Shown: piece after piece, positions 1 to 44,060 of the stretch
Numbering within the stretch: the stretch's first letter is position 1
Layout: each line of letters begins with the position of its first letter
Assembly: GCA_017560825.1 (NCBI GenBank)
Contig: JAFZED010000029.1
Coordinates: 1 to 44,060 of the forward strand
Direction of reading: 5' to 3'
DNA: 44,060 nt
DNA from: Bacteroidales bacterium
Lineage (GTDB): Bacteria > Bacteroidota > Bacteroidia > Bacteroidales > UBA932
Position numbers and translations under genes: made by a program
Notes under the pieces: generated by a model
Told to the model about the DNA's origin: nothing
Database searches by the model: none
What the model saw: the letters and a program-made list of their open reading frames with translations, nothing else

Positions 1-153
1 AACGAGGTCACCCTTAGTCTTAACCACCTGAGCAAGGCGGCCGTCTACGAGAGCGAGCTCGTCGTTTGATACACCTGTCGCCTTAAGCGATACTGTAGCC
101 TTTGTGATGGCCTCCAGCTGTGTATATGTTTTCTGAAATGCCTTATTTGCCAT
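1..153 (-). CDS. atpB: V-type ATPase subunit B, N-terminal part (cut by window edge)
   Basis: The minus strand opens with ATG at 153-151 and reads 51 codons to the window edge without a stop. The translation begins MANKAFQKTYTQLEAITKAT and continues through GRLAQVVKTKGDLV, which matches the N-terminal beta-barrel domain of the non-catalytic B subunit of V/A-type ATPases. This subunit alternates with subunit A in the soluble head and couples ion flow to ATP turnover. Its start lies inside the end of the A-subunit gene (11-base overlap), the usual A-B order and a sign of translational coupling. The rest of the gene, and presumably the D, I and K subunits, lie outside the window to the left. Confidence 0.9.
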   Translation of the reverse strand, partial: MANKAFQKTYTQLEAITKATVSLKATGVSNDELALVDGRLAQVVKTKGDLV

Positions 154-1894
154 TGCTTAGAAGATTATTGAGTTTGTTCAGATTTTCGTGGAATCTTTCG
201 CTCTTGAACTCAGAGTAGTTCATCTGTCTGAGTGCGTTGATGAGCTCCTTGAAGAAGTTGCGGCACTCCTCGAAGTCCTCGAATGTGAAGTCGCGTTCGC
301 AGATGCCCATAACCAGCTCGAGCATATATTTCTGTCTTTCAAGCGGACAGAGTGCGTCGATGTCGTCGAATGCGTCCTGCTGGAGGATGACGAAGTCGAG
401 AAGCTCTGACTTCCAGAACACCTCGTGGTAGCTCATAGGCACACCGTCGTCACCGAGGATGTTGATCTGGTCGTTGGCCTCTTTACCCTTGCGCACGATG
501 TTCTTTGCGCGCTCTACCATCTCTACCCAACCCGGCATAATGGTTTCGTTGAGGTACTCGCGGATCTCAGGATACTCGAGATATTTTGAATATGAGTCGA
601 TAGGGTTGACAGCAGGGTAGCGCTTCTGGTCCGCACGGTTCTGCTCGAGAGCGTAGAAGCAGCGAGCTGCCTTCTTTGTAGACTCTGTCACAGGCTCCTT
701 GAGGTTACCGCCGGCTGGAGATACAGTTCCGATGAATGTTACCGCTCCTGTCTGACCGTTGTTCAGAACGACCATTCCGGCACGTGCGTAGAAGTTTGAG
801 ATGATTGCTGAAAGGTCCACTGGGAACGCATCTGCTCCAGGGAGCTCCTCCATACGGTTCGACATCTCTCGCAGAGCCTGTGCCCAACGTGAAGTCGAGT
901 CTGCAAGGAGAAGGACCTTCATACCCATTGCGCGGTAGTACTCGCAGATTGTCATCGCAGTGTAAACGGATGCCTCACGAGCTGCTACAGGCATATTAGA
1001 AGTGTTACAGATGATGGTTGTACGCTCCATAAGGTGGCGTCCTGTGTGTGGGTCGATGAGTTCAGGGAACTCAGCGAAGATCTCCACAACCTCGTTCGCA
1101 CGCTCACCGCAGGCTGCCATCACGATCACGTCAGCGTCTCCCTGCTTTGCAATCGCGTGCTGGAGCACTGTCTTACCGCAACCGAACGGACCAGGGATGA
1201 AGCCTGTACCGCCTTCTGCTATAGGGTTGAGGCTGTCGATTGCACGTACACCTGTCTCCATAATTCTTGATGGTCTCGGCTTGTCCTTGTAACCCTTGAC
1301 AGCCACCTTTACAGGCCACTTCTGCCACATAGTCACATTTACGTCTTCGCCTTCTGCGTTTGTGAGGACTGCAACCACCTTGTCGATGTTGTACTGTCCT
1401 GCCTCAGCCACTGACTTTACAGTGTACTCGCCCTTGAATGCGAACGGAACCATAATCTTGTGAGGAAGCCATCCTTCCTTCACTTCTCCGAGCCAGTCTG
1501 CAGCGACTACCTTGTCGCCAGGCTTTGCAATCGGTGTGAAATCCCAAAGTTTCTCGTGGTTGAGAGGGTCGGTGTACTCACCTTTCTTAAGGAATACGCC
1601 TGTCATTGTGGTGAGGTCGTTCTGAAGACCGTCGTAGCTGCTTGAGAGGAGGCCTGGGCCGAGGGTTGCCTCGAGCATTCTGTCCTCGAACTCCACTACG
1701 TCACCGTTCTTGAGTCCACGGGTGCTTTCGAACACCTGTACTGCGGCATTCTTACCGTTCACCTTGATGACCTCAGCCATAAGCTTTGTGTCACCTACGG
1801 TGATGAAGCAGATCTCATTCTGCGACACCGGTCCGTTGGCCTCTACAGTCACAAGGTTTGAAACGATACCCGTAACTTTTCCAGTTGTTTTCAT
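143..1894 (-). CDS. atpA: V-type ATPase catalytic subunit A
   Basis: This 583-residue protein has the length and domain order of the V/A-ATPase catalytic A subunit: an N-terminal beta-barrel (about 1-75), the bulge or non-homologous region (about 110-190, with GPGLLSSSYDGLQ just before it), the nucleotide-binding domain and a helical C-terminal domain. The P-loop is GPFGCGKT near residue 236, followed by the GERANEVVEIFAEFPEL segment, LLLADSTSRWAQALRE and the SPAGGNLKEPVTE segment, all family hallmarks. It hydrolyses or makes ATP in the soluble head of the membrane rotary pump, which in anaerobes often moves Na+ or H+. It is the third gene of the leftward operon, 19 bases after the DUF2764 gene, and overlaps atpB by 11 bases. 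Confidence 0.97.
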   Translation of the reverse strand: MKTTGKVTGIVSNLVTVEANGPVSQNEICFITVGDTKLMAEVIKVNGKNAAVQVFESTRGLKNGDVVEFEDRMLEATLGPGLLSSSYDGLQNDLTTMTGVFLKKGEYTDPLNHEKLWDFTPIAKPGDKVVAADWLGEVKEGWLPHKIMVPFAFKGEYTVKSVAEAGQYNIDKVVAVLTNAEGEDVNVTMWQKWPVKVAVKGYKDKPRPSRIMETGVRAIDSLNPIAEGGTGFIPGPFGCGKTVLQHAIAKQGDADVIVMAACGERANEVVEIFAEFPELIDPHTGRHLMERTTIICNTSNMPVAAREASVYTAMTICEYYRAMGMKVLLLADSTSRWAQALREMSNRMEELPGADAFPVDLSAIISNFYARAGMVVLNNGQTGAVTFIGTVSPAGGNLKEPVTESTKKAARCFYALEQNRADQKRYPAVNPIDSYSKYLEYPEIREYLNETIMPGWVEMVERAKNIVRKGKEANDQINILGDDGVPMSYHEVFWKSELLDFVILQQDAFDDIDALCPLERQKYMLELVMGICERDFTFEDFEECRNFFKELINALRQMNYSEFKSERFHENLNKLNNLLSNGK

Positions 1895-1913
1895 ATAGAT
1901 AATTGTTATTTGT

Positions 1914-2543
1914 TTATTCTGTGTATTCTACTCCCTTGAATGTGCCGCGAATCTCGTCAACAAGCTTCTTGAACATTGCGCGTCCTGTCTCCTCGTCGAG
2001 GATGAGCCATCTGCGGATGATCATCATCTTCACCATCACTCCGAGGATCTTGTCGAAGTTCAGGTAGTCAAAGAGCGTCAGTTCGTCGATCTTGTCCCAG
2101 TAGAGGTCGTCAATGCCTCTTTCTCTGGCGAGGATGTCGTGGCCTTCAAGGATGCTCTGCAACTTTGCAGACTCCTTGAATTCCGGTTCCTCCGGTTCAA
2201 GGCCGGTCTCTTCTGCCTCAGGATCTCTGAGAGAGAGGACATCCTTTTCAGGATCTCTTCCCAGGGCCTGGTTCAGGTACCTTACCTTCTGGTTGCGCAC
2301 GTTGAGGTCGAATTGGAAGAATTCCCTGATGAATCCGAGCCTGTGTGCCAACGCCTCCTTGTAGAGTTCGGGACCGATCTGATCCTTGTCGAAACCCTTC
2401 ACGATGAAGTCGAGGACCTTGTTGTCCTTCTCGGACAAAAGTTCCCTGACCTGATCCAGGTACTCGTCAAGGCTCTTCTCACCCTGTCTCCAGTCCGGAG
2501 TGAAGTCGGGAAGACCTGCTATTATGTATACGTAGTTGTTCAT
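1914..2543 (-). CDS. DUF2764 family protein of the V-ATPase operon
   Basis: This 209-residue protein starts MNNYVYIIAGLPDFTPDW, the signature opening of the DUF2764 family found between the E and A subunit genes in Bacteroidota V-ATPase operons. It has no signal peptide or membrane segment and looks alpha-helical and acidic (many Glu/Asp runs around residues 105-130). Its position resembles that of subunit C, the small socket subunit linking stator and rotor, which is otherwise missing from this gene order, so a divergent C-like role is a reasonable inference but not shown. Its start codon shares one base with the atpE stop (TAATG arrangement), so the two are almost certainly translated together. 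Confidence 0.85.
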   Translation of the reverse strand: MNNYVYIIAGLPDFTPDWRQGEKSLDEYLDQVRELLSEKDNKVLDFIVKGFDKDQIGPELYKEALAHRLGFIREFFQFDLNVRNQKVRYLNQALGRDPEKDVLSLRDPEAEETGLEPEEPEFKESAKLQSILEGHDILARERGIDDLYWDKIDELTLFDYLNFDKILGVMVKMMIIRRWLILDEETGRAMFKKLVDEIRGTFKGVEYTE

Positions 2544-3148
2544 TATCCGAAGAGGAGTTTCTTGGTAGTTGGTCTTAAGTACTCAGAGATGAGCTGGTTG
2601 AATGTCTCCTCAGTGAAGCTGATGAAGTAGCTGCCCTCCTTAGGACCGATCTTGAAGCCGCCGGAAACCTTCTTTGAGAAAGAAGCCTCTACGCCAGCGT
2701 TGAGAATGGTTGCGAGCTCCTTTGTCACGAATGGCTCAAGGTCCTTCTTGAGGCTCTCAGGGAGGATGAGCGCGAGCTCTACAGGTCCGTCAGTAGTGAA
2801 CTTCTCAGCTACAGCCTTGATGATCTCCTTGATGAAGTCAGGAGTAGAGAGAGCCTTCTTCACTGCCTCGTCAGTCATCTTGCCCACGATGAGGGTCTCG
2901 ATGTCCTTTCTTGTAGCTGCAATGCTCTGGCTTGCCGCCATCTTCACGTCTGAAGCTGTCTTGGTCTTGACCTCCTCAGCCTGTTTCTGTGCTGCAGCAA
3001 GAATCTGCGCAGCCTCTGCCTGGGCCTTGGCAACGATCTCCTCAGCCTGTGCCTTTGCTTTAGCAAGAATTTCTTCGCCTTCCTGCTTGCCTTTTGACAG
3101 TCCCTCATTGTAGAGTTTGTCTGTCAATTCCTGCAATTTGTTCTGCAT
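2543..3148 (-). CDS. atpE: V-type ATPase subunit E (peripheral stalk)
   Basis: This 201-residue protein is strongly helical and charged in its first 110 residues, rich in Ala, Lys, Glu and Gln with repeated AKAQAEEIVAKAQAEA-like heptads. This is the long coiled coil expected of the E subunit in the peripheral stator stalk. The C-terminal half (about 115-201) would form the globular domain that clamps the A/B head. It is the first gene of the leftward operon, preceded by a good Bacteroidota promoter about 45 bases upstream. The stop overlaps the following DUF2764 start by one base. The family is weakly conserved in sequence, so the call rests on composition, size and operon position together. 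Confidence 0.85.
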   Translation of the reverse strand: MQNKLQELTDKLYNEGLSKGKQEGEEILAKAKAQAEEIVAKAQAEAAQILAAAQKQAEEVKTKTASDVKMAASQSIAATRKDIETLIVGKMTDEAVKKALSTPDFIKEIIKAVAEKFTTDGPVELALILPESLKKDLEPFVTKELATILNAGVEASFSKKVSGGFKIGPKEGSYFISFTEETFNQLISEYLRPTTKKLLFG

Positions 3149-3193
3149 AGTGAAATAAAGTTATATGTGATTATATTTTATATTCTCAATCTT

Positions 3194-3225
3194 GCAAAAA
3201 TAGTAATAATAAGCCGAGAAAACAA
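3194..3225 (-). promoter_or_regulatory. Promoter of the V-ATPase operon
   Basis: On the minus strand a TTG (3225-3223) is followed after exactly 20 bases by TATTTTTG (3201-3194 region), matching the Bacteroidota housekeeping consensus (-33 TTG/TTTG, -7 TAnnTTTG). It lies about 45 bases before the atpE start, and nothing else upstream could drive the operon. Confidence 0.65.
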
Positions 3226-3411
3226 TCAATTTTTAATCAAAAATCAAATATTTCCTTAACAATTGTAGCAGCCGTGAATGTTGTGTGCGTCAGCCCATAC
3301 CCCACGAGTGAAAACCTCTAAGGATATAGTATCGAGATAAGTGTCAGTCATCCTCTTTTCGTATTCAGTTATCGCCAGAGCGGAGATAAAGACAGCCCGC
3401 CTATTATGCGC

Positions 3412-3605
3412 CGACGCAAGTTTTTTGCGCGATTCCCTTGTGTCGCTGTGCCCCTCTCGCACAAAGTGCTGCCTTACTGCTTTCGACGCAAACTTTTGGC
3501 TCCGAAACCTTGCATCGCTGCTCTCATCTTGTACAAAGTGTCGCCTTCCAGTTTGCGACGCAAGTTTTTTGAACGATTTCCTTGCGTCGCTGCATTTTTG
3601 ATAGC
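3412..3605. repeat. 72-bp tandem repeat, about 2.7 copies, each with a hairpin
   Basis: Copies begin at 3412, 3484 and 3556, exactly 72 bases apart; the third copy fades after about 45-50 bases. Each copy opens with an inverted repeat of 34 bases whose arms are CGACGCAAG and CTTGCGTCG (perfect in copy 3 at 3556-3589; one or two changes in copies 1 and 2 at 3412-3445 and 3484-3517). A second shared block reads ACAAAGTG near the end of copies 1 and 2. Because 72 is a multiple of three, an open frame runs through the array, but the repeat looks like a DNA- or RNA-level structure. Too few and too long units for a CRISPR. Confidence 0.75.
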
Positions 3606-3614
3606 TCTGTCTGG

Positions 3615-3727
3615 ACCACTGTGACGTTTTTGCCGCAAAATATGACACAGTGGTTGCCAAAATGACGTCAAAATGTGCTTTTAGGCTACCACTGCGTCGA
3701 TTATAGGTATATAAATGACACAGTGGT
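3615..3727. repeat. Two consecutive ACCACTG hairpins
   Basis: The first hairpin (3615-3654) has perfect 9-base arms ACCACTGTG and CACAGTGGT. The second (3688-3727) has 11-base arms ACCACTGCGTC and GACACAGTGGT with one mismatch. They follow directly on the 72-bp array and have similar size (40 bases each), so they look like two copies of one small palindromic unit. No T-tract follows either, so they are not evident terminators. Confidence 0.6.
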
Positions 3728-3773
3728 TTGCGAAGATCACAGTAGTCTTTGACCGAGACGCTCTGCAATCGCA

Positions 3774-3904
3774 CAAAGCAGTCAGTGCGAACCCTTTGGG
3801 TTTCGTTCGCGCTGACTGCTTTGAATCGACGGCCCTGCTTTCGGCCGTCGATGGTGTGCAGTAAGCCTAAGCCGTGGTCGGTCGTCATATTTGCCGACCA
3901 CGGC
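3774..3904 (+). repeat. Three-hairpin element, copy A
   Basis: Three stem-loops follow one another. The first (3774-3823) has 19-base arms with one mismatch, CAAAGCAGTCAGTGCGAAC against GTTCGCGCTGACTGCTTTG, and a loop that can itself pair (AACCC with GGGTT). The second (3825-3852) has perfect 10-base arms ATCGACGGCC and GGCCGTCGAT. The third (3871-3904) has perfect 11-base arms GCCGTGGTCGG and CCGACCACGGC. A relative in reverse orientation lies at 43075-43201, with the same order of stems and several compensating changes. It could be a structured RNA or a dispersed palindromic repeat; I cannot tell which. Confidence 0.7.
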
Positions 3905-3958
3905 TTGGACTAATGATTTGTCACGGCACCTATTGTACATAATGACATACTCGCAATA

Positions 3959-3982
3959 CCTGTAGTACAACCTGTAGTACAC
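3959..3982. repeat. 12-bp tandem duplication
   Basis: The 12-mer CCTGTAGTACAA is followed at once by CCTGTAGTACAC. The surrounding stretch from 3905 to 4150 holds no gene I can support. The repeat sits inside the possible small mobile element. Confidence 0.5.
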
Positions 3983-4154
3983 GAAAGCCGCGTTTTTATG
4001 TACCACCACTCTCAAAAACACATCATATTTGACCATTTTGGCAACCGCTGGTACACGGATAAGGCCTTTCTGTGTATAACGCTATATTGGGGACCAGCTG
4101 CTAAATCACCTGGCTAGCGCTCAAATACCAGATACACAGCGACTTAGGTTAGAT

Positions 4155-4178
4155 GCCTGCTGTCAAGATGCAGCAGGC
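4155..4178. repeat. GCCTGCTG hairpin, copy 1
   Basis: Perfect 8-base arms GCCTGCTG and CAGCAGGC surround an 8-base loop. A related hairpin with the same orientation and a shared right flank (TTAAGT about ten bases downstream) occurs at 42941-42968, in the other gene-poor stretch. No T-tract follows. The remaining bases from 4180 to 4400 show no gene or recognisable site. Confidence 0.55.
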
Positions 4179-4401
4179 GTTTGGTTTAAGTTGCTGAATA
4201 TTAGGTGGTTGTGGTTTCGGATGTTGGGGCGCGGAATGTGTGAGGGCCATAATGAGCAAATCACGCAGACTCCTCCGCAATCTCAGCCATCATCCCAATA
4301 TAATCATCAATCTCTGTCCTCCGACCATATAATGAAAGGATACTACATCCCGAGGAAAGAAACGGTGTGGGTTCTGGACACGCAAACACATTATCAATAT
4401 A

Positions 4402-4514
4402 CGAGCTGAGCAAAAAATACCCCCAATCTTTGTCCAGCTCGGGCTATTAATGGCCATTTTGCCCGGTTTCATAACGAGCTGAGCAAAGAATATACGATAT
4501 TTTCGTCCAGCTCG
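4402..4514. repeat. Two 40-bp CGAGCTG hairpins, 73 bases apart
   Basis: Two 40-base palindromic units occupy 4402-4441 and 4475-4514. Each begins CGAGCTGAGCAAA and ends TTTGTCCAGCTCG or TTCGTCCAGCTCG, so that CGAGCTG pairs with CAGCTCG and the inner AAA with TTT. The unit spacing of 73 bases is close to the 72-base period of the array at 3412, although the sequences differ. The stretch between them has no gene. Confidence 0.65.
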
Positions 4515-4579
4515 TGCATTGGTATCGAGACGCATAATTTGCCCGATATCTGATAGAGGTCCAAACAGGTCTGTTATTC

Positions 4580-4623
4580 CCAAAAGAAAAGAGACTAATC
4601 AGTCGTATTGACTTTTTAGTCTC
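4580..4623 (-). terminator. Intrinsic terminator after metF
   Basis: On the minus strand, GAGACTAA and TTAGTCTC (4623-4591) form an 8-base stem, followed by TTTTCTTTT. It lies about 25 bases after the metF stop, where a terminator for the leftward operon is expected. Confidence 0.7.
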
Positions 4624-4647
4624 ATCAAATGTATATGCGTCTATGTG

Positions 4648-5607
4648 CTAGAAGCACTCGCGGAGGATGTTTACGATGTTGCCGGATTTGCCCATTGTGT
4701 AGAAGTGGACTGCTGGGGCGCCGTGGGCGATGAGGTCCTTGCATTGGGCTGTACACCATTCTGTGCCGATCTGGTAGACCTTGTCTTTGCTGTCTCCGGC
4801 TTTGGCAATCTCCCGGGTGAGCTCGAGCGGGATGTCGAGGGAGAAAGCTTCAGGAAGGACGCTTATCTGACGGGAGGTAGAGATCGGCTTGAGACCCGGG
4901 ATGATCGGAACTGTGATTCCGGCAGCACGGCATTTGTCCACGAAGTCGTAGTAGACCTGGTTGTCAAAGAACATCTGTGTGATGATGTAGTCGGCGCCGG
5001 CATCGATTTTCTTCTTGAGGTTGGCGATGTCGGTCTCGATGTTCGGTGCCTCGAAGTGCTTTTCGGGATAGGCGCCGACGCCGATACAGAAGAACCTGTC
5101 GTCTGTTTCAAGGCCACGGCTTCTTCTGTAGGAACTGCTTCCCTGGTAGCTGCGGATGCCTTCTACCAGTTCGCTGGCGTACCTGTAGCCTCCCGGAGTA
5201 GGGGAGAATCGCTTTTCGCCTGTCATACTGTCGCCTCTGAGGGCAACAAGGTTGTTGATCCCCAGAAAGGCCATATTGTCAAGCCTGCTTTGGATTTCCT
5301 CGACGGTGTTGCCGCCGCAGATCAGGTGCGGAACCACTTCTACGTCATATTCGGACATAATGGCAGCACATACTGTGGTCTCGCTGATGCGGTTGCGCAC
5401 CATATGCCTGCTGAAACTTCCGTCAGGTTCCTCCCTGAATTCGAACTCGTCCCTGTGGCTTGTGACGTTGATATATTTGGGCTTGAACTCCATAAATGGA
5501 GCTATGCTTTCAAGGAGTTCGTTCTTGGTGATGCCTCTCAGGGGCGGAACTATTTCGATCGAAGGGAAGGCCTTCGTGCTTTGGGTCAGGATTTCGGATA
5601 CTTTCAT
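4648..5607 (-). CDS. metF: Methylenetetrahydrofolate reductase
   Basis: This 319-residue protein reduces 5,10-methylenetetrahydrofolate to 5-methyltetrahydrofolate with an FAD cofactor, supplying the methyl donor used by MetH. It shows the MetF TIM-barrel pattern: FPSIEIVPPLRG near the start (with the catalytic Glu of the SxEIxPP strand), INVTSHRDEFEF, VVPHLICGGNT, LGINNLVALRGDS and AGADYIITQMFFDN, and the IIPGLKPI strand. Length is slightly above the bacterial MetF of about 295 residues. It begins 10 bases after the metH stop, so the two are co-transcribed and their products act in sequence. A terminator lies just downstream. Confidence 0.95.
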   Translation of the reverse strand: MKVSEILTQSTKAFPSIEIVPPLRGITKNELLESIAPFMEFKPKYINVTSHRDEFEFREEPDGSFSRHMVRNRISETTVCAAIMSEYDVEVVPHLICGGNTVEEIQSRLDNMAFLGINNLVALRGDSMTGEKRFSPTPGGYRYASELVEGIRSYQGSSSYRRSRGLETDDRFFCIGVGAYPEKHFEAPNIETDIANLKKKIDAGADYIITQMFFDNQVYYDFVDKCRAAGITVPIIPGLKPISTSRQISVLPEAFSLDIPLELTREIAKAGDSKDKVYQIGTEWCTAQCKDLIAHGAPAVHFYTMGKSGNIVNILRECF

Positions 5608-5617
5608 AGTGTTGTAA

Positions 5618-8600
5618 TTATTTCAGCAGGTGGCTCAGGAAGCGGCGGGCTGTCTGCTCGTCCATTCCTCGGCGCACCGAGTAGTCATCGTACTGTTTCT
5701 GCGAGATGTGCCTGATGTCAGGATATTTAGCGTCAGGGTGCATAAATATAAGGCCGCTGATGCAGGACTCCGGCTGCATAGCGTAACTCTCTGTCAGCTT
5801 GATCTGAAGCCTGTCTCCTTCAGGAAGCAGCTCGAAGATGTCGCGCTTGAGGGTGTGGTCCGGGCAGCTTGCATAGCCGGCTGCAGGTTTGATGAGCTTT
5901 GAGCCCTCTTTCATATTCTCCTTCAGACGTGCGTCCAGCCAGCTTGAGGCTGCCTCGGCAACTGTCAGACGGACTGTACGGCCCACCAGGTCTTCATACT
6001 TGTTGCTGCAGGCCGGACAGCAGCAGCCTTCCTCGTGTGCGTCATTTGCCTTCACGCTGATGGCGAACACTCCGAAAGGGGAAGTCTTTCCGCTGCCAGA
6101 AGGGATCACGAAGTCGCTCAGTGACAGCATATCTCCGCTTTCCTGCCTCATCATCGGGAGTCTTCTTTCACCAATAGGTGTCTTTATGACTATGTCATCC
6201 TTGTCAGAAGATGCGTTGTAGAACTGCACTGCAAGCCTGATCTTGAAGGCGGCAAGGTCGAGTTCCGCTTCTGCATCTCTTCGCAGCTGCATAAGCTCGG
6301 CGACCTCAGGTACCGCACTGCCGTAGCGGACACCCCAGATTGCGTGCAGCATCTTCCAGTCGAAGTAAGGAATGATTTCCTCGACAGGGATCTCCATATA
6401 GCCGATACTCTCCGGAAGGCTCTCCGAATAAGTTTCGGCTGCAAAACCCTCTGTCTTCATCTTCCATTCAACCTTTGTCTCCTTTGCCTGTCGGGACTGG
6501 TATAGTCCCTGGATCCTGGCCTGTTCTTCGTGCTGTTCTTTCTCAAATGCTGTCTTGTCCATCATATATTTCTTAGCCATTACTGCTGCCGCAGAAGCGT
6601 CAGCTCCGTGGAATACGTGCCCATATAAAGGCGCGAGCTTCACTGCCGTGTGCAGGGCGGATGTGGTTGCACCACCGACCATCAGAGGAGTAGTCATCCC
6701 CCTTGCCGCCATATCCCTGCATATTTCTTCCATCTGGTAGAGTGACGGTGTTATCAGGCCGCTGACTGCGATGATGTCGGCGCCGACCTTCTGTGCCTGG
6801 TCGAGGATGGTCTCCTTGTCTACCATCACTCCAAGGTCGTGGACGTCGAATCCGTTGCAGGTCAGCACAATGCCTGTGATGTTCTTGCCGATGTCGTGAA
6901 CGTCTCCCTTTACTGTCGCAATCACCACTACAGGCCTGTCAGATGCTGATTCCTTGTCGTCCATATATGGCTCGAGAACGCTGACCGCATCCTTCATTAT
7001 CTTGGCAGACTTGACTACCTGAGGGAGGAACATCTTGCCTTCTCCAAAGAGGATACCCACAGCTTCCATACCCTGCATAAGAGGGCCTTCGATGACCTTG
7101 AGGGCGGTTCCGTGCTTTTCGAGTGCCTCTTTCAGATCATTCTCGAGGTGATCTGAATTGCCTTTTATCAGAGCATTCTTGAGGCGGTCTTCGACGGATC
7201 CCCGATGACTTGTGTCAGCCTGGGTGTCTCCGGAAATGTTGCCGGAACCTGTCTGCGCCGCTGCTTCTTCCTTCATTCGGGCTGCCTTTTCGATAAGTCT
7301 TTCAGTAGCTTCCGGGTCGCGGTTGAATATTACATCTTCAACACATTTCAGGAGCTCCGGTTCGATCTGGTCGTAGACCTGAAGCATTGACGGGTTGACG
7401 ATCGCCATATCCATTCCGGCCTGGATGGCGTGGTAGAGGAAGGCCGAATGCATTGCCTCGCGCACTGCATTATTGCCTCTGAATGAGAATGACAGGTTGG
7501 AGACTCCACCTGACGTCAGTGCTCCCGGGAGATTCTCCTTGATCCATCTGACAGCTTCTATAAAGTCGATTGCGTATTTGGAGTGTTCCTCGATACCTGT
7601 TCCGATGGAGAGGATGTTTACGTCGAATATTATGTCCTGAGGTGCCATTCCGGCCTTCTCCGTCAGAAGCCTGTAGGCCCTTTCGCATATTTCTATCTTT
7701 CTCTGGTAGGTGGTAGCCTGCCCCTCTTCGTCGAATGCCATCACCACCACGGCTGCTCCGAAAGACTTCAGTGCCCTTGCCTTTTCCAGGAATGCCTCGT
7801 CTCCTTCCTTCAGACTGATGGAATTCACGATGCATTTGCCCTGGGCGTTCTTCAAGCCCGCGAGGATGGTCTCCCAATGCGAAGAGTCAATCATCAGGGC
7901 AGCCTTCGCTACCGCAGGATCATTGGATATATAGCGGATGAAGCGCTCCATCTCCTTTGTACTGTCGAGCATAGCGTCGTCCATATTTATATCTATCACA
8001 GACGCGCCGTCCTCGATCTGTTTTGCAGCTATCTGGAGGGCTTCATCGTACTTTCCTTCTGCAATAAGACGTGCAAATTTCCTTGAGCCGGCTACGTTGG
8101 TCCTTTCACCGACGTTTGTGAAGTTATTTCGTTTCAGGTCCACTGTCACGGCCTCGAGACCGCTTACCTTGAGGGCAGAAGCCTCTGCATCTTCCGGCAG
8201 TTGATGAGCCGTCAGCCCGGCGACAGCCTCGGCAATTGCCTTTATATGCGCCGGCGTCGTTCCGCAGCAGCCTCCCACTATATTCACGAGCCCTTTTGAC
8301 GCCATTGCCCTGACCTGAGTGGCCATATCCTCTGGCGTCTGGTCGTAACCTCCCATTTCGTTAGGAAGTCCGGCATTAGGGTAGCAGCTGACGCCGCATC
8401 TGCACCATCTGTTTATGTCTTCCACAAGCGGCTGAAGTTCAGCGGCTCCGAGCGAACAGTTAAGTCCGAACGAGAGGATGGGGTAGTGCATTACCGAAGT
8501 GTAGAAAGCTTCCAAGGTCTGGCCTGTGAGTGTGCGCCCGCTCCTGTCTCCGACTGATACTGAGATCATTACAGGGACAACTTCGCCTCTTTCATCATTG

Positions 8601-9154
8601 CACTCCTGGATTGCAGAAAGGGCTGCCTTCACATTAAGCGCATCGAAGCAGGTCTCTATAAGAAGAAGGTCAGCGCCTCCGCGGAGAAGTTCCTTCGCCT
8701 GCTGGAGGTAGGCGCTGCGCATATCGTCGAATGAATATGGCCTGAAAGACGGGTCAGCGATGTCAGGAGAAAGCGACAGGGACTTTGAAGTCGGTCCCAT
8801 ACTTCCTGCCACGAGAACACGACGGCCGCAAGAATCTGCAGCCTCTCTCGCAAGCCTTGCACCCGCATATGCCATCATACCGGCAAAATCCTCGCAGCCG
8901 TACTCGGCCTGCGAGATTACATTCGCACTGAAGGTGTTGGTCTCGATGATGTCCGCGCCTGCGTCAATATATTCCTTATGAATCGCCTTGATTATCTCCG
9001 GACGGGTGAGATTCAGGCACTCGTTGTTGCCTTTCAGCTCTTTATTACACTCAAGAAAAGGACCATTGTGGTAGTCCTTTTCTGTAAGTCCGTATTTCTG
9101 GATCATAGTGCCCATCGCACCGTCCAGGACAAGTATCTTTCTGTCAAAAATCAT
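5618..9154 (-). CDS. metH: Cobalamin-dependent methionine synthase
   Basis: The enzyme moves a methyl group from methyltetrahydrofolate via cobalamin to homocysteine, giving methionine. I start it at ATG 9154 (MIFDRKILVLDGAMGTM, 1178 residues), because MetH N-termini align there and the longer reading from 9205 would run into oadB. Order of modules: homocysteine domain (about 1-310, zinc ligands in GLNCSLG and GGCCGTTP), folate/pterin domain (about 340-600), cobalamin domain (about 640-880, with DVHDIGKN supplying the B12 histidine, and VSGLITPSL), and the AdoMet activation domain. That last domain is odd: it carries a Cys-rich GCCCPAC segment and has KPAAGY where the usual motif is RPAxGY. 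It lies 16 bases after oadB and 10 before metF. Confidence 0.96.
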   Translation of the reverse strand: MIFDRKILVLDGAMGTMIQKYGLTEKDYHNGPFLECNKELKGNNECLNLTRPEIIKAIHKEYIDAGADIIETNTFSANVISQAEYGCEDFAGMMAYAGARLAREAADSCGRRVLVAGSMGPTSKSLSLSPDIADPSFRPYSFDDMRSAYLQQAKELLRGGADLLLIETCFDALNVKAALSAIQECNDERGEVVPVMISVSVGDRSGRTLTGQTLEAFYTSVMHYPILSFGLNCSLGAAELQPLVEDINRWCRCGVSCYPNAGLPNEMGGYDQTPEDMATQVRAMASKGLVNIVGGCCGTTPAHIKAIAEAVAGLTAHQLPEDAEASALKVSGLEAVTVDLKRNNFTNVGERTNVAGSRKFARLIAEGKYDEALQIAAKQIEDGASVIDINMDDAMLDSTKEMERFIRYISNDPAVAKAALMIDSSHWETILAGLKNAQGKCIVNSISLKEGDEAFLEKARALKSFGAAVVVMAFDEEGQATTYQRKIEICERAYRLLTEKAGMAPQDIIFDVNILSIGTGIEEHSKYAIDFIEAVRWIKENLPGALTSGGVSNLSFSFRGNNAVREAMHSAFLYHAIQAGMDMAIVNPSMLQVYDQIEPELLKCVEDVIFNRDPEATERLIEKAARMKEEAAAQTGSGNISGDTQADTSHRGSVEDRLKNALIKGNSDHLENDLKEALEKHGTALKVIEGPLMQGMEAVGILFGEGKMFLPQVVKSAKIMKDAVSVLEPYMDDKESASDRPVVVIATVKGDVHDIGKNITGIVLTCNGFDVHDLGVMVDKETILDQAQKVGADIIAVSGLITPSLYQMEEICRDMAARGMTTPLMVGGATTSALHTAVKLAPLYGHVFHGADASAAAVMAKKYMMDKTAFEKEQHEEQARIQGLYQSRQAKETKVEWKMKTEGFAAETYSESLPESIGYMEIPVEEIIPYFDWKMLHAIWGVRYGSAVPEVAELMQLRRDAEAELDLAAFKIRLAVQFYNASSDKDDIVIKTPIGERRLPMMRQESGDMLSLSDFVIPSGSGKTSPFGVFAISVKANDAHEEGCCCPACSNKYEDLVGRTVRLTVAEAASSWLDARLKENMKEGSKLIKPAAGYASCPDHTLKRDIFELLPEGDRLQIKLTESYAMQPESCISGLIFMHPDAKYPDIRHISQKQYDDYSVRRGMDEQTARRFLSHLLK

Positions 9155-9170
9155 ATTGCAAATATACGGA

Positions 9171-10313
9171 TTATCCCAGGAAACTGAGCAGGATTCCGGC
9201 TGCAACGGCCGATCCGATCACTCCTGCCACATTCGGAGCCATCGCGTGCATAAGCAGGTGGTTGCTCTTGTCGAACTCCCTGCCAGCATTCTGCGACACT
9301 CTGGCCGCATCCGGCACGGCTGACACTCCCGCGTTTCCGATAAGAGGGTTTATCTTGTTTTCCGGCTTGCAGAACAGGTTCATAAACTTCACGAACAGCA
9401 CTCCGCACATTGTCGCGATGATGAACGACATAAGTCCCAGACCGAAAATCTTGACAGAACTGCCGGTAAGGAACACGTCCGCCTGGGTCGAACATCCCAC
9501 GGTCACACCGATGAGAATAGTCACGACATCAATGAGCGGTCCGCGTGCAGTCTCCGCAAGTCGTTTTGTTACTCCGCTCTCCTTCAGGAGGTTACCGAAG
9601 AAAAGCATACCCAGAAGGGCCATTCCAGAAGGAACTATCATCGCAGTGAGGATGAATCCGACCACAGGGAATATGATCTTCTCCTTCTGAGACACGACTC
9701 TTGGTGGCTTCATCCTGATCAGGCGCTCCTTCCTGGTGGTGAGCAGCAGCATAATAGGTCGCTGGATCACAGGGACAAGGGCCATATAGGAATATGCCGA
9801 CACAGCGATGGCACCCATAAGGTGGGGCGCAAGCTTCGATGAAAGGAATATGGCGGTAGGGCCGTCGGCGCCGCCGATAATGCCGATGGCTCCGGCCTCG
9901 GCAGGATTGAAGCCCAGCTGAAGCGCGAGCGCATAGGCACCGAATATACCGATCTGAGCCGCAGCTCCGATGAGCATAAGGCGCGGTTGGGAGATCAGTG
10001 CCGAAAAGTCGGTCATAGCTCCGATACCAAGGAATATAAGGGGAGGATACCAACCCTGATGCACACCCTGATAGAGGATGTTGAGTACAGATCCCTCTTC
10101 GTATATACCTACGTTAAGTCCCTCAGTGATAGGAATATTGCCTATGATCATTCCGAATCCTATCGGAACCAGAAGCAGCGGCTCCCAGTCCTTCTTGATG
10201 GCTACTGTGATGAAGGCTATGCCGATCAGAACCATAATCAGATGCTGATAGGTCATATTTGCAAATCCGGTGTACTGCCAGAACTGCTGCAGACTTTCTA
10301 TTATTGTGTTCAT
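9171..10313 (-). CDS. oadB: Sodium-translocating decarboxylase beta subunit
   Basis: This 380-residue polytopic membrane protein matches the beta subunit of the Na+-transporting carboxylic acid decarboxylases (oxaloacetate, methylmalonyl-CoA, glutaconyl-CoA). It has about ten hydrophobic segments and the hallmark GIIGGADGPTAIFLSSKLAP motif, whose Asp is essential in the characterised enzymes for sodium binding, as well as the conserved N-terminal cytoplasmic-edge segment LLLVPIGFGMIIGNIP. It decarboxylates the carboxybiotin on a carrier protein and exports Na+. OadG lies 13 bases upstream, but neither the carboxyltransferase alpha subunit nor the biotin carrier is in this cluster, so the substrate cannot be told from here. 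Confidence 0.95.
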   Translation of the reverse strand: MNTIIESLQQFWQYTGFANMTYQHLIMVLIGIAFITVAIKKDWEPLLLVPIGFGMIIGNIPITEGLNVGIYEEGSVLNILYQGVHQGWYPPLIFLGIGAMTDFSALISQPRLMLIGAAAQIGIFGAYALALQLGFNPAEAGAIGIIGGADGPTAIFLSSKLAPHLMGAIAVSAYSYMALVPVIQRPIMLLLTTRKERLIRMKPPRVVSQKEKIIFPVVGFILTAMIVPSGMALLGMLFFGNLLKESGVTKRLAETARGPLIDVVTILIGVTVGCSTQADVFLTGSSVKIFGLGLMSFIIATMCGVLFVKFMNLFCKPENKINPLIGNAGVSAVPDAARVSQNAGREFDKSNHLLMHAMAPNVAGVIGSAVAAGILLSFLG

Positions 10314-10326
10314 AAAGTTGCCTAAG

Positions 10327-10716
10327 TTAGTTTCTTCTCTTGATGGTAATGACGTAACTCTCGTTGTCGTGTACCTTTTCGTTCATATGCTGATGAAGAG
10401 CCAGACCGATGGCCGCGTAAACCTCGCCCGAGCGCTTGCTCTCAAGCGCCAAGGCTATCGCTGCCATCTCTTCAGGAGTCGGATGGACCTCCGCTGTCTT
10501 CTTTTTGAATGACGGCAGTTTTATCTTAGGCATCTTGATCTGTCCAGAGGTCAGCTTGCCTATGAAAGTGTACGCAAAGTAGAGTATGATAAGGGCAATG
10601 AACACTACAGACACCGATACGGCAGTGATTATGATGCCGTGAGGATCTTTTGCGGCCATATCAGCACTCTTGGCTGCAACTTGTTCTGAGACCTGTAGTA
10701 AAACAAAAGTGTTCAT
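10327..10716 (-). CDS. OadG-family small subunit of a sodium-pump decarboxylase
   Basis: The 129-residue protein has one membrane segment near the N-terminus (about residues 28-50, IIITAVSVSVVFIALIILYF), then a charged linker rich in Lys and Pro (IKMPKIKLPSFKKK) and a helical tail with PTPEEMAAIALAL. This is the layout of the gamma subunit (OadG), which anchors the alpha subunit to the membrane beta subunit. Family members are short and divergent, so the call leans on the neighbouring oadB, 13 bases downstream. It is the first gene of a leftward transcription unit with a good promoter about 48 bases upstream, probably including oadB, metH and metF. Confidence 0.8.
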   Translation of the reverse strand: MNTFVLLQVSEQVAAKSADMAAKDPHGIIITAVSVSVVFIALIILYFAYTFIGKLTSGQIKMPKIKLPSFKKKTAEVHPTPEEMAAIALALESKRSGEVYAAIGLALHQHMNEKVHDNESYVITIKRRN

Positions 10717-10763
10717 ATTGTCAGAGGTTTAGATTATACGTTGTGCGTATTCTGTACAACCCA

Positions 10764-10794
10764 CAAAGTTAACATTTATTTCAAGTCATTCCAA
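10764..10794 (-). promoter_or_regulatory. Promoter of the oadG-oadB-metH-metF unit
   Basis: On the minus strand TTG (10794-10792) is followed after 20 bases by TAACTTTG (10771-10764), an exact TAnnTTTG -7 element with ideal spacing. It sits about 48 bases before oadG. Confidence 0.7.
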
Positions 10795-10804
10795 GATTGT
10801 GCTA

Positions 10805-10838
10805 CACAAAAAATCCGATGACTTTTCGGCCATCGGAT
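10805..10838 (-). terminator. Intrinsic terminator after the YebC-family gene
   Basis: On the minus strand ATCCGATG and CATCGGAT (10838-10813) make a perfect 8-base stem followed by a run of T. It lies 25 bases beyond the stop of the YebC-family gene and directly upstream of the oadG promoter. Confidence 0.85.
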
Positions 10839-10862
10839 CGTTTATAGTGCGTAATAATGTGA

Positions 10863-11594
10863 TTACGGCTTCATTGTGTGGTAAACGTTCTGAACGTCGT
10901 CGTCCTCCTCGATTCTCTCGATGAGCTTCTCGATGTCAGCCTTAGCCTCGTCGCTGAGCTCCTTGAGGTCTACGTTTGGAAGGCGGGTGAACTCTGCAGC
11001 AACGAGCTCGTAGCCGTTCTCCTCGATCCACTTCTGGATGGTGTTGAATGCTGTGAACTCACCGTAGAGTACGATCTCCATCTCCTCGTTCTCGTTCTCC
11101 TCCTCAAAGATTTCTTCCACTCCGAAGTCGATGAGCTCAAGCTCAAGCTCCTCGAGGTCGTAAGGGTTTGCGCTCTTCATACGGAACATACACTTGCGGT
11201 CGAACATATAGTCAACGCTTCCTGAAGTTCCGAGTGATCCGCCGCTCTTTGTGAAGTATGAACGTACGTTAGCCACTGTACGGTTGTTGTTGTCGGTTGC
11301 AGCCTCTACGAGGACAGCGATACCGTGAGGACCGTATCCTTCGAATACTACCTCCTTGTAATCTGCCTGATCCTTGTCGGTAGCTCTCTTGATGGCGCGC
11401 TCGATGTTGTCCTTAGGCATATTCTCGCTTCGTGCAGTCTGGATAAGCGCACGGAGGCGTGGGTTACCTGTAACATCAGGACCGCCCTGCTTTACAGCGA
11501 TTGTGATTTCCTTACCGATCTTGGTGAAGACGCGGGCCATATGACCCCATCTCTTGAATTTTCTCTCCTTGCGGAACTCAAATGCTCTTCCCAT
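10863..11594 (-). CDS. YebC/PmpR (TACO1) family regulatory protein
   Basis: This 243-residue protein matches the YebC/TACO1 family throughout: MGRAFEFRKERKFKRWGHMA and FTKIGKEITIAVKQGGPD at the N-terminus, NPRLRALIQTARSENMPKDN, then VEAATDNNNRTVANVRSYF, GGSLGTSGSVDYMFD and an acidic C-terminal domain. Family members act in the cytoplasm, some as transcription regulators (PmpR) and more recently as factors that relieve ribosome stalling, related to mitochondrial TACO1; which applies here cannot be seen. It follows the TPR gene by five bases on the same strand and ends at a strong terminator, so the two form a two-gene unit. The C-terminal region is unusually acidic (EEIFEEENENEEME). Confidence 0.93.
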   Translation of the reverse strand: MGRAFEFRKERKFKRWGHMARVFTKIGKEITIAVKQGGPDVTGNPRLRALIQTARSENMPKDNIERAIKRATDKDQADYKEVVFEGYGPHGIAVLVEAATDNNNRTVANVRSYFTKSGGSLGTSGSVDYMFDRKCMFRMKSANPYDLEELELELIDFGVEEIFEEENENEEMEIVLYGEFTAFNTIQKWIEENGYELVAAEFTRLPNVDLKELSDEAKADIEKLIERIEEDDDVQNVYHTMKP

Positions 11595-11599
11595 AACGA

Positions 11600-12268
11600 T
11601 TACTTGTTCTCGATTCTACCGATGTACTTGTCGATGTCGTAAGCCTCTACAGACTGTGGATACTGATCCTTGATTGTCTCGTAGAAACCGAGTGCCTTGG
11701 CGTTCTGGCCAAGCTTCTCAGCTACTGCACCAGCCTTGAGGAGGTAACCTGCAGCGAACATATTGTCAACAGTAGAAGCTGCCTTCTCGAAGCAAGCGAG
11801 AGCCTTCTCGTAGTTCTCAAGACCTACATAAGCGTCACCGATGCAAGCGGTTGCACGTGCTGCGAGGATAGCGTCCTTACCGTTGTAAGACTCGAGGTAC
11901 TTGATAGCAGATTCGAAGTTGCCGAGCTGGAGCTCGCAAACACCTGCGTAGAAGTAAACTGCCTTACCTGCCTTCTTGCCATACTCGTCGATGATCTGTG
12001 CGAAACCGAGTACGTTGCCGTCGCCGTTGAGGGCAACCTCGTAATCAGCTGCGCGGAAGTTCTGCTCTGCATAAGCCATCTGGCCCTGAGCCTCCACAGT
12101 CTTAGGCTGGTTTACAAACTTGTACCAGCAGAATACTGCAGCGCAGAGTACTACTGCACCTGCAAGGATAGAGATAAGGAGCTTACCGTTCTTCTCGAAG
12201 AACTGCTCTGTCTTTGAAACTGCCTCGACGATTACCTCGGCATTCTCGTTTTTGATTTCTTTAGCCAT
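11600..12268 (-). CDS. Membrane-anchored tetratricopeptide-repeat protein
   Basis: This 222-residue protein has an N-terminal cytoplasmic segment, a single membrane helix (about residues 30-50, LLISILAGAVVLCAAVFCWY) and then helical TPR-like repeats on the far side (VYFYAGVCELQLGNFESAIKYL; ATACIGDAYVGLENYEKALACF; AAGYLLKAGAVAEKLGQNAKALGFY). It resembles YfgM-type anchored TPR proteins that help secretion or envelope assembly, and the equivalent gene sits divergently from recF in other Bacteroidales. No partner can be named from the sequence. It has its own promoter in the shared gap with recF, and YebC follows five bases later. Confidence 0.8.
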   Translation of the reverse strand: MAKEIKNENAEVIVEAVSKTEQFFEKNGKLLISILAGAVVLCAAVFCWYKFVNQPKTVEAQGQMAYAEQNFRAADYEVALNGDGNVLGFAQIIDEYGKKAGKAVYFYAGVCELQLGNFESAIKYLESYNGKDAILAARATACIGDAYVGLENYEKALACFEKAASTVDNMFAAGYLLKAGAVAEKLGQNAKALGFYETIKDQYPQSVEAYDIDKYIGRIENK

Positions 12269-12343
12269 ATTTCAATAGTTTTATATTTGTCTGATATGTA
12301 CTTGATTATGTCTGGCGACGGTCCAGTCACTCCAAACAGGCGG

Positions 12344-12374
12344 CAAATTTAGGAAAAAATGTCCAAACTCCCAA
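12344..12374 (-). promoter_or_regulatory. Promoter of the TPR-yebC unit
   Basis: On the minus strand TTG (12374-12372), a 20-base spacer and TAAATTTG (12351-12344) match the Bacteroidota consensus exactly. It is divergent from the recF promoter 36 bases away. Confidence 0.7.
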
Positions 12375-12409
12375 TAAATATTTTCATATTCTCCTATCAT
12401 ATATATTCG

Positions 12410-12440
12410 TTGGATTTGTCGCTATTATTTGTTACATTTG
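12410..12440 (+). promoter_or_regulatory. Promoter of recF
   Basis: TTG (12410-12412), a 20-base spacer and TACATTTG (12433-12440) match the Bacteroidota consensus. The recF ATG lies 29 bases further on. Confidence 0.75.
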
Positions 12441-12469
12441 CCAAGATATCGCTAATAAGAGATTAACCT

Positions 12470-13567
12470 ATGCCCATTCTTGAGAAAATAGTCATTTCGG
12501 ATTTCAGGAACATAATCCTCCAGGAACTGGAGTTCTCTCCGAACGTGAACTGCGTAAGCGGCAACAACGGAGAAGGAAAGACCAATCTTCTTGACGCGAT
12601 ATATTATCTCTCGATGACAAAGAGCGCCTTCGCGCTTTCGGACAAGTTCAATTTCAGACACGGTACTGAAGAATTCTCACTTTCGGGACTTTACAGGATG
12701 GAAAACGGCCTTTCGAGCCGTTTTTCGGTGAAGATGACCTCGAAGGGAGAGAAAAAGATGAAGCGCGACGAGAAGCAGTACGGAAAGGTTTCGGAACATA
12801 TAGGCGTGCTGCCGGTGGTTATGGTCTCGCCTTCGGATATATCGATGGTGAGCGAATCAGGCGAGGAGAGACGCCGCTTCGTCAATGCCGTTCTCTCACA
12901 GATGGACAGGGAATATATGACATCTCTGCAGCAGTACAACCGCCTGCTGCTCCAGCGCAACAAGATGCTCAAGGAGCAGGATGTGGACAGGGGACTGCTG
13001 GAAGTCATAGATATGCGTATGTCAGCCTTCGCCGAACCTGTATTCCAGGCAAGAAAGAAGTTTGTCGAAGAGCTCACCCCGATAGTGCAGGAGTACTACA
13101 AGGCCCTTTCCGGTGACTCCGAGCAGGTGAGCATCGAGTATGACTCAGAGCTTTCCAAAGCTTCTCTGGAGCAGATTCTGGCAGCTTCCTATGACAAGGA
13201 CAGGGCCCTCAAGTACACAAGTGCGGGCATCCAGAGAGATGATTTCCTCTTCAAGATGAACGGCCATCCTATCCGCAGGTACGGCTCCCAGGGACAGCAG
13301 AAGTCGTTTCTTGTGTCCCTTAAGTTTGCCCAGTATGAGCTGATGAAGAAGAATTACGGTTTCGCACCAGTCCTTCTTCTTGATGATGTCTTCGACAAAC
13401 TGGATATGAGCAGGATCTCCAACCTTCTGGAGATGGTGGCGAGCAATGATTTCGGCCAGATCTTCATCACAGACAGCAACAAGGTCCGTATGGCGGGAAT
13501 CGTTGACAAACTGACCCAGGACAGGGCCTATTTCGACACTTCAGCTGGCACATTCAGACGATTGTAA
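12470..13567 (+). CDS. recF: DNA replication and repair protein RecF
   Basis: This 365-residue SMC-like ATPase helps load RecA at gaps during recombinational repair, together with RecO and RecR. Its Walker A is GNNGEGKTNLLDAIYYLS near residue 34, the ABC signature region is GSQGQQKS near 271, and Walker B is PVLLLDDVFDKLD near 302. Length is typical of RecF. The start ATG gives the conserved N-terminal strand IEKIVISDFRNI pattern (here LEKIVISDFRN). It lies just downstream of its own promoter and leads a rightward group: the DUF721 gene begins seven bases after the recF stop. A RecF next to a DciA-like DUF721 gene is a common bacterial arrangement. Confidence 0.97.
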   Translation: MPILEKIVISDFRNIILQELEFSPNVNCVSGNNGEGKTNLLDAIYYLSMTKSAFALSDKFNFRHGTEEFSLSGLYRMENGLSSRFSVKMTSKGEKKMKRDEKQYGKVSEHIGVLPVVMVSPSDISMVSESGEERRRFVNAVLSQMDREYMTSLQQYNRLLLQRNKMLKEQDVDRGLLEVIDMRMSAFAEPVFQARKKFVEELTPIVQEYYKALSGDSEQVSIEYDSELSKASLEQILAASYDKDRALKYTSAGIQRDDFLFKMNGHPIRRYGSQGQQKSFLVSLKFAQYELMKKNYGFAPVLLLDDVFDKLDMSRISNLLEMVASNDFGQIFITDSNKVRMAGIVDKLTQDRAYFDTSAGTFRRL

Positions 13568-13574
13568 TCAGGCT

Positions 13575-13916
13575 ATGGCATACGATGCAAGACAAAATAA
13601 GATGCGCCGTCAGGATGCGGTCGGGATGGAAGATCTGGTGAATCAGTTCATCAGAGAAATGAAACTTTCGTCCGGTCTGGACAAGGTGCACGCGGCTGCC
13701 GCGTGGAACGCAGTGAGCGGCGCGGAAGCCTACACCCTTGAGGTGCGTCTGGACAGGGGAGTGATGACCTGCACCTTGAGCTCGTCAGTGGTACGCAATC
13801 AGCTGTATTTCCAGCTCAATGCCCTGACCCAGAGGCTGAACGAGTACCTTTCCAAGGATCCGCTCTTTGCTCAACAGGGTACAGGACCTATAGTTAAGAA
13901 ATTGATATTGAAATAG
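13575..13916 (+). CDS. DUF721 (DciA-like) protein
   Basis: This 113-residue basic protein shows the DUF721 pattern: a helical start with VGMEDLVNQFIREMKLSSGLDK, AAAWNAVSGAEAYTL, and the strand-rich core MTCTLSSSVVRNQLYFQLNAL. The family includes DciA, the loader of the replicative helicase in bacteria without DnaC, and members commonly sit beside recF or gyrB. Here it is seven bases after recF and two before pdxB, so the three are co-transcribed. Direct function in helicase loading is inferred from family and neighbour only. Confidence 0.85.
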   Translation: MAYDARQNKMRRQDAVGMEDLVNQFIREMKLSSGLDKVHAAAAWNAVSGAEAYTLEVRLDRGVMTCTLSSSVVRNQLYFQLNALTQRLNEYLSKDPLFAQQGTGPIVKKLILK

Positions 13917-13918
13917 AT

Positions 13919-14953
13919 ATGAAGATTGTAGCGGATGTGGACATTCCCTTCCTCGAAGGAGTTTTTGAGCCATATGGTGAGGTTATATATAAAAAAGGTA
14001 TAGACATCGTCGCTGACGATGTTGTGGATGCAGACGCGCTGCTTGTACGTACCAGGACACAGTGCGACGCTTCACTTCTGGAAGGCTCGAAGGTGAAGAT
14101 CGTGGCTTCGGCTACAATCGGTACCGATCATATAGATAAGGAGTACTGCGCTTCACGCGGCATCCAGGTCGCTAATGCAAGCGGATGCAATGCCGGAGGT
14201 GTTATGCAGTACGTGTTTTCAGCGGTCTACGGTATTGCAGCACGCAAAGGAATAAAGCTGGATGACGTCACTTTCGGAGTGGTGGGAGTCGGAAATGTAG
14301 GAAGACTTGTAGCGGATATGGCAGAGTCGCTGGGCTTCAAGGTAATGCGCTGCGACCCTCCGCGCGCCCAGAAGGAAGGACCGGAAGGATTCTGCACCAT
14401 AGAGGAACTTCTGGCTCAGTCTCAGGTGGTGACGCTTCACGTCCCGCTTGACGAGACTACAAGGGGAATGGCAAACGATGCCTTCTTTACCCTTATGCTT
14501 CCCGGAGCCATATTCATAAATGCGGCAAGGGGAGAAGTGGTCAATGAAGAGGCCTTGATGACTGCCATACCGAAGCTTGGAGCTGTGGTGATAGACACCT
14601 GGAACAATGAACCGAATGTGAATGAGGAGCTTGTGGAGCTTGTCGACATAGCGACACCCCACATTGCAGGCTATTCCTATCAGGGAAAGGTCAATGGCAC
14701 GAGAATGGCTGTAAGGGCCGTCGCTGAGTGTCTCGACATAGAGCCTCTGAAGGATTTTTCTCCTGATGATTCGGACGAGGACCGCCAGCCGGTAAGGCTC
14801 GACCTGAGGGGAAGGACCCACGGTGAGATTGCGGCAGTCCTCCAGTACAACTATCCGATATTTACGGATGACTTCCGTTTCAGAATGGAGCCTCAAAAGT
14901 TTGAGAAACTCAGAAACGAGTACCAGTACAGAAGAGAAATAGTATTAGAATAA
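13919..14953 (+). CDS. pdxB: Erythronate-4-phosphate dehydrogenase
   Basis: This 344-residue NAD-dependent 2-hydroxyacid dehydrogenase oxidises 4-phosphoerythronate in the DXP-dependent route to pyridoxal phosphate. It starts MKIVADVDIPFLEGVFEPYG, a typical PdxB opening. It has the substrate-binding ASATIGTDHIDKEY, the Rossmann motif GVVGVGNVGRLVADMA (about 123-138), the catalytic Arg in INAARGEVV, and the catalytic His in TPHIAGYSYQGK, which separates PdxB from serA-type paralogues. The C-terminal domain is somewhat shorter than in E. coli PdxB (378 residues). It begins two bases after the DUF721 stop. Confidence 0.94.
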   Translation: MKIVADVDIPFLEGVFEPYGEVIYKKGIDIVADDVVDADALLVRTRTQCDASLLEGSKVKIVASATIGTDHIDKEYCASRGIQVANASGCNAGGVMQYVFSAVYGIAARKGIKLDDVTFGVVGVGNVGRLVADMAESLGFKVMRCDPPRAQKEGPEGFCTIEELLAQSQVVTLHVPLDETTRGMANDAFFTLMLPGAIFINAARGEVVNEEALMTAIPKLGAVVIDTWNNEPNVNEELVELVDIATPHIAGYSYQGKVNGTRMAVRAVAECLDIEPLKDFSPDDSDEDRQPVRLDLRGRTHGEIAAVLQYNYPIFTDDFRFRMEPQKFEKLRNEYQYRREIVLE

Positions 14954-14973
14954 CCAAATAATTGATAATCATT

Positions 14974-16554
14974 ATGTTTAGAAAAGAAGACATCGCGCAG
15001 ATTGAGCAGAGAGGCTCGTCAGTGCAGACAGTTGAACAGCAGGTGGAAAGATTCAAGCAGGGTTTCCCTTGGATGAAGATCATCGCTCCAGCGACTCCTG
15101 AGAAAGGAATCCAGGTCCTTGATGAGGCTGCTGTAGAAGCTGCAGTAAAGTACTATGAGGGTGCTGAAATCAATGGAAAGTGCAAGTTCGTTCCGGCATC
15201 AGGAGCAGCCTCGCGTATGTTCAAGGACCTTTTCAGCGGCCTTGACGCATTGAAGGCAGGCAAGGAACTCGCAGACGACGCTCCTGCTGCAAAGTTCGTA
15301 GACAAGATCCAGGAATTCGCATTCTACACTCCTGAACTTTTCGGTGAGCAGACCTGCAAATGCCCTGAGTACCGCAAGGATGTTCTTGCAAAGACCCTCA
15401 CAGACGAAGGACTCGGCTACGGCTCAAAGCCTAAGGGAGTTCTCAAGTTCCATAAATATACCGACGGAGAGATCCGCACCGCGTTCGCGGAGCATCTCGT
15501 TGAGGCTCAGAACTATATGAGAAACAACGACGGTACAGCGAATCTCGTAGTCACCATCTCTCCTGAGCATCAGCACCTCTTTGAAGAGGCATATGCTGAA
15601 GTGAAGGCCGCTTATGAGGCTAAGTACGGAGTTGCGTACAACATTACATTCACATTCCAGGACAAGGCTACAGACACTATCGCTGTGGACGTGGAGAACA
15701 AGCCTTTCAGAACAGAGACAGACTCCCTCCTTTTCCGTCCTGCAGGACACGGTGCTCTCATCTACAACCTCAATAAGATCGAGGAAGAGGTGGTTTCCAT
15801 CAAGAATATCGACAATGTGGCTAACGAGAGACTCCTTCCGGAGACAGCAACCTGGAAGAAGGTCCTTCTTGGCAAGGCCCTTGAGCTTCGTGACACTCTC
15901 CACGGCTATCTCCGTGAGCTTGACATAGTATGCAAGCCTATTCCTGGTTCTGAGAACAGAACTGTAGGTGTTCCAGGTTATGATCCTATTTATGATGATC
16001 TTTGTGCAACACCTGAGGCTATGCAGCTTTGTGACGACATTGAGGCATTCCTTAAGAATGTACTTTGCATCGAAATGCCGGTTGCCGAGACTCCTAAGGC
16101 TAGGGTAGAGGCTCTTCGCGAGAAACTCAACCGTCCTGTACGTGTTGCAGGTATGGTTAAGAACCAGGGTGAACCAGGAGGTGGTCCTTTCATCATCGCA
16201 GAGAAGGACGGCTCGACTTCGCTCCAGGTTCTCGAAAGCGTTCAGATCAATATGTCTGATGACCACGCGCGCAACGCTCTCGCTTCAGCTACACACTTCA
16301 ACCCGGTTGACATCGTATGCTGCCTCCACGACTATAAGGGAGAAAGCTTCGACCTCCTCAAATATGTAGACGAGGACGCAGGATTCATCAGCTCAAAGAG
16401 CTATCAGGGACGCGAGCTCAAGGCTCTCGAGCTTCCAGGTCTTTGGAATGGAGCGATGAGCAACTGGAACACTCTCTTCGTTGAAGTTCCGCTTGCAACA
16501 TTCAACCCTGTGAAAGTCGTTCTCGATCTCCTCAGACCGGCTCATCAGAACTAA
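14974..16554 (+). CDS. DUF4301 family protein
   Basis: The protein of 526 residues opens MFRKEDIAQIEQRGSSVQTV and continues with KGFPWMKIIAPATPEKGI-like sequence, the DUF4301 family of Bacteroidota. I use ATG 14974 rather than the in-frame TTG at 14962. The conserved block FVPASGAASRMFKDLF and the GVLKFHKYTDG and FRPAGHGALIYNLN segments recall nucleotide-sugar or UTP-hexose transferase-like folds (GAATRMF-type loop, PAGHGAL), so a sugar-nucleotidyltransferase-like enzyme is possible, but no reaction is established. It follows pdxB by 20 bases and ends at a strong terminator. Codon use looks highly biased, with many CTC, AAG and GAG codons, suggesting good expression. Confidence 0.85.
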   Translation: MFRKEDIAQIEQRGSSVQTVEQQVERFKQGFPWMKIIAPATPEKGIQVLDEAAVEAAVKYYEGAEINGKCKFVPASGAASRMFKDLFSGLDALKAGKELADDAPAAKFVDKIQEFAFYTPELFGEQTCKCPEYRKDVLAKTLTDEGLGYGSKPKGVLKFHKYTDGEIRTAFAEHLVEAQNYMRNNDGTANLVVTISPEHQHLFEEAYAEVKAAYEAKYGVAYNITFTFQDKATDTIAVDVENKPFRTETDSLLFRPAGHGALIYNLNKIEEEVVSIKNIDNVANERLLPETATWKKVLLGKALELRDTLHGYLRELDIVCKPIPGSENRTVGVPGYDPIYDDLCATPEAMQLCDDIEAFLKNVLCIEMPVAETPKARVEALREKLNRPVRVAGMVKNQGEPGGGPFIIAEKDGSTSLQVLESVQINMSDDHARNALASATHFNPVDIVCCLHDYKGESFDLLKYVDEDAGFISSKSYQGRELKALELPGLWNGAMSNWNTLFVEVPLATFNPVKVVLDLLRPAHQN

Positions 16555-16559
16555 ATGAT

Positions 16560-16600
16560 ATAAAAAATCCAAGGTCAATCGAGGCCTTGGATTTTTTTAT
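16560..16600. terminator. Bidirectional terminator between convergent genes
   Basis: AAATCCAAGG and CCTTGGATTT flank a short loop (16565-16594), with A-run before and T-run after, so it can stop transcripts from both the DUF4301 gene (rightward) and the HGSNAT-like gene (leftward). Confidence 0.85.
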
Positions 16601-16620
16601 ATACCTATATTAATATATGC

Positions 16621-17736
16621 TTATATCTTAAGGAAGGTCTTCTTCTGATAGAGGAAGTAGAGGAAGAGCCAGCTGATGGCAACGAAACCGAAGTCGAGAA
16701 GGACGTCCGCCCACTGTGGAGGGAGTTTTTCGGCTATGCCTCCGAAGAAGAACTTGTTGATGCTGCTGAAGCTTATGATTCTCTGAGCCATATAGATGGT
16801 GATGGAGTTCATACCTATGACAGCAAAGAACTTTGTCCATTTCTGCCACTTCCTTACATCTATGATATAATAGAAAATGGCAAACATTCCGACGCTGTAT
16901 GCTCCTACGACAAGGACGAACGAGCTGGACCAGAGCATCTTGTTCAACGGGAAGACAAGGCTCCAGAGAAGTCCTGTTGCAAGAAGTGCGGCAGCGGCTC
17001 CCGCCATATAAAGAGATTTTCTTTTGCCTGATATCTTTTCTTCCGGGATGCGTACGAACTCACCTGTGAAGATTCCAAGCATCGCTGTTACCACTGCCGG
17101 TACAGTGCTGAGGAGTCCTTCCGGATCGAAGCGTCCTCCGTCATAGATGAGTCTGCCCGGGGTGATGAGTCTGTCGATGTAGCCGATAAGGTTGCCCTGC
17201 ATAGTAAGTGCTGCTGCACCTTCTGCGTCTGGAGCCGGAACATAGCAGATCAGAAGCCAGTAGCCGATGAGCACAGCGCCGCAGATGATGGCTCTGGTCT
17301 TTGCGCTGAAGTTGATGTACAGGATGGCTGCACACATCCAGGCAAGACCTATTCTTCCGAGAACACTGCAGATACGCAGGCTTGCAAAGTCAAATTTGAA
17401 GAATCCGTTATAGACGACTCCAAGGAAGATGAGGATGAGGGCTCTCTTGAAAATCTTGATGTAGATCTGCTTTGAAGTCTTTCCAGAAGCTACCTGTTTT
17501 GCATAAGAGAATGGGAAAGACATACCCGCAAGGAAGAGGAAAAGCGGGAATATGGTGTCGTGATGGGTCAGGCCGTGCCATTTTGCGTGTCCCATTGTTG
17601 TGGCGAGCCAGCAGTCGGCTCCGCCCGGGAACAGTGAGCATATGGAGATCACGAGCGATGAAAAGCCCATAATGAAGAGCATATCAAATCCTCTAAGGGC
17701 GTCGATTGATAGCAGTCTCTGCGGTTTGTTTTCCAT
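16621..17736 (-). CDS. HGSNAT-like / DUF5009 polytopic acyltransferase
   Basis: This 371-residue membrane protein has about ten hydrophobic segments. The N-terminus carries LSIDALRGFDMLFIMG (the DALRG motif of the HGSNAT/YeiB-like families) and then WHGLTHHDTIFPLFLFLAGMS, which places a His near the first lumen-side loop as in human heparan-alpha-glucosaminide N-acetyltransferase and bacterial NagX-like proteins. These transfer an acetyl group to glucosamine across the membrane. It is divergent from a GH89 alpha-N-acetylglucosaminidase, 165 bases away, and in animals these two activities are consecutive in heparan sulfate breakdown. Whether this protein acetylates glucosamine here is inference; other sugars or muropeptides are possible. 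Confidence 0.8.
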   Translation of the reverse strand: MENKPQRLLSIDALRGFDMLFIMGFSSLVISICSLFPGGADCWLATTMGHAKWHGLTHHDTIFPLFLFLAGMSFPFSYAKQVASGKTSKQIYIKIFKRALILIFLGVVYNGFFKFDFASLRICSVLGRIGLAWMCAAILYINFSAKTRAIICGAVLIGYWLLICYVPAPDAEGAAALTMQGNLIGYIDRLITPGRLIYDGGRFDPEGLLSTVPAVVTAMLGIFTGEFVRIPEEKISGKRKSLYMAGAAAALLATGLLWSLVFPLNKMLWSSSFVLVVGAYSVGMFAIFYYIIDVRKWQKWTKFFAVIGMNSITIYMAQRIISFSSINKFFFGGIAEKLPPQWADVLLDFGFVAISWLFLYFLYQKKTFLKI

Positions 17737-17901
17737 TTCTTTACTATTAGGTTTAGTTTATAAGCTGCCTGTTCGGGCAAAAGACCGCCAAAATTAGTAA
17801 TTTTCTTCCTTTATATTTATAAAATTGTGCGATTCGCGTGAAAATATTGAAAAAGTATAAGGCTATTTGTGTATTTTCGCGGCAAATTAGTTATTTATCG
17901 T

Positions 17902-20457
17902 ATGAAAAGATTATTTGTAATTTTTGCAATGGCTCTGGCTGTGTTAAGCAGCTGTACTCCTGCGCCTGTAAAGGAAGCTGAGGGAGTTATTGAAAGAACA
18001 TTCGGTGCTGTACCGTCGAATGTTGAATTTGCAATGCTTGAAAAGCCGGACAGCCTTGACACTTATGCCCTTTCAGTGAAGGACGGTGTGTTGAAGGTCG
18101 AAGGAACTTCAGCGATCGCTCTCTGCAGAGGTTTTTATGATTTCGTACTTGAGAACGGCTATGGTATCGCAAGCTGGACAGGTGACAGGCTTGAATTCCC
18201 TTCTGAGCTTGCTGATATGGCGCGCAAGAGCGTGACAACGCCTTTCTGCGACCGTCTTTATTACAACGTTTGTACATATGGATACACCAGTCCTTTCTGG
18301 GGTTGGAAAGAGTGGGAGAAGGAGATCGACTGGATTGCCCTTCACGGTTTCAGTATGCCTCTTGCACCTATCGCTGGTGAGGCCATCCTCGCACGTGTGT
18401 GGTCTAAGCTTGGCCTGAGCCAGGAAGAGATTGACGCTTATTTTACAGGTCCTGCTCACTTCCCTTGGATGAGAATGGGTAATATGACAGCAGTCGACGG
18501 TGGAATGTCGCAGGACTGGCACAAGGAGCAGATCGCTCTCCAACATAAGATCAACGACCGTATGCTTGACCTCGGGATGACTCCTGTATATCAGGGATTT
18601 GCGGGATTCGTGCCTAAGGCGATGAAGGATCACTATCCGGAAGTGGATATGATGACTACAAAGTGGTCAGGTCACGAAAGCTATATGCTTTCTCCTGTGG
18701 ATTCGCTTTTCAGCGTGATCGGAACAGAGTTCATAAAGGAGTGGGAGAAGGAGTTCGGCAAGGGTAAGTACTATCTTATTGACAGCTTCAACGAACTTGA
18801 CATCCCGTTCGGAGAAAAGGGTTCTCAGGAGCGTCACGACAAGCTTCAGCATTACAGCAAGACCATCTACAATGCGCTTGCTGCAGCCAATCCGGATGCA
18901 GTGTGGGTTATGCAGGGCTGGATGTTCGGTTATCAGCGTGACATCTGGGACCCGCAGAGCGTTGAGGCCCTCCTGAGCGGTGCACCGGATGACAAGATGA
19001 TGGTGATCGACCTTGCTGTGGACTTCAACAACTATGTCTGGAAGAACGGAAACAGCTGGGATAACCTCAGTGGTTTCTTTGGCAAGTCCTGGATCTGGAG
19101 CACAGTGCCTAACTTCGGTGGCCGTACAGCTCTCAAGGGTCCGCTTGACTTCTACCTTAATGGTCATCTTGATGCAGTACGTTCTGAGAACAAGGGTCAC
19201 CTCACCGGTTTCGGTACATCTCCAGAGGGTGTGGAGAATAACGAGATTCTTTACGAACTCATCTCTGCAGCTGGTTGGAGCGACTCTGAGATCGATCTTG
19301 ACGCATTCCTGGAGTCTTACAGCAGAGCACGTTACGGTGCTGCAGACCCTGCTTTCGCAAAGTTCTGGTCTGAACTCCGTCAGTCTGTATATAACAACTT
19401 CACCAACAATGCCCGTTTCTTGTGGCAGCAGCGTCCGGCTTACCACAGAGGTGAGACAATGACAATCAACGAGCACTACTTTGATGGTATCGAGGCATTC
19501 CTTTCTGTCGCTGACCAGTACAAGGACAACGAGCTCTATGTCACTGATGCAATCCAGTATGCGGCTCTTTACCTTGCTGCAAAGGCAGAATACGCTCTCA
19601 AAGCAGCTAACTGGGCTATTGTAGCTGGTGACTCCGCTAAGGCACAGACCCTTGTGGACCAGCTTCTTGAGATGCTCCTGGATATGGACAGACTCCTTGA
19701 GTCTCACCCTATCCTCCGCATCCAGAGATGGATGGATATGGCTGCAGAGAACGCTACTTCTCCAGAGGAGGTAGCTGCATTCCAGAAAGAGGTCAAGAGA
19801 CTTGTTTCGACTTGGTCTGGTCCTTCACTTAAGGACTACTCTGCAAGAGTATGGTCAGGTCTTGTGAGAGACTTCTACGTTCCTCGTCTGGAGTACTATT
19901 ACTCAAAGGCAATCAAGGGAGAACTTGCTGATATGGTTACATTTGAGAATCAGTACCATTACGGTACAGCCTATGGTACTGCTGATGATGTCTGCCCGGC
20001 AGGCGAGACTCCGGTGTCTGTGATCGAGCCGTTCGAGAATCCTCTTGCAGCTGCAGCAGAACTGGTTCAGAAGTACTCTGCAGTTGACTACAACGACAAG
20101 GCATTCAACCCATATGCACCCGCACGTGAAGTGGCCTACTGGTGCCCTCAGGACTTTGAAGGCAAGTCTAAGAAGAGACTCTATATGACCATTATGGCTA
20201 CTGACTTTGCAAAGATGAACGGTCTTATTATCACAAATGCGCGTGGCGAGAAAGTGAAGATCAGCAAGGTTGAATTCAAGTCAGGTCCGAAGTGGTTCGG
20301 TGTCTTCGACCTTGACCAGAAGATCCGCAATCCGCGTCAGGCTGTAAAGATCCCGTTCAAGGGTCCAGGATCGACAGCAGGAATGGAAAGAGAGGTGACA
20401 ATCTACGTTACCATCGAAGGCGGCCCGCAGTCTTGGGGTATGATATCTCTCTACTAG
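17902..20457 (+). CDS. Alpha-N-acetylglucosaminidase, GH89 family, lipoprotein
   Basis: Read from ATG 17902 (851 residues), the protein starts MKRLFVIFAMALAVLSSC, a signal peptide with a lipobox, so it is likely anchored to a membrane lipid and may face the surface or periplasm. An earlier in-frame ATG at 17869 would bury the signal. The domains are a small N-terminal NAGLU domain (about 20-100), the (beta/alpha)8 catalytic domain (YYNVCTYGYTSPFWGWKEWE; LIDSFNELD near residue 295 as acid/base candidate; GTSPEGVENN near 440 as nucleophile candidate) and the helical C-terminal domain. GH89 enzymes remove terminal alpha-GlcNAc from heparan-type chains or mucin O-glycans. The last 100 residues look like an added beta-sandwich tail. 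The gene ends at a terminator. Confidence 0.93.
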   Translation: MKRLFVIFAMALAVLSSCTPAPVKEAEGVIERTFGAVPSNVEFAMLEKPDSLDTYALSVKDGVLKVEGTSAIALCRGFYDFVLENGYGIASWTGDRLEFPSELADMARKSVTTPFCDRLYYNVCTYGYTSPFWGWKEWEKEIDWIALHGFSMPLAPIAGEAILARVWSKLGLSQEEIDAYFTGPAHFPWMRMGNMTAVDGGMSQDWHKEQIALQHKINDRMLDLGMTPVYQGFAGFVPKAMKDHYPEVDMMTTKWSGHESYMLSPVDSLFSVIGTEFIKEWEKEFGKGKYYLIDSFNELDIPFGEKGSQERHDKLQHYSKTIYNALAAANPDAVWVMQGWMFGYQRDIWDPQSVEALLSGAPDDKMMVIDLAVDFNNYVWKNGNSWDNLSGFFGKSWIWSTVPNFGGRTALKGPLDFYLNGHLDAVRSENKGHLTGFGTSPEGVENNEILYELISAAGWSDSEIDLDAFLESYSRARYGAADPAFAKFWSELRQSVYNNFTNNARFLWQQRPAYHRGETMTINEHYFDGIEAFLSVADQYKDNELYVTDAIQYAALYLAAKAEYALKAANWAIVAGDSAKAQTLVDQLLEMLLDMDRLLESHPILRIQRWMDMAAENATSPEEVAAFQKEVKRLVSTWSGPSLKDYSARVWSGLVRDFYVPRLEYYYSKAIKGELADMVTFENQYHYGTAYGTADDVCPAGETPVSVIEPFENPLAAAAELVQKYSAVDYNDKAFNPYAPAREVAYWCPQDFEGKSKKRLYMTIMATDFAKMNGLIITNARGEKVKISKVEFKSGPKWFGVFDLDQKIRNPRQAVKIPFKGPGSTAGMEREVTIYVTIEGGPQSWGMISLY

Positions 20458-20478
20458 GAATATATCCTTATATGGAAT

Positions 20479-20520
20479 ACGGCTCCGTGACATTGGTCAG
20501 GGAGCCGTTGTTATTATATT
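20479..20520 (+). terminator. Probable terminator after the GH89 gene
   Basis: ACGGCTCC and GGAGCCGT (20479-20508) make a perfect 8-base stem. The following tail is T-rich (TGTTATTATATTTTTG) but interrupted. It overlaps the end of the convergent methyltransferase gene. Confidence 0.6.
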
Positions 20521-21776
20521 TTTGATGTTGTGATTATCAGGAGGTTGCCGGCGGTGTCGGATTTCAGGCCGAAGATGTGGGTTGTGTCGCTGGAGGCGGT
20601 GCCCAGTTTCTTGCGGAGGGTGTCTGTGTCCATCGGGATGTTGCGGGCTGTGACTTCGGCTTTGGGGAAGTCCTTTCCTGCAGCCTTGATGCTGCGTTTG
20701 TCCAGCGGTTCACATCTGAGGATGGTGAAGACTTTTCCGTACTGCTTGAGCTGGAGGGCTTGTTCTGGGGTGTCCACTATATAATAATGTGTCGATCGTC
20801 CGAGCTTGCCTATCCCGAACTTTGCCGAAATGAGGTTGAATGCACCGGCCTTCATCAGGGCCTTTCCAGGTTCGAACAGCCATTTGCCTGCAGCTTCCAG
20901 AGGTTTTCCAACAGACAGGGCTATCGATTCTCTTTCGTCAGAAGGCTTGAATGTAAGTCCTTTATATTCAGTGGAATCGTTGCTTATCTCGCAGGTGATT
21001 ACACTGTAGTCGTCATCCCAATCCCTGTCCATCCAGATCAGGAGCTCCTTGCATTCTCCTCCGGCAGCCACGATGTGTATCTCACGGCACTGGCGGCCCA
21101 ACCGCTCTGCAGCCATTGTGATGTCAGCCATAGGGGAGAGCTTGATCAGAAAATGCGGGGACGCTTTGAATATATCCTCCTTCAGCCCAAGGACATCGGG
21201 CTGGCAGTCTTCTATCAGGAACACCTTCCTGCCGCCTTCTCCTCGTCTTGCAGGATCCATATAGACGATGTCGGGCGCAAACTCACCGAGCACCTCAGCT
21301 ACTGTGCTGTCTTCGTCTTTGGAAACCATCTTGTTGCTTATGATGATATTGTCTGCTCCAAGTATAGAGAAGTTGTGTCTTGCTGCATCTGCAAGGACGC
21401 TCTGCATCTCATTGTACAGCACTTTGTCAGCGATCTTGGAAAAGAACCAGCTGTCCACTCCGAAGCCTCCTGTCAGGTCAGCAATCTTCATCCCTTCACC
21501 CGCAACTTTAATCCCTGCCTCTGCAATCCTTTGTGCCAGCCTGGCCTTGTAGCGTGCAGTGCCGCTGCTGCTGCACTGCTCGGCGGAAAGTTTCAGGGGG
21601 AAGATGAGCTCCGGCTCATCGTACCACTCCTGGACTTTGCCCCTGAGCTTGCGACGGCTTTCGATGCAGTTCACTGCCATATCCACATCTATATCAGGCC
21701 ATTTATTCCTGTCAAGAATCAGCCTGGTGGTGTCGTCTTTTATATGTTCTGATACGAATGAGGTCAGATTTTTCAT
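20514..21776 (-). CDS. THUMP-like class I SAM-dependent methyltransferase
   Basis: This 420-residue protein has a helical N-terminus (about 1-90), a class I methyltransferase fold with the SAM-binding IADLTGGFGVDSWFFSKIA (motif I, near 98) and YMDPARRGEGGRKVF (motif IV DPAR, near 188), and a C-terminal domain matching the PG1098-type ferredoxin-like and THUMP-like region (about 290-420). These Bacteroidota proteins are annotated only as THUMP-like methyltransferases; RNA modification is suggested by the THUMP-like domain but no substrate is known. It is convergent with the GH89 gene and divergent from the phosphohexomutase, and appears to be transcribed alone. Confidence 0.88.
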   Translation of the reverse strand: MKNLTSFVSEHIKDDTTRLILDRNKWPDIDVDMAVNCIESRRKLRGKVQEWYDEPELIFPLKLSAEQCSSSGTARYKARLAQRIAEAGIKVAGEGMKIADLTGGFGVDSWFFSKIADKVLYNEMQSVLADAARHNFSILGADNIIISNKMVSKDEDSTVAEVLGEFAPDIVYMDPARRGEGGRKVFLIEDCQPDVLGLKEDIFKASPHFLIKLSPMADITMAAERLGRQCREIHIVAAGGECKELLIWMDRDWDDDYSVITCEISNDSTEYKGLTFKPSDERESIALSVGKPLEAAGKWLFEPGKALMKAGAFNLISAKFGIGKLGRSTHYYIVDTPEQALQLKQYGKVFTILRCEPLDKRSIKAAGKDFPKAEVTARNIPMDTDTLRKKLGTASSDTTHIFGLKSDTAGNLLIITTSKI

Positions 21777-21805
21777 ATGCTCAAGTTCCGCATTAAAAAT
21801 TTATG

Positions 21806-21813
21806 CAAAAATA
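21806..21813 (-). promoter_or_regulatory. Candidate -7 element of the methyltransferase gene
   Basis: TATTTTTG on the minus strand lies about 30 bases before the methyltransferase ATG and fits TAnnTTTG. No clear TTG is found at the right distance upstream, so only half the promoter is supported. Confidence 0.4.
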
Positions 21814-21837
21814 GGCTTTTTGTTGAATATTTATCAG

Positions 21838-21845
21838 TATATTTG
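21838..21845 (+). promoter_or_regulatory. Candidate -7 element of the phosphohexomutase gene
   Basis: TATATTTG, an exact TAnnTTTG match, lies 63 bases before the ATG of the mutase gene. A T-rich stretch with TTG occurs upstream, but at a spacing nearer 15 than 20 bases. Confidence 0.45.
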
Positions 21846-21908
21846 CTCGGATACACGCGAAAACGTTAAATCCGACCATCAAGATAAAACTATTAACTAT
21901 TAAACCAT

Positions 21909-23570
21909 ATGGAAAAAGATTTCAGAACAGTTGTCCAGAGCTGGCTGGACGGTAATTTCGATGAAGCTACAAAAGCACAGATCAGAGAGCTTCAGGCAAA
22001 CGACCCTGTAGGTCTTGAGGATGCATTCTACAGAAACCTCGAGTTCGGTACAGGTGGTCTCCGCGGTATTATGGGTGTGGGTACTAACCGTATGAACAAA
22101 TACACAGTAGGTATGGCAACCCAGGGTCTCGCAAACTATATGAAGGAGAATTGCGAAGGACCTCTCAGCGTGTGCATCTCTTACGACAGCCGTAACAACT
22201 CTCCTGAATTCGCCCAGATTGCTGCAAACGTACTCGCAGCAAACGGTATCCACGTATATATCTTTGACAAACTCCATCCGATCGCTCTTATGAGCTACTC
22301 TGTAAGACTTAAGAAGGCTACTGCCGGTATTATGATTACAGCATCACACAACCCTAAGGAGTACAACGGCTACAAGGTGTTCTGGTCAGACGGAGCACAG
22401 GTGAAGTCTCCGGTTGACAAGGAGATCGTTGACGAGGTGGCAAAGATCACTGACCCTTCAATGGTGAAGTTCGAGGCTGCCGAGGGTGCTGCTCCTATCG
22501 AGGTTATGGGCCACGAGATGGATGAGGCTTATCTCGACTCAGTGATGACCCTTATGCTCTCTCCAGAGGCACGTGAGGCTCACAAGGACATCAAGATCGT
22601 TTACACTCCTATCCACGGATCAGGTGTAGAGATCGTGCCTGAGTTCCTCCAGAAACTCGGTTTCGAGAACATCTATCACGTTCCTGAGCAGGACGTAGTG
22701 GACGGAAACTTCCCTACAGTAATGTCTCCAAACCCAGAGGAGCCTTCTGCACTTGCAATGGCTGTTGCAGTGGCAGAGAAGGAAGGTGCTGACCTTGTTA
22801 TGGCAACTGACCCTGACGCTGACCGTATCGGTATCGCAGTACGCGACAACGAAGGCAAGATGGTTCTTCTCAACGGTAACCAGACAGGTTCTATCCTTAC
22901 ATATTATATCCTCCGCCGCTGGTCAGAGCTCGGAAAGCTCGACGGCAAGCAGTACATTGTAAAGACCATCGTGACTACAGAGCTTATGCGCGCAATCGCT
23001 GAGAAGTACGGCGTTAAGGTTTATAACGTGCTTACCGGCTTCAAGTGGATTGCTGACGTGATAAAGAAGAACGAAGGCGAGACAACATTCGTATGCGGTG
23101 GTGAGGAAAGCTACGGCTTCAACGTGGGCGAGTTCGTACGTGACAAGGATGCTCCTATCTCTTGCGCAATGGTTGCAGAGTGCGCAGCTTGGGCTGCAGC
23201 ACAGGGCAAGACCCTCTATCAGCTCCTCCAGGACATCTATGCTGAGTTCGGCTACTACAAGGAGTCTCTTATCTCAGTGACCAAGAAGGGCAAGGCAGGT
23301 CTCGAGGAAATCGCTCAGATGATGGTAGACTACCGCAACAACCCTCCTAAGGAGCTTGCAGGTTCACCTGTCATCAAGGTCATCGACTACACTAAGCCAG
23401 AGGAGACAGGTCTTCCTTCATCTAATGTGCTTCAGTTCTACAACGAGGCTGGTGACGTGGTTACAGTACGTCCTTCAGGTACAGAGCCTAAGATCAAGTT
23501 CTACTTCGGCATCAAGGGATCTGATGCAGACGCAAAGAACGAGGTTCTCAGAGCACAGTTCAGCAAATAA
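21909..23570 (+). CDS. Phospho-sugar mutase (phosphoglucomutase/phosphomannomutase family)
   Basis: This 553-residue enzyme belongs to the alpha-D-phosphohexomutases, which move phosphate between C1 and C6 of a hexose. All four active-site loops are present: the phosphoserine loop TASHNPKEYNGYK (near 147), the metal loop DPDADRIG (near 303), the sugar loop GGEESYGF (near 397) and the phosphate loop RPSGTEPKIKFYF (near 520). An early FGTGGLRGIMGVGTNRMN block is typical of the longer PGM2/PgcA-type branch, which is close to this length. Substrate (glucose, mannose or ribose phosphates) cannot be decided by eye. Strong codon bias suggests high expression. It stands alone, with a terminator downstream. 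Confidence 0.93.
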   Translation: MEKDFRTVVQSWLDGNFDEATKAQIRELQANDPVGLEDAFYRNLEFGTGGLRGIMGVGTNRMNKYTVGMATQGLANYMKENCEGPLSVCISYDSRNNSPEFAQIAANVLAANGIHVYIFDKLHPIALMSYSVRLKKATAGIMITASHNPKEYNGYKVFWSDGAQVKSPVDKEIVDEVAKITDPSMVKFEAAEGAAPIEVMGHEMDEAYLDSVMTLMLSPEAREAHKDIKIVYTPIHGSGVEIVPEFLQKLGFENIYHVPEQDVVDGNFPTVMSPNPEEPSALAMAVAVAEKEGADLVMATDPDADRIGIAVRDNEGKMVLLNGNQTGSILTYYILRRWSELGKLDGKQYIVKTIVTTELMRAIAEKYGVKVYNVLTGFKWIADVIKKNEGETTFVCGGEESYGFNVGEFVRDKDAPISCAMVAECAAWAAAQGKTLYQLLQDIYAEFGYYKESLISVTKKGKAGLEEIAQMMVDYRNNPPKELAGSPVIKVIDYTKPEETGLPSSNVLQFYNEAGDVVTVRPSGTEPKIKFYFGIKGSDADAKNEVLRAQFSK

Positions 23571-23592
23571 ATTCATATATTTTCATATATGT

Positions 23593-23621
23593 GGCCGTTC
23601 CTTAAAAGGGGCGGCCTTTTT
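23593..23621 (+). terminator. Intrinsic terminator after the phosphohexomutase gene
   Basis: GGCCGTTCC pairs with GGGGCGGCC (two G-U pairs) around a TTAAAA loop, followed by five T. It begins 22 bases after the stop codon. Confidence 0.8.
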
Positions 23622-23678
23622 CGTCATATGGTCTGAACCTTGCTATATCCCGATGGAACTTTTTAAAATATATGATAT

Positions 23679-24761
23679 ATGAAAAGAATTATAGCAATTT
23701 TCGCGGTCGTGCTCGCAGGAGCGATTTACTCTTCAGATGCCGACGCCTGCACAGGAATATCCCTTACCGCGCAGGACGGCAGCAGGGTAGTGGCAAGGAC
23801 CGTAGAATGGGCAGCGACGCCGATGCAGTGCGGCTATGTGGTCGCTCCGCGCGGGCACGTCCATCAGTCCTACACCCCGACAGGGGAAAACGGACTTAAA
23901 TATAAGTCTGTATATGGATATGTAGGTATATATACGGAATATGAACCGTTTGTTGTAGAGGGAGTCAACGAAGCCGGCCTGTCCGCTGGGCTTTTCTTCT
24001 TCCCGCAATATGGTGAATATGCTCCTTATGATTCGGCGAACAATGCCAAGACACTCTGTGATATGCAGTTCGTGTCCTGGGTGCTTTCCGGATTCTCTAC
24101 CATCGACCAGGTCAAGGCTGCGTTGAATGAAATCGACCTTGTCACCTTGAACCACAAGATAGGTGCAGTGCATTGGAGGATAGCTCAGCCTGACGGAAGG
24201 ATGGTTGTACTTGAGGTAGTCGCAGGAGTCCCTCATTTCTATGAGAATACTCTCGGAGTGCTTACAAACGCTCCAGGTTTCAACTGGCATATGACAAATC
24301 TCAACAACTATGTCAACCTTCAGCCTGGTTCTGCTCCGAACAATACGATAGCTAAGGGCATAACACTTTCAGGCCTGGGACACGGAAGCGGAATGCTCGG
24401 ACTGCCGGGTGACTTTACATCCCCTTCAAGATTTGTCCGTGCGACATTCTTCCAGACTACATCTCCGGTGTGGGCTACAGGTTTTGAGACAGTAGTGCAG
24501 GCCTTTCATATCCTGAACAACTTTGACATCCCGATCGGAAGCCAGCACACGCAGGCTGATATGCCTAAGGGTCTTCCGAGCGCAACTCAGTTCACTGCTG
24601 CCACAGACCAGACTGCGATGAAACTGTACTACCGCACAGCGTGGAACAGCAACATCAGGTGCATTGACCTTATGAGCATCGACTTCTCAAAGATCAAGTA
24701 CCAGTCGCATCCTCTGGATCAGGTTCAGCAGCAGCCGGTGGAGATGGTGAAGGTGAAATAG
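23679..24761 (+). CDS. Exported choloylglycine-hydrolase family amidase (linear amide C-N hydrolase)
   Basis: This 360-residue Ntn hydrolase has a signal peptide (MKRIIAIFAVVLAGAIYSSD, cleaved after ADA) that would leave Cys24 as the new N-terminal nucleophile, as the family requires. Compared with bile salt hydrolase and penicillin V acylase, I see the Cys (C24), the Arg (R40 in VARTVEW), the Asn of NEAGL and of LTNAPGF, and the Arg of PSRFVRATFF. The acidic position usually held by Asp is Glu here (E43). Likely substrates are conjugated bile salts, penicillin V-like amides or N-acyl amides; the sequence does not decide. It is periplasmic or exported, apparently monocistronic, with a terminator after it. 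Confidence 0.88.
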   Translation: MKRIIAIFAVVLAGAIYSSDADACTGISLTAQDGSRVVARTVEWAATPMQCGYVVAPRGHVHQSYTPTGENGLKYKSVYGYVGIYTEYEPFVVEGVNEAGLSAGLFFFPQYGEYAPYDSANNAKTLCDMQFVSWVLSGFSTIDQVKAALNEIDLVTLNHKIGAVHWRIAQPDGRMVVLEVVAGVPHFYENTLGVLTNAPGFNWHMTNLNNYVNLQPGSAPNNTIAKGITLSGLGHGSGMLGLPGDFTSPSRFVRATFFQTTSPVWATGFETVVQAFHILNNFDIPIGSQHTQADMPKGLPSATQFTAATDQTAMKLYYRTAWNSNIRCIDLMSIDFSKIKYQSHPLDQVQQQPVEMVKVK

Positions 24762-24823
24762 TGCATTCGTCCGGAGGTGCCAGCAAGGCCGACTGACGCT
24801 GATGGCTCCATATATATGCAGAA

Positions 24824-24855
24824 GGCGTGGACCGTACCCGGCCCACGCCATTTTT
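24824..24855 (+). terminator. Intrinsic terminator after the amidase gene
   Basis: GGCGTGG and CCACGCC, with additional inner CCG/CGG pairing, are followed by ATTTTTAT. It lies about 60 bases after the amidase stop and 23 before the end of the convergent peptidase gene. Confidence 0.75.
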
Positions 24856-24877
24856 ATATCGTCTTGTCGAGATGCCT

Positions 24878-27004
24878 TTATTCTACGAGAGTCATCTCCT
24901 CCAGCAGATGGTCTGCGTCCGCTACCTTGTCGATGGTGAAGAGGACGTATCTGATGTCGAGGGAAATGTTTCGGCATATTTCCGGATCGAAGACGATGTC
25001 GCTCATTGTACCTTCCCACACCCTGTCGAAGTTGATTCCGATCAGGTTGCCGTCGGCGTTGATCACCGGACTTCCTGAGTTGCCGCCTGTGGTGTGGTTC
25101 GTGGCTATGAAGCAGACAGGAACTTCTCCTGTTGCATCAGCCCAACGTCCGTAGTCTTTGGCTGCATAGATGTCGCGCAGACGCTGAGGGATGTTGTAGT
25201 CAAAGATCTCAGGATTGTCCTTCTCCATAATGCCCTTGATGGTTGAAGAAGGCTTGTAGTAGGCTCCGTCAGCAGGGGAGTAGCCCTTGATGTGTCCGTA
25301 AGCCACTCGGAGGGTGAGGTTTGCATCAGGATAGAATGCCTTAGGTACTCTCTGGGTGCGGCAGTAGACCATCTGTCCGCGCATATAGTCTCTGTAAGCG
25401 AGCTGGAGGTCCTGGTTCAGCTTTGTTGTAACCGGCTGAATGTCATTAGAGTACCATTTGAGGAATTCGTTGAAGAACTCTGTTGCAGGGTCTTTCAGGA
25501 CTGCCTCTCTGTCTTCTGCTGTGATAGCTGCTACCTTAGCAGGATCGATGAAGATGGAGTTCGTGAAGATGTCTTCAGCCCAGGTCTCGATCGAGCCGTA
25601 TGCTGCGAGTTTCTCTTTGTAGTATGCCGGCTTGAAGTCTGCAGGGACGTTCTTCTCGTACTCGTTCATAATCGCAACGAATGATTCCTTGTCGATAGGG
25701 AGGTACCAGTCCTTGTAGAATGACTCGGCGAGTTCGTCTGCCTTGGCCTTGTCCAAAGTCACTTCTGAGTCTGTCTTCTTGAAGAGTCTTGCAAAGCTCA
25801 TAGCGAAGTTTGCCACCTCGACAGTGCGTACGGTCTCTGTGTAGTAGTCTGTCGCGAACTGATATGGCTCCAGCTGTGCGTATATTCCTTCAATCTTCTC
25901 GATGACCCCGTCGAATTCGCCGCCCTTCGCCCATTTGTCGAAGGCCTTCTCGAATTCCTGCTTTGTCTGGACGGTCTTCATCTTCTTGATGCCCTTGACC
26001 TCGCCCTGCCACTTCTTCCAGGCGTTGGCGACGTTCGCATTCTTCGAAGAGTACTGGATGCGCACCTTCTGGCTTTCGTTCATATATTTCTTCATTATGT
26101 CCAGGCGAAGGGTGCGGAGGTGGATCTTGTGCGGGTCGCCTGTCTGCTCGATGTAGCGTACGCCCTCCGAGTGGATATATTCCTGAGTGCGGCCAGGGAA
26201 ACCATAGATGAAGGTGAAATCGCCCTCCTGCACACCTGAGGTCGAGATCTTGAAATATTTCTTCGGCTGGTAAGGGACGTTGTCCTTTGAATATGCTGCC
26301 GGGTTGTTGTCCTTGTCGGCGTAGATTCTGAAGATGGAGAAGTCGCCTGTGTGGCGAGGCCACATCCAGTTGTCTGTGTCGCCGCCGAACTTTCCGATCG
26401 ATGACGGCGGAGCGCCTACGAGGCGGATGTCTGAGTACTCGCGATAGAGGAAGAGGAAGTACTGGTTGCCGTAGTAAAGAGCCTCTACGGTTGCTCTGAG
26501 GCCGTTTCCTTCCTGGGTCGCCTCCTTGATGAGCTTGTCGGAGTTCGCCTTCACCAGCTCTGCGCGCTCCTGCTCTGCCATTGAAGGGTTGTAGCCGTCA
26601 AGAATCATCTCGGTTACATCATCCATTCTCTCCAAGAAGCTGACTGTAAGGCCTTTGTTAGGAAGCTCTTCTTCACGGCTCATAGCCCAGAAACCGTCGC
26701 GGAGGTAGTCGTGCTCCACGCTGCTGTGCTGCTGGATCTGGCCGTAGCCGCAATGGTGGTTTGTAAGGATCAGACCTTCTGCAGAGATAAGTTCTCCGGT
26801 GCAGCCTCGGCCGAACAGCACGACAGCATCCTTGAGGGATGCCTGGTTGATGCTGTAGATATCCTCGGCGCTGAGCTTGAAGCCTTTGCCCTGCATATCC
26901 TCGATACGCTGTGAGATGAGCGAAGGCAGCCACATACCTTCATCAGCCTTGGCTGAAAAGATAGATGTGATTGCTAACGCAATGATTAATAGTGATTTCT
27001 TCAT
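24878..27004 (-). CDS. S46 family dipeptidyl-peptidase (DPP11-like)
   Basis: This 708-residue exported serine peptidase (signal MKKSLLIIALAITSIFSAKA) has the S46 chymotrypsin-like core split by a large helical domain. The catalytic His is in ILTNHHCGYG (near 83), the acid residue is probably in the DTDNWMWPRHTGDF segment (near 213), and the nucleophilic Ser is in TTGGNSGSPVINADG (near 640). The substrate-specificity stretch reads NFDRVWEGTMSD; an Arg at this place marks Asp/Glu-specific DPP11, whereas DPP7 has Gly, so I lean to DPP11. Such enzymes trim dipeptides in the periplasm for amino-acid-fermenting Bacteroidota. It is transcribed alone, leftward. Confidence 0.93.
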   Translation of the reverse strand: MKKSLLIIALAITSIFSAKADEGMWLPSLISQRIEDMQGKGFKLSAEDIYSINQASLKDAVVLFGRGCTGELISAEGLILTNHHCGYGQIQQHSSVEHDYLRDGFWAMSREEELPNKGLTVSFLERMDDVTEMILDGYNPSMAEQERAELVKANSDKLIKEATQEGNGLRATVEALYYGNQYFLFLYREYSDIRLVGAPPSSIGKFGGDTDNWMWPRHTGDFSIFRIYADKDNNPAAYSKDNVPYQPKKYFKISTSGVQEGDFTFIYGFPGRTQEYIHSEGVRYIEQTGDPHKIHLRTLRLDIMKKYMNESQKVRIQYSSKNANVANAWKKWQGEVKGIKKMKTVQTKQEFEKAFDKWAKGGEFDGVIEKIEGIYAQLEPYQFATDYYTETVRTVEVANFAMSFARLFKKTDSEVTLDKAKADELAESFYKDWYLPIDKESFVAIMNEYEKNVPADFKPAYYKEKLAAYGSIETWAEDIFTNSIFIDPAKVAAITAEDREAVLKDPATEFFNEFLKWYSNDIQPVTTKLNQDLQLAYRDYMRGQMVYCRTQRVPKAFYPDANLTLRVAYGHIKGYSPADGAYYKPSSTIKGIMEKDNPEIFDYNIPQRLRDIYAAKDYGRWADATGEVPVCFIATNHTTGGNSGSPVINADGNLIGINFDRVWEGTMSDIVFDPEICRNISLDIRYVLFTIDKVADADHLLEEMTLVE

Positions 27005-27079
27005 ATTTATATCAATTTTTACTTTAATTTTTTATCTGAGGTTTGTGAGTCTTGCGGAGCTTCACTCCACAGCTTTGTG

Positions 27080-27087
27080 CAAAGATA
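27080..27087 (-). promoter_or_regulatory. Candidate -7 element of the S46 peptidase gene
   Basis: TATCTTTG on the minus strand fits TAnnTTTG and would give a leader of about 70 bases. The -33 region is T-rich but lacks a clear TTG because it runs into the terminator of the upstream PspC gene. Confidence 0.45.
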
Positions 27088-27089
27088 GC

Positions 27090-27129
27090 AAAATAATAAA
27101 ACCGTCCGACGAATCTCTTCGGCGGACGG
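27090..27129 (-). terminator. Intrinsic terminator after the larger PspC gene
   Basis: On the minus strand CCGTCCG and CGGACGG (27129-27102) pair around a loop that can close further, followed by TTTTATTATTTT. It ends the PspC/PadR operon about 95 bases after its last stop codon. The bases between 27130 and 27222 show no gene. Confidence 0.75.
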
Positions 27130-27222
27130 CTGCTGTTCGTTCAATGTTTATGTCTAACAAATCTATGTCTCGATTGTGAGTATTTGCACAAACTGTGCCG
27201 TAAATGAACTTTTGAGTCGATT

Positions 27223-28272
27223 TTATATTATCGTTGTGATTATTTCTGCGACTTGCCTTATTGTCCACGCACAGAGTGTGAGCAGGCTGATGATCCACGC
27301 GATGAACAGGACCAGGCCCGGACGCCACGATGGTGATTTCAGGTTGAAGGTCAGCATCACTCCGTTGTAGAGGAACCAGACGAAAAGAATGCCTGCCGTT
27401 ACTGCAAGTAGTACCCAGAATGTGTGGATGTCTGTGATCTGTGCCATTATCATCTCTTCGTCAGCCGGGAGGTCCCAGTCTTCAATGAACTCGTCGTGGA
27501 TTTCCTCATAGATTTCGTGTTGGATGATCTGAGGCAGTGCCGGAATGATGAATGTTGAGAGAAGACCACCTGCACCTGCTGTCAGGAGCATAAGTCCGAG
27601 GAAGACGCCTCCGACCCTTTTAAATGCCTGTGCAGCAGGGGATTCTGCCATTTCCTTCACTTCTTTGCCCAGTTCAAAGTCTTTGGCGCGGTAGCCTTCA
27701 AGACTCACAGGCTTTCCTTTCATCTCACGTTTCTGCTCGGCAGTACGTGCTGCCGGAGTTGCTATCCACAGGCAGATGTAGCCAAGGAATGCGATTCCCA
27801 GGAACAGTTCGACATCTGCAAACACTCCTATGAAGAATGCGATCAGGAATGCAAGTCTGAAGATGACTTTATCGACGCCGAAGTATAGTCCAAGTCCTGA
27901 ACATACACCTCCGAGTACTCTCTCGTCGATGTTTCTGTACAGTTTCCTGTTTCTTGGAGTTCTTGTCTCTTCCTTCTGCTCTTCCTGTTGTGGGCTTTCC
28001 TGTTCTATGTCGCTCTGAGCCATCTCTTTAGGGTCGCCGATTCTTTTCTTGATGCTGTTTACCATTTCCAGGTTCACCACCATTCCCGGAACGCAGATTT
28101 CTCTGAGCAGTTCCGATATGCGTTCCTCGATGTCGGCTGCGATTTCTTCAGCCATATCGCTTCCGCCAAATGCCGCTCTTATCTCATCCAGGTACTGGCC
28201 GAGCTCCTGATAGGCATCGGTCTCTATAGTAAATGAATAGCCTGCGAGGCTTATGTTTTCTGTTGTCTTCAT
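27223..28272 (-). CDS. PspC-domain membrane protein (larger)
   Basis: This 349-residue protein has an N-terminal soluble region (about 1-90) with EEIAADIEERISELL, a PspC domain near 110-175 (RKLYRNIDERVLGGVCSGLGLYFG, then two hydrophobic helices ending CLWIATPA), and three or four further membrane segments in the C-terminal half (about 215-345). PspC domains occur in phage-shock and envelope-stress proteins. Its N-terminal region is clearly related to that of the smaller PspC protein two genes upstream (both begin with a SFTI-D-DAY--L--YL pattern), so the two arose by duplication. It is the last gene of the PspC-PadR-PspC operon, six bases after padR. Confidence 0.87.
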   Translation of the reverse strand: MKTTENISLAGYSFTIETDAYQELGQYLDEIRAAFGGSDMAEEIAADIEERISELLREICVPGMVVNLEMVNSIKKRIGDPKEMAQSDIEQESPQQEEQKEETRTPRNRKLYRNIDERVLGGVCSGLGLYFGVDKVIFRLAFLIAFFIGVFADVELFLGIAFLGYICLWIATPAARTAEQKREMKGKPVSLEGYRAKDFELGKEVKEMAESPAAQAFKRVGGVFLGLMLLTAGAGGLLSTFIIPALPQIIQHEIYEEIHDEFIEDWDLPADEEMIMAQITDIHTFWVLLAVTAGILFVWFLYNGVMLTFNLKSPSWRPGLVLFIAWIISLLTLCAWTIRQVAEIITTII

Positions 28273-28278
28273 CTGTGG

Positions 28279-28626
28279 TTATGCTTTTGCTCCGTTTCTG
28301 ATTGATTCTATGCCGCGGGACAGTTCGTCCCAGGCTGCGTCAAGGCCGGCAAGCTGTTCTCTTCCGTAGTCGGTGATCATATAGTACTTGCGTGGCGGGC
28401 CCTGAGGGGATTCTTCCCACCTGTATGTGAGAAGGCCCAGCTTCTTGAGGCGGATCAGCAGGGGATAGGTGGTGCCTTCCGCTACTATTATGTCGACCTC
28501 CTTGAGCTTCTGGATTATAGATGAGGCATACTCGTCTCCAGAAGCCAGGATCAGAAGAATGCTGTACTCCAGCACGCCTCGTCTCATCTGGGTCTTGTTG
28601 TTCTCTATTATGCCTGTGTTATCCAT
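28279..28626 (-). CDS. PadR family transcriptional regulator
   Basis: This 115-residue protein has the PadR winged-helix layout: MRRGVLEYSILLILASGDEYASSIIQKL (first helices), EVDIIVAEGTTYPLLIRLKKLGLL (recognition helix and strand), the wing YRWEESPQGPPRKYYMITDYG and a C-terminal dimerisation helix. The TTYPLLxRL and GPPRKYY features are typical of PadR-type repressors, many of which bind small hydrophobic ligands or sense membrane stress. Lying between two PspC genes with gaps of three and six bases, it very probably controls this operon. A dyad overlapping the -33 region of the operon promoter is the best candidate operator. Confidence 0.9.
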   Translation of the reverse strand: MDNTGIIENNKTQMRRGVLEYSILLILASGDEYASSIIQKLKEVDIIVAEGTTYPLLIRLKKLGLLTYRWEESPQGPPRKYYMITDYGREQLAGLDAAWDELSRGIESIRNGAKA

Positions 28627-28629
28627 ATA

Positions 28630-29184
28630 TTATTGTGCTTCAGTGAATTTACGTATGTTATCTGCAGTAGGACTTACACCTCTCATCTGGCATTTTTCAG
28701 TCGCTGTCTTTGCTTCAGGAGCTGCGATCCAGATGGCGAGATACACCCAGAATCCGGCAGATCCGAAGAACAGGCCGATGAGGAAGATCACTCTGATAAG
28801 TACTACGTCTATGTCGAAGAACAGGGCGAGTCCGCTGCAGACTCCTCCTATCCTCTTGTCGTCCGGATTCCTGAAAAGCTTCTTCACAGGCTCTTCTGCT
28901 GACTCTGCATTTTCTTCAGTCTGTGGGGCAGGGGCCTTGTCCGGGTAGCCCAGCTGGCCGATGACAGCCTCTGTCATAGTGATGTCCACGACTTCTCTGC
29001 CGCCGAGCCTTCCTTTGAGCAGGTCAGCTATCCTGGCTTCCAGTTCGTCCATCACTTCCTTGCTTGAAAGGGTGCCCTCAAGAGAGGCTCTGAAACGTTC
29101 GAGGTAGTCATTGAGGTAGTTGTAGGCGTCATCGTCAATAGTGAAGCTACATCCGCCGATAGCAGCGTTAACTGTCTTTTTCAT
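28630..29184 (-). CDS. PspC-domain membrane protein (smaller)
   Basis: I start this at ATG 29184 (184 residues, MKKTVNAAIGGCSFTIDDDA) rather than the in-frame TTG at 29196. Residues 1-90 form the same soluble domain as in the larger PspC protein (YNYLNDYLERFRASLEG; ELEARIADLLKGRL). A PspC domain follows near 105-165 (KKLFRNPDDKRIGGVCSGLALFF and two hydrophobic helices ending AIWIAAPEA). It is the first gene of the leftward operon; the promoter and two dyads lie 90-130 bases upstream. The role is probably in envelope-stress response or its control, inferred from the domain and the PadR neighbour. Confidence 0.87.
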   Translation of the reverse strand: MKKTVNAAIGGCSFTIDDDAYNYLNDYLERFRASLEGTLSSKEVMDELEARIADLLKGRLGGREVVDITMTEAVIGQLGYPDKAPAPQTEENAESAEEPVKKLFRNPDDKRIGGVCSGLALFFDIDVVLIRVIFLIGLFFGSAGFWVYLAIWIAAPEAKTATEKCQMRGVSPTADNIRKFTEAQ

Positions 29185-29240
29185 CTTTATTATCAATTAG
29201 TTATGTTAATATTTCAGCTTGATTCACCTGTCAGTGAATG

Positions 29241-29267
29241 TTGGGATTCTTTCACAAAGTATTCCAA
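29241..29267. promoter_or_regulatory. Imperfect dyad downstream of the PspC operon promoter
   Basis: TTGGGATTCTTT and AAAGTATTCCAA surround a three-base centre, with ten of twelve positions paired. On the operon strand it lies just after the -7 element, near the expected transcript start, a position where a bound repressor would block transcription. Confidence 0.4.
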
Positions 29268-29272
29268 CACCA

Positions 29273-29304
29273 CAAAGATATATAATTTTTTAAATACCTT
29301 GCAA
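29273..29304 (-). promoter_or_regulatory. Promoter of the PspC-PadR-PspC operon
   Basis: TATCTTTG (29280-29273 on the minus strand) fits the -7 consensus, and a TTG (29304-29302) lies 21 bases upstream of it. The leader to the first ATG is about 80 bases. Confidence 0.55.
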
Positions 29305-29313
29305 CACAAGGTA
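29295..29313. promoter_or_regulatory. Perfect dyad over the -33 element, candidate PadR operator
   Basis: TACCTTGCAACACAAGGTA has perfect 7-base arms around a 5-base centre, and the -33 TTG of the operon promoter falls within its centre and arm. This placement suggests a repressor site; PadR, encoded in the operon, is the obvious candidate. The site also lies upstream of the divergent porin gene, so it could affect both. Confidence 0.5.
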
Positions 29314-29351
29314 CTGATTTCTCAATATTTTTTTCGCAGAAAATTAAATAT

Positions 29352-29359
29352 TATATTTG
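29352..29359 (+). promoter_or_regulatory. Candidate -7 element of the porin gene
   Basis: TATATTTG fits TAnnTTTG exactly and lies 23 bases before the porin ATG at 29383. The region 20 bases upstream is a T-run without TTG. Confidence 0.45.
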
Positions 29360-29382
29360 TCGCTTCAATTACGGACACCTTT

Positions 29383-30525
29383 ATGAAAAAACTGATTTTG
29401 ATGCTTGCTTTGCTGCTTCCTGTACTTGCAGCGGCACAGAATGAAACTTTGATCTCGCAGAACGAAAAGTACCAGTCACATATGAACCTTGAGTTCTACA
29501 CCAGTACAAATGCTTATTTTACTGAGAACAGGTTCGACGAACTCTCATTCAAGATCAACAGGGTGAGACTTGAAATCAGCGGACCTCTTAACGACCGTCT
29601 TTCTTATCATTTCCGTCAGTCGTTCAACCGTTACTACAATCCGCATTCTCTTGACAACCTTGCATCTTCGATCGAGTATGCCAACATCACCTGGCGCGGA
29701 TCGGACAAGTTCTCTCTGGTTGCCGGAAAGCAGTTTGTGGCATTGGGAGGCTATGAGGCTTATGTGAATGCGCTGAGAGTGAGGGAGTTCTCTGAGTTCA
29801 ATAACAATGTTGCCGTGTATCAGGCAGGTCTTATGGGAGTGATTGATTTCAATGAGGACCAGCAGCTCATTCTCCAGGTCGTGAACAACAGAAGCGGAAG
29901 CGACAGCGACCTTTATGTCTATGGACGACCTGACGGAGTGGAGCAGTCAAAGACTCCTCTTCTTGCTACATTGAACTGGAACGGATTCTTTGCAGACAGA
30001 GCTCTTCATTTCCGTTATTCAGCTTCTGCAGGTCAGCTTGCACAGGGTAAGAACATCTACTACCTGACTTGCGGTAACGTCTATGAGAAAGGACCGATCG
30101 TGGCCTATTTCGACGCTATGTACTCACGTGAGGGACTTGACTGCCAGCAGAGAGTCACAACTCTCCAGGGTGCCGGTGCCGGTTGGATTCCACAGACTGC
30201 TCAGAATGTCGAGTATCTGACATTTATCGCAAACTTTGACTATCAGTTCCATCCTAAGTGGAATGCATATGTGAAGGGTGCATACGAGACTGCGGACATC
30301 TACAAGGCCAACGGAGTCTTTGCTGAAGGCCGCTACCTCACTTCTTGGAATGCCCAGGCTTGTCTGGAGTGGTTCCCGCTTTCAGAAGCAAAGGGATTCA
30401 AGGTGTTTGCACACTATCTGTATAAGGGTCACGAGCTTACAGAAAATGCAAAAGCGCTGATGGCGGTTGTTCCGCACACTCAGCGCATATCACTTGGAAT
30501 CGTGTATGTAATTCCTGTTCTTTAA
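29383..30525 (+). CDS. Outer-membrane porin, OprO/OprP-like
   Basis: Read from ATG 29383 (380 residues), the protein has a signal peptide (MKKLILMLALLLPVLAAAQ) and then alternating beta-strand pattern ending in an aromatic/hydrophobic C-terminus (ISLGIVYVIPVL) as outer-membrane barrels do. The segment FKINRVRLEISGPLNDRLSYHFRQSFNRY and the WRGSDKFSLVAGKQFVALGG stretch resemble phosphate-selective porins O and P. It probably forms a small-solute or anion channel; the solute is not visible. The reading frame continues upstream to 29203 without a stop, but the signal peptide fixes the start. Its last four bases overlap the end of the convergent symporter gene. Confidence 0.82.
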   Translation: MKKLILMLALLLPVLAAAQNETLISQNEKYQSHMNLEFYTSTNAYFTENRFDELSFKINRVRLEISGPLNDRLSYHFRQSFNRYYNPHSLDNLASSIEYANITWRGSDKFSLVAGKQFVALGGYEAYVNALRVREFSEFNNNVAVYQAGLMGVIDFNEDQQLILQVVNNRSGSDSDLYVYGRPDGVEQSKTPLLATLNWNGFFADRALHFRYSASAGQLAQGKNIYYLTCGNVYEKGPIVAYFDAMYSREGLDCQQRVTTLQGAGAGWIPQTAQNVEYLTFIANFDYQFHPKWNAYVKGAYETADIYKANGVFAEGRYLTSWNAQACLEWFPLSEAKGFKVFAHYLYKGHELTENAKALMAVVPHTQRISLGIVYVIPVL

Positions 30526-31682
30526 GCCTTTTTTCCCATCAGCTTTTCGATTACGACAGCTATGGCGCCGTCGCCTGTCACGTTGCAGGCCGTGCCAAAG
30601 CTGTCCATTGCTATATACAGGGCTATCATCAGCGCCTGTGCTTCCTGATTGAATCCAAGCATTGACTGAAGCAGTCCCAGCGATGCCATTATTGCGCCTC
30701 CAGGTACGCCTGGGGCTGCTACCATTGTGATTCCCAGCATACAGATGAAGCCGGCGAACAAGCCGAAATCATACGGCATTCCCTGCATAATCATAAGGGC
30801 AAGTGCACAGGCCACGATCTTGAGTGTACTTCCGGACATATGTATGGTCGAGCACAGAGGGATGGTGAAGCCTGCTATGTCTTCTGACACGCCGTTCTTG
30901 CGTGTCTGCTCAAGTGTCACAGGAATAGTCGCTGCCGAAGACTGCGTGCCGAGGGCAGTGAAATAGGCAGGGAGCATATTCCAGAGCATTTTGAACGGGT
31001 TTTTCCTTGCGAAGCCTCCTGCTATGCAGAACTGAAGGATAAGTATGCCGATGTGGATAAGGAATATGATGCCGATTATCTTTATGAAGACCGTCAGGAT
31101 CGAGAACACCTGGCCGACAAAGGTCATATTAAGGAATATACCGAATATGTATATAGGCAGCAGGGGAATGATGGCTGTCTTGATGGTCTTGACGATGATC
31201 TTTTCAAAATCGTGTACCGCATCGTTCAAGGTGGTCTTTCCCAATGAGGCAAGGCCAAGTCCGAGAGTGAATGCGAGAACAAGCGCTGTCATCACATTCA
31301 TAAATGGAGGAATGGTGACTGTGAAGTAGGGGCTTAGCTCAGCAGCTGTCTCGACTTGCTGCATTGCTGACTGATCTATCATTCCAGGGAATAGTGCCGC
31401 GCCGGTAAGATATGACACCAGGCCTGCGAATACAGTGGAGCCGTAGGCAATGGCAACTGTCACCAGGAGCATCTTTCCTGCTGTCTTTCCAATGTCTGAA
31501 ATCGCCGGTGTGACCAGACCCACAATGATCAGCGGGATGGCAAAACCGAGGAACTGGCTGAAGATGCCGTTGAATGTAAGGAAGATCCTTACCAGCCATC
31601 CCGGAACGATGAGTCCGAGTCCGATACCGAGTGCTATCGCAATCAGAATCTTGCCCAATAGGCCGATTTTTACCTTTTTCAT
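30522..31682 (-). CDS. Dicarboxylate/amino acid:cation symporter (DAACS family)
   Basis: This 386-residue inner-membrane transporter has about eight helices plus the re-entrant loops of the DAACS (GltPh-like) fold. Family motifs are visible: the Ser-rich loop ALGTQSSAATIPVTL (near 250), IPLCSTIHMSGST, the second loop AAPGVPGGAIMASLG (near 315) and MDSFGTACNVTGDGAIAVVI, which corresponds to the NMDGT/NVxGD substrate-binding helices. It takes up acidic or neutral amino acids or C4-dicarboxylates with Na+ or H+; the exact solute is unclear, although the lack of the usual Arg/Asp pair arrangement I would expect for aspartate in GltPh makes Ser/Thr-type substrates possible. Its stop overlaps the convergent porin stop by four bases (TTAA). 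Confidence 0.9.
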   Translation of the reverse strand: MKKVKIGLLGKILIAIALGIGLGLIVPGWLVRIFLTFNGIFSQFLGFAIPLIIVGLVTPAISDIGKTAGKMLLVTVAIAYGSTVFAGLVSYLTGAALFPGMIDQSAMQQVETAAELSPYFTVTIPPFMNVMTALVLAFTLGLGLASLGKTTLNDAVHDFEKIIVKTIKTAIIPLLPIYIFGIFLNMTFVGQVFSILTVFIKIIGIIFLIHIGILILQFCIAGGFARKNPFKMLWNMLPAYFTALGTQSSAATIPVTLEQTRKNGVSEDIAGFTIPLCSTIHMSGSTLKIVACALALMIMQGMPYDFGLFAGFICMLGITMVAAPGVPGGAIMASLGLLQSMLGFNQEAQALMIALYIAMDSFGTACNVTGDGAIAVVIEKLMGKKA

Positions 31683-31752
31683 AGTGTTAACAAAAATGTT
31701 ATTAGTGTAAACAAATGTGTTTTAGATTATGTGTTTCAGTGTGTTATGCGTT

Positions 31753-32418
31753 TTACTCCCAATTTATGCTTTCCGAGCCTTTTGTCTGCTCCAGGAAGTC
31801 ATCGTAGCTGATATATCTTGCTCCCATTGACTTCAGATGAGGCGTTTCCAGCTGGCAGTCGATGAATTTTCCACCCTCTTTCTGCATATGTCTTGCGAGA
31901 TGGATGAGGGCAAGCTTGGATGCTCCCGGTGCTTCCGAGAACATACTGTCACCAAGGAAACAGCCTCCGGTAACGAAGCCGTAAAGGCCTCCGACAAGCA
32001 GGTCTCCTTCCCACACTTCCACACTCTTTGCGTAGCCTCGTCTGTTCAGTTCCAGCCAGACCTCTATCATCTGAGGTCCCAGCCAGGCGCAGTCCTCGAA
32101 GATCCTGTCATCCACTCCTGCACAGGATTCGATCACGCCCTGGAAGTCCTGGTTGATCGTGCAGCGGTACTTCTTCTTGTTCATCATATTCCTCATCGAA
32201 TGGGAAACGTGGATCTCATCCGGGAATATGACGAATCTCTCCTGAGGTGCCCACCAGATCACAGGCTCGTGTCTGAATGCGAAATACGGGAATATTCCCA
32301 TAGGATAGCCCTCTATGAGCCTTTCCGGCGTCACGTCGCCTCCGACGGCATAAAAGCCGTCTTCATTGGCCAGACGTGGGTCCGGAAAGTCATTGCATCT
32401 GCTCAAATCAAAGATCAT
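31753..32418 (-). CDS. aat: Leucyl/phenylalanyl-tRNA--protein transferase
   Basis: This 221-residue enzyme adds Leu or Phe from charged tRNA to proteins with N-terminal Arg or Lys, creating type 2 N-degrons. It shows all Aat hallmarks: FPDPRLANEDGFYAVGGDVTPERLIEGYPMGIFPYF (split in the N-terminal domain), WWAPQERFVIFPDEIHVSHSM, WLGPQMIEVWLELNRRGYAKSVEVWEGD and GGLYGFVTGGCFLGDSMFS (GNAT-like C-terminal domain). It is the last gene of the clpS-clpA-aat operon, and its ATG overlaps the clpA stop by four bases (ATGA), so translation is coupled. The degron it creates is the one ClpS recognises. Confidence 0.96.
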   Translation of the reverse strand: MIFDLSRCNDFPDPRLANEDGFYAVGGDVTPERLIEGYPMGIFPYFAFRHEPVIWWAPQERFVIFPDEIHVSHSMRNMMNKKKYRCTINQDFQGVIESCAGVDDRIFEDCAWLGPQMIEVWLELNRRGYAKSVEVWEGDLLVGGLYGFVTGGCFLGDSMFSEAPGASKLALIHLARHMQKEGGKFIDCQLETPHLKSMGARYISYDDFLEQTKGSESINWE

Positions 32419-34571
32419 AGTGTGAACTCTCCGTTTTCATATTTTACTGAAGCTGTAAAGCCTGTCTTTCTGCCGAAGAGGATTTCCTTCATAAGAAGCG
32501 GAGTAAGTCGTGAATTGACCACTCTTTCTATCTCTCTTGCTCCGTAAGCAGGAGAGAATCCTTCCTTCAGAAGTGCCTCATAAGCTTCTGGGCTGACTTC
32601 CAGTGTGATTCCCTTGCTGTCGAGTCTGCCCTGGAGCTTGCTGATCTTGTCATCGAGGATCATTCCTGCCATTGTCTTGTCCATATCGTTGAAGACTACT
32701 ACAGAAGTGAGCCTGTTGATGAATTCCGGTGCAAAGACGCTCTTGACCTCCTTTGCCATAGCCTCGCCGGCATTTGCCGTCCTGTCGAAGCCAACGGCTG
32801 CCTTATGGGCATAGCGCGCACCTGCATTTGACGTCATAATGAGCACAACGTTCCTGAAATCCACTTTTCTTCCCTTGTTGTCTGAGATGACGGCGTAGTC
32901 CATCACCTGGAGAAGCAGGTTGTAGATGTCCTCGTGAGCCTTTTCGATCTCATCAAGCAGCAGGACGCAGTACGGATTCTTTCTTACGGTGTCAGTGAGT
33001 ATACCTCCGTCATCATAGCCGACATAGCCGGCAGGGGAGCCTATGAGTTTTGCCACAGAATGCTTCTCTGAGTACTCACTCATATCGAAACGGTGAAGCG
33101 GAACGTGCAGCTGCTTGGCCAGCACTTTGGACAGTTCTGTCTTGCCGACACCTGTAGGTCCTACAAATAGGAAGCTTCCGATAGTCTTGTCATTGTCCAG
33201 GAGACCGGCCTTGGACATCAAAATGGCCTCTGAGACCTGTCTGATGGCCTTCTCCTGTCCGTATATTTTCTTCTTGAGGCCTTCCTCCATATTGTAGAGG
33301 TCGCCCTTTGTCTGGTCGTCAGATGCAGCGACGTCGATTCTGCATATGTCAGCCAATGCCTGAGCTACGGTCTTTTCTGTCACCTTCTTTTCGTGTCTTG
33401 TCTGTGCGTATGCGCCAGCCTCGTCCAGAAGGTCTATGGCCTTGTCGGGCATACAGCGGTCCTGGATGTATCTGCGGCTGAGCGATATGGCCTGTGCAGT
33501 CACATCCTTGTCGTACTTTACTCCGTGGTGTTCTGACAACTCAGGAAGTATGCCCTTTATGATCTTGGCCGCATCCTCATCAGAAGGCTCTTCTATGTCT
33601 ATCTGACGGAAAAGGCTGAGCACGCCGTTGTCGGTGGCGGTGAGTTTCTTGATGTCTTCGTGTGTGGCAGAGATCACGAACTTCACCTCCCCTGATTTCA
33701 TATATGGAACGAGCAGGCTCAGAATGTCCTTTGAGCCGTCGTCAGTCTTGGATGTGCCTCCGAGTGACTTCAGTTCATCTATATAAAGGATTATATTTTC
33801 TTGATCTGCAATGGATTCCATAATGGAGTGCACCCTTCCTTCCAGGTCGCCGCGGTATTGGGTTCCGCTAAGGATGGCTGTGGTGTTCAGCTCCATAAGG
33901 AGATAGTCCTTGAGCATATCAGGGACCTTGCCTTTTTCAAGTCTGTCTGATATTCCTCCTGCCAGAGCTGTCTTTCCTACTCCTCTTCCTCCTGCCACAA
34001 GGACGTTGCTTCTGGTCTTGCGGCAGAGCACGCGCAGAAGCCTGTCAGCCTCATCCTTCATTCCCACAATCTCCCTTGGCAGTACCGGCGTAAGGTAGCG
34101 GGCGAGCTTTTCGCCTGACTCCACACCTCCGTCTTCATCATCAGACAGGCTGATGAGCGAGTTCAGAAAGTCCGGTATGCTGGACTCCAGGTTCTGTTCA
34201 AGATAGAATCTTGCATAGGAGTCTTCCAGCTGGAATATCGCGTAGATGATGTGGTGTGTCTGTACGGCGTTGACCATAGCAGATGCTGCAGCGTTGCCGG
34301 CGATGTCGAACATCTCCTTGAGCTGGGCAGAGAACTCAATCGAAAGCTCCTTGTCTTCCGGTGTCTTGTCTAAACTGTTGATATACTGATATATCTCGGC
34401 TTCAAGTGCCTCTGCGCGTCCGCACTTGCAGAATGCGTCCCAGAAGTCGCGGTCTTTCAGGAAGCCCGCGACAAGATGTTCTGGCGTAAGGAATTCGTTA
34501 CGTTTTTCGTTTGCAATACCGAAGGCTTCTACAAGGGCTCCGGTGACATTTGCTGTCTGTGTTATAGGCAT
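32415..34571 (-). CDS. clpA: AAA+ unfoldase ClpA of the ClpAP protease
   Basis: This 718-residue ATPase unfolds substrates and threads them into ClpP. It has the Clp N-domain (about 1-145), the first AAA module (Walker A AGGRGVGKT near 194, sensor and Walker B LYIDELKSLGG), no long ClpB-type coiled-coil insertion, and the second AAA module (Walker A GPTGVGKTELSKVL near 473; Walker B VLLLDEIEKAHED; arginine-finger region). In the second module I see no strong IGF/IGL loop by eye. The length is close to E. coli ClpA (758). Position between clpS and aat confirms ClpA rather than ClpC or ClpB. ClpP is not in this window. Confidence 0.95.
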   Translation of the reverse strand: MPITQTANVTGALVEAFGIANEKRNEFLTPEHLVAGFLKDRDFWDAFCKCGRAEALEAEIYQYINSLDKTPEDKELSIEFSAQLKEMFDIAGNAAASAMVNAVQTHHIIYAIFQLEDSYARFYLEQNLESSIPDFLNSLISLSDDEDGGVESGEKLARYLTPVLPREIVGMKDEADRLLRVLCRKTRSNVLVAGGRGVGKTALAGGISDRLEKGKVPDMLKDYLLMELNTTAILSGTQYRGDLEGRVHSIMESIADQENIILYIDELKSLGGTSKTDDGSKDILSLLVPYMKSGEVKFVISATHEDIKKLTATDNGVLSLFRQIDIEEPSDEDAAKIIKGILPELSEHHGVKYDKDVTAQAISLSRRYIQDRCMPDKAIDLLDEAGAYAQTRHEKKVTEKTVAQALADICRIDVAASDDQTKGDLYNMEEGLKKKIYGQEKAIRQVSEAILMSKAGLLDNDKTIGSFLFVGPTGVGKTELSKVLAKQLHVPLHRFDMSEYSEKHSVAKLIGSPAGYVGYDDGGILTDTVRKNPYCVLLLDEIEKAHEDIYNLLLQVMDYAVISDNKGRKVDFRNVVLIMTSNAGARYAHKAAVGFDRTANAGEAMAKEVKSVFAPEFINRLTSVVVFNDMDKTMAGMILDDKISKLQGRLDSKGITLEVSPEAYEALLKEGFSPAYGAREIERVVNSRLTPLLMKEILFGRKTGFTASVKYENGEFTL

Positions 34572-34585
34572 TTCAATACTGTTTC

Positions 34586-34894
34586 TTATTCTGGTTGGAT
34601 CTCAAATCTGAGAGGGTAGTTCTCAGCCCTTGCCATTTCTGTGGCCTTGGCTACCTTGCTCTGGGCTATGTCCAGTGAATAGACGCCCACTGTGGACTTC
34701 TGGTGTATGTGAGTGGTTTCTGCAATGTCTTCGGCTTCCGCCATCGACTTGTTGAAGACGGTCATCATCACCATAATGACAAACTCGAAGGTTGTGAAGT
34801 CGTCGTTCAGGACGCTCACACGGAACCTGCGTGGTTCGCGGTTTGAGGGTCTGGTAATGACCCTGCTTTGTCTTTCCTGTTCCTGCTGTGGCAT
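34586..34894 (-). CDS. clpS: ClpS adaptor for ClpAP
   Basis: This 102-residue adaptor binds N-degrons (Leu, Phe, Tyr, Trp ends) and delivers them to ClpA. The disordered basic N-terminus (MPQQEQERQSRVITRPSNRE) precedes the compact core, which has the family features RVSVLNDDFTTFEFVIMVMM (the DD/N pocket residues and hydrophobic helix), the ETTHIHQKSTVGVYSLDIAQSKV block with the His-containing ligand loop, and the terminal AENYPLRFEIQPE strand. ClpA follows 14 bases later. Upstream (34895-34949) I see only a weak TATATTCG box. Confidence 0.94.
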   Translation of the reverse strand: MPQQEQERQSRVITRPSNREPRRFRVSVLNDDFTTFEFVIMVMMTVFNKSMAEAEDIAETTHIHQKSTVGVYSLDIAQSKVAKATEMARAENYPLRFEIQPE

Positions 34895-34949
34895 ATTACC
34901 CTAAGTTCAAATTTTGCGAATATAAGAAAACATTTTCAAAGTAGGCCTA

Positions 34950-37310
34950 TTATGGTTTCCAATCGACGCTGTGGGAGAATGTTGTCTGCACGTTGAACTG
35001 CTTTAAGGTACCGTTGGAGTCCTTGTAGGCATTTGTGGTCGTGATTCCTGCTTCCATCATAAAGTTGCTGCTTCCGGTCTGGTATATGATAGGATCTTCT
35101 CCGCCGGCTGATGTGTCGATGTCAGGGTTTTGAGAGTATTTCACACTCCATTTGTATGGCACGTCATCTATGACTTTTCCGTTGCTGAGTCTGATGGAAA
35201 GCATTATCTTACAGAGGTTTTCTGCCAGATTGACCTGAGTGGCATACACAGAAGTGACGTGGACTGACGGGTCTATGTAGACCTCTGCTGTCACGGTGAC
35301 TACACAGACAGACCTGATGCCATTGTAAGTCACTGTGATTATAGCGGTTCCAGGGCCTTGCGCAGTGATTACTCCGCCGCCTACAGTCGCTACTCCGGAG
35401 TTGCTTGTGGTCCAGGTGGCTGATGATGTCACATTTCTGGATGCGCTTCCGTCGTTCGGATGGTATATTGCTGTGTTTGCTATAACATCTCCACGCTTGA
35501 GCGTCTTGCTTGTCCATCCCAGGGACAGTGTCGGGGCACCTTTCACAAGTACTGACGTTGTGGCTGTCAGCCCGTTATATGATGCCGTAATGGTGGTTGA
35601 GCCCAGTCCTACGCCTGTTATATATCCCTTTTCTACCGTGGCTGTTTTGCTGTTTCCTGTAGACCAGACTGCATCTTTCGTTACATCTGTCTCAGACTGA
35701 AGTTCTCCATCTTCATAGACCCTGTATGTGGCTGCAATCAGACTGCCTGCACCTTTGTATATTGATAATGATCCAGGGCTCAGCACGAGTTCGTATGTGA
35801 TCAGAGGCACCACTGTGACGGTGCCGGTTGCTGTTATGCCTTCATAGGTAGCGGTGATTTCTGCTGTTCCATAATTCACTCCTGTGATCATACCGATTCC
35901 GTTCACCGTTGCGACTGAAGTGTCGCTTGAGGTCCAGGAACACTTGGCCGATACTTCAGATCCGTTTATCTGGGTGCCGTTGAGCAGGGTGGCAAGGACT
36001 GCGGTCATCTTTCCGGACCTGCCTATGATAAGGTTCATATTTGACGGAGATATATTCAGCTTGTAGGAAGTGACATCTTTGACGGTTACGACGCTTGTTG
36101 ACCGGTAGCCGTTGTAAGTGGCTGTTATTGTGGCAGTTCCTTTGGATATTCCGGTGATGACACCGCCTGACACTGTGGCAATGGATTCATCGCTTGATGT
36201 CCAGGCGGAGTAGCCTGTGACGTCAGTGTTCTGGTCTCTTGCCCCGTCAACCAATCTGTAATAGTTGGCGGACAGGGCAGAGGTCAGGCCTACGCCCACC
36301 TCAGCTTCCGGCTGCACTATTTCAAAGCCGTAATCCACCTCAGGAAGGTCTGCCCCGTAGTCAACCCGCCAGCTCTCGTCAAAGATTCTGTCTTCGGTTA
36401 CTTTCAGGTGGACATTGATGTCGGTGTTCCTCTTTACATTGAAGTCCGAGCAGTTGTCTGCCCCAAGGTAGAATCTGTATTTGACATTGTCTGATGAGAC
36501 GTTTACTCCGTCGTATTTGCCTGAGAATGAGGCTGTCATCTCAAGATAGGTGCAGAGCTTCTCGTTGGCTGGTATGCTTAAAGGAATCTTCGATTCTGCG
36601 TGAGGATTGTCAGGAAGAAGCACTCCCTGGCAGTTCTCATAGGCATAGAAGGAAATGTTTCCCCCAGAGTTGATGGACTGCAGGTCCTGTGATGAAGCAT
36701 AGTCACCATAGCTGACGTCAGAAGGAGTCTCAGCCCTGCTGTCCGTGCCGAAAGGGTAGACCTTCACTGCACTCTGGCATAGTCTGATGGACCTTACGGC
36801 AAAATTCTCTATTTCAGATCTGTCCAGGCTGAAACGTATTCTGGAGACCAGGCGGATGAGGGCTATGTTTACTCTTGGCTCGCTCCCGTTTACACGGAAT
36901 TCATTCTGTGACCAGGACATAGGGAAGCCGCCGTTGATATATGACATCGAGCCCATTGAAAACTTGGTCTGCAGCATTGATTCTTCAAGTGATGGGGGAG
37001 TCAGCCTGCCCATATTCGACAGAGCATAGAGATTGTACTTGCGTTCCTTTATAAGGGACACAGTGAAGCTGCTGACATCCTCGAAGTACTCGGCCTTCTC
37101 GAGTTTACCGTTATGGTACGCATAGATGTTGATGTCCTTGACGACCGTTTCAGAAGCATCGATACTGCTCTTTACGGAATCGGTGTCAATGCTTTCTATG
37201 AAGAACTGCACGGCGGTCTCCTGCTCGCTGACTTGTTCTTTTCCTATGTCTTCTGCGACGCAGGAGCTCATAAAGGTTGCTAAAGTTAAAATGGAGATAA
37301 TCTTTTCCAT
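34950..37310 (-). CDS. Lipoprotein with fimbrillin-like N-terminus and four Big_2 Ig-like repeats
   Basis: This 786-residue protein has a short signal peptide ending in a lipobox (MEKIISILTLATFMSSC), so it is lipid-anchored. Residues about 25-330 resemble the fimbrillin/DUF4906-type domains of Bacteroidales surface lipoproteins (DINIYAYHNGKLEKAEYF; YNLYALSNMGRL). Then four Big_2-like domains follow at about 345-410, 415-500, 505-590 and 595-680, each with a WTSSD-S-ATV-G-ITG---G-ATITATYNG core. A final domain (about 690-786) is of unknown type. It is probably a surface-exposed adhesin or pilus-associated protein. It lies nine bases after the small putative DNA-binding protein and ends 55 bases before clpS with no evident terminator. 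Confidence 0.82.
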   Translation of the reverse strand: MEKIISILTLATFMSSCVAEDIGKEQVSEQETAVQFFIESIDTDSVKSSIDASETVVKDINIYAYHNGKLEKAEYFEDVSSFTVSLIKERKYNLYALSNMGRLTPPSLEESMLQTKFSMGSMSYINGGFPMSWSQNEFRVNGSEPRVNIALIRLVSRIRFSLDRSEIENFAVRSIRLCQSAVKVYPFGTDSRAETPSDVSYGDYASSQDLQSINSGGNISFYAYENCQGVLLPDNPHAESKIPLSIPANEKLCTYLEMTASFSGKYDGVNVSSDNVKYRFYLGADNCSDFNVKRNTDINVHLKVTEDRIFDESWRVDYGADLPEVDYGFEIVQPEAEVGVGLTSALSANYYRLVDGARDQNTDVTGYSAWTSSDESIATVSGGVITGISKGTATITATYNGYRSTSVVTVKDVTSYKLNISPSNMNLIIGRSGKMTAVLATLLNGTQINGSEVSAKCSWTSSDTSVATVNGIGMITGVNYGTAEITATYEGITATGTVTVVPLITYELVLSPGSLSIYKGAGSLIAATYRVYEDGELQSETDVTKDAVWSTGNSKTATVEKGYITGVGLGSTTITASYNGLTATTSVLVKGAPTLSLGWTSKTLKRGDVIANTAIYHPNDGSASRNVTSSATWTTSNSGVATVGGGVITAQGPGTAIITVTYNGIRSVCVVTVTAEVYIDPSVHVTSVYATQVNLAENLCKIMLSIRLSNGKVIDDVPYKWSVKYSQNPDIDTSAGGEDPIIYQTGSSNFMMEAGITTTNAYKDSNGTLKQFNVQTTFSHSVDWKP

Positions 37311-37319
37311 AGTGTTGTT

Positions 37320-37850
37320 CTATAAGATATTACCTTTGACTACCTCTCCGTATTTCTCCAGAAGTTCAAGCTTCTCTATTCTCGCGTGGATAGCCCCGAT
37401 ATTTCTCTTGAACATCCTTGCAAGCTCTTCTTCCTTCACTCCTTCACACCAGAGCCTCTCAAGTTCGAGATCATCTGAAACGGTCCACGGCTTAAGGTAA
37501 TTCGGGTACTTTATCCTGGTTGCTTCAAATGTGAGGGAGCGCACCTTCAGAAACTCTATCATATAATTCAGATTGGTCTCCTCGTTTATGGTGCCCTCGG
37601 TGCGTGCTGCCTTGAAATCTGTGATGCCCTTGTTTCTGAGCAAGGCTATTCTCCTGACTGTCCTGGTGCTGATCCCCTTCAGCTTCCTTTGGGAGAGTGC
37701 CAGGTAATCCGCATCTTTCAGCAGGTCCGCAATCTCTCCGAACGCCTTATACATTTCCTCTTCTGCGATAGTGAAAGCTGTCTCTCGGTGCGAGCCGATG
37801 ATTGAAGTTATCCTCGCTTCCAGGTCTGAAATGGTGAAATTTTTGTCCAT
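37320..37850 (-). CDS. Putative DNA-binding protein with SANT/Myb-like C-terminus
   Basis: I do not recognise a named family. Read from ATG 37850 the protein has 176 residues, starting MDKNFTISDLEARITSII; an earlier ATG at 37919 adds 23 Ser/Pro/Lys-rich residues and would place a TACCTTTG -7 box right at the start codon, so the shorter form is preferred. The middle (about 50-110) is helical and basic. The C-terminal 60 residues read KPWTVSDDLELERLWCEGVKEEELARMFKRNIGAIHARIEKL in style, a tryptophan-led helix-turn-helix of the SANT/GcrA-like kind seen in bacterial DNA-binding proteins. It precedes the Big_2 lipoprotein by nine bases, so it may regulate it or just be co-transcribed. Confidence 0.65.
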   Translation of the reverse strand: MDKNFTISDLEARITSIIGSHRETAFTIAEEEMYKAFGEIADLLKDADYLALSQRKLKGISTRTVRRIALLRNKGITDFKAARTEGTINEETNLNYMIEFLKVRSLTFEATRIKYPNYLKPWTVSDDLELERLWCEGVKEEELARMFKRNIGAIHARIEKLELLEKYGEVVKGNIL

Positions 37851-38051
37851 ATCCTTTGTTGTTTTTGATGTTTCCGTTGGCTTGCTCCCGCCGCCTTGAG
37901 GGGAGGGCTTCGATGACAAAGGTATATGTAAGGGATTGATTAATAGCTATTTCGAAATGGCTCGACAGCAAAGTTTTTCTAAATTTTTAAAAGATTGTCG
38001 AATTTTTAACACATTAAAATTTATTTTTAAAGGTTTTGAATCTTTTTTTTA

Positions 38052-38085
38052 ACAAAAAAAGTGGCACCAATGCTATGGTACCACT
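38052..38085 (-). terminator. Intrinsic terminator after the DUF2147 gene
   Basis: On the minus strand AGTGGTACCA and TGGTGCCACT (38085-38060) form a 10-base stem with one G-U pair, followed by seven T. It lies 45 bases after the stop codon. The AT-rich bases between 37920 and 38050 hold no gene. Confidence 0.85.
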
Positions 38086-38130
38086 TTCTGATAGTTGGTT
38101 TGATGTCCCTTGCGAGACAGGAATGACTGA

Positions 38131-38556
38131 TTATTTCTGTCTGAACCAGTCCATTGTTCTTCCGAGGAGACCCTTCTTGTCGAGTGAGCCGCGAACCTTG
38201 AGGACGTCGCCTTCCACCTTCATCGAGCAGTTGTAGGTCTTGCCGTTTGCCGGGTCGTAGATTGTTCCTCCGGTGTACTCGCCTCCGTTCTTCTTGAGTC
38301 CGCTGAGGAGGTTGAGGCCCATAAGTGGGCGGGTGCGGAGTGACTTGTCAGGATTGTTCTTGTCTACTGACGGCTTGCCAGCCTCATCTGTAGGCTCTTC
38401 AAGCCAAACGATCTTGCCGTTGAACGAGTCGCCGCTCTTGTAGATCTCAACAACTGCTGACCCGTCACCGAGTTTCCACTTTCCGATCACGTCCTGAGCC
38501 ATAGCTGCCATAACAGGCACGAGGGCCAGGAGCATACACATAAAAATCTTTTTCAT
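38131..38556 (-). CDS. DUF2147 domain exported protein
   Basis: From ATG 38556 (141 residues) the protein has a signal peptide (MKKIFMCMLLALVPVMAAMA, cut before QD) and one DUF2147 domain: VIGKWKLGDGSAVVEIYKSGDSFNGKIVWLEEP, then DKSLRTRPLMGLNLLSGLK and the strand-rich KVEGDVLKVRGSLDKKGLLGRTMDWFR. DUF2147 proteins are small beta-sandwich periplasmic proteins of unknown function, common in Bacteroidota and Proteobacteria. A longer reading from 38595 would put residues before the signal peptide, so I reject it. It is divergent from the FKBP gene and has its own terminator. Confidence 0.88.
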   Translation of the reverse strand: MKKIFMCMLLALVPVMAAMAQDVIGKWKLGDGSAVVEIYKSGDSFNGKIVWLEEPTDEAGKPSVDKNNPDKSLRTRPLMGLNLLSGLKKNGGEYTGGTIYDPANGKTYNCSMKVEGDVLKVRGSLDKKGLLGRTMDWFRQK

Positions 38557-38600
38557 AACATTTAAGGTTTTAGTATTCGTCTGCAAATTTATCATTTATT

Positions 38601-38630
38601 TTGACAAACTGACTATTCTTAGTAATTTCG
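38601..38630 (+). promoter_or_regulatory. Promoter of the FKBP gene
   Basis: TTG (38601-38603), a 19-base spacer and TAATTTCG (38623-38630), a one-base variant of TAnnTTTG, lie 25 bases before the start codon. Confidence 0.55.
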
Positions 38631-38654
38631 CGCCACAAATTTGAATCCAATCCT

Positions 38655-39053
38655 ATGCCACCAGTAGACAACGCATACAAGCTCCGCAATCAGGAATTTC
38701 TTCAGGAGTACGCCCAGAGACCGGGTGTGAAGATAATGTTCAACGGTGTGATGTACCGTGAAATAACAAAGGGAAACGGCCCTAAGCCGTCTCCCAAGAG
38801 TTTTGTGACTGTCTATTATATAGGTAAGCTGATCAACGGAAAGATCTTTGACCAGACTCAGAAAGGCCGTCCTGCGACATTCCGTCTGAATGAGCTCATC
38901 ACCGGCTGGATCACGGCTATGCGTGAGATGCCGAGCGGTTCGAGATGGGAAGTCGTGATCCCATATAACCTTGGCTATGGTTCGCGTGCCTGTGGCAACA
39001 TCAAGGCTTTCTCTACTTTAATATTCGATATTACCTTATTGGACGTCAGATAG
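38655..39053 (+). CDS. FKBP-type peptidyl-prolyl isomerase
   Basis: This 132-residue protein has one FKBP domain (about 40-131) and a short helical N-terminus (DNAYKLRNQEFLQEYAQRPGV) but no signal peptide, so it is probably cytoplasmic. Core features are VTVYYIGKLINGKIFDQT (the YxGxLxxGxxFD strand), the LITGWITAMREMPSGSRWEVVIPYNLGYG block and the terminal FSTLIFDITLLDV strand. It would speed cis-trans isomerisation of prolyl bonds or act as a chaperone. Its stop is immediately followed by the end of the convergent SGNH-hydrolase gene with no gap. Confidence 0.9.
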   Translation: MPPVDNAYKLRNQEFLQEYAQRPGVKIMFNGVMYREITKGNGPKPSPKSFVTVYYIGKLINGKIFDQTQKGRPATFRLNELITGWITAMREMPSGSRWEVVIPYNLGYGSRACGNIKAFSTLIFDITLLDVR

Positions 39054-39836
39054 TTACTTGCCGCACACCTCGAGCAGATGTGGCTTCAGCATTGAGGTCC
39101 AAAGGAGGTAGCCCTCTGTGTTTATATGCAGGTTGTCAGATTCGAACAGCTCTGCCTTTATAGTGCCGTCTTCGTTTACAAGCAGTGAGTTTACATCCAC
39201 AAATGTGACCTGTCTGCTGCTTTCGGCGAAGTCCTTCATTATGTCATTTACAAGCTTCTGCTTGTCTCTCAGGCCTGCCCTGAGCTCTGAGTATTTCCAC
39301 GAAAGGAAATATACGGGAATGCCCGGATAGTCCTTGTCAAGTCTGAGGAAGAGCATTCTGTAGTGGTCGAACACTTCTCCCACTGTCATATCTCCTTCTT
39401 TCCATCCGCATATGTCGTTGTCGCAGAACACAACGAAGGCCTTAGGGTTATAATCGGCCATAATGCGGTCGTAGTTGTAGTGGATGTCTCTGATGCTTGC
39501 TCCGCCGTAGCCTCTGTTTACAACGCTGAGCGGTGCCATCATTTCTGCAAGACCTTTCCAGAATCTTATGGAAGAACTGCCGAAGAAGACTACATCCACA
39601 TCCTCAGGCTCTGTCGCAGCTCTTGCATCGAGCTCCTGCACCTGATCCTCGTATCTGAGAATCCATTCCATATCAGCCTCCTTCTCGACAGGTATGCAGC
39701 CCTTTATCTGGTATACTGATGTGCTGTCGTCGATGATCTTGACTGTGCCTTCTGTGGTGCCGCAAGAGTGGTTCTGCGGTGCGCCGGCGCAAGCTGTAAG
39801 CAATGCGGCTGCAATTAAAGTAAAGGTTTTGTTCAT
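39054..39836 (-). CDS. SGNH/GDSL hydrolase lipoprotein
   Basis: From ATG 39836 (260 residues; a TTG at 39845 is in frame but less likely) the protein has a signal ending in LTAC, a lipobox. The SGNH blocks are visible: VVFFGSSSIRFWKGL (block I, nucleophile Ser near 85), VVNRGYGGASIRD (block II Gly), FCDNDI (block III Asn) and SDNLHINTEGYLLW (block V Asp and His). Such esterases remove acetyl groups from polysaccharides or hydrolyse phospholipids; the GSSSIRFW form is common among Bacteroidota exported esterases. It appears monocistronic, followed upstream by the small DUF4250 gene in the same direction, 15 bases away. Confidence 0.87.
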   Translation of the reverse strand: MNKTFTLIAAALLTACAGAPQNHSCGTTEGTVKIIDDSTSVYQIKGCIPVEKEADMEWILRYEDQVQELDARAATEPEDVDVVFFGSSSIRFWKGLAEMMAPLSVVNRGYGGASIRDIHYNYDRIMADYNPKAFVVFCDNDICGWKEGDMTVGEVFDHYRMLFLRLDKDYPGIPVYFLSWKYSELRAGLRDKQKLVNDIMKDFAESSRQVTFVDVNSLLVNEDGTIKAELFESDNLHINTEGYLLWTSMLKPHLLEVCGK

Positions 39837-39851
39837 AGTTGTCAAATGGTT

Positions 39852-40028
39852 TTACCAGAACTTGTTGAGTTCCTGATTGTATTCAAATCCTGATGCAGAA
39901 AGAGTCTTCTCAAGCTCGTTTCTGTCTATTCCCAGGTCCTCGCAGAGAGAGTCGAGGTCGGAGTAGAAATCCCTGAGTTTCATATTGATGACGCTCATAA
40001 GCATCATCGGGTCTTTTGGCAGTTCCAT
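39852..40028 (-). CDS. DUF4250 family small protein
   Basis: This 58-residue protein (from ATG 40028) reads MELPKDPMMLMSVINMKLRD and ends with GFEYNQELNKFW, a close match to the DUF4250 pattern of short acidic helical proteins found in many anaerobes. Function is unknown. A longer reading from 40070 would add 14 residues that lack the family pattern. It lies 15 bases before the SGNH hydrolase gene on the same strand, so the two may be co-transcribed, and it is divergent from the nucleoside kinase gene. Confidence 0.8.
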   Translation of the reverse strand: MELPKDPMMLMSVINMKLRDFYSDLDSLCEDLGIDRNELEKTLSASGFEYNQELNKFW

Positions 40029-40078
40029 ATATATATTCAAGTTTCGCAGGTTAATATATGCCTTTATCAAGGCAAACT

Positions 40079-40100
40079 TACGAAATATTTCGTATATTCG
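40079..40100 (+). promoter_or_regulatory. 16-base palindrome abutting a -7 box, upstream of the nucleoside kinase
   Basis: TACGAAATATTTCGTA (40079-40094) is a perfect palindrome and overlaps TATATTCG (40093-40100), a one-base variant of the -7 element. The kinase ATG is 21 bases further on. The position fits a repressor operator; no matching regulator is visible nearby. Confidence 0.45.
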
Positions 40101-40121
40101 TTGTTCTATTCAAAGATTGTT

Positions 40122-41792
40122 ATGGTTAAAATATTCTGTATAAACACCCAGTCCAGCAAGACCTTTCCTGAAGGTACTTCTCTGCTGGAGATGCTTCCAG
40201 CCTTCGAACAGGAATTTGAGACTCCGTATCCCATTCTCGCAGCCAAGGTTAACAATGTCTGCCAGGGACTGAAGTATCGCGCCTTCAACAGCCGTCAGGT
40301 GGAGTTTCTTGACTACACCTCCTATGCCGGACGAAGCGTCTACTGCAACTCGCTCTGCTTCCTCTTCTGCAAGGCAGCCCAGGACATATTCCCAGGAGGA
40401 AAGGTTACCCTCCGTAGACCGATTTCAAAGGGTTACTTCTGCTCAGTAAACAAGAATGACGGCACAGAACTTACTCATAATGATCTTGAACGTATCAAGG
40501 TGAGAATGAGGGAGATAGTAGATGCTGACCTTCCATTCCGCAGGTATGAGGTGCAGAGGGAGGAGGCGATAGAACTGTTCCGCAGCCTTGGCTACGATGA
40601 CAAGGTAAAGCTGCTGGAGACATCTGCAGACGTCTATGTGAACTATTATACACTTGGTGACACGCCTGACTACTACTACGAGGCATTGTGCGCAAGCACA
40701 GGCTATCTTAAGGTCTGGGACGTGTCGATGTACAGGGGCGGACTCCTTTTGAGAGTGCCGAACAGACACAAGCCGGAGGAACTTGCTCCGTTTGTGGAAC
40801 AACCCAAGACATTCGAAGTCTTCCACGAAAACCTGAAGTGGAACAGGATTATGCGTCTGGACAATGTCGGAGACGTGAATCTTGCCTGCAAAAGGGGAGA
40901 GGCTTCAGACCTTATTATGATAGCTGAGGCCCTTCAGGAGAAAAAGATCGTACAGATTGCAGAGGAAATCGAACGCCGTGTCAACCAGCCGGATCCTGTA
41001 CGTATAGTACTTATCACAGGACCAAGCTCAAGCGGAAAGTCTACATTCTGCAAGCGACTCAGCATTCAGCTCAAGGCCTGCGGTATCCGTCCGATTTCAT
41101 TCTCCACAGATGACTATTTCGTGAACCGCCTTGACACTCCGCGTCTCCCTGACGGCTCGTTTGATTTCGACAACTTCGACACGGTAGACCACCAGTATCT
41201 CCAGAGTGATGTGATGAAACTTCTTGCCGGCGAGACAGTGGATGTGCCTGAATATAACTTTGTTACGGGTCTCAGAGAGTTAAACGGCAAGAAACTCAGG
41301 CTCGAGCCGGGCTCCATCCTTTTGATCGAAGGAATCCACGCCCTGAACCCTCGTCTGACCGACAAGGTGGCCGAGTCATATAAATATAGGATATTCATCA
41401 ACACGATCACCAGCATATCCCTTGACGACCACAACTGCATCCCTACCAGCGACAACCGTCTTCTGCGCCGAATCGTGCGCGACTTCAACAAAGGAGCGTT
41501 CACCGCGCGCGAGTCGATTATGCACTGGCCGAACGTGCGTCGCAGTGAGGTGAAGTGGATATATCCGTACCAGGAATGTGCGGATGTCCTCTTCAATTCG
41601 GCTTATCTTGTGGAGTTTGCCGTGATCCGTGCCCACGCTGAGCGTATCCTGATGACTGTTCCTAAAAACTGTCCGGAGTACAGCGAAGTCCATCGTCTCA
41701 AGAAATTCCTCAGCTATTTTGTGCCTGTTTCCGACAAGGACGTGCCGGCAACCTCCCTCCTGCGCGGCTTCATCGGCGGCAGCAGCCTGTAA
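40122..41792 (+). CDS. Nucleoside (uridine-like) kinase fused to TGS and tRNA-synthetase editing-like domains
   Basis: From ATG 40122 (556 residues). Residues about 1-65 look like a TGS domain (IFCINTQSSKTFPEGTSLLEML). Residues about 70-250 resemble the second additional (editing) domain of threonyl-tRNA synthetase (FCKAAQDIFPGGKVTLRRPISKGYFC), but the HxxxH metal motif is absent. The kinase part (about 285-500) has the P-loop ITGPSSSGKST, then STDDYFVNR, FDFDNFDTVDHQYL and LLIEGIHALNPRL, as in uridine kinase/phosphoribulokinase-type enzymes. The fused form is known in Bacteroidota and its role is uncertain: nucleoside salvage with the front domains possibly regulatory. It is read alone. Confidence 0.87.
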   Translation: MVKIFCINTQSSKTFPEGTSLLEMLPAFEQEFETPYPILAAKVNNVCQGLKYRAFNSRQVEFLDYTSYAGRSVYCNSLCFLFCKAAQDIFPGGKVTLRRPISKGYFCSVNKNDGTELTHNDLERIKVRMREIVDADLPFRRYEVQREEAIELFRSLGYDDKVKLLETSADVYVNYYTLGDTPDYYYEALCASTGYLKVWDVSMYRGGLLLRVPNRHKPEELAPFVEQPKTFEVFHENLKWNRIMRLDNVGDVNLACKRGEASDLIMIAEALQEKKIVQIAEEIERRVNQPDPVRIVLITGPSSSGKSTFCKRLSIQLKACGIRPISFSTDDYFVNRLDTPRLPDGSFDFDNFDTVDHQYLQSDVMKLLAGETVDVPEYNFVTGLRELNGKKLRLEPGSILLIEGIHALNPRLTDKVAESYKYRIFINTITSISLDDHNCIPTSDNRLLRRIVRDFNKGAFTARESIMHWPNVRRSEVKWIYPYQECADVLFNSAYLVEFAVIRAHAERILMTVPKNCPEYSEVHRLKKFLSYFVPVSDKDVPATSLLRGFIGGSSL

Positions 41793-41797
41793 CTTCT

Positions 41798-41832
41798 GTC
41801 ATATCGACCGAGCGAAGCGAGCGGAGATATCT
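41798..41832. repeat. Dispersed palindromic repeat (CGACCGAGCGAAGCGAGCGG type)
   Basis: The 35-base block starting GTCATATCGACC and ending GGAGATATCT lies between two genes. Its ends (ATATC and GATAT) can pair across a core with two CGAGCG copies. Sequences of this GACCGAGCGAAGCGAGnGGAGA style are, as I recall, common after genes in Bacteroidales genomes, so this is probably one copy of a dispersed family. No T-tract. Confidence 0.5.
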
Positions 41833-41866
41833 ATTATATATGTAAATCATTATAACCGAAAATACT

Positions 41867-42898
41867 ATGATCAGACTAGACTGCGATTATATGGAAGGCG
41901 CCCATCCGAAGGTCCTTCAGAAACTTATAGAGACCAACGAGGTCTCGACCCCTGGATATGGTAACGACGCGTTCACCGCTGCAGCAAAGGACAAAGTCCG
42001 TCTCGCCTGCGGCTGCCCGGATGCTGACGTATATTTCCTCGTTGGCGGCACCCAGACCAATGCGACTGTTATCGATGCCCTTCTCGCCCGTCACGAAGGT
42101 GTAATCGCTGCTGAGAGCGGACATATCAACGTTCACGAGTCCGGCGCCATTGAAGCGACAGGACATAAGGTGCTTGTGCTTCCTCAGCACGAGGGCAAGC
42201 TGAAGGCCGAGGAGGTCGAGAAATTCATCGACGATTTCTACGCAGATGAGACATATGAACATATGGTCGCGCCTGGTATGGTGTATATATCCAATCCTAC
42301 TGAGTATGGAACCATATATACATTGGAAGAATTGGCAGATCTCAGTACTGTCTGCGAGCAGGCGGGAATCCCTTTATATATGGACGGCGCCCGTCTTGCA
42401 TATGCTCTTGCTGCTGAAGGTAATGATGTGACTCTCAATGACGTAGCGCGACTTTGTGATGTCTTCTATATTGGAGGAACCAAAGTGGGTGCTCTCTTTG
42501 GTGAGGCTGTTGTAGCTTCTCCCGGATGGCTTCCGCACTTCACTCCGCTGGTAAAGCAGCACGGCGCCCTCCTTGCCAAAGGAAGGCTACTCGGAGTCCA
42601 GTTCGACGCCCTCTTCACAGACGGCCTGTACGAGGAAATCGGCCGCCACGCCGTCTCTCAGGCTATCCGCATACGCGACGCCTTCACCGCCGCCGGCTAC
42701 CCTCCGTTCATCCCGTCTCCAACCAACCAGCAGTTCTTCCGCCTGCCGAACGAAGTCATCGACTCCCTGTCCGACGCCTTCACCTTCGAGTACTGGGGCC
42801 CACGCGGCGAGACCGTCTCGGACATCCGCATAGTAACCAGCTGGGCAACCAGCCCGTCTGACGTCGACGCTTTCATCTCACGGATTCAGAGTCTGTAG
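41867..42898 (+). CDS. Low-specificity threonine aldolase family enzyme
   Basis: This 343-residue PLP-dependent fold-type I enzyme matches threonine aldolases: RLDCDYMEGAHPKVLQKL at the start, STPGYGNDAFTAAAKDKV, FLVGGTQTNATVIDALL, VYISNPTEYGTIYTLEEL, IPLYMDGARLAYAL (the Asp that binds the PLP ring nitrogen) and YIGGTKVGALFGEAVV (the Schiff-base Lys near 205). It would split threonine or allo-threonine into glycine and acetaldehyde, or act as a related beta-eliminating lyase. Length is usual for the family. It is read alone, with the dispersed palindrome upstream and a hairpin 43 bases downstream. Confidence 0.9.
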   Translation: MIRLDCDYMEGAHPKVLQKLIETNEVSTPGYGNDAFTAAAKDKVRLACGCPDADVYFLVGGTQTNATVIDALLARHEGVIAAESGHINVHESGAIEATGHKVLVLPQHEGKLKAEEVEKFIDDFYADETYEHMVAPGMVYISNPTEYGTIYTLEELADLSTVCEQAGIPLYMDGARLAYALAAEGNDVTLNDVARLCDVFYIGGTKVGALFGEAVVASPGWLPHFTPLVKQHGALLAKGRLLGVQFDALFTDGLYEEIGRHAVSQAIRIRDAFTAAGYPPFIPSPTNQQFFRLPNEVIDSLSDAFTFEYWGPRGETVSDIRIVTSWATSPSDVDAFISRIQSL

Positions 42899-42940
42899 CG
42901 ATGTTTTTATAATTTGCTGACTGATAATGCTTTATGTGAT

Positions 42941-42968
42941 ATGCCTGCTGTCGTGATGCAGCAGGCAT
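42941..42968. repeat. GCCTGCTG hairpin, copy 2
   Basis: Perfect 10-base arms ATGCCTGCTG and CAGCAGGCAT surround an 8-base loop. It is related to the hairpin at 4155-4178, in the same orientation and with a shared TTAAGT flank. It could also end the threonine aldolase transcript, though no T-tract follows. Confidence 0.55.
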
Positions 42969-42997
42969 ATTGCTTAAGTGGTTGGTTATCAGGGGCT

Positions 42998-43051
42998 GAG
43001 GTGAGCATAGGCTTTGGGCTGATGTCAATGCAGTAATCCTCGCGGAAGGAT
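42998..43051. repeat. 54-bp direct repeat, copy 1
   Basis: Begins GAGGTGAGCATAGGCTTTGG and matches 43405-43458 at about 45 of 54 positions. The copy ends inside what is, in copy 2, the left arm of a hairpin (AATCCT...). Confidence 0.6.
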
Positions 43052-43074
43052 AATTGTAAATATTATAATAGGAC

Positions 43075-43201
43075 GTGGTCGGCGAATACGCCGGCCGACC
43101 ACTAATTAGTCTATGGAGCACCGTCGCCTGCCATAACCAGGGCCGACGACTCAAAGCAGGCAGCGCGAACTAAACCCGAAGGGTTCGCGCTGCCTGCTTT
43201 G
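43075..43201 (-). repeat. Three-hairpin element, copy B (reverse orientation)
   Basis: On the minus strand the order of copy A is repeated. The first stem-loop (43201-43152) has perfect 19-base arms, CAAAGCAGGCAGCGCGAAC against GTTCGCGCTGCCTGCTTTG. The second (43148-43122) pairs CGTCGGCC with the CGACG side less fully. The third (43102-43075) has perfect 9-base arms GTGGTCGGC and GCCGACCAC. Differences from copy A in the first stem are paired changes (CAGTCAG to CAGGCAG with the partner changing to match), which suggests the stem itself matters. Confidence 0.7.
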
Positions 43202-43320
43202 TGCAGTTATAGGTAATGGCTGCTGTAGGTAGTGAGAGAAGTCTTGATGTGTTCTTACAGACCACGGCCAAAATTTAGGCCCGAGCCATTTCCCACCTGA
43301 AATAGCCTGGCAGCAATTTC

Positions 43321-43405
43321 CCAGTCCTTGTTAAGGCCCCTTTTTAAGGACTAGACCTGCATTTTCTGCTTCCAGTCCTTACAGAGCCCCCTTTTTAAGG
43401 ACTGG
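43321..43405. repeat. Two CCAGTCCTT hairpins, 51 bases apart
   Basis: The units at 43321-43354 and 43372-43405 are each 34 bases long. CCAGTCCTT pairs with AAGGACTAG (one mismatch) in the first and with AAGGACTGG (perfect) in the second, and both share GCCCCnTTTTTAAGG in the middle. Neither has a T-tract outside the stem. Confidence 0.65.
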
Positions 43406-43458
43406 AGGTTAGCATAAGCTTTGGGCTAATGTTAGTGCAGGAATCCTTGCAGAAGAAT
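43405..43458. repeat. 54-bp direct repeat, copy 2
   Basis: Begins GAGGTTAGCATAAGCTTTGG and matches 42998-43051 at about 45 of 54 positions. Its last 17 bases form the left arm of the next hairpin. Confidence 0.6.
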
Positions 43459-43563
43459 CAAGCGTTTTTTCTGCAAGGATTGCTGTTTTTATCCCCAAAG
43501 GCCGTTTTTGAGCCGTCATTTGGAATCCTTGCAGAAAATAGAGGCGTTTCTTCTGCGAGGATT
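43442..43563. repeat. Two AATCCTTGCAGAA hairpins, 82 bases apart
   Basis: Arms AATCCTTGCAGAA and TTCTGCAAGGATT are perfect at 43442-43481. The second pair at 43524-43563 differs at one position. Both loops are exactly 14 bases and share AnGCGTTT-like sequence. They appear to be two copies of one palindromic unit. Confidence 0.7.
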
Positions 43564-43663
43564 AGTGCACCGCCTTTCTGCAGAGTGCCTCCAGCTTCTG
43601 GAGGCACTGCTCGTGCTCGCGCAACTGCTCAAGGATCGCCACGTAGTCCCAGGTGGGGAACAA
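43562..43663 (-). pseudogene. Possible gene remnant or small coiled-coil ORF
   Basis: On the minus strand a 33-codon frame runs from a TTG (directly after an in-frame TAA) to a TAA stop. It has no ATG but reads as protein: WDYVAILEQLREHEQCLQ, then KLEALCRKAVH, a charged amphipathic helix. Such composition is unusual for non-coding DNA here, so it may be the tail of a degraded gene, or chance. An 11-base hairpin with a CTT loop (43584-43608) lies within it. Confidence 0.25.
43584..43608. repeat. Perfect 11-bp hairpin with three-base loop
   Basis: AGTGCCTCCAG and CTGGAGGCACT surround CTT. A second perfect hairpin, AGAAGCGCT and AGCGCTTCT, lies at 43693-43717. Neither is followed by a T-run. 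The stretch from 43720 to 44010 shows nothing I can support. Confidence 0.6.
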
Positions 43664-44012
43664 TTAGAACTATTGGGCCATATGGCCAAAAGAGAAGCGC
43701 TCATAATAAGCGCTTCTATAATCAATACTGATGTTTCGCAATTGTTGCTGATCGTGGGTTATTTTCCGATGCAGAAAGTTAGATAAATTGATTATTAAAG
43801 AGTTCTCTTTTATGATGCCGAAATATTTTTCTACGACGATGCAAAGCATTGATATATAATGATATACAATGAGACTTTGTCCGTCCATACCTAACATTGC
43901 AAAGATAGACATTTGGATTGTATTTGCAAATCATTTCTAGTGTATTATCGCTGTTAATAGCTATGTTGATGTGGTCCTCAAAAAGATACTTTTAAAATTT
44001 ATGGCATCTATA

Positions 44013-44043
44013 TTGCAAACAAATTTGTTTATTTTTATATTTG
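44013..44043 (+). promoter_or_regulatory. Strong promoter with a palindrome in its spacer
   Basis: TTG (44013-44015), a 20-base spacer and TATATTTG (44036-44043) match the Bacteroidota consensus exactly. The spacer contains the perfect 14-base palindrome AAACAAATTTGTTT (44017-44030), well placed for a repressor. An ATG follows eight bases after the -7 box. Confidence 0.7.
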
Positions 44044-44050
44044 CACAACT

Positions 44051-44060
44051 ATGAGAGAGA
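44051..44060 (+). CDS. Start of a gene leaving the window
   Basis: ATG at 44051 follows a consensus promoter and opens M-R-E before the window ends. The very short leader (ATG within about 10 bases of the -7 box) would make the transcript nearly leaderless, so the true start may be further right. Identity cannot be told. Confidence 0.35.

Follow-up and report, generated by a model that had tools for sequence, protein, structure and literature searches.

Absence of CATG from a Bacteroidales contig and its repeated, lineage-specific depletion within one genus

CATG in the 44-kb window and in its genome

The window, positions 1 to 44,060 of contig JAFZED010000029.1, belongs to a genome here labelled G000, which is 77% complete and whose source is described as a gut bacterium. 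For the codon analysis, 34 genes were assigned from the list of open reading frames, and 28 non-coding gaps were delimited. A metH-like gene on the reverse strand (5618..9205), named by eye from the sequence, was used as the query for relatives and for a metH tree. The part from 7269 to 19133 is collinear with a relative, L137, and the two are 90.5% identical.

Over its full length (1..44060), coding and non-coding, the window contains no CATG, against 170.9 expected from base composition and 180.6 expected from the trinucleotide and dinucleotide counts. An earlier, sequence-only reading had claimed zero CATG in 44 kb where about 170 were to be expected, and the count bears this out. The next lowest tetranucleotide was CTAG (n = 7, 59 expected). 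Within-gene shuffling of synonymous codons (34 genes, 200 shuffles) gave a mean of 157.2 CATG with a standard deviation of 8.0 and a minimum of 138, and the 4.8 kb of non-coding sequence contained none of the approximately 17 expected. Histidine preceding a codon that begins with G is encoded by CAC in 62 cases and never by CAT, while CAT makes up 60 of the 128 histidine codons found before other codons; among the codons preceding the methionine codon ATG none ends in C, against approximately 128 expected. The gap thus spans genes and non-coding DNA, and codon choice bends to it, both as the sequence-only reading had described. That reading had also stated that a count near expectation, or a bias of codons or dinucleotides sufficient to explain the absence, would speak against it. 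Such biases are rejected as the cause, with 0 observed against a trinucleotide expectation of 181 and a shuffled count of 157 ± 8.

A count in the rest of the genome had likewise been proposed, and was run on a sample of G000 comprising 308,979 bases, window included; two of the first 20 stretches consisted entirely of N and were excluded from the counts. The sample held 46 CATG against about 1,197 expected; set against a Markov expectation of 1,284, the ratio is 0.036. The residual sites were unevenly placed, with 37 in three island stretches of lower GC, 7 near contig ends and 2 elsewhere, and the motif is therefore tolerated in the islands now. The accessible part of a 2015 study of restriction-site avoidance (PMC4687349) takes a ratio of 0.78 or less as avoidance; the Markov ratio here is 0 in the window (0/181) and 0.036 in the 309 kb.

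Depletion in the genus and the loss of individual sites

A survey of 250 genomes of the genus revealed strong depletion, defined as an observed/expected ratio for CATG below 0.4 with ratios taken by hand from the table, in 26 of them. These 26, together with the intermediate and control genomes used below, were picked by hand from the surveyed 250. Depletion was scattered in the metH tree, where the 12 depleted among 81 rows require 11 changes. CATG depletion is a lineage trait that has arisen repeatedly and separately in relatives. One such genome, G259 (95% complete), contained no CATG in 39.4 kb of fetched DNA and 20 in a further contig of 3.7 kb, and in the fetched parts of two others, G193 and G130, 12 and 13 CATG were found against 340 and 212 expected, respectively.

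Where the window has no CATG, the collinear L137 has 42, of which 41 are coding. At 39 of these 41 the site was lost by a synonymous change, the type of which is set by the reading frame. Sites in the phase CAT-G are replaced by CAC-G in 5 of 6, those in the phase NCA-TG by NCC or NCT in 5 of 5, and in neither phase does a CATG remain. CATG to CATA or TATG accounts for 26 of the 42 differences. Three sites may serve as examples, in each of which the window and the depleted relatives L064 and L066 share the changed form and L137, L062, L065 and L067 carry CATG: CACG at 14438..14441 on the forward strand (His CAT to CAC), CCTG at 15353..15356 on the forward strand (Thr ACA to ACC), and CATA at 11759..11762 on the reverse strand (Asn AAC to AAT before Met).

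In five depleted loci, representing about four events, none of the ancestral CATG was retained (0/27, 0/75, 0/36, 0/49 and 0/50), whereas other ancestral tetranucleotides were retained at 57–74% in the same loci. The corresponding figures for CATG in non-depleted loci were 29/34, 47/60 and 11/39. Selection against the CATG motif itself is well supported, in preference to an origin solely in codon bias, C-to-T mutation or faulty base calls. Of the two interpretations offered by the sequence-only reading, selection against a four-base site is upheld by the shuffles, the retention counts and the 39 of 41 synonymous losses; a mutation or repair process does not hold as the sole cause, because the route of escape tracks the reading frame.

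Candidate agents in relatives and in G000

The search for the ICEA family covered 250 genomes of the genus, assumed to be the same draw as the depletion survey, and the carriers are given as found among the matches listed. An ICEA-family endonuclease was detected in two of the 250, G193 and G130, both of which fall within the 26 depleted genomes (chance 0.010). In both, the endonuclease (PF05315, E 4e-117) adjoins a D12 methyltransferase, the gene of which is cut by a contig end in G130, and the operon holds a second methyltransferase of HPPY type (N6_N4-like). The 20 kb surrounding the G193 operon contain only two CATG, both inside the operon. In a third depleted genome these methyltransferases recur, but another protein lies between them. 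Relatives of the ICEA protein comprised one distant partial match in plasmids and one relative in viral contigs, with none among solved structures.

NlaIII belongs to the ICEA family, and the placing of an ICEA-family endonuclease beside a D12 methyltransferase resembles NlaIII and iceA1-hpyIM of Neisseria and Helicobacter. Judged by its family and by the CATG depletion of both genomes that carry it, the operon putatively cuts and methylates CATG, which would make it a cognate restriction-modification system residing in relatives within the same genus. The layout also resembles the DpnII-type operon, which consists of DpnM, DpnA and DpnII, in grouping an endonuclease with a D12 methyltransferase and a second, N6_N4-like one; the endonuclease family differs, being ICEA, and so probably does the site. 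The accessible part of a study of H. pylori (PMC10423294) reports that M.HpyI targets CATG as part of the iceA system, that CATG is the densest methylated motif (9,036 per Mb), that endonuclease frequency shows no link with motif density, and that some strains lack the endonuclease. A species with an iceA/CATG system and yet dense CATG indicates, as far as that source goes, that having such a system does not necessarily lead to removal of the site. The present case differs from the Helicobacter one in the additional HPPY-type methyltransferase, in the scarcity of CATG, which is abundant in H. pylori, and in that the system was not found in G000.

In the 77% complete G000, no match to ICEA (PF05315) or to the D12, N6_N4 or C5 methyltransferases was obtained, methyltransferase matches being counted at E up to 0.001. 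The NlaIII-like system anticipated by the sequence-only reading is thus represented in depleted relatives, and the search for a CATG-specific methyltransferase or nuclease in the genome itself came out negative in this assembly. G259 gave no match to D12 and does not appear among the listed ICEA carriers, and eight of the 26 depleted genomes (61-89% complete) matched none of the five methyltransferase families searched. ICEA covers only 2 of the 26 depleted genomes among the matches listed, which counts against a restriction reading, as does the presence of CATG on islands of G000 itself. Since no system was found in G000 or in several other CATG-poor genomes, the agent in G000 is one that we infer.

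Depletion was not explained by D12 as a genus-wide cause (4/26 depleted, 1/6 intermediate and 16/40 control genomes), nor by N6_N4 (12/26, 2/6 and 21/40), N6_Mtase (12/26 depleted, 9/14 control) or C5 (5/26 depleted, 8/24 control). A D12 match was also present in 7 of 18 named relatives. Among the families searched, the only candidate of restriction-modification type in G000 is an MmeI-like enzyme. MmeI-like matches of any strength occurred in 9/26 depleted and 5/24 control genomes, and matches with E under 1e-50 in 4/26 and 0/24; the enzyme is not taken as the cause because in G000 it lies on a CATG-bearing island and because the accessible part of PMC4687349 reports avoidance for none of 107 Type IIC/G cases. 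A 383-aa protein of G161 was rejected as a common agent. A search of 80 genomes recovered it from G161, with broken remains in G193 and a weak match (E 0.006) in G077; it was absent from G000 and had no relative in viral contigs.

Self-restriction and its alternatives

The core genome has probably been purged of CATG by selection on the motif, and the likeliest cause is a CATG-specific Type II restriction system, of the NlaIII/ICEA type or a functional equivalent, that is still resident or was lost only recently. Established by observation are the absence itself, its 309-kb extent, its recurrent origin in particular lineages, the silent losses that follow the frame, and the NlaIII-type operon in two depleted relatives; on this reading restriction would be the cost, and such a system would have resided, in the past or at present, in the G000 lineage. 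A CATG endonuclease may now and then cut sites in the DNA of its host that methylation has not yet reached. Each CATG would thus carry a small cost and site loss would be favoured; any substitution that keeps the protein unchanged could then serve to remove a site. The accessible part of PMC4687349 traces site avoidance practically only to orthodox Type II systems and states that avoidance can outlive the system. The likeness extends to the under-representation of a short palindromic site and to a trace that can stay in relatives after loss of the system. What differs is that here sister lineages within a single genus came to this state each on its own, in one case within about 10% nucleotide divergence. 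The accessible part of that study contains no comparable zero case, and no report of a CATG-free bacterial genome was found in the open-access literature searched.

A CATG endonuclease acting with no methyltransferase, so that absence of the motif rather than methylation marks self, is an unlikely alternative, though the best of those considered. The completeness of the absence in the window would suit it, as would the eight of 26 depleted genomes without the five methyltransferase families and the 95% complete G259 without D12. Against this, the 37 CATG in the G000 islands are tolerated now, the endonuclease of the clear case, G193, sits with two methyltransferases, and no orphan nuclease for CATG turned up; G000 lacks the 383-aa protein of G161. 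It is similarly doubtful that some of these bacteria, their genomes emptied of the site, restrict CATG but do not methylate it, with lineages repeatedly entering this state, then losing either the methyltransferase or the entire system and slowly regaining CATG.

Less probable again is that the system was never resident and that DNA exchange with CATG-restricting relatives selected site-free DNA. The accessible part of PMC4687349 assumes a benefit of this kind in the case of GATC avoidance, and 24 of the 26 depleted genomes lack ICEA among the matches listed, but exchange would affect few sites at once, and the sampled core has almost no CATG left.

The prevalence of CATA and TATG among the L137 differences (26/42) is what would be expected if a modified cytosine in CATG turned quickly to T and the motif decayed. 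We consider this improbable, as escape in the CAT-G and NCA-TG phases proceeds by T to C, or by A to C or T, at a silent position until none of these sites remains; moreover, histidine before G-initial codons persists as CAC (62 in the window), and G000 has no C5 methyltransferase match. Slightly more improbable is selection at the RNA level by an endoribonuclease cutting CAUG. Genes dominate the genome, and strand would not separate DNA from RNA because CATG is its own reverse complement; however, the non-coding gaps, though possibly transcribed, are free as well (0 against about 17), and the CATG-family restriction system carried by relatives is one that targets DNA. Modified motifs are known to be miscalled at times, and CATA and TATG prevail among the changes, but a sequencing or assembly artefact at methylated CATG is scarcely credible when the changes track the reading frame (39/41 synonymous), the same assembly retains CATG in islands, and the depleted loci derive from MAGs of several series.

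Reports of restriction-site avoidance usually describe a partial effect, and little is known of its speed. In the present genus, sister lineages range from normal to zero CATG several times over, the same sites being lost in parallel and silently. The genus therefore offers a natural replicated experiment on the cost of self-restriction, on the speed with which a motif is emptied from a genome and on how long its trace persists once the system has gone. A genome with no CATG would moreover be largely protected from CATG restriction.

Absence of CATG from the window and its depletion in the genome

The window held no CATG in its 44,060 bases, as the sequence-only reading had claimed, against 180.6 expected from the tri- and dinucleotide counts and 170.9 from base composition. 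The gap was said to span genes and non-coding DNA alike, and this was borne out. Synonymous codon shuffling within the 34 genes assigned from the ORF list of the window gave 157±8 CATG (minimum 138 in 200 shuffles; observed 0). Nor did any occur in the non-coding DNA (4.8 kb), where approximately 17 were expected. Codon choice does bend to the avoidance, since His codons ahead of a G-initial codon were CAC in 62 cases and CAT in none, and no C-ending codon preceded a Met ATG where approximately 128 were expected. The second-rarest 4-mer was CTAG (7 against 59 expected), and low CTAG recurs in many of the sampled relatives.

The window is contig 27 of an assembly of 2.06 Mb that is 77% complete. 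In 308,979 sampled bases of this genome, the window included, 46 CATG were found against approximately 1,197 expected. The beginnings of three contigs harboured 37 of them: L004:1-7600 (GC 0.36, 14 CATG), L015:1-4310 (GC 0.36, 8 CATG) and L222:1-3940 (GC 0.44, 15 CATG), and the rest of these three loci displayed 0 against approximately 171 expected. Seven more were near contig ends, at most approximately 1.4 kb away, and the last two lay elsewhere, one of them in rpmH (gene read by eye). With 37 of 46 CATG in three island stretches and almost none in the rest, the sampled core of the genome is purged of CATG, and the CATG-bearing stretches are probably recent arrivals that were spared. The L004 and L015 stretches are low-GC island pieces encoding a tyrosine recombinase, a TIR protein and a helicase that PADLOC matched as HamB-like; L015 also encodes a 233-aa protein that resembles HamA by eye only and gave no Pfam or PADLOC match. 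On the L222 island lie genes for an AbiD-like protein and an MmeI-like enzyme of Type IIG.

Repeated loss of CATG among close relatives

A search with the metH-like protein retrieved 80 named relatives. Those most closely related carry no title beyond Bacteroidales bacterium, and many of them come from the guts of ruminants; three others, more distant, are titled Candidatus Cryptobacteroides. We infer that Cryptobacteroides is the genus of the window's genome. At the genome level, WWCATGWW was counted against the reversed pattern, with ratios taken by hand. The window's genome gave 54 against 515, and the ratio was below 0.4 in 26 of 250 genus genomes, the window's own included. Four genomes bear two handles each, with identical fetched sequences (G275=G193, G276=G153, G277=G259, G278=G156). 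CATG in the 80 named loci ranged from 0 to above expectation. When loci below 0.4 of the base-composition expectation were termed depleted, 12 of 81 rows (the 80 loci and the window) were so, and the metH tree requires 11 changes; depleted and normal genomes occur as sisters, such as L064 and L065.

The contig L137 of a relative is collinear with window positions 7269-19133 (90.5% identity). Of its 42 CATG there the window keeps none, against 67.9% of all 4-mers. This contrast concerns contig L137 by itself, irrespective of its 2.7 Mb bin G285, where one contig start is nearly CATG-free (L305, 1/77) and another near normal (L306, 53/77); the bin may be mixed, or its genome mosaic. Ancestral CATG, defined as those of the sister common to at least one further relative, were kept by the window in 0 of 27 cases (other 4-mers 73.9%), and likewise in the depleted loci L064 (0/75; other 4-mers 68%), L066 (0/36; 71%), L073 (0/49; 57%) and L074 (0/50; 59%). 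Because L073 and L074 are sisters, the five depleted loci represent about four loss events. Among the non-depleted loci, L065 kept 29 of 34, L070 47 of 60 and L067, itself somewhat low in CATG (ratio 0.67), 11 of 39 (28%; other 4-mers 50%).

Among the coding losses in the window 39 of 41 were synonymous, namely 29/30 in the phase NNC|ATG, 5/6 in CAT|G (CAT to CAC) and 5/5 in NCA|TG, whereas 12.9% of all changed codons in the same stretch altered the amino acid. An identical replacement is shared by the window, L064 and L066 at several of the sites where L137, L062, L065 and L067 have CATG, with 11759, 14438 and 15353 among them. A sequencing artefact is blind to the reading frame and was rejected as the sole cause. 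The same holds for a mutational process removing CATG, the alternative in the sequence-only reading, against which the frame-dependent synonymous loss speaks. Selection against the 4-base site is upheld by that loss and by the 0/27 retention; as these comparisons read, CATG is lost by selection on the motif with the proteins conserved.

Candidate restriction systems and other palindromes

An NlaIII-like system had been suggested, and relatives of the window offer one. Of 250 genus genomes, two had ICEA (PF05315). These two, G193 and G130, are both among the 26 depleted ones (chance 0.010), with 12 CATG against 340 expected in 82.5 kb fetched and 13 against 212 in 52 kb fetched, respectively. 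In the G193 operon, flanked by apparent core genes, the ICEA endonuclease (E 4e-117) is accompanied by two methyltransferases, one of 264 aa and HPPY type and the other of the D12 family. At the start of the HPPY gene (L295, L296) CATG is retained at the same His-Gly codons in the G193 and G130 operons; the G161 counterpart reads CACG. The genome G161, also depleted (52 against 256 expected), carries both methyltransferases, 64% and 66% identical to those of G193, and between them a different 383-aa protein in place of ICEA. This protein, a candidate nuclease by eye, had no Pfam match. Broken remains of its gene separate ICEA from the D12 methyltransferase in G193 (L295:12870-13179); with the same methyltransferases in G161, this looks like replacement of the endonuclease within an R-M operon that retained its methyltransferases. 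The window's own genome, at 77% completeness, had no homologue of ICEA, the D12 and N6_N4 methyltransferases or the 383-aa protein.

Several other depleted genomes fit poorly. G259 (95% complete) had 0 CATG in 39.4 kb fetched, yet 20 in a 3.7-kb contig; it gave no D12 match, and the two genomes that carry ICEA do not include it. In its locus L194 (G259:C158) an apparent intein region interrupts a polymerase gene that resembles DnaE by eye; this region holds an HNH-like protein and an N6_N4 methyltransferase. Eight of the 26 depleted genomes (61-89% complete) had none of the five methyltransferase families D12, N6_N4, N6_Mtase, C5 and MmeI-like; one of these, G067, was low in both CATG (25/222) and GATC (10/212) in loci L232, L233 and L237. 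The systems of such genomes were either lost, absent from the bins, or of other families, MT-A70 and Eco57I-type among them. Strong MmeI matches occurred in 4 of the 26 depleted genomes and in none of 24 controls.

In the part of PMC4687349 on Type II systems, sites are avoided in 47.9% of orthodox cases, depending on the residence time of the system, and traces persist after its loss. The window's case fits that kind as described there, but is extreme in its completeness and its repeated origin among close relatives. In H. pylori, according to a section of PMC10423294, CATG is abundant despite the iceA system, and the endonuclease is missing in some strains; the purge would thus require something beyond an iceA-type system, perhaps methylation that is weak relative to cutting.

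Other palindromes were also affected. GATC was absent (216 expected) from 60 kb of G284, a more distant MAG titled Salinivirgaceae (L313, L314, L140), with a D12 methyltransferase located within L313. AGCT or ACGT was strongly depleted in other relatives (L031, L072, L078, L112, L090, L133), and purges of single palindromes may thus be common in these gut Bacteroidales.
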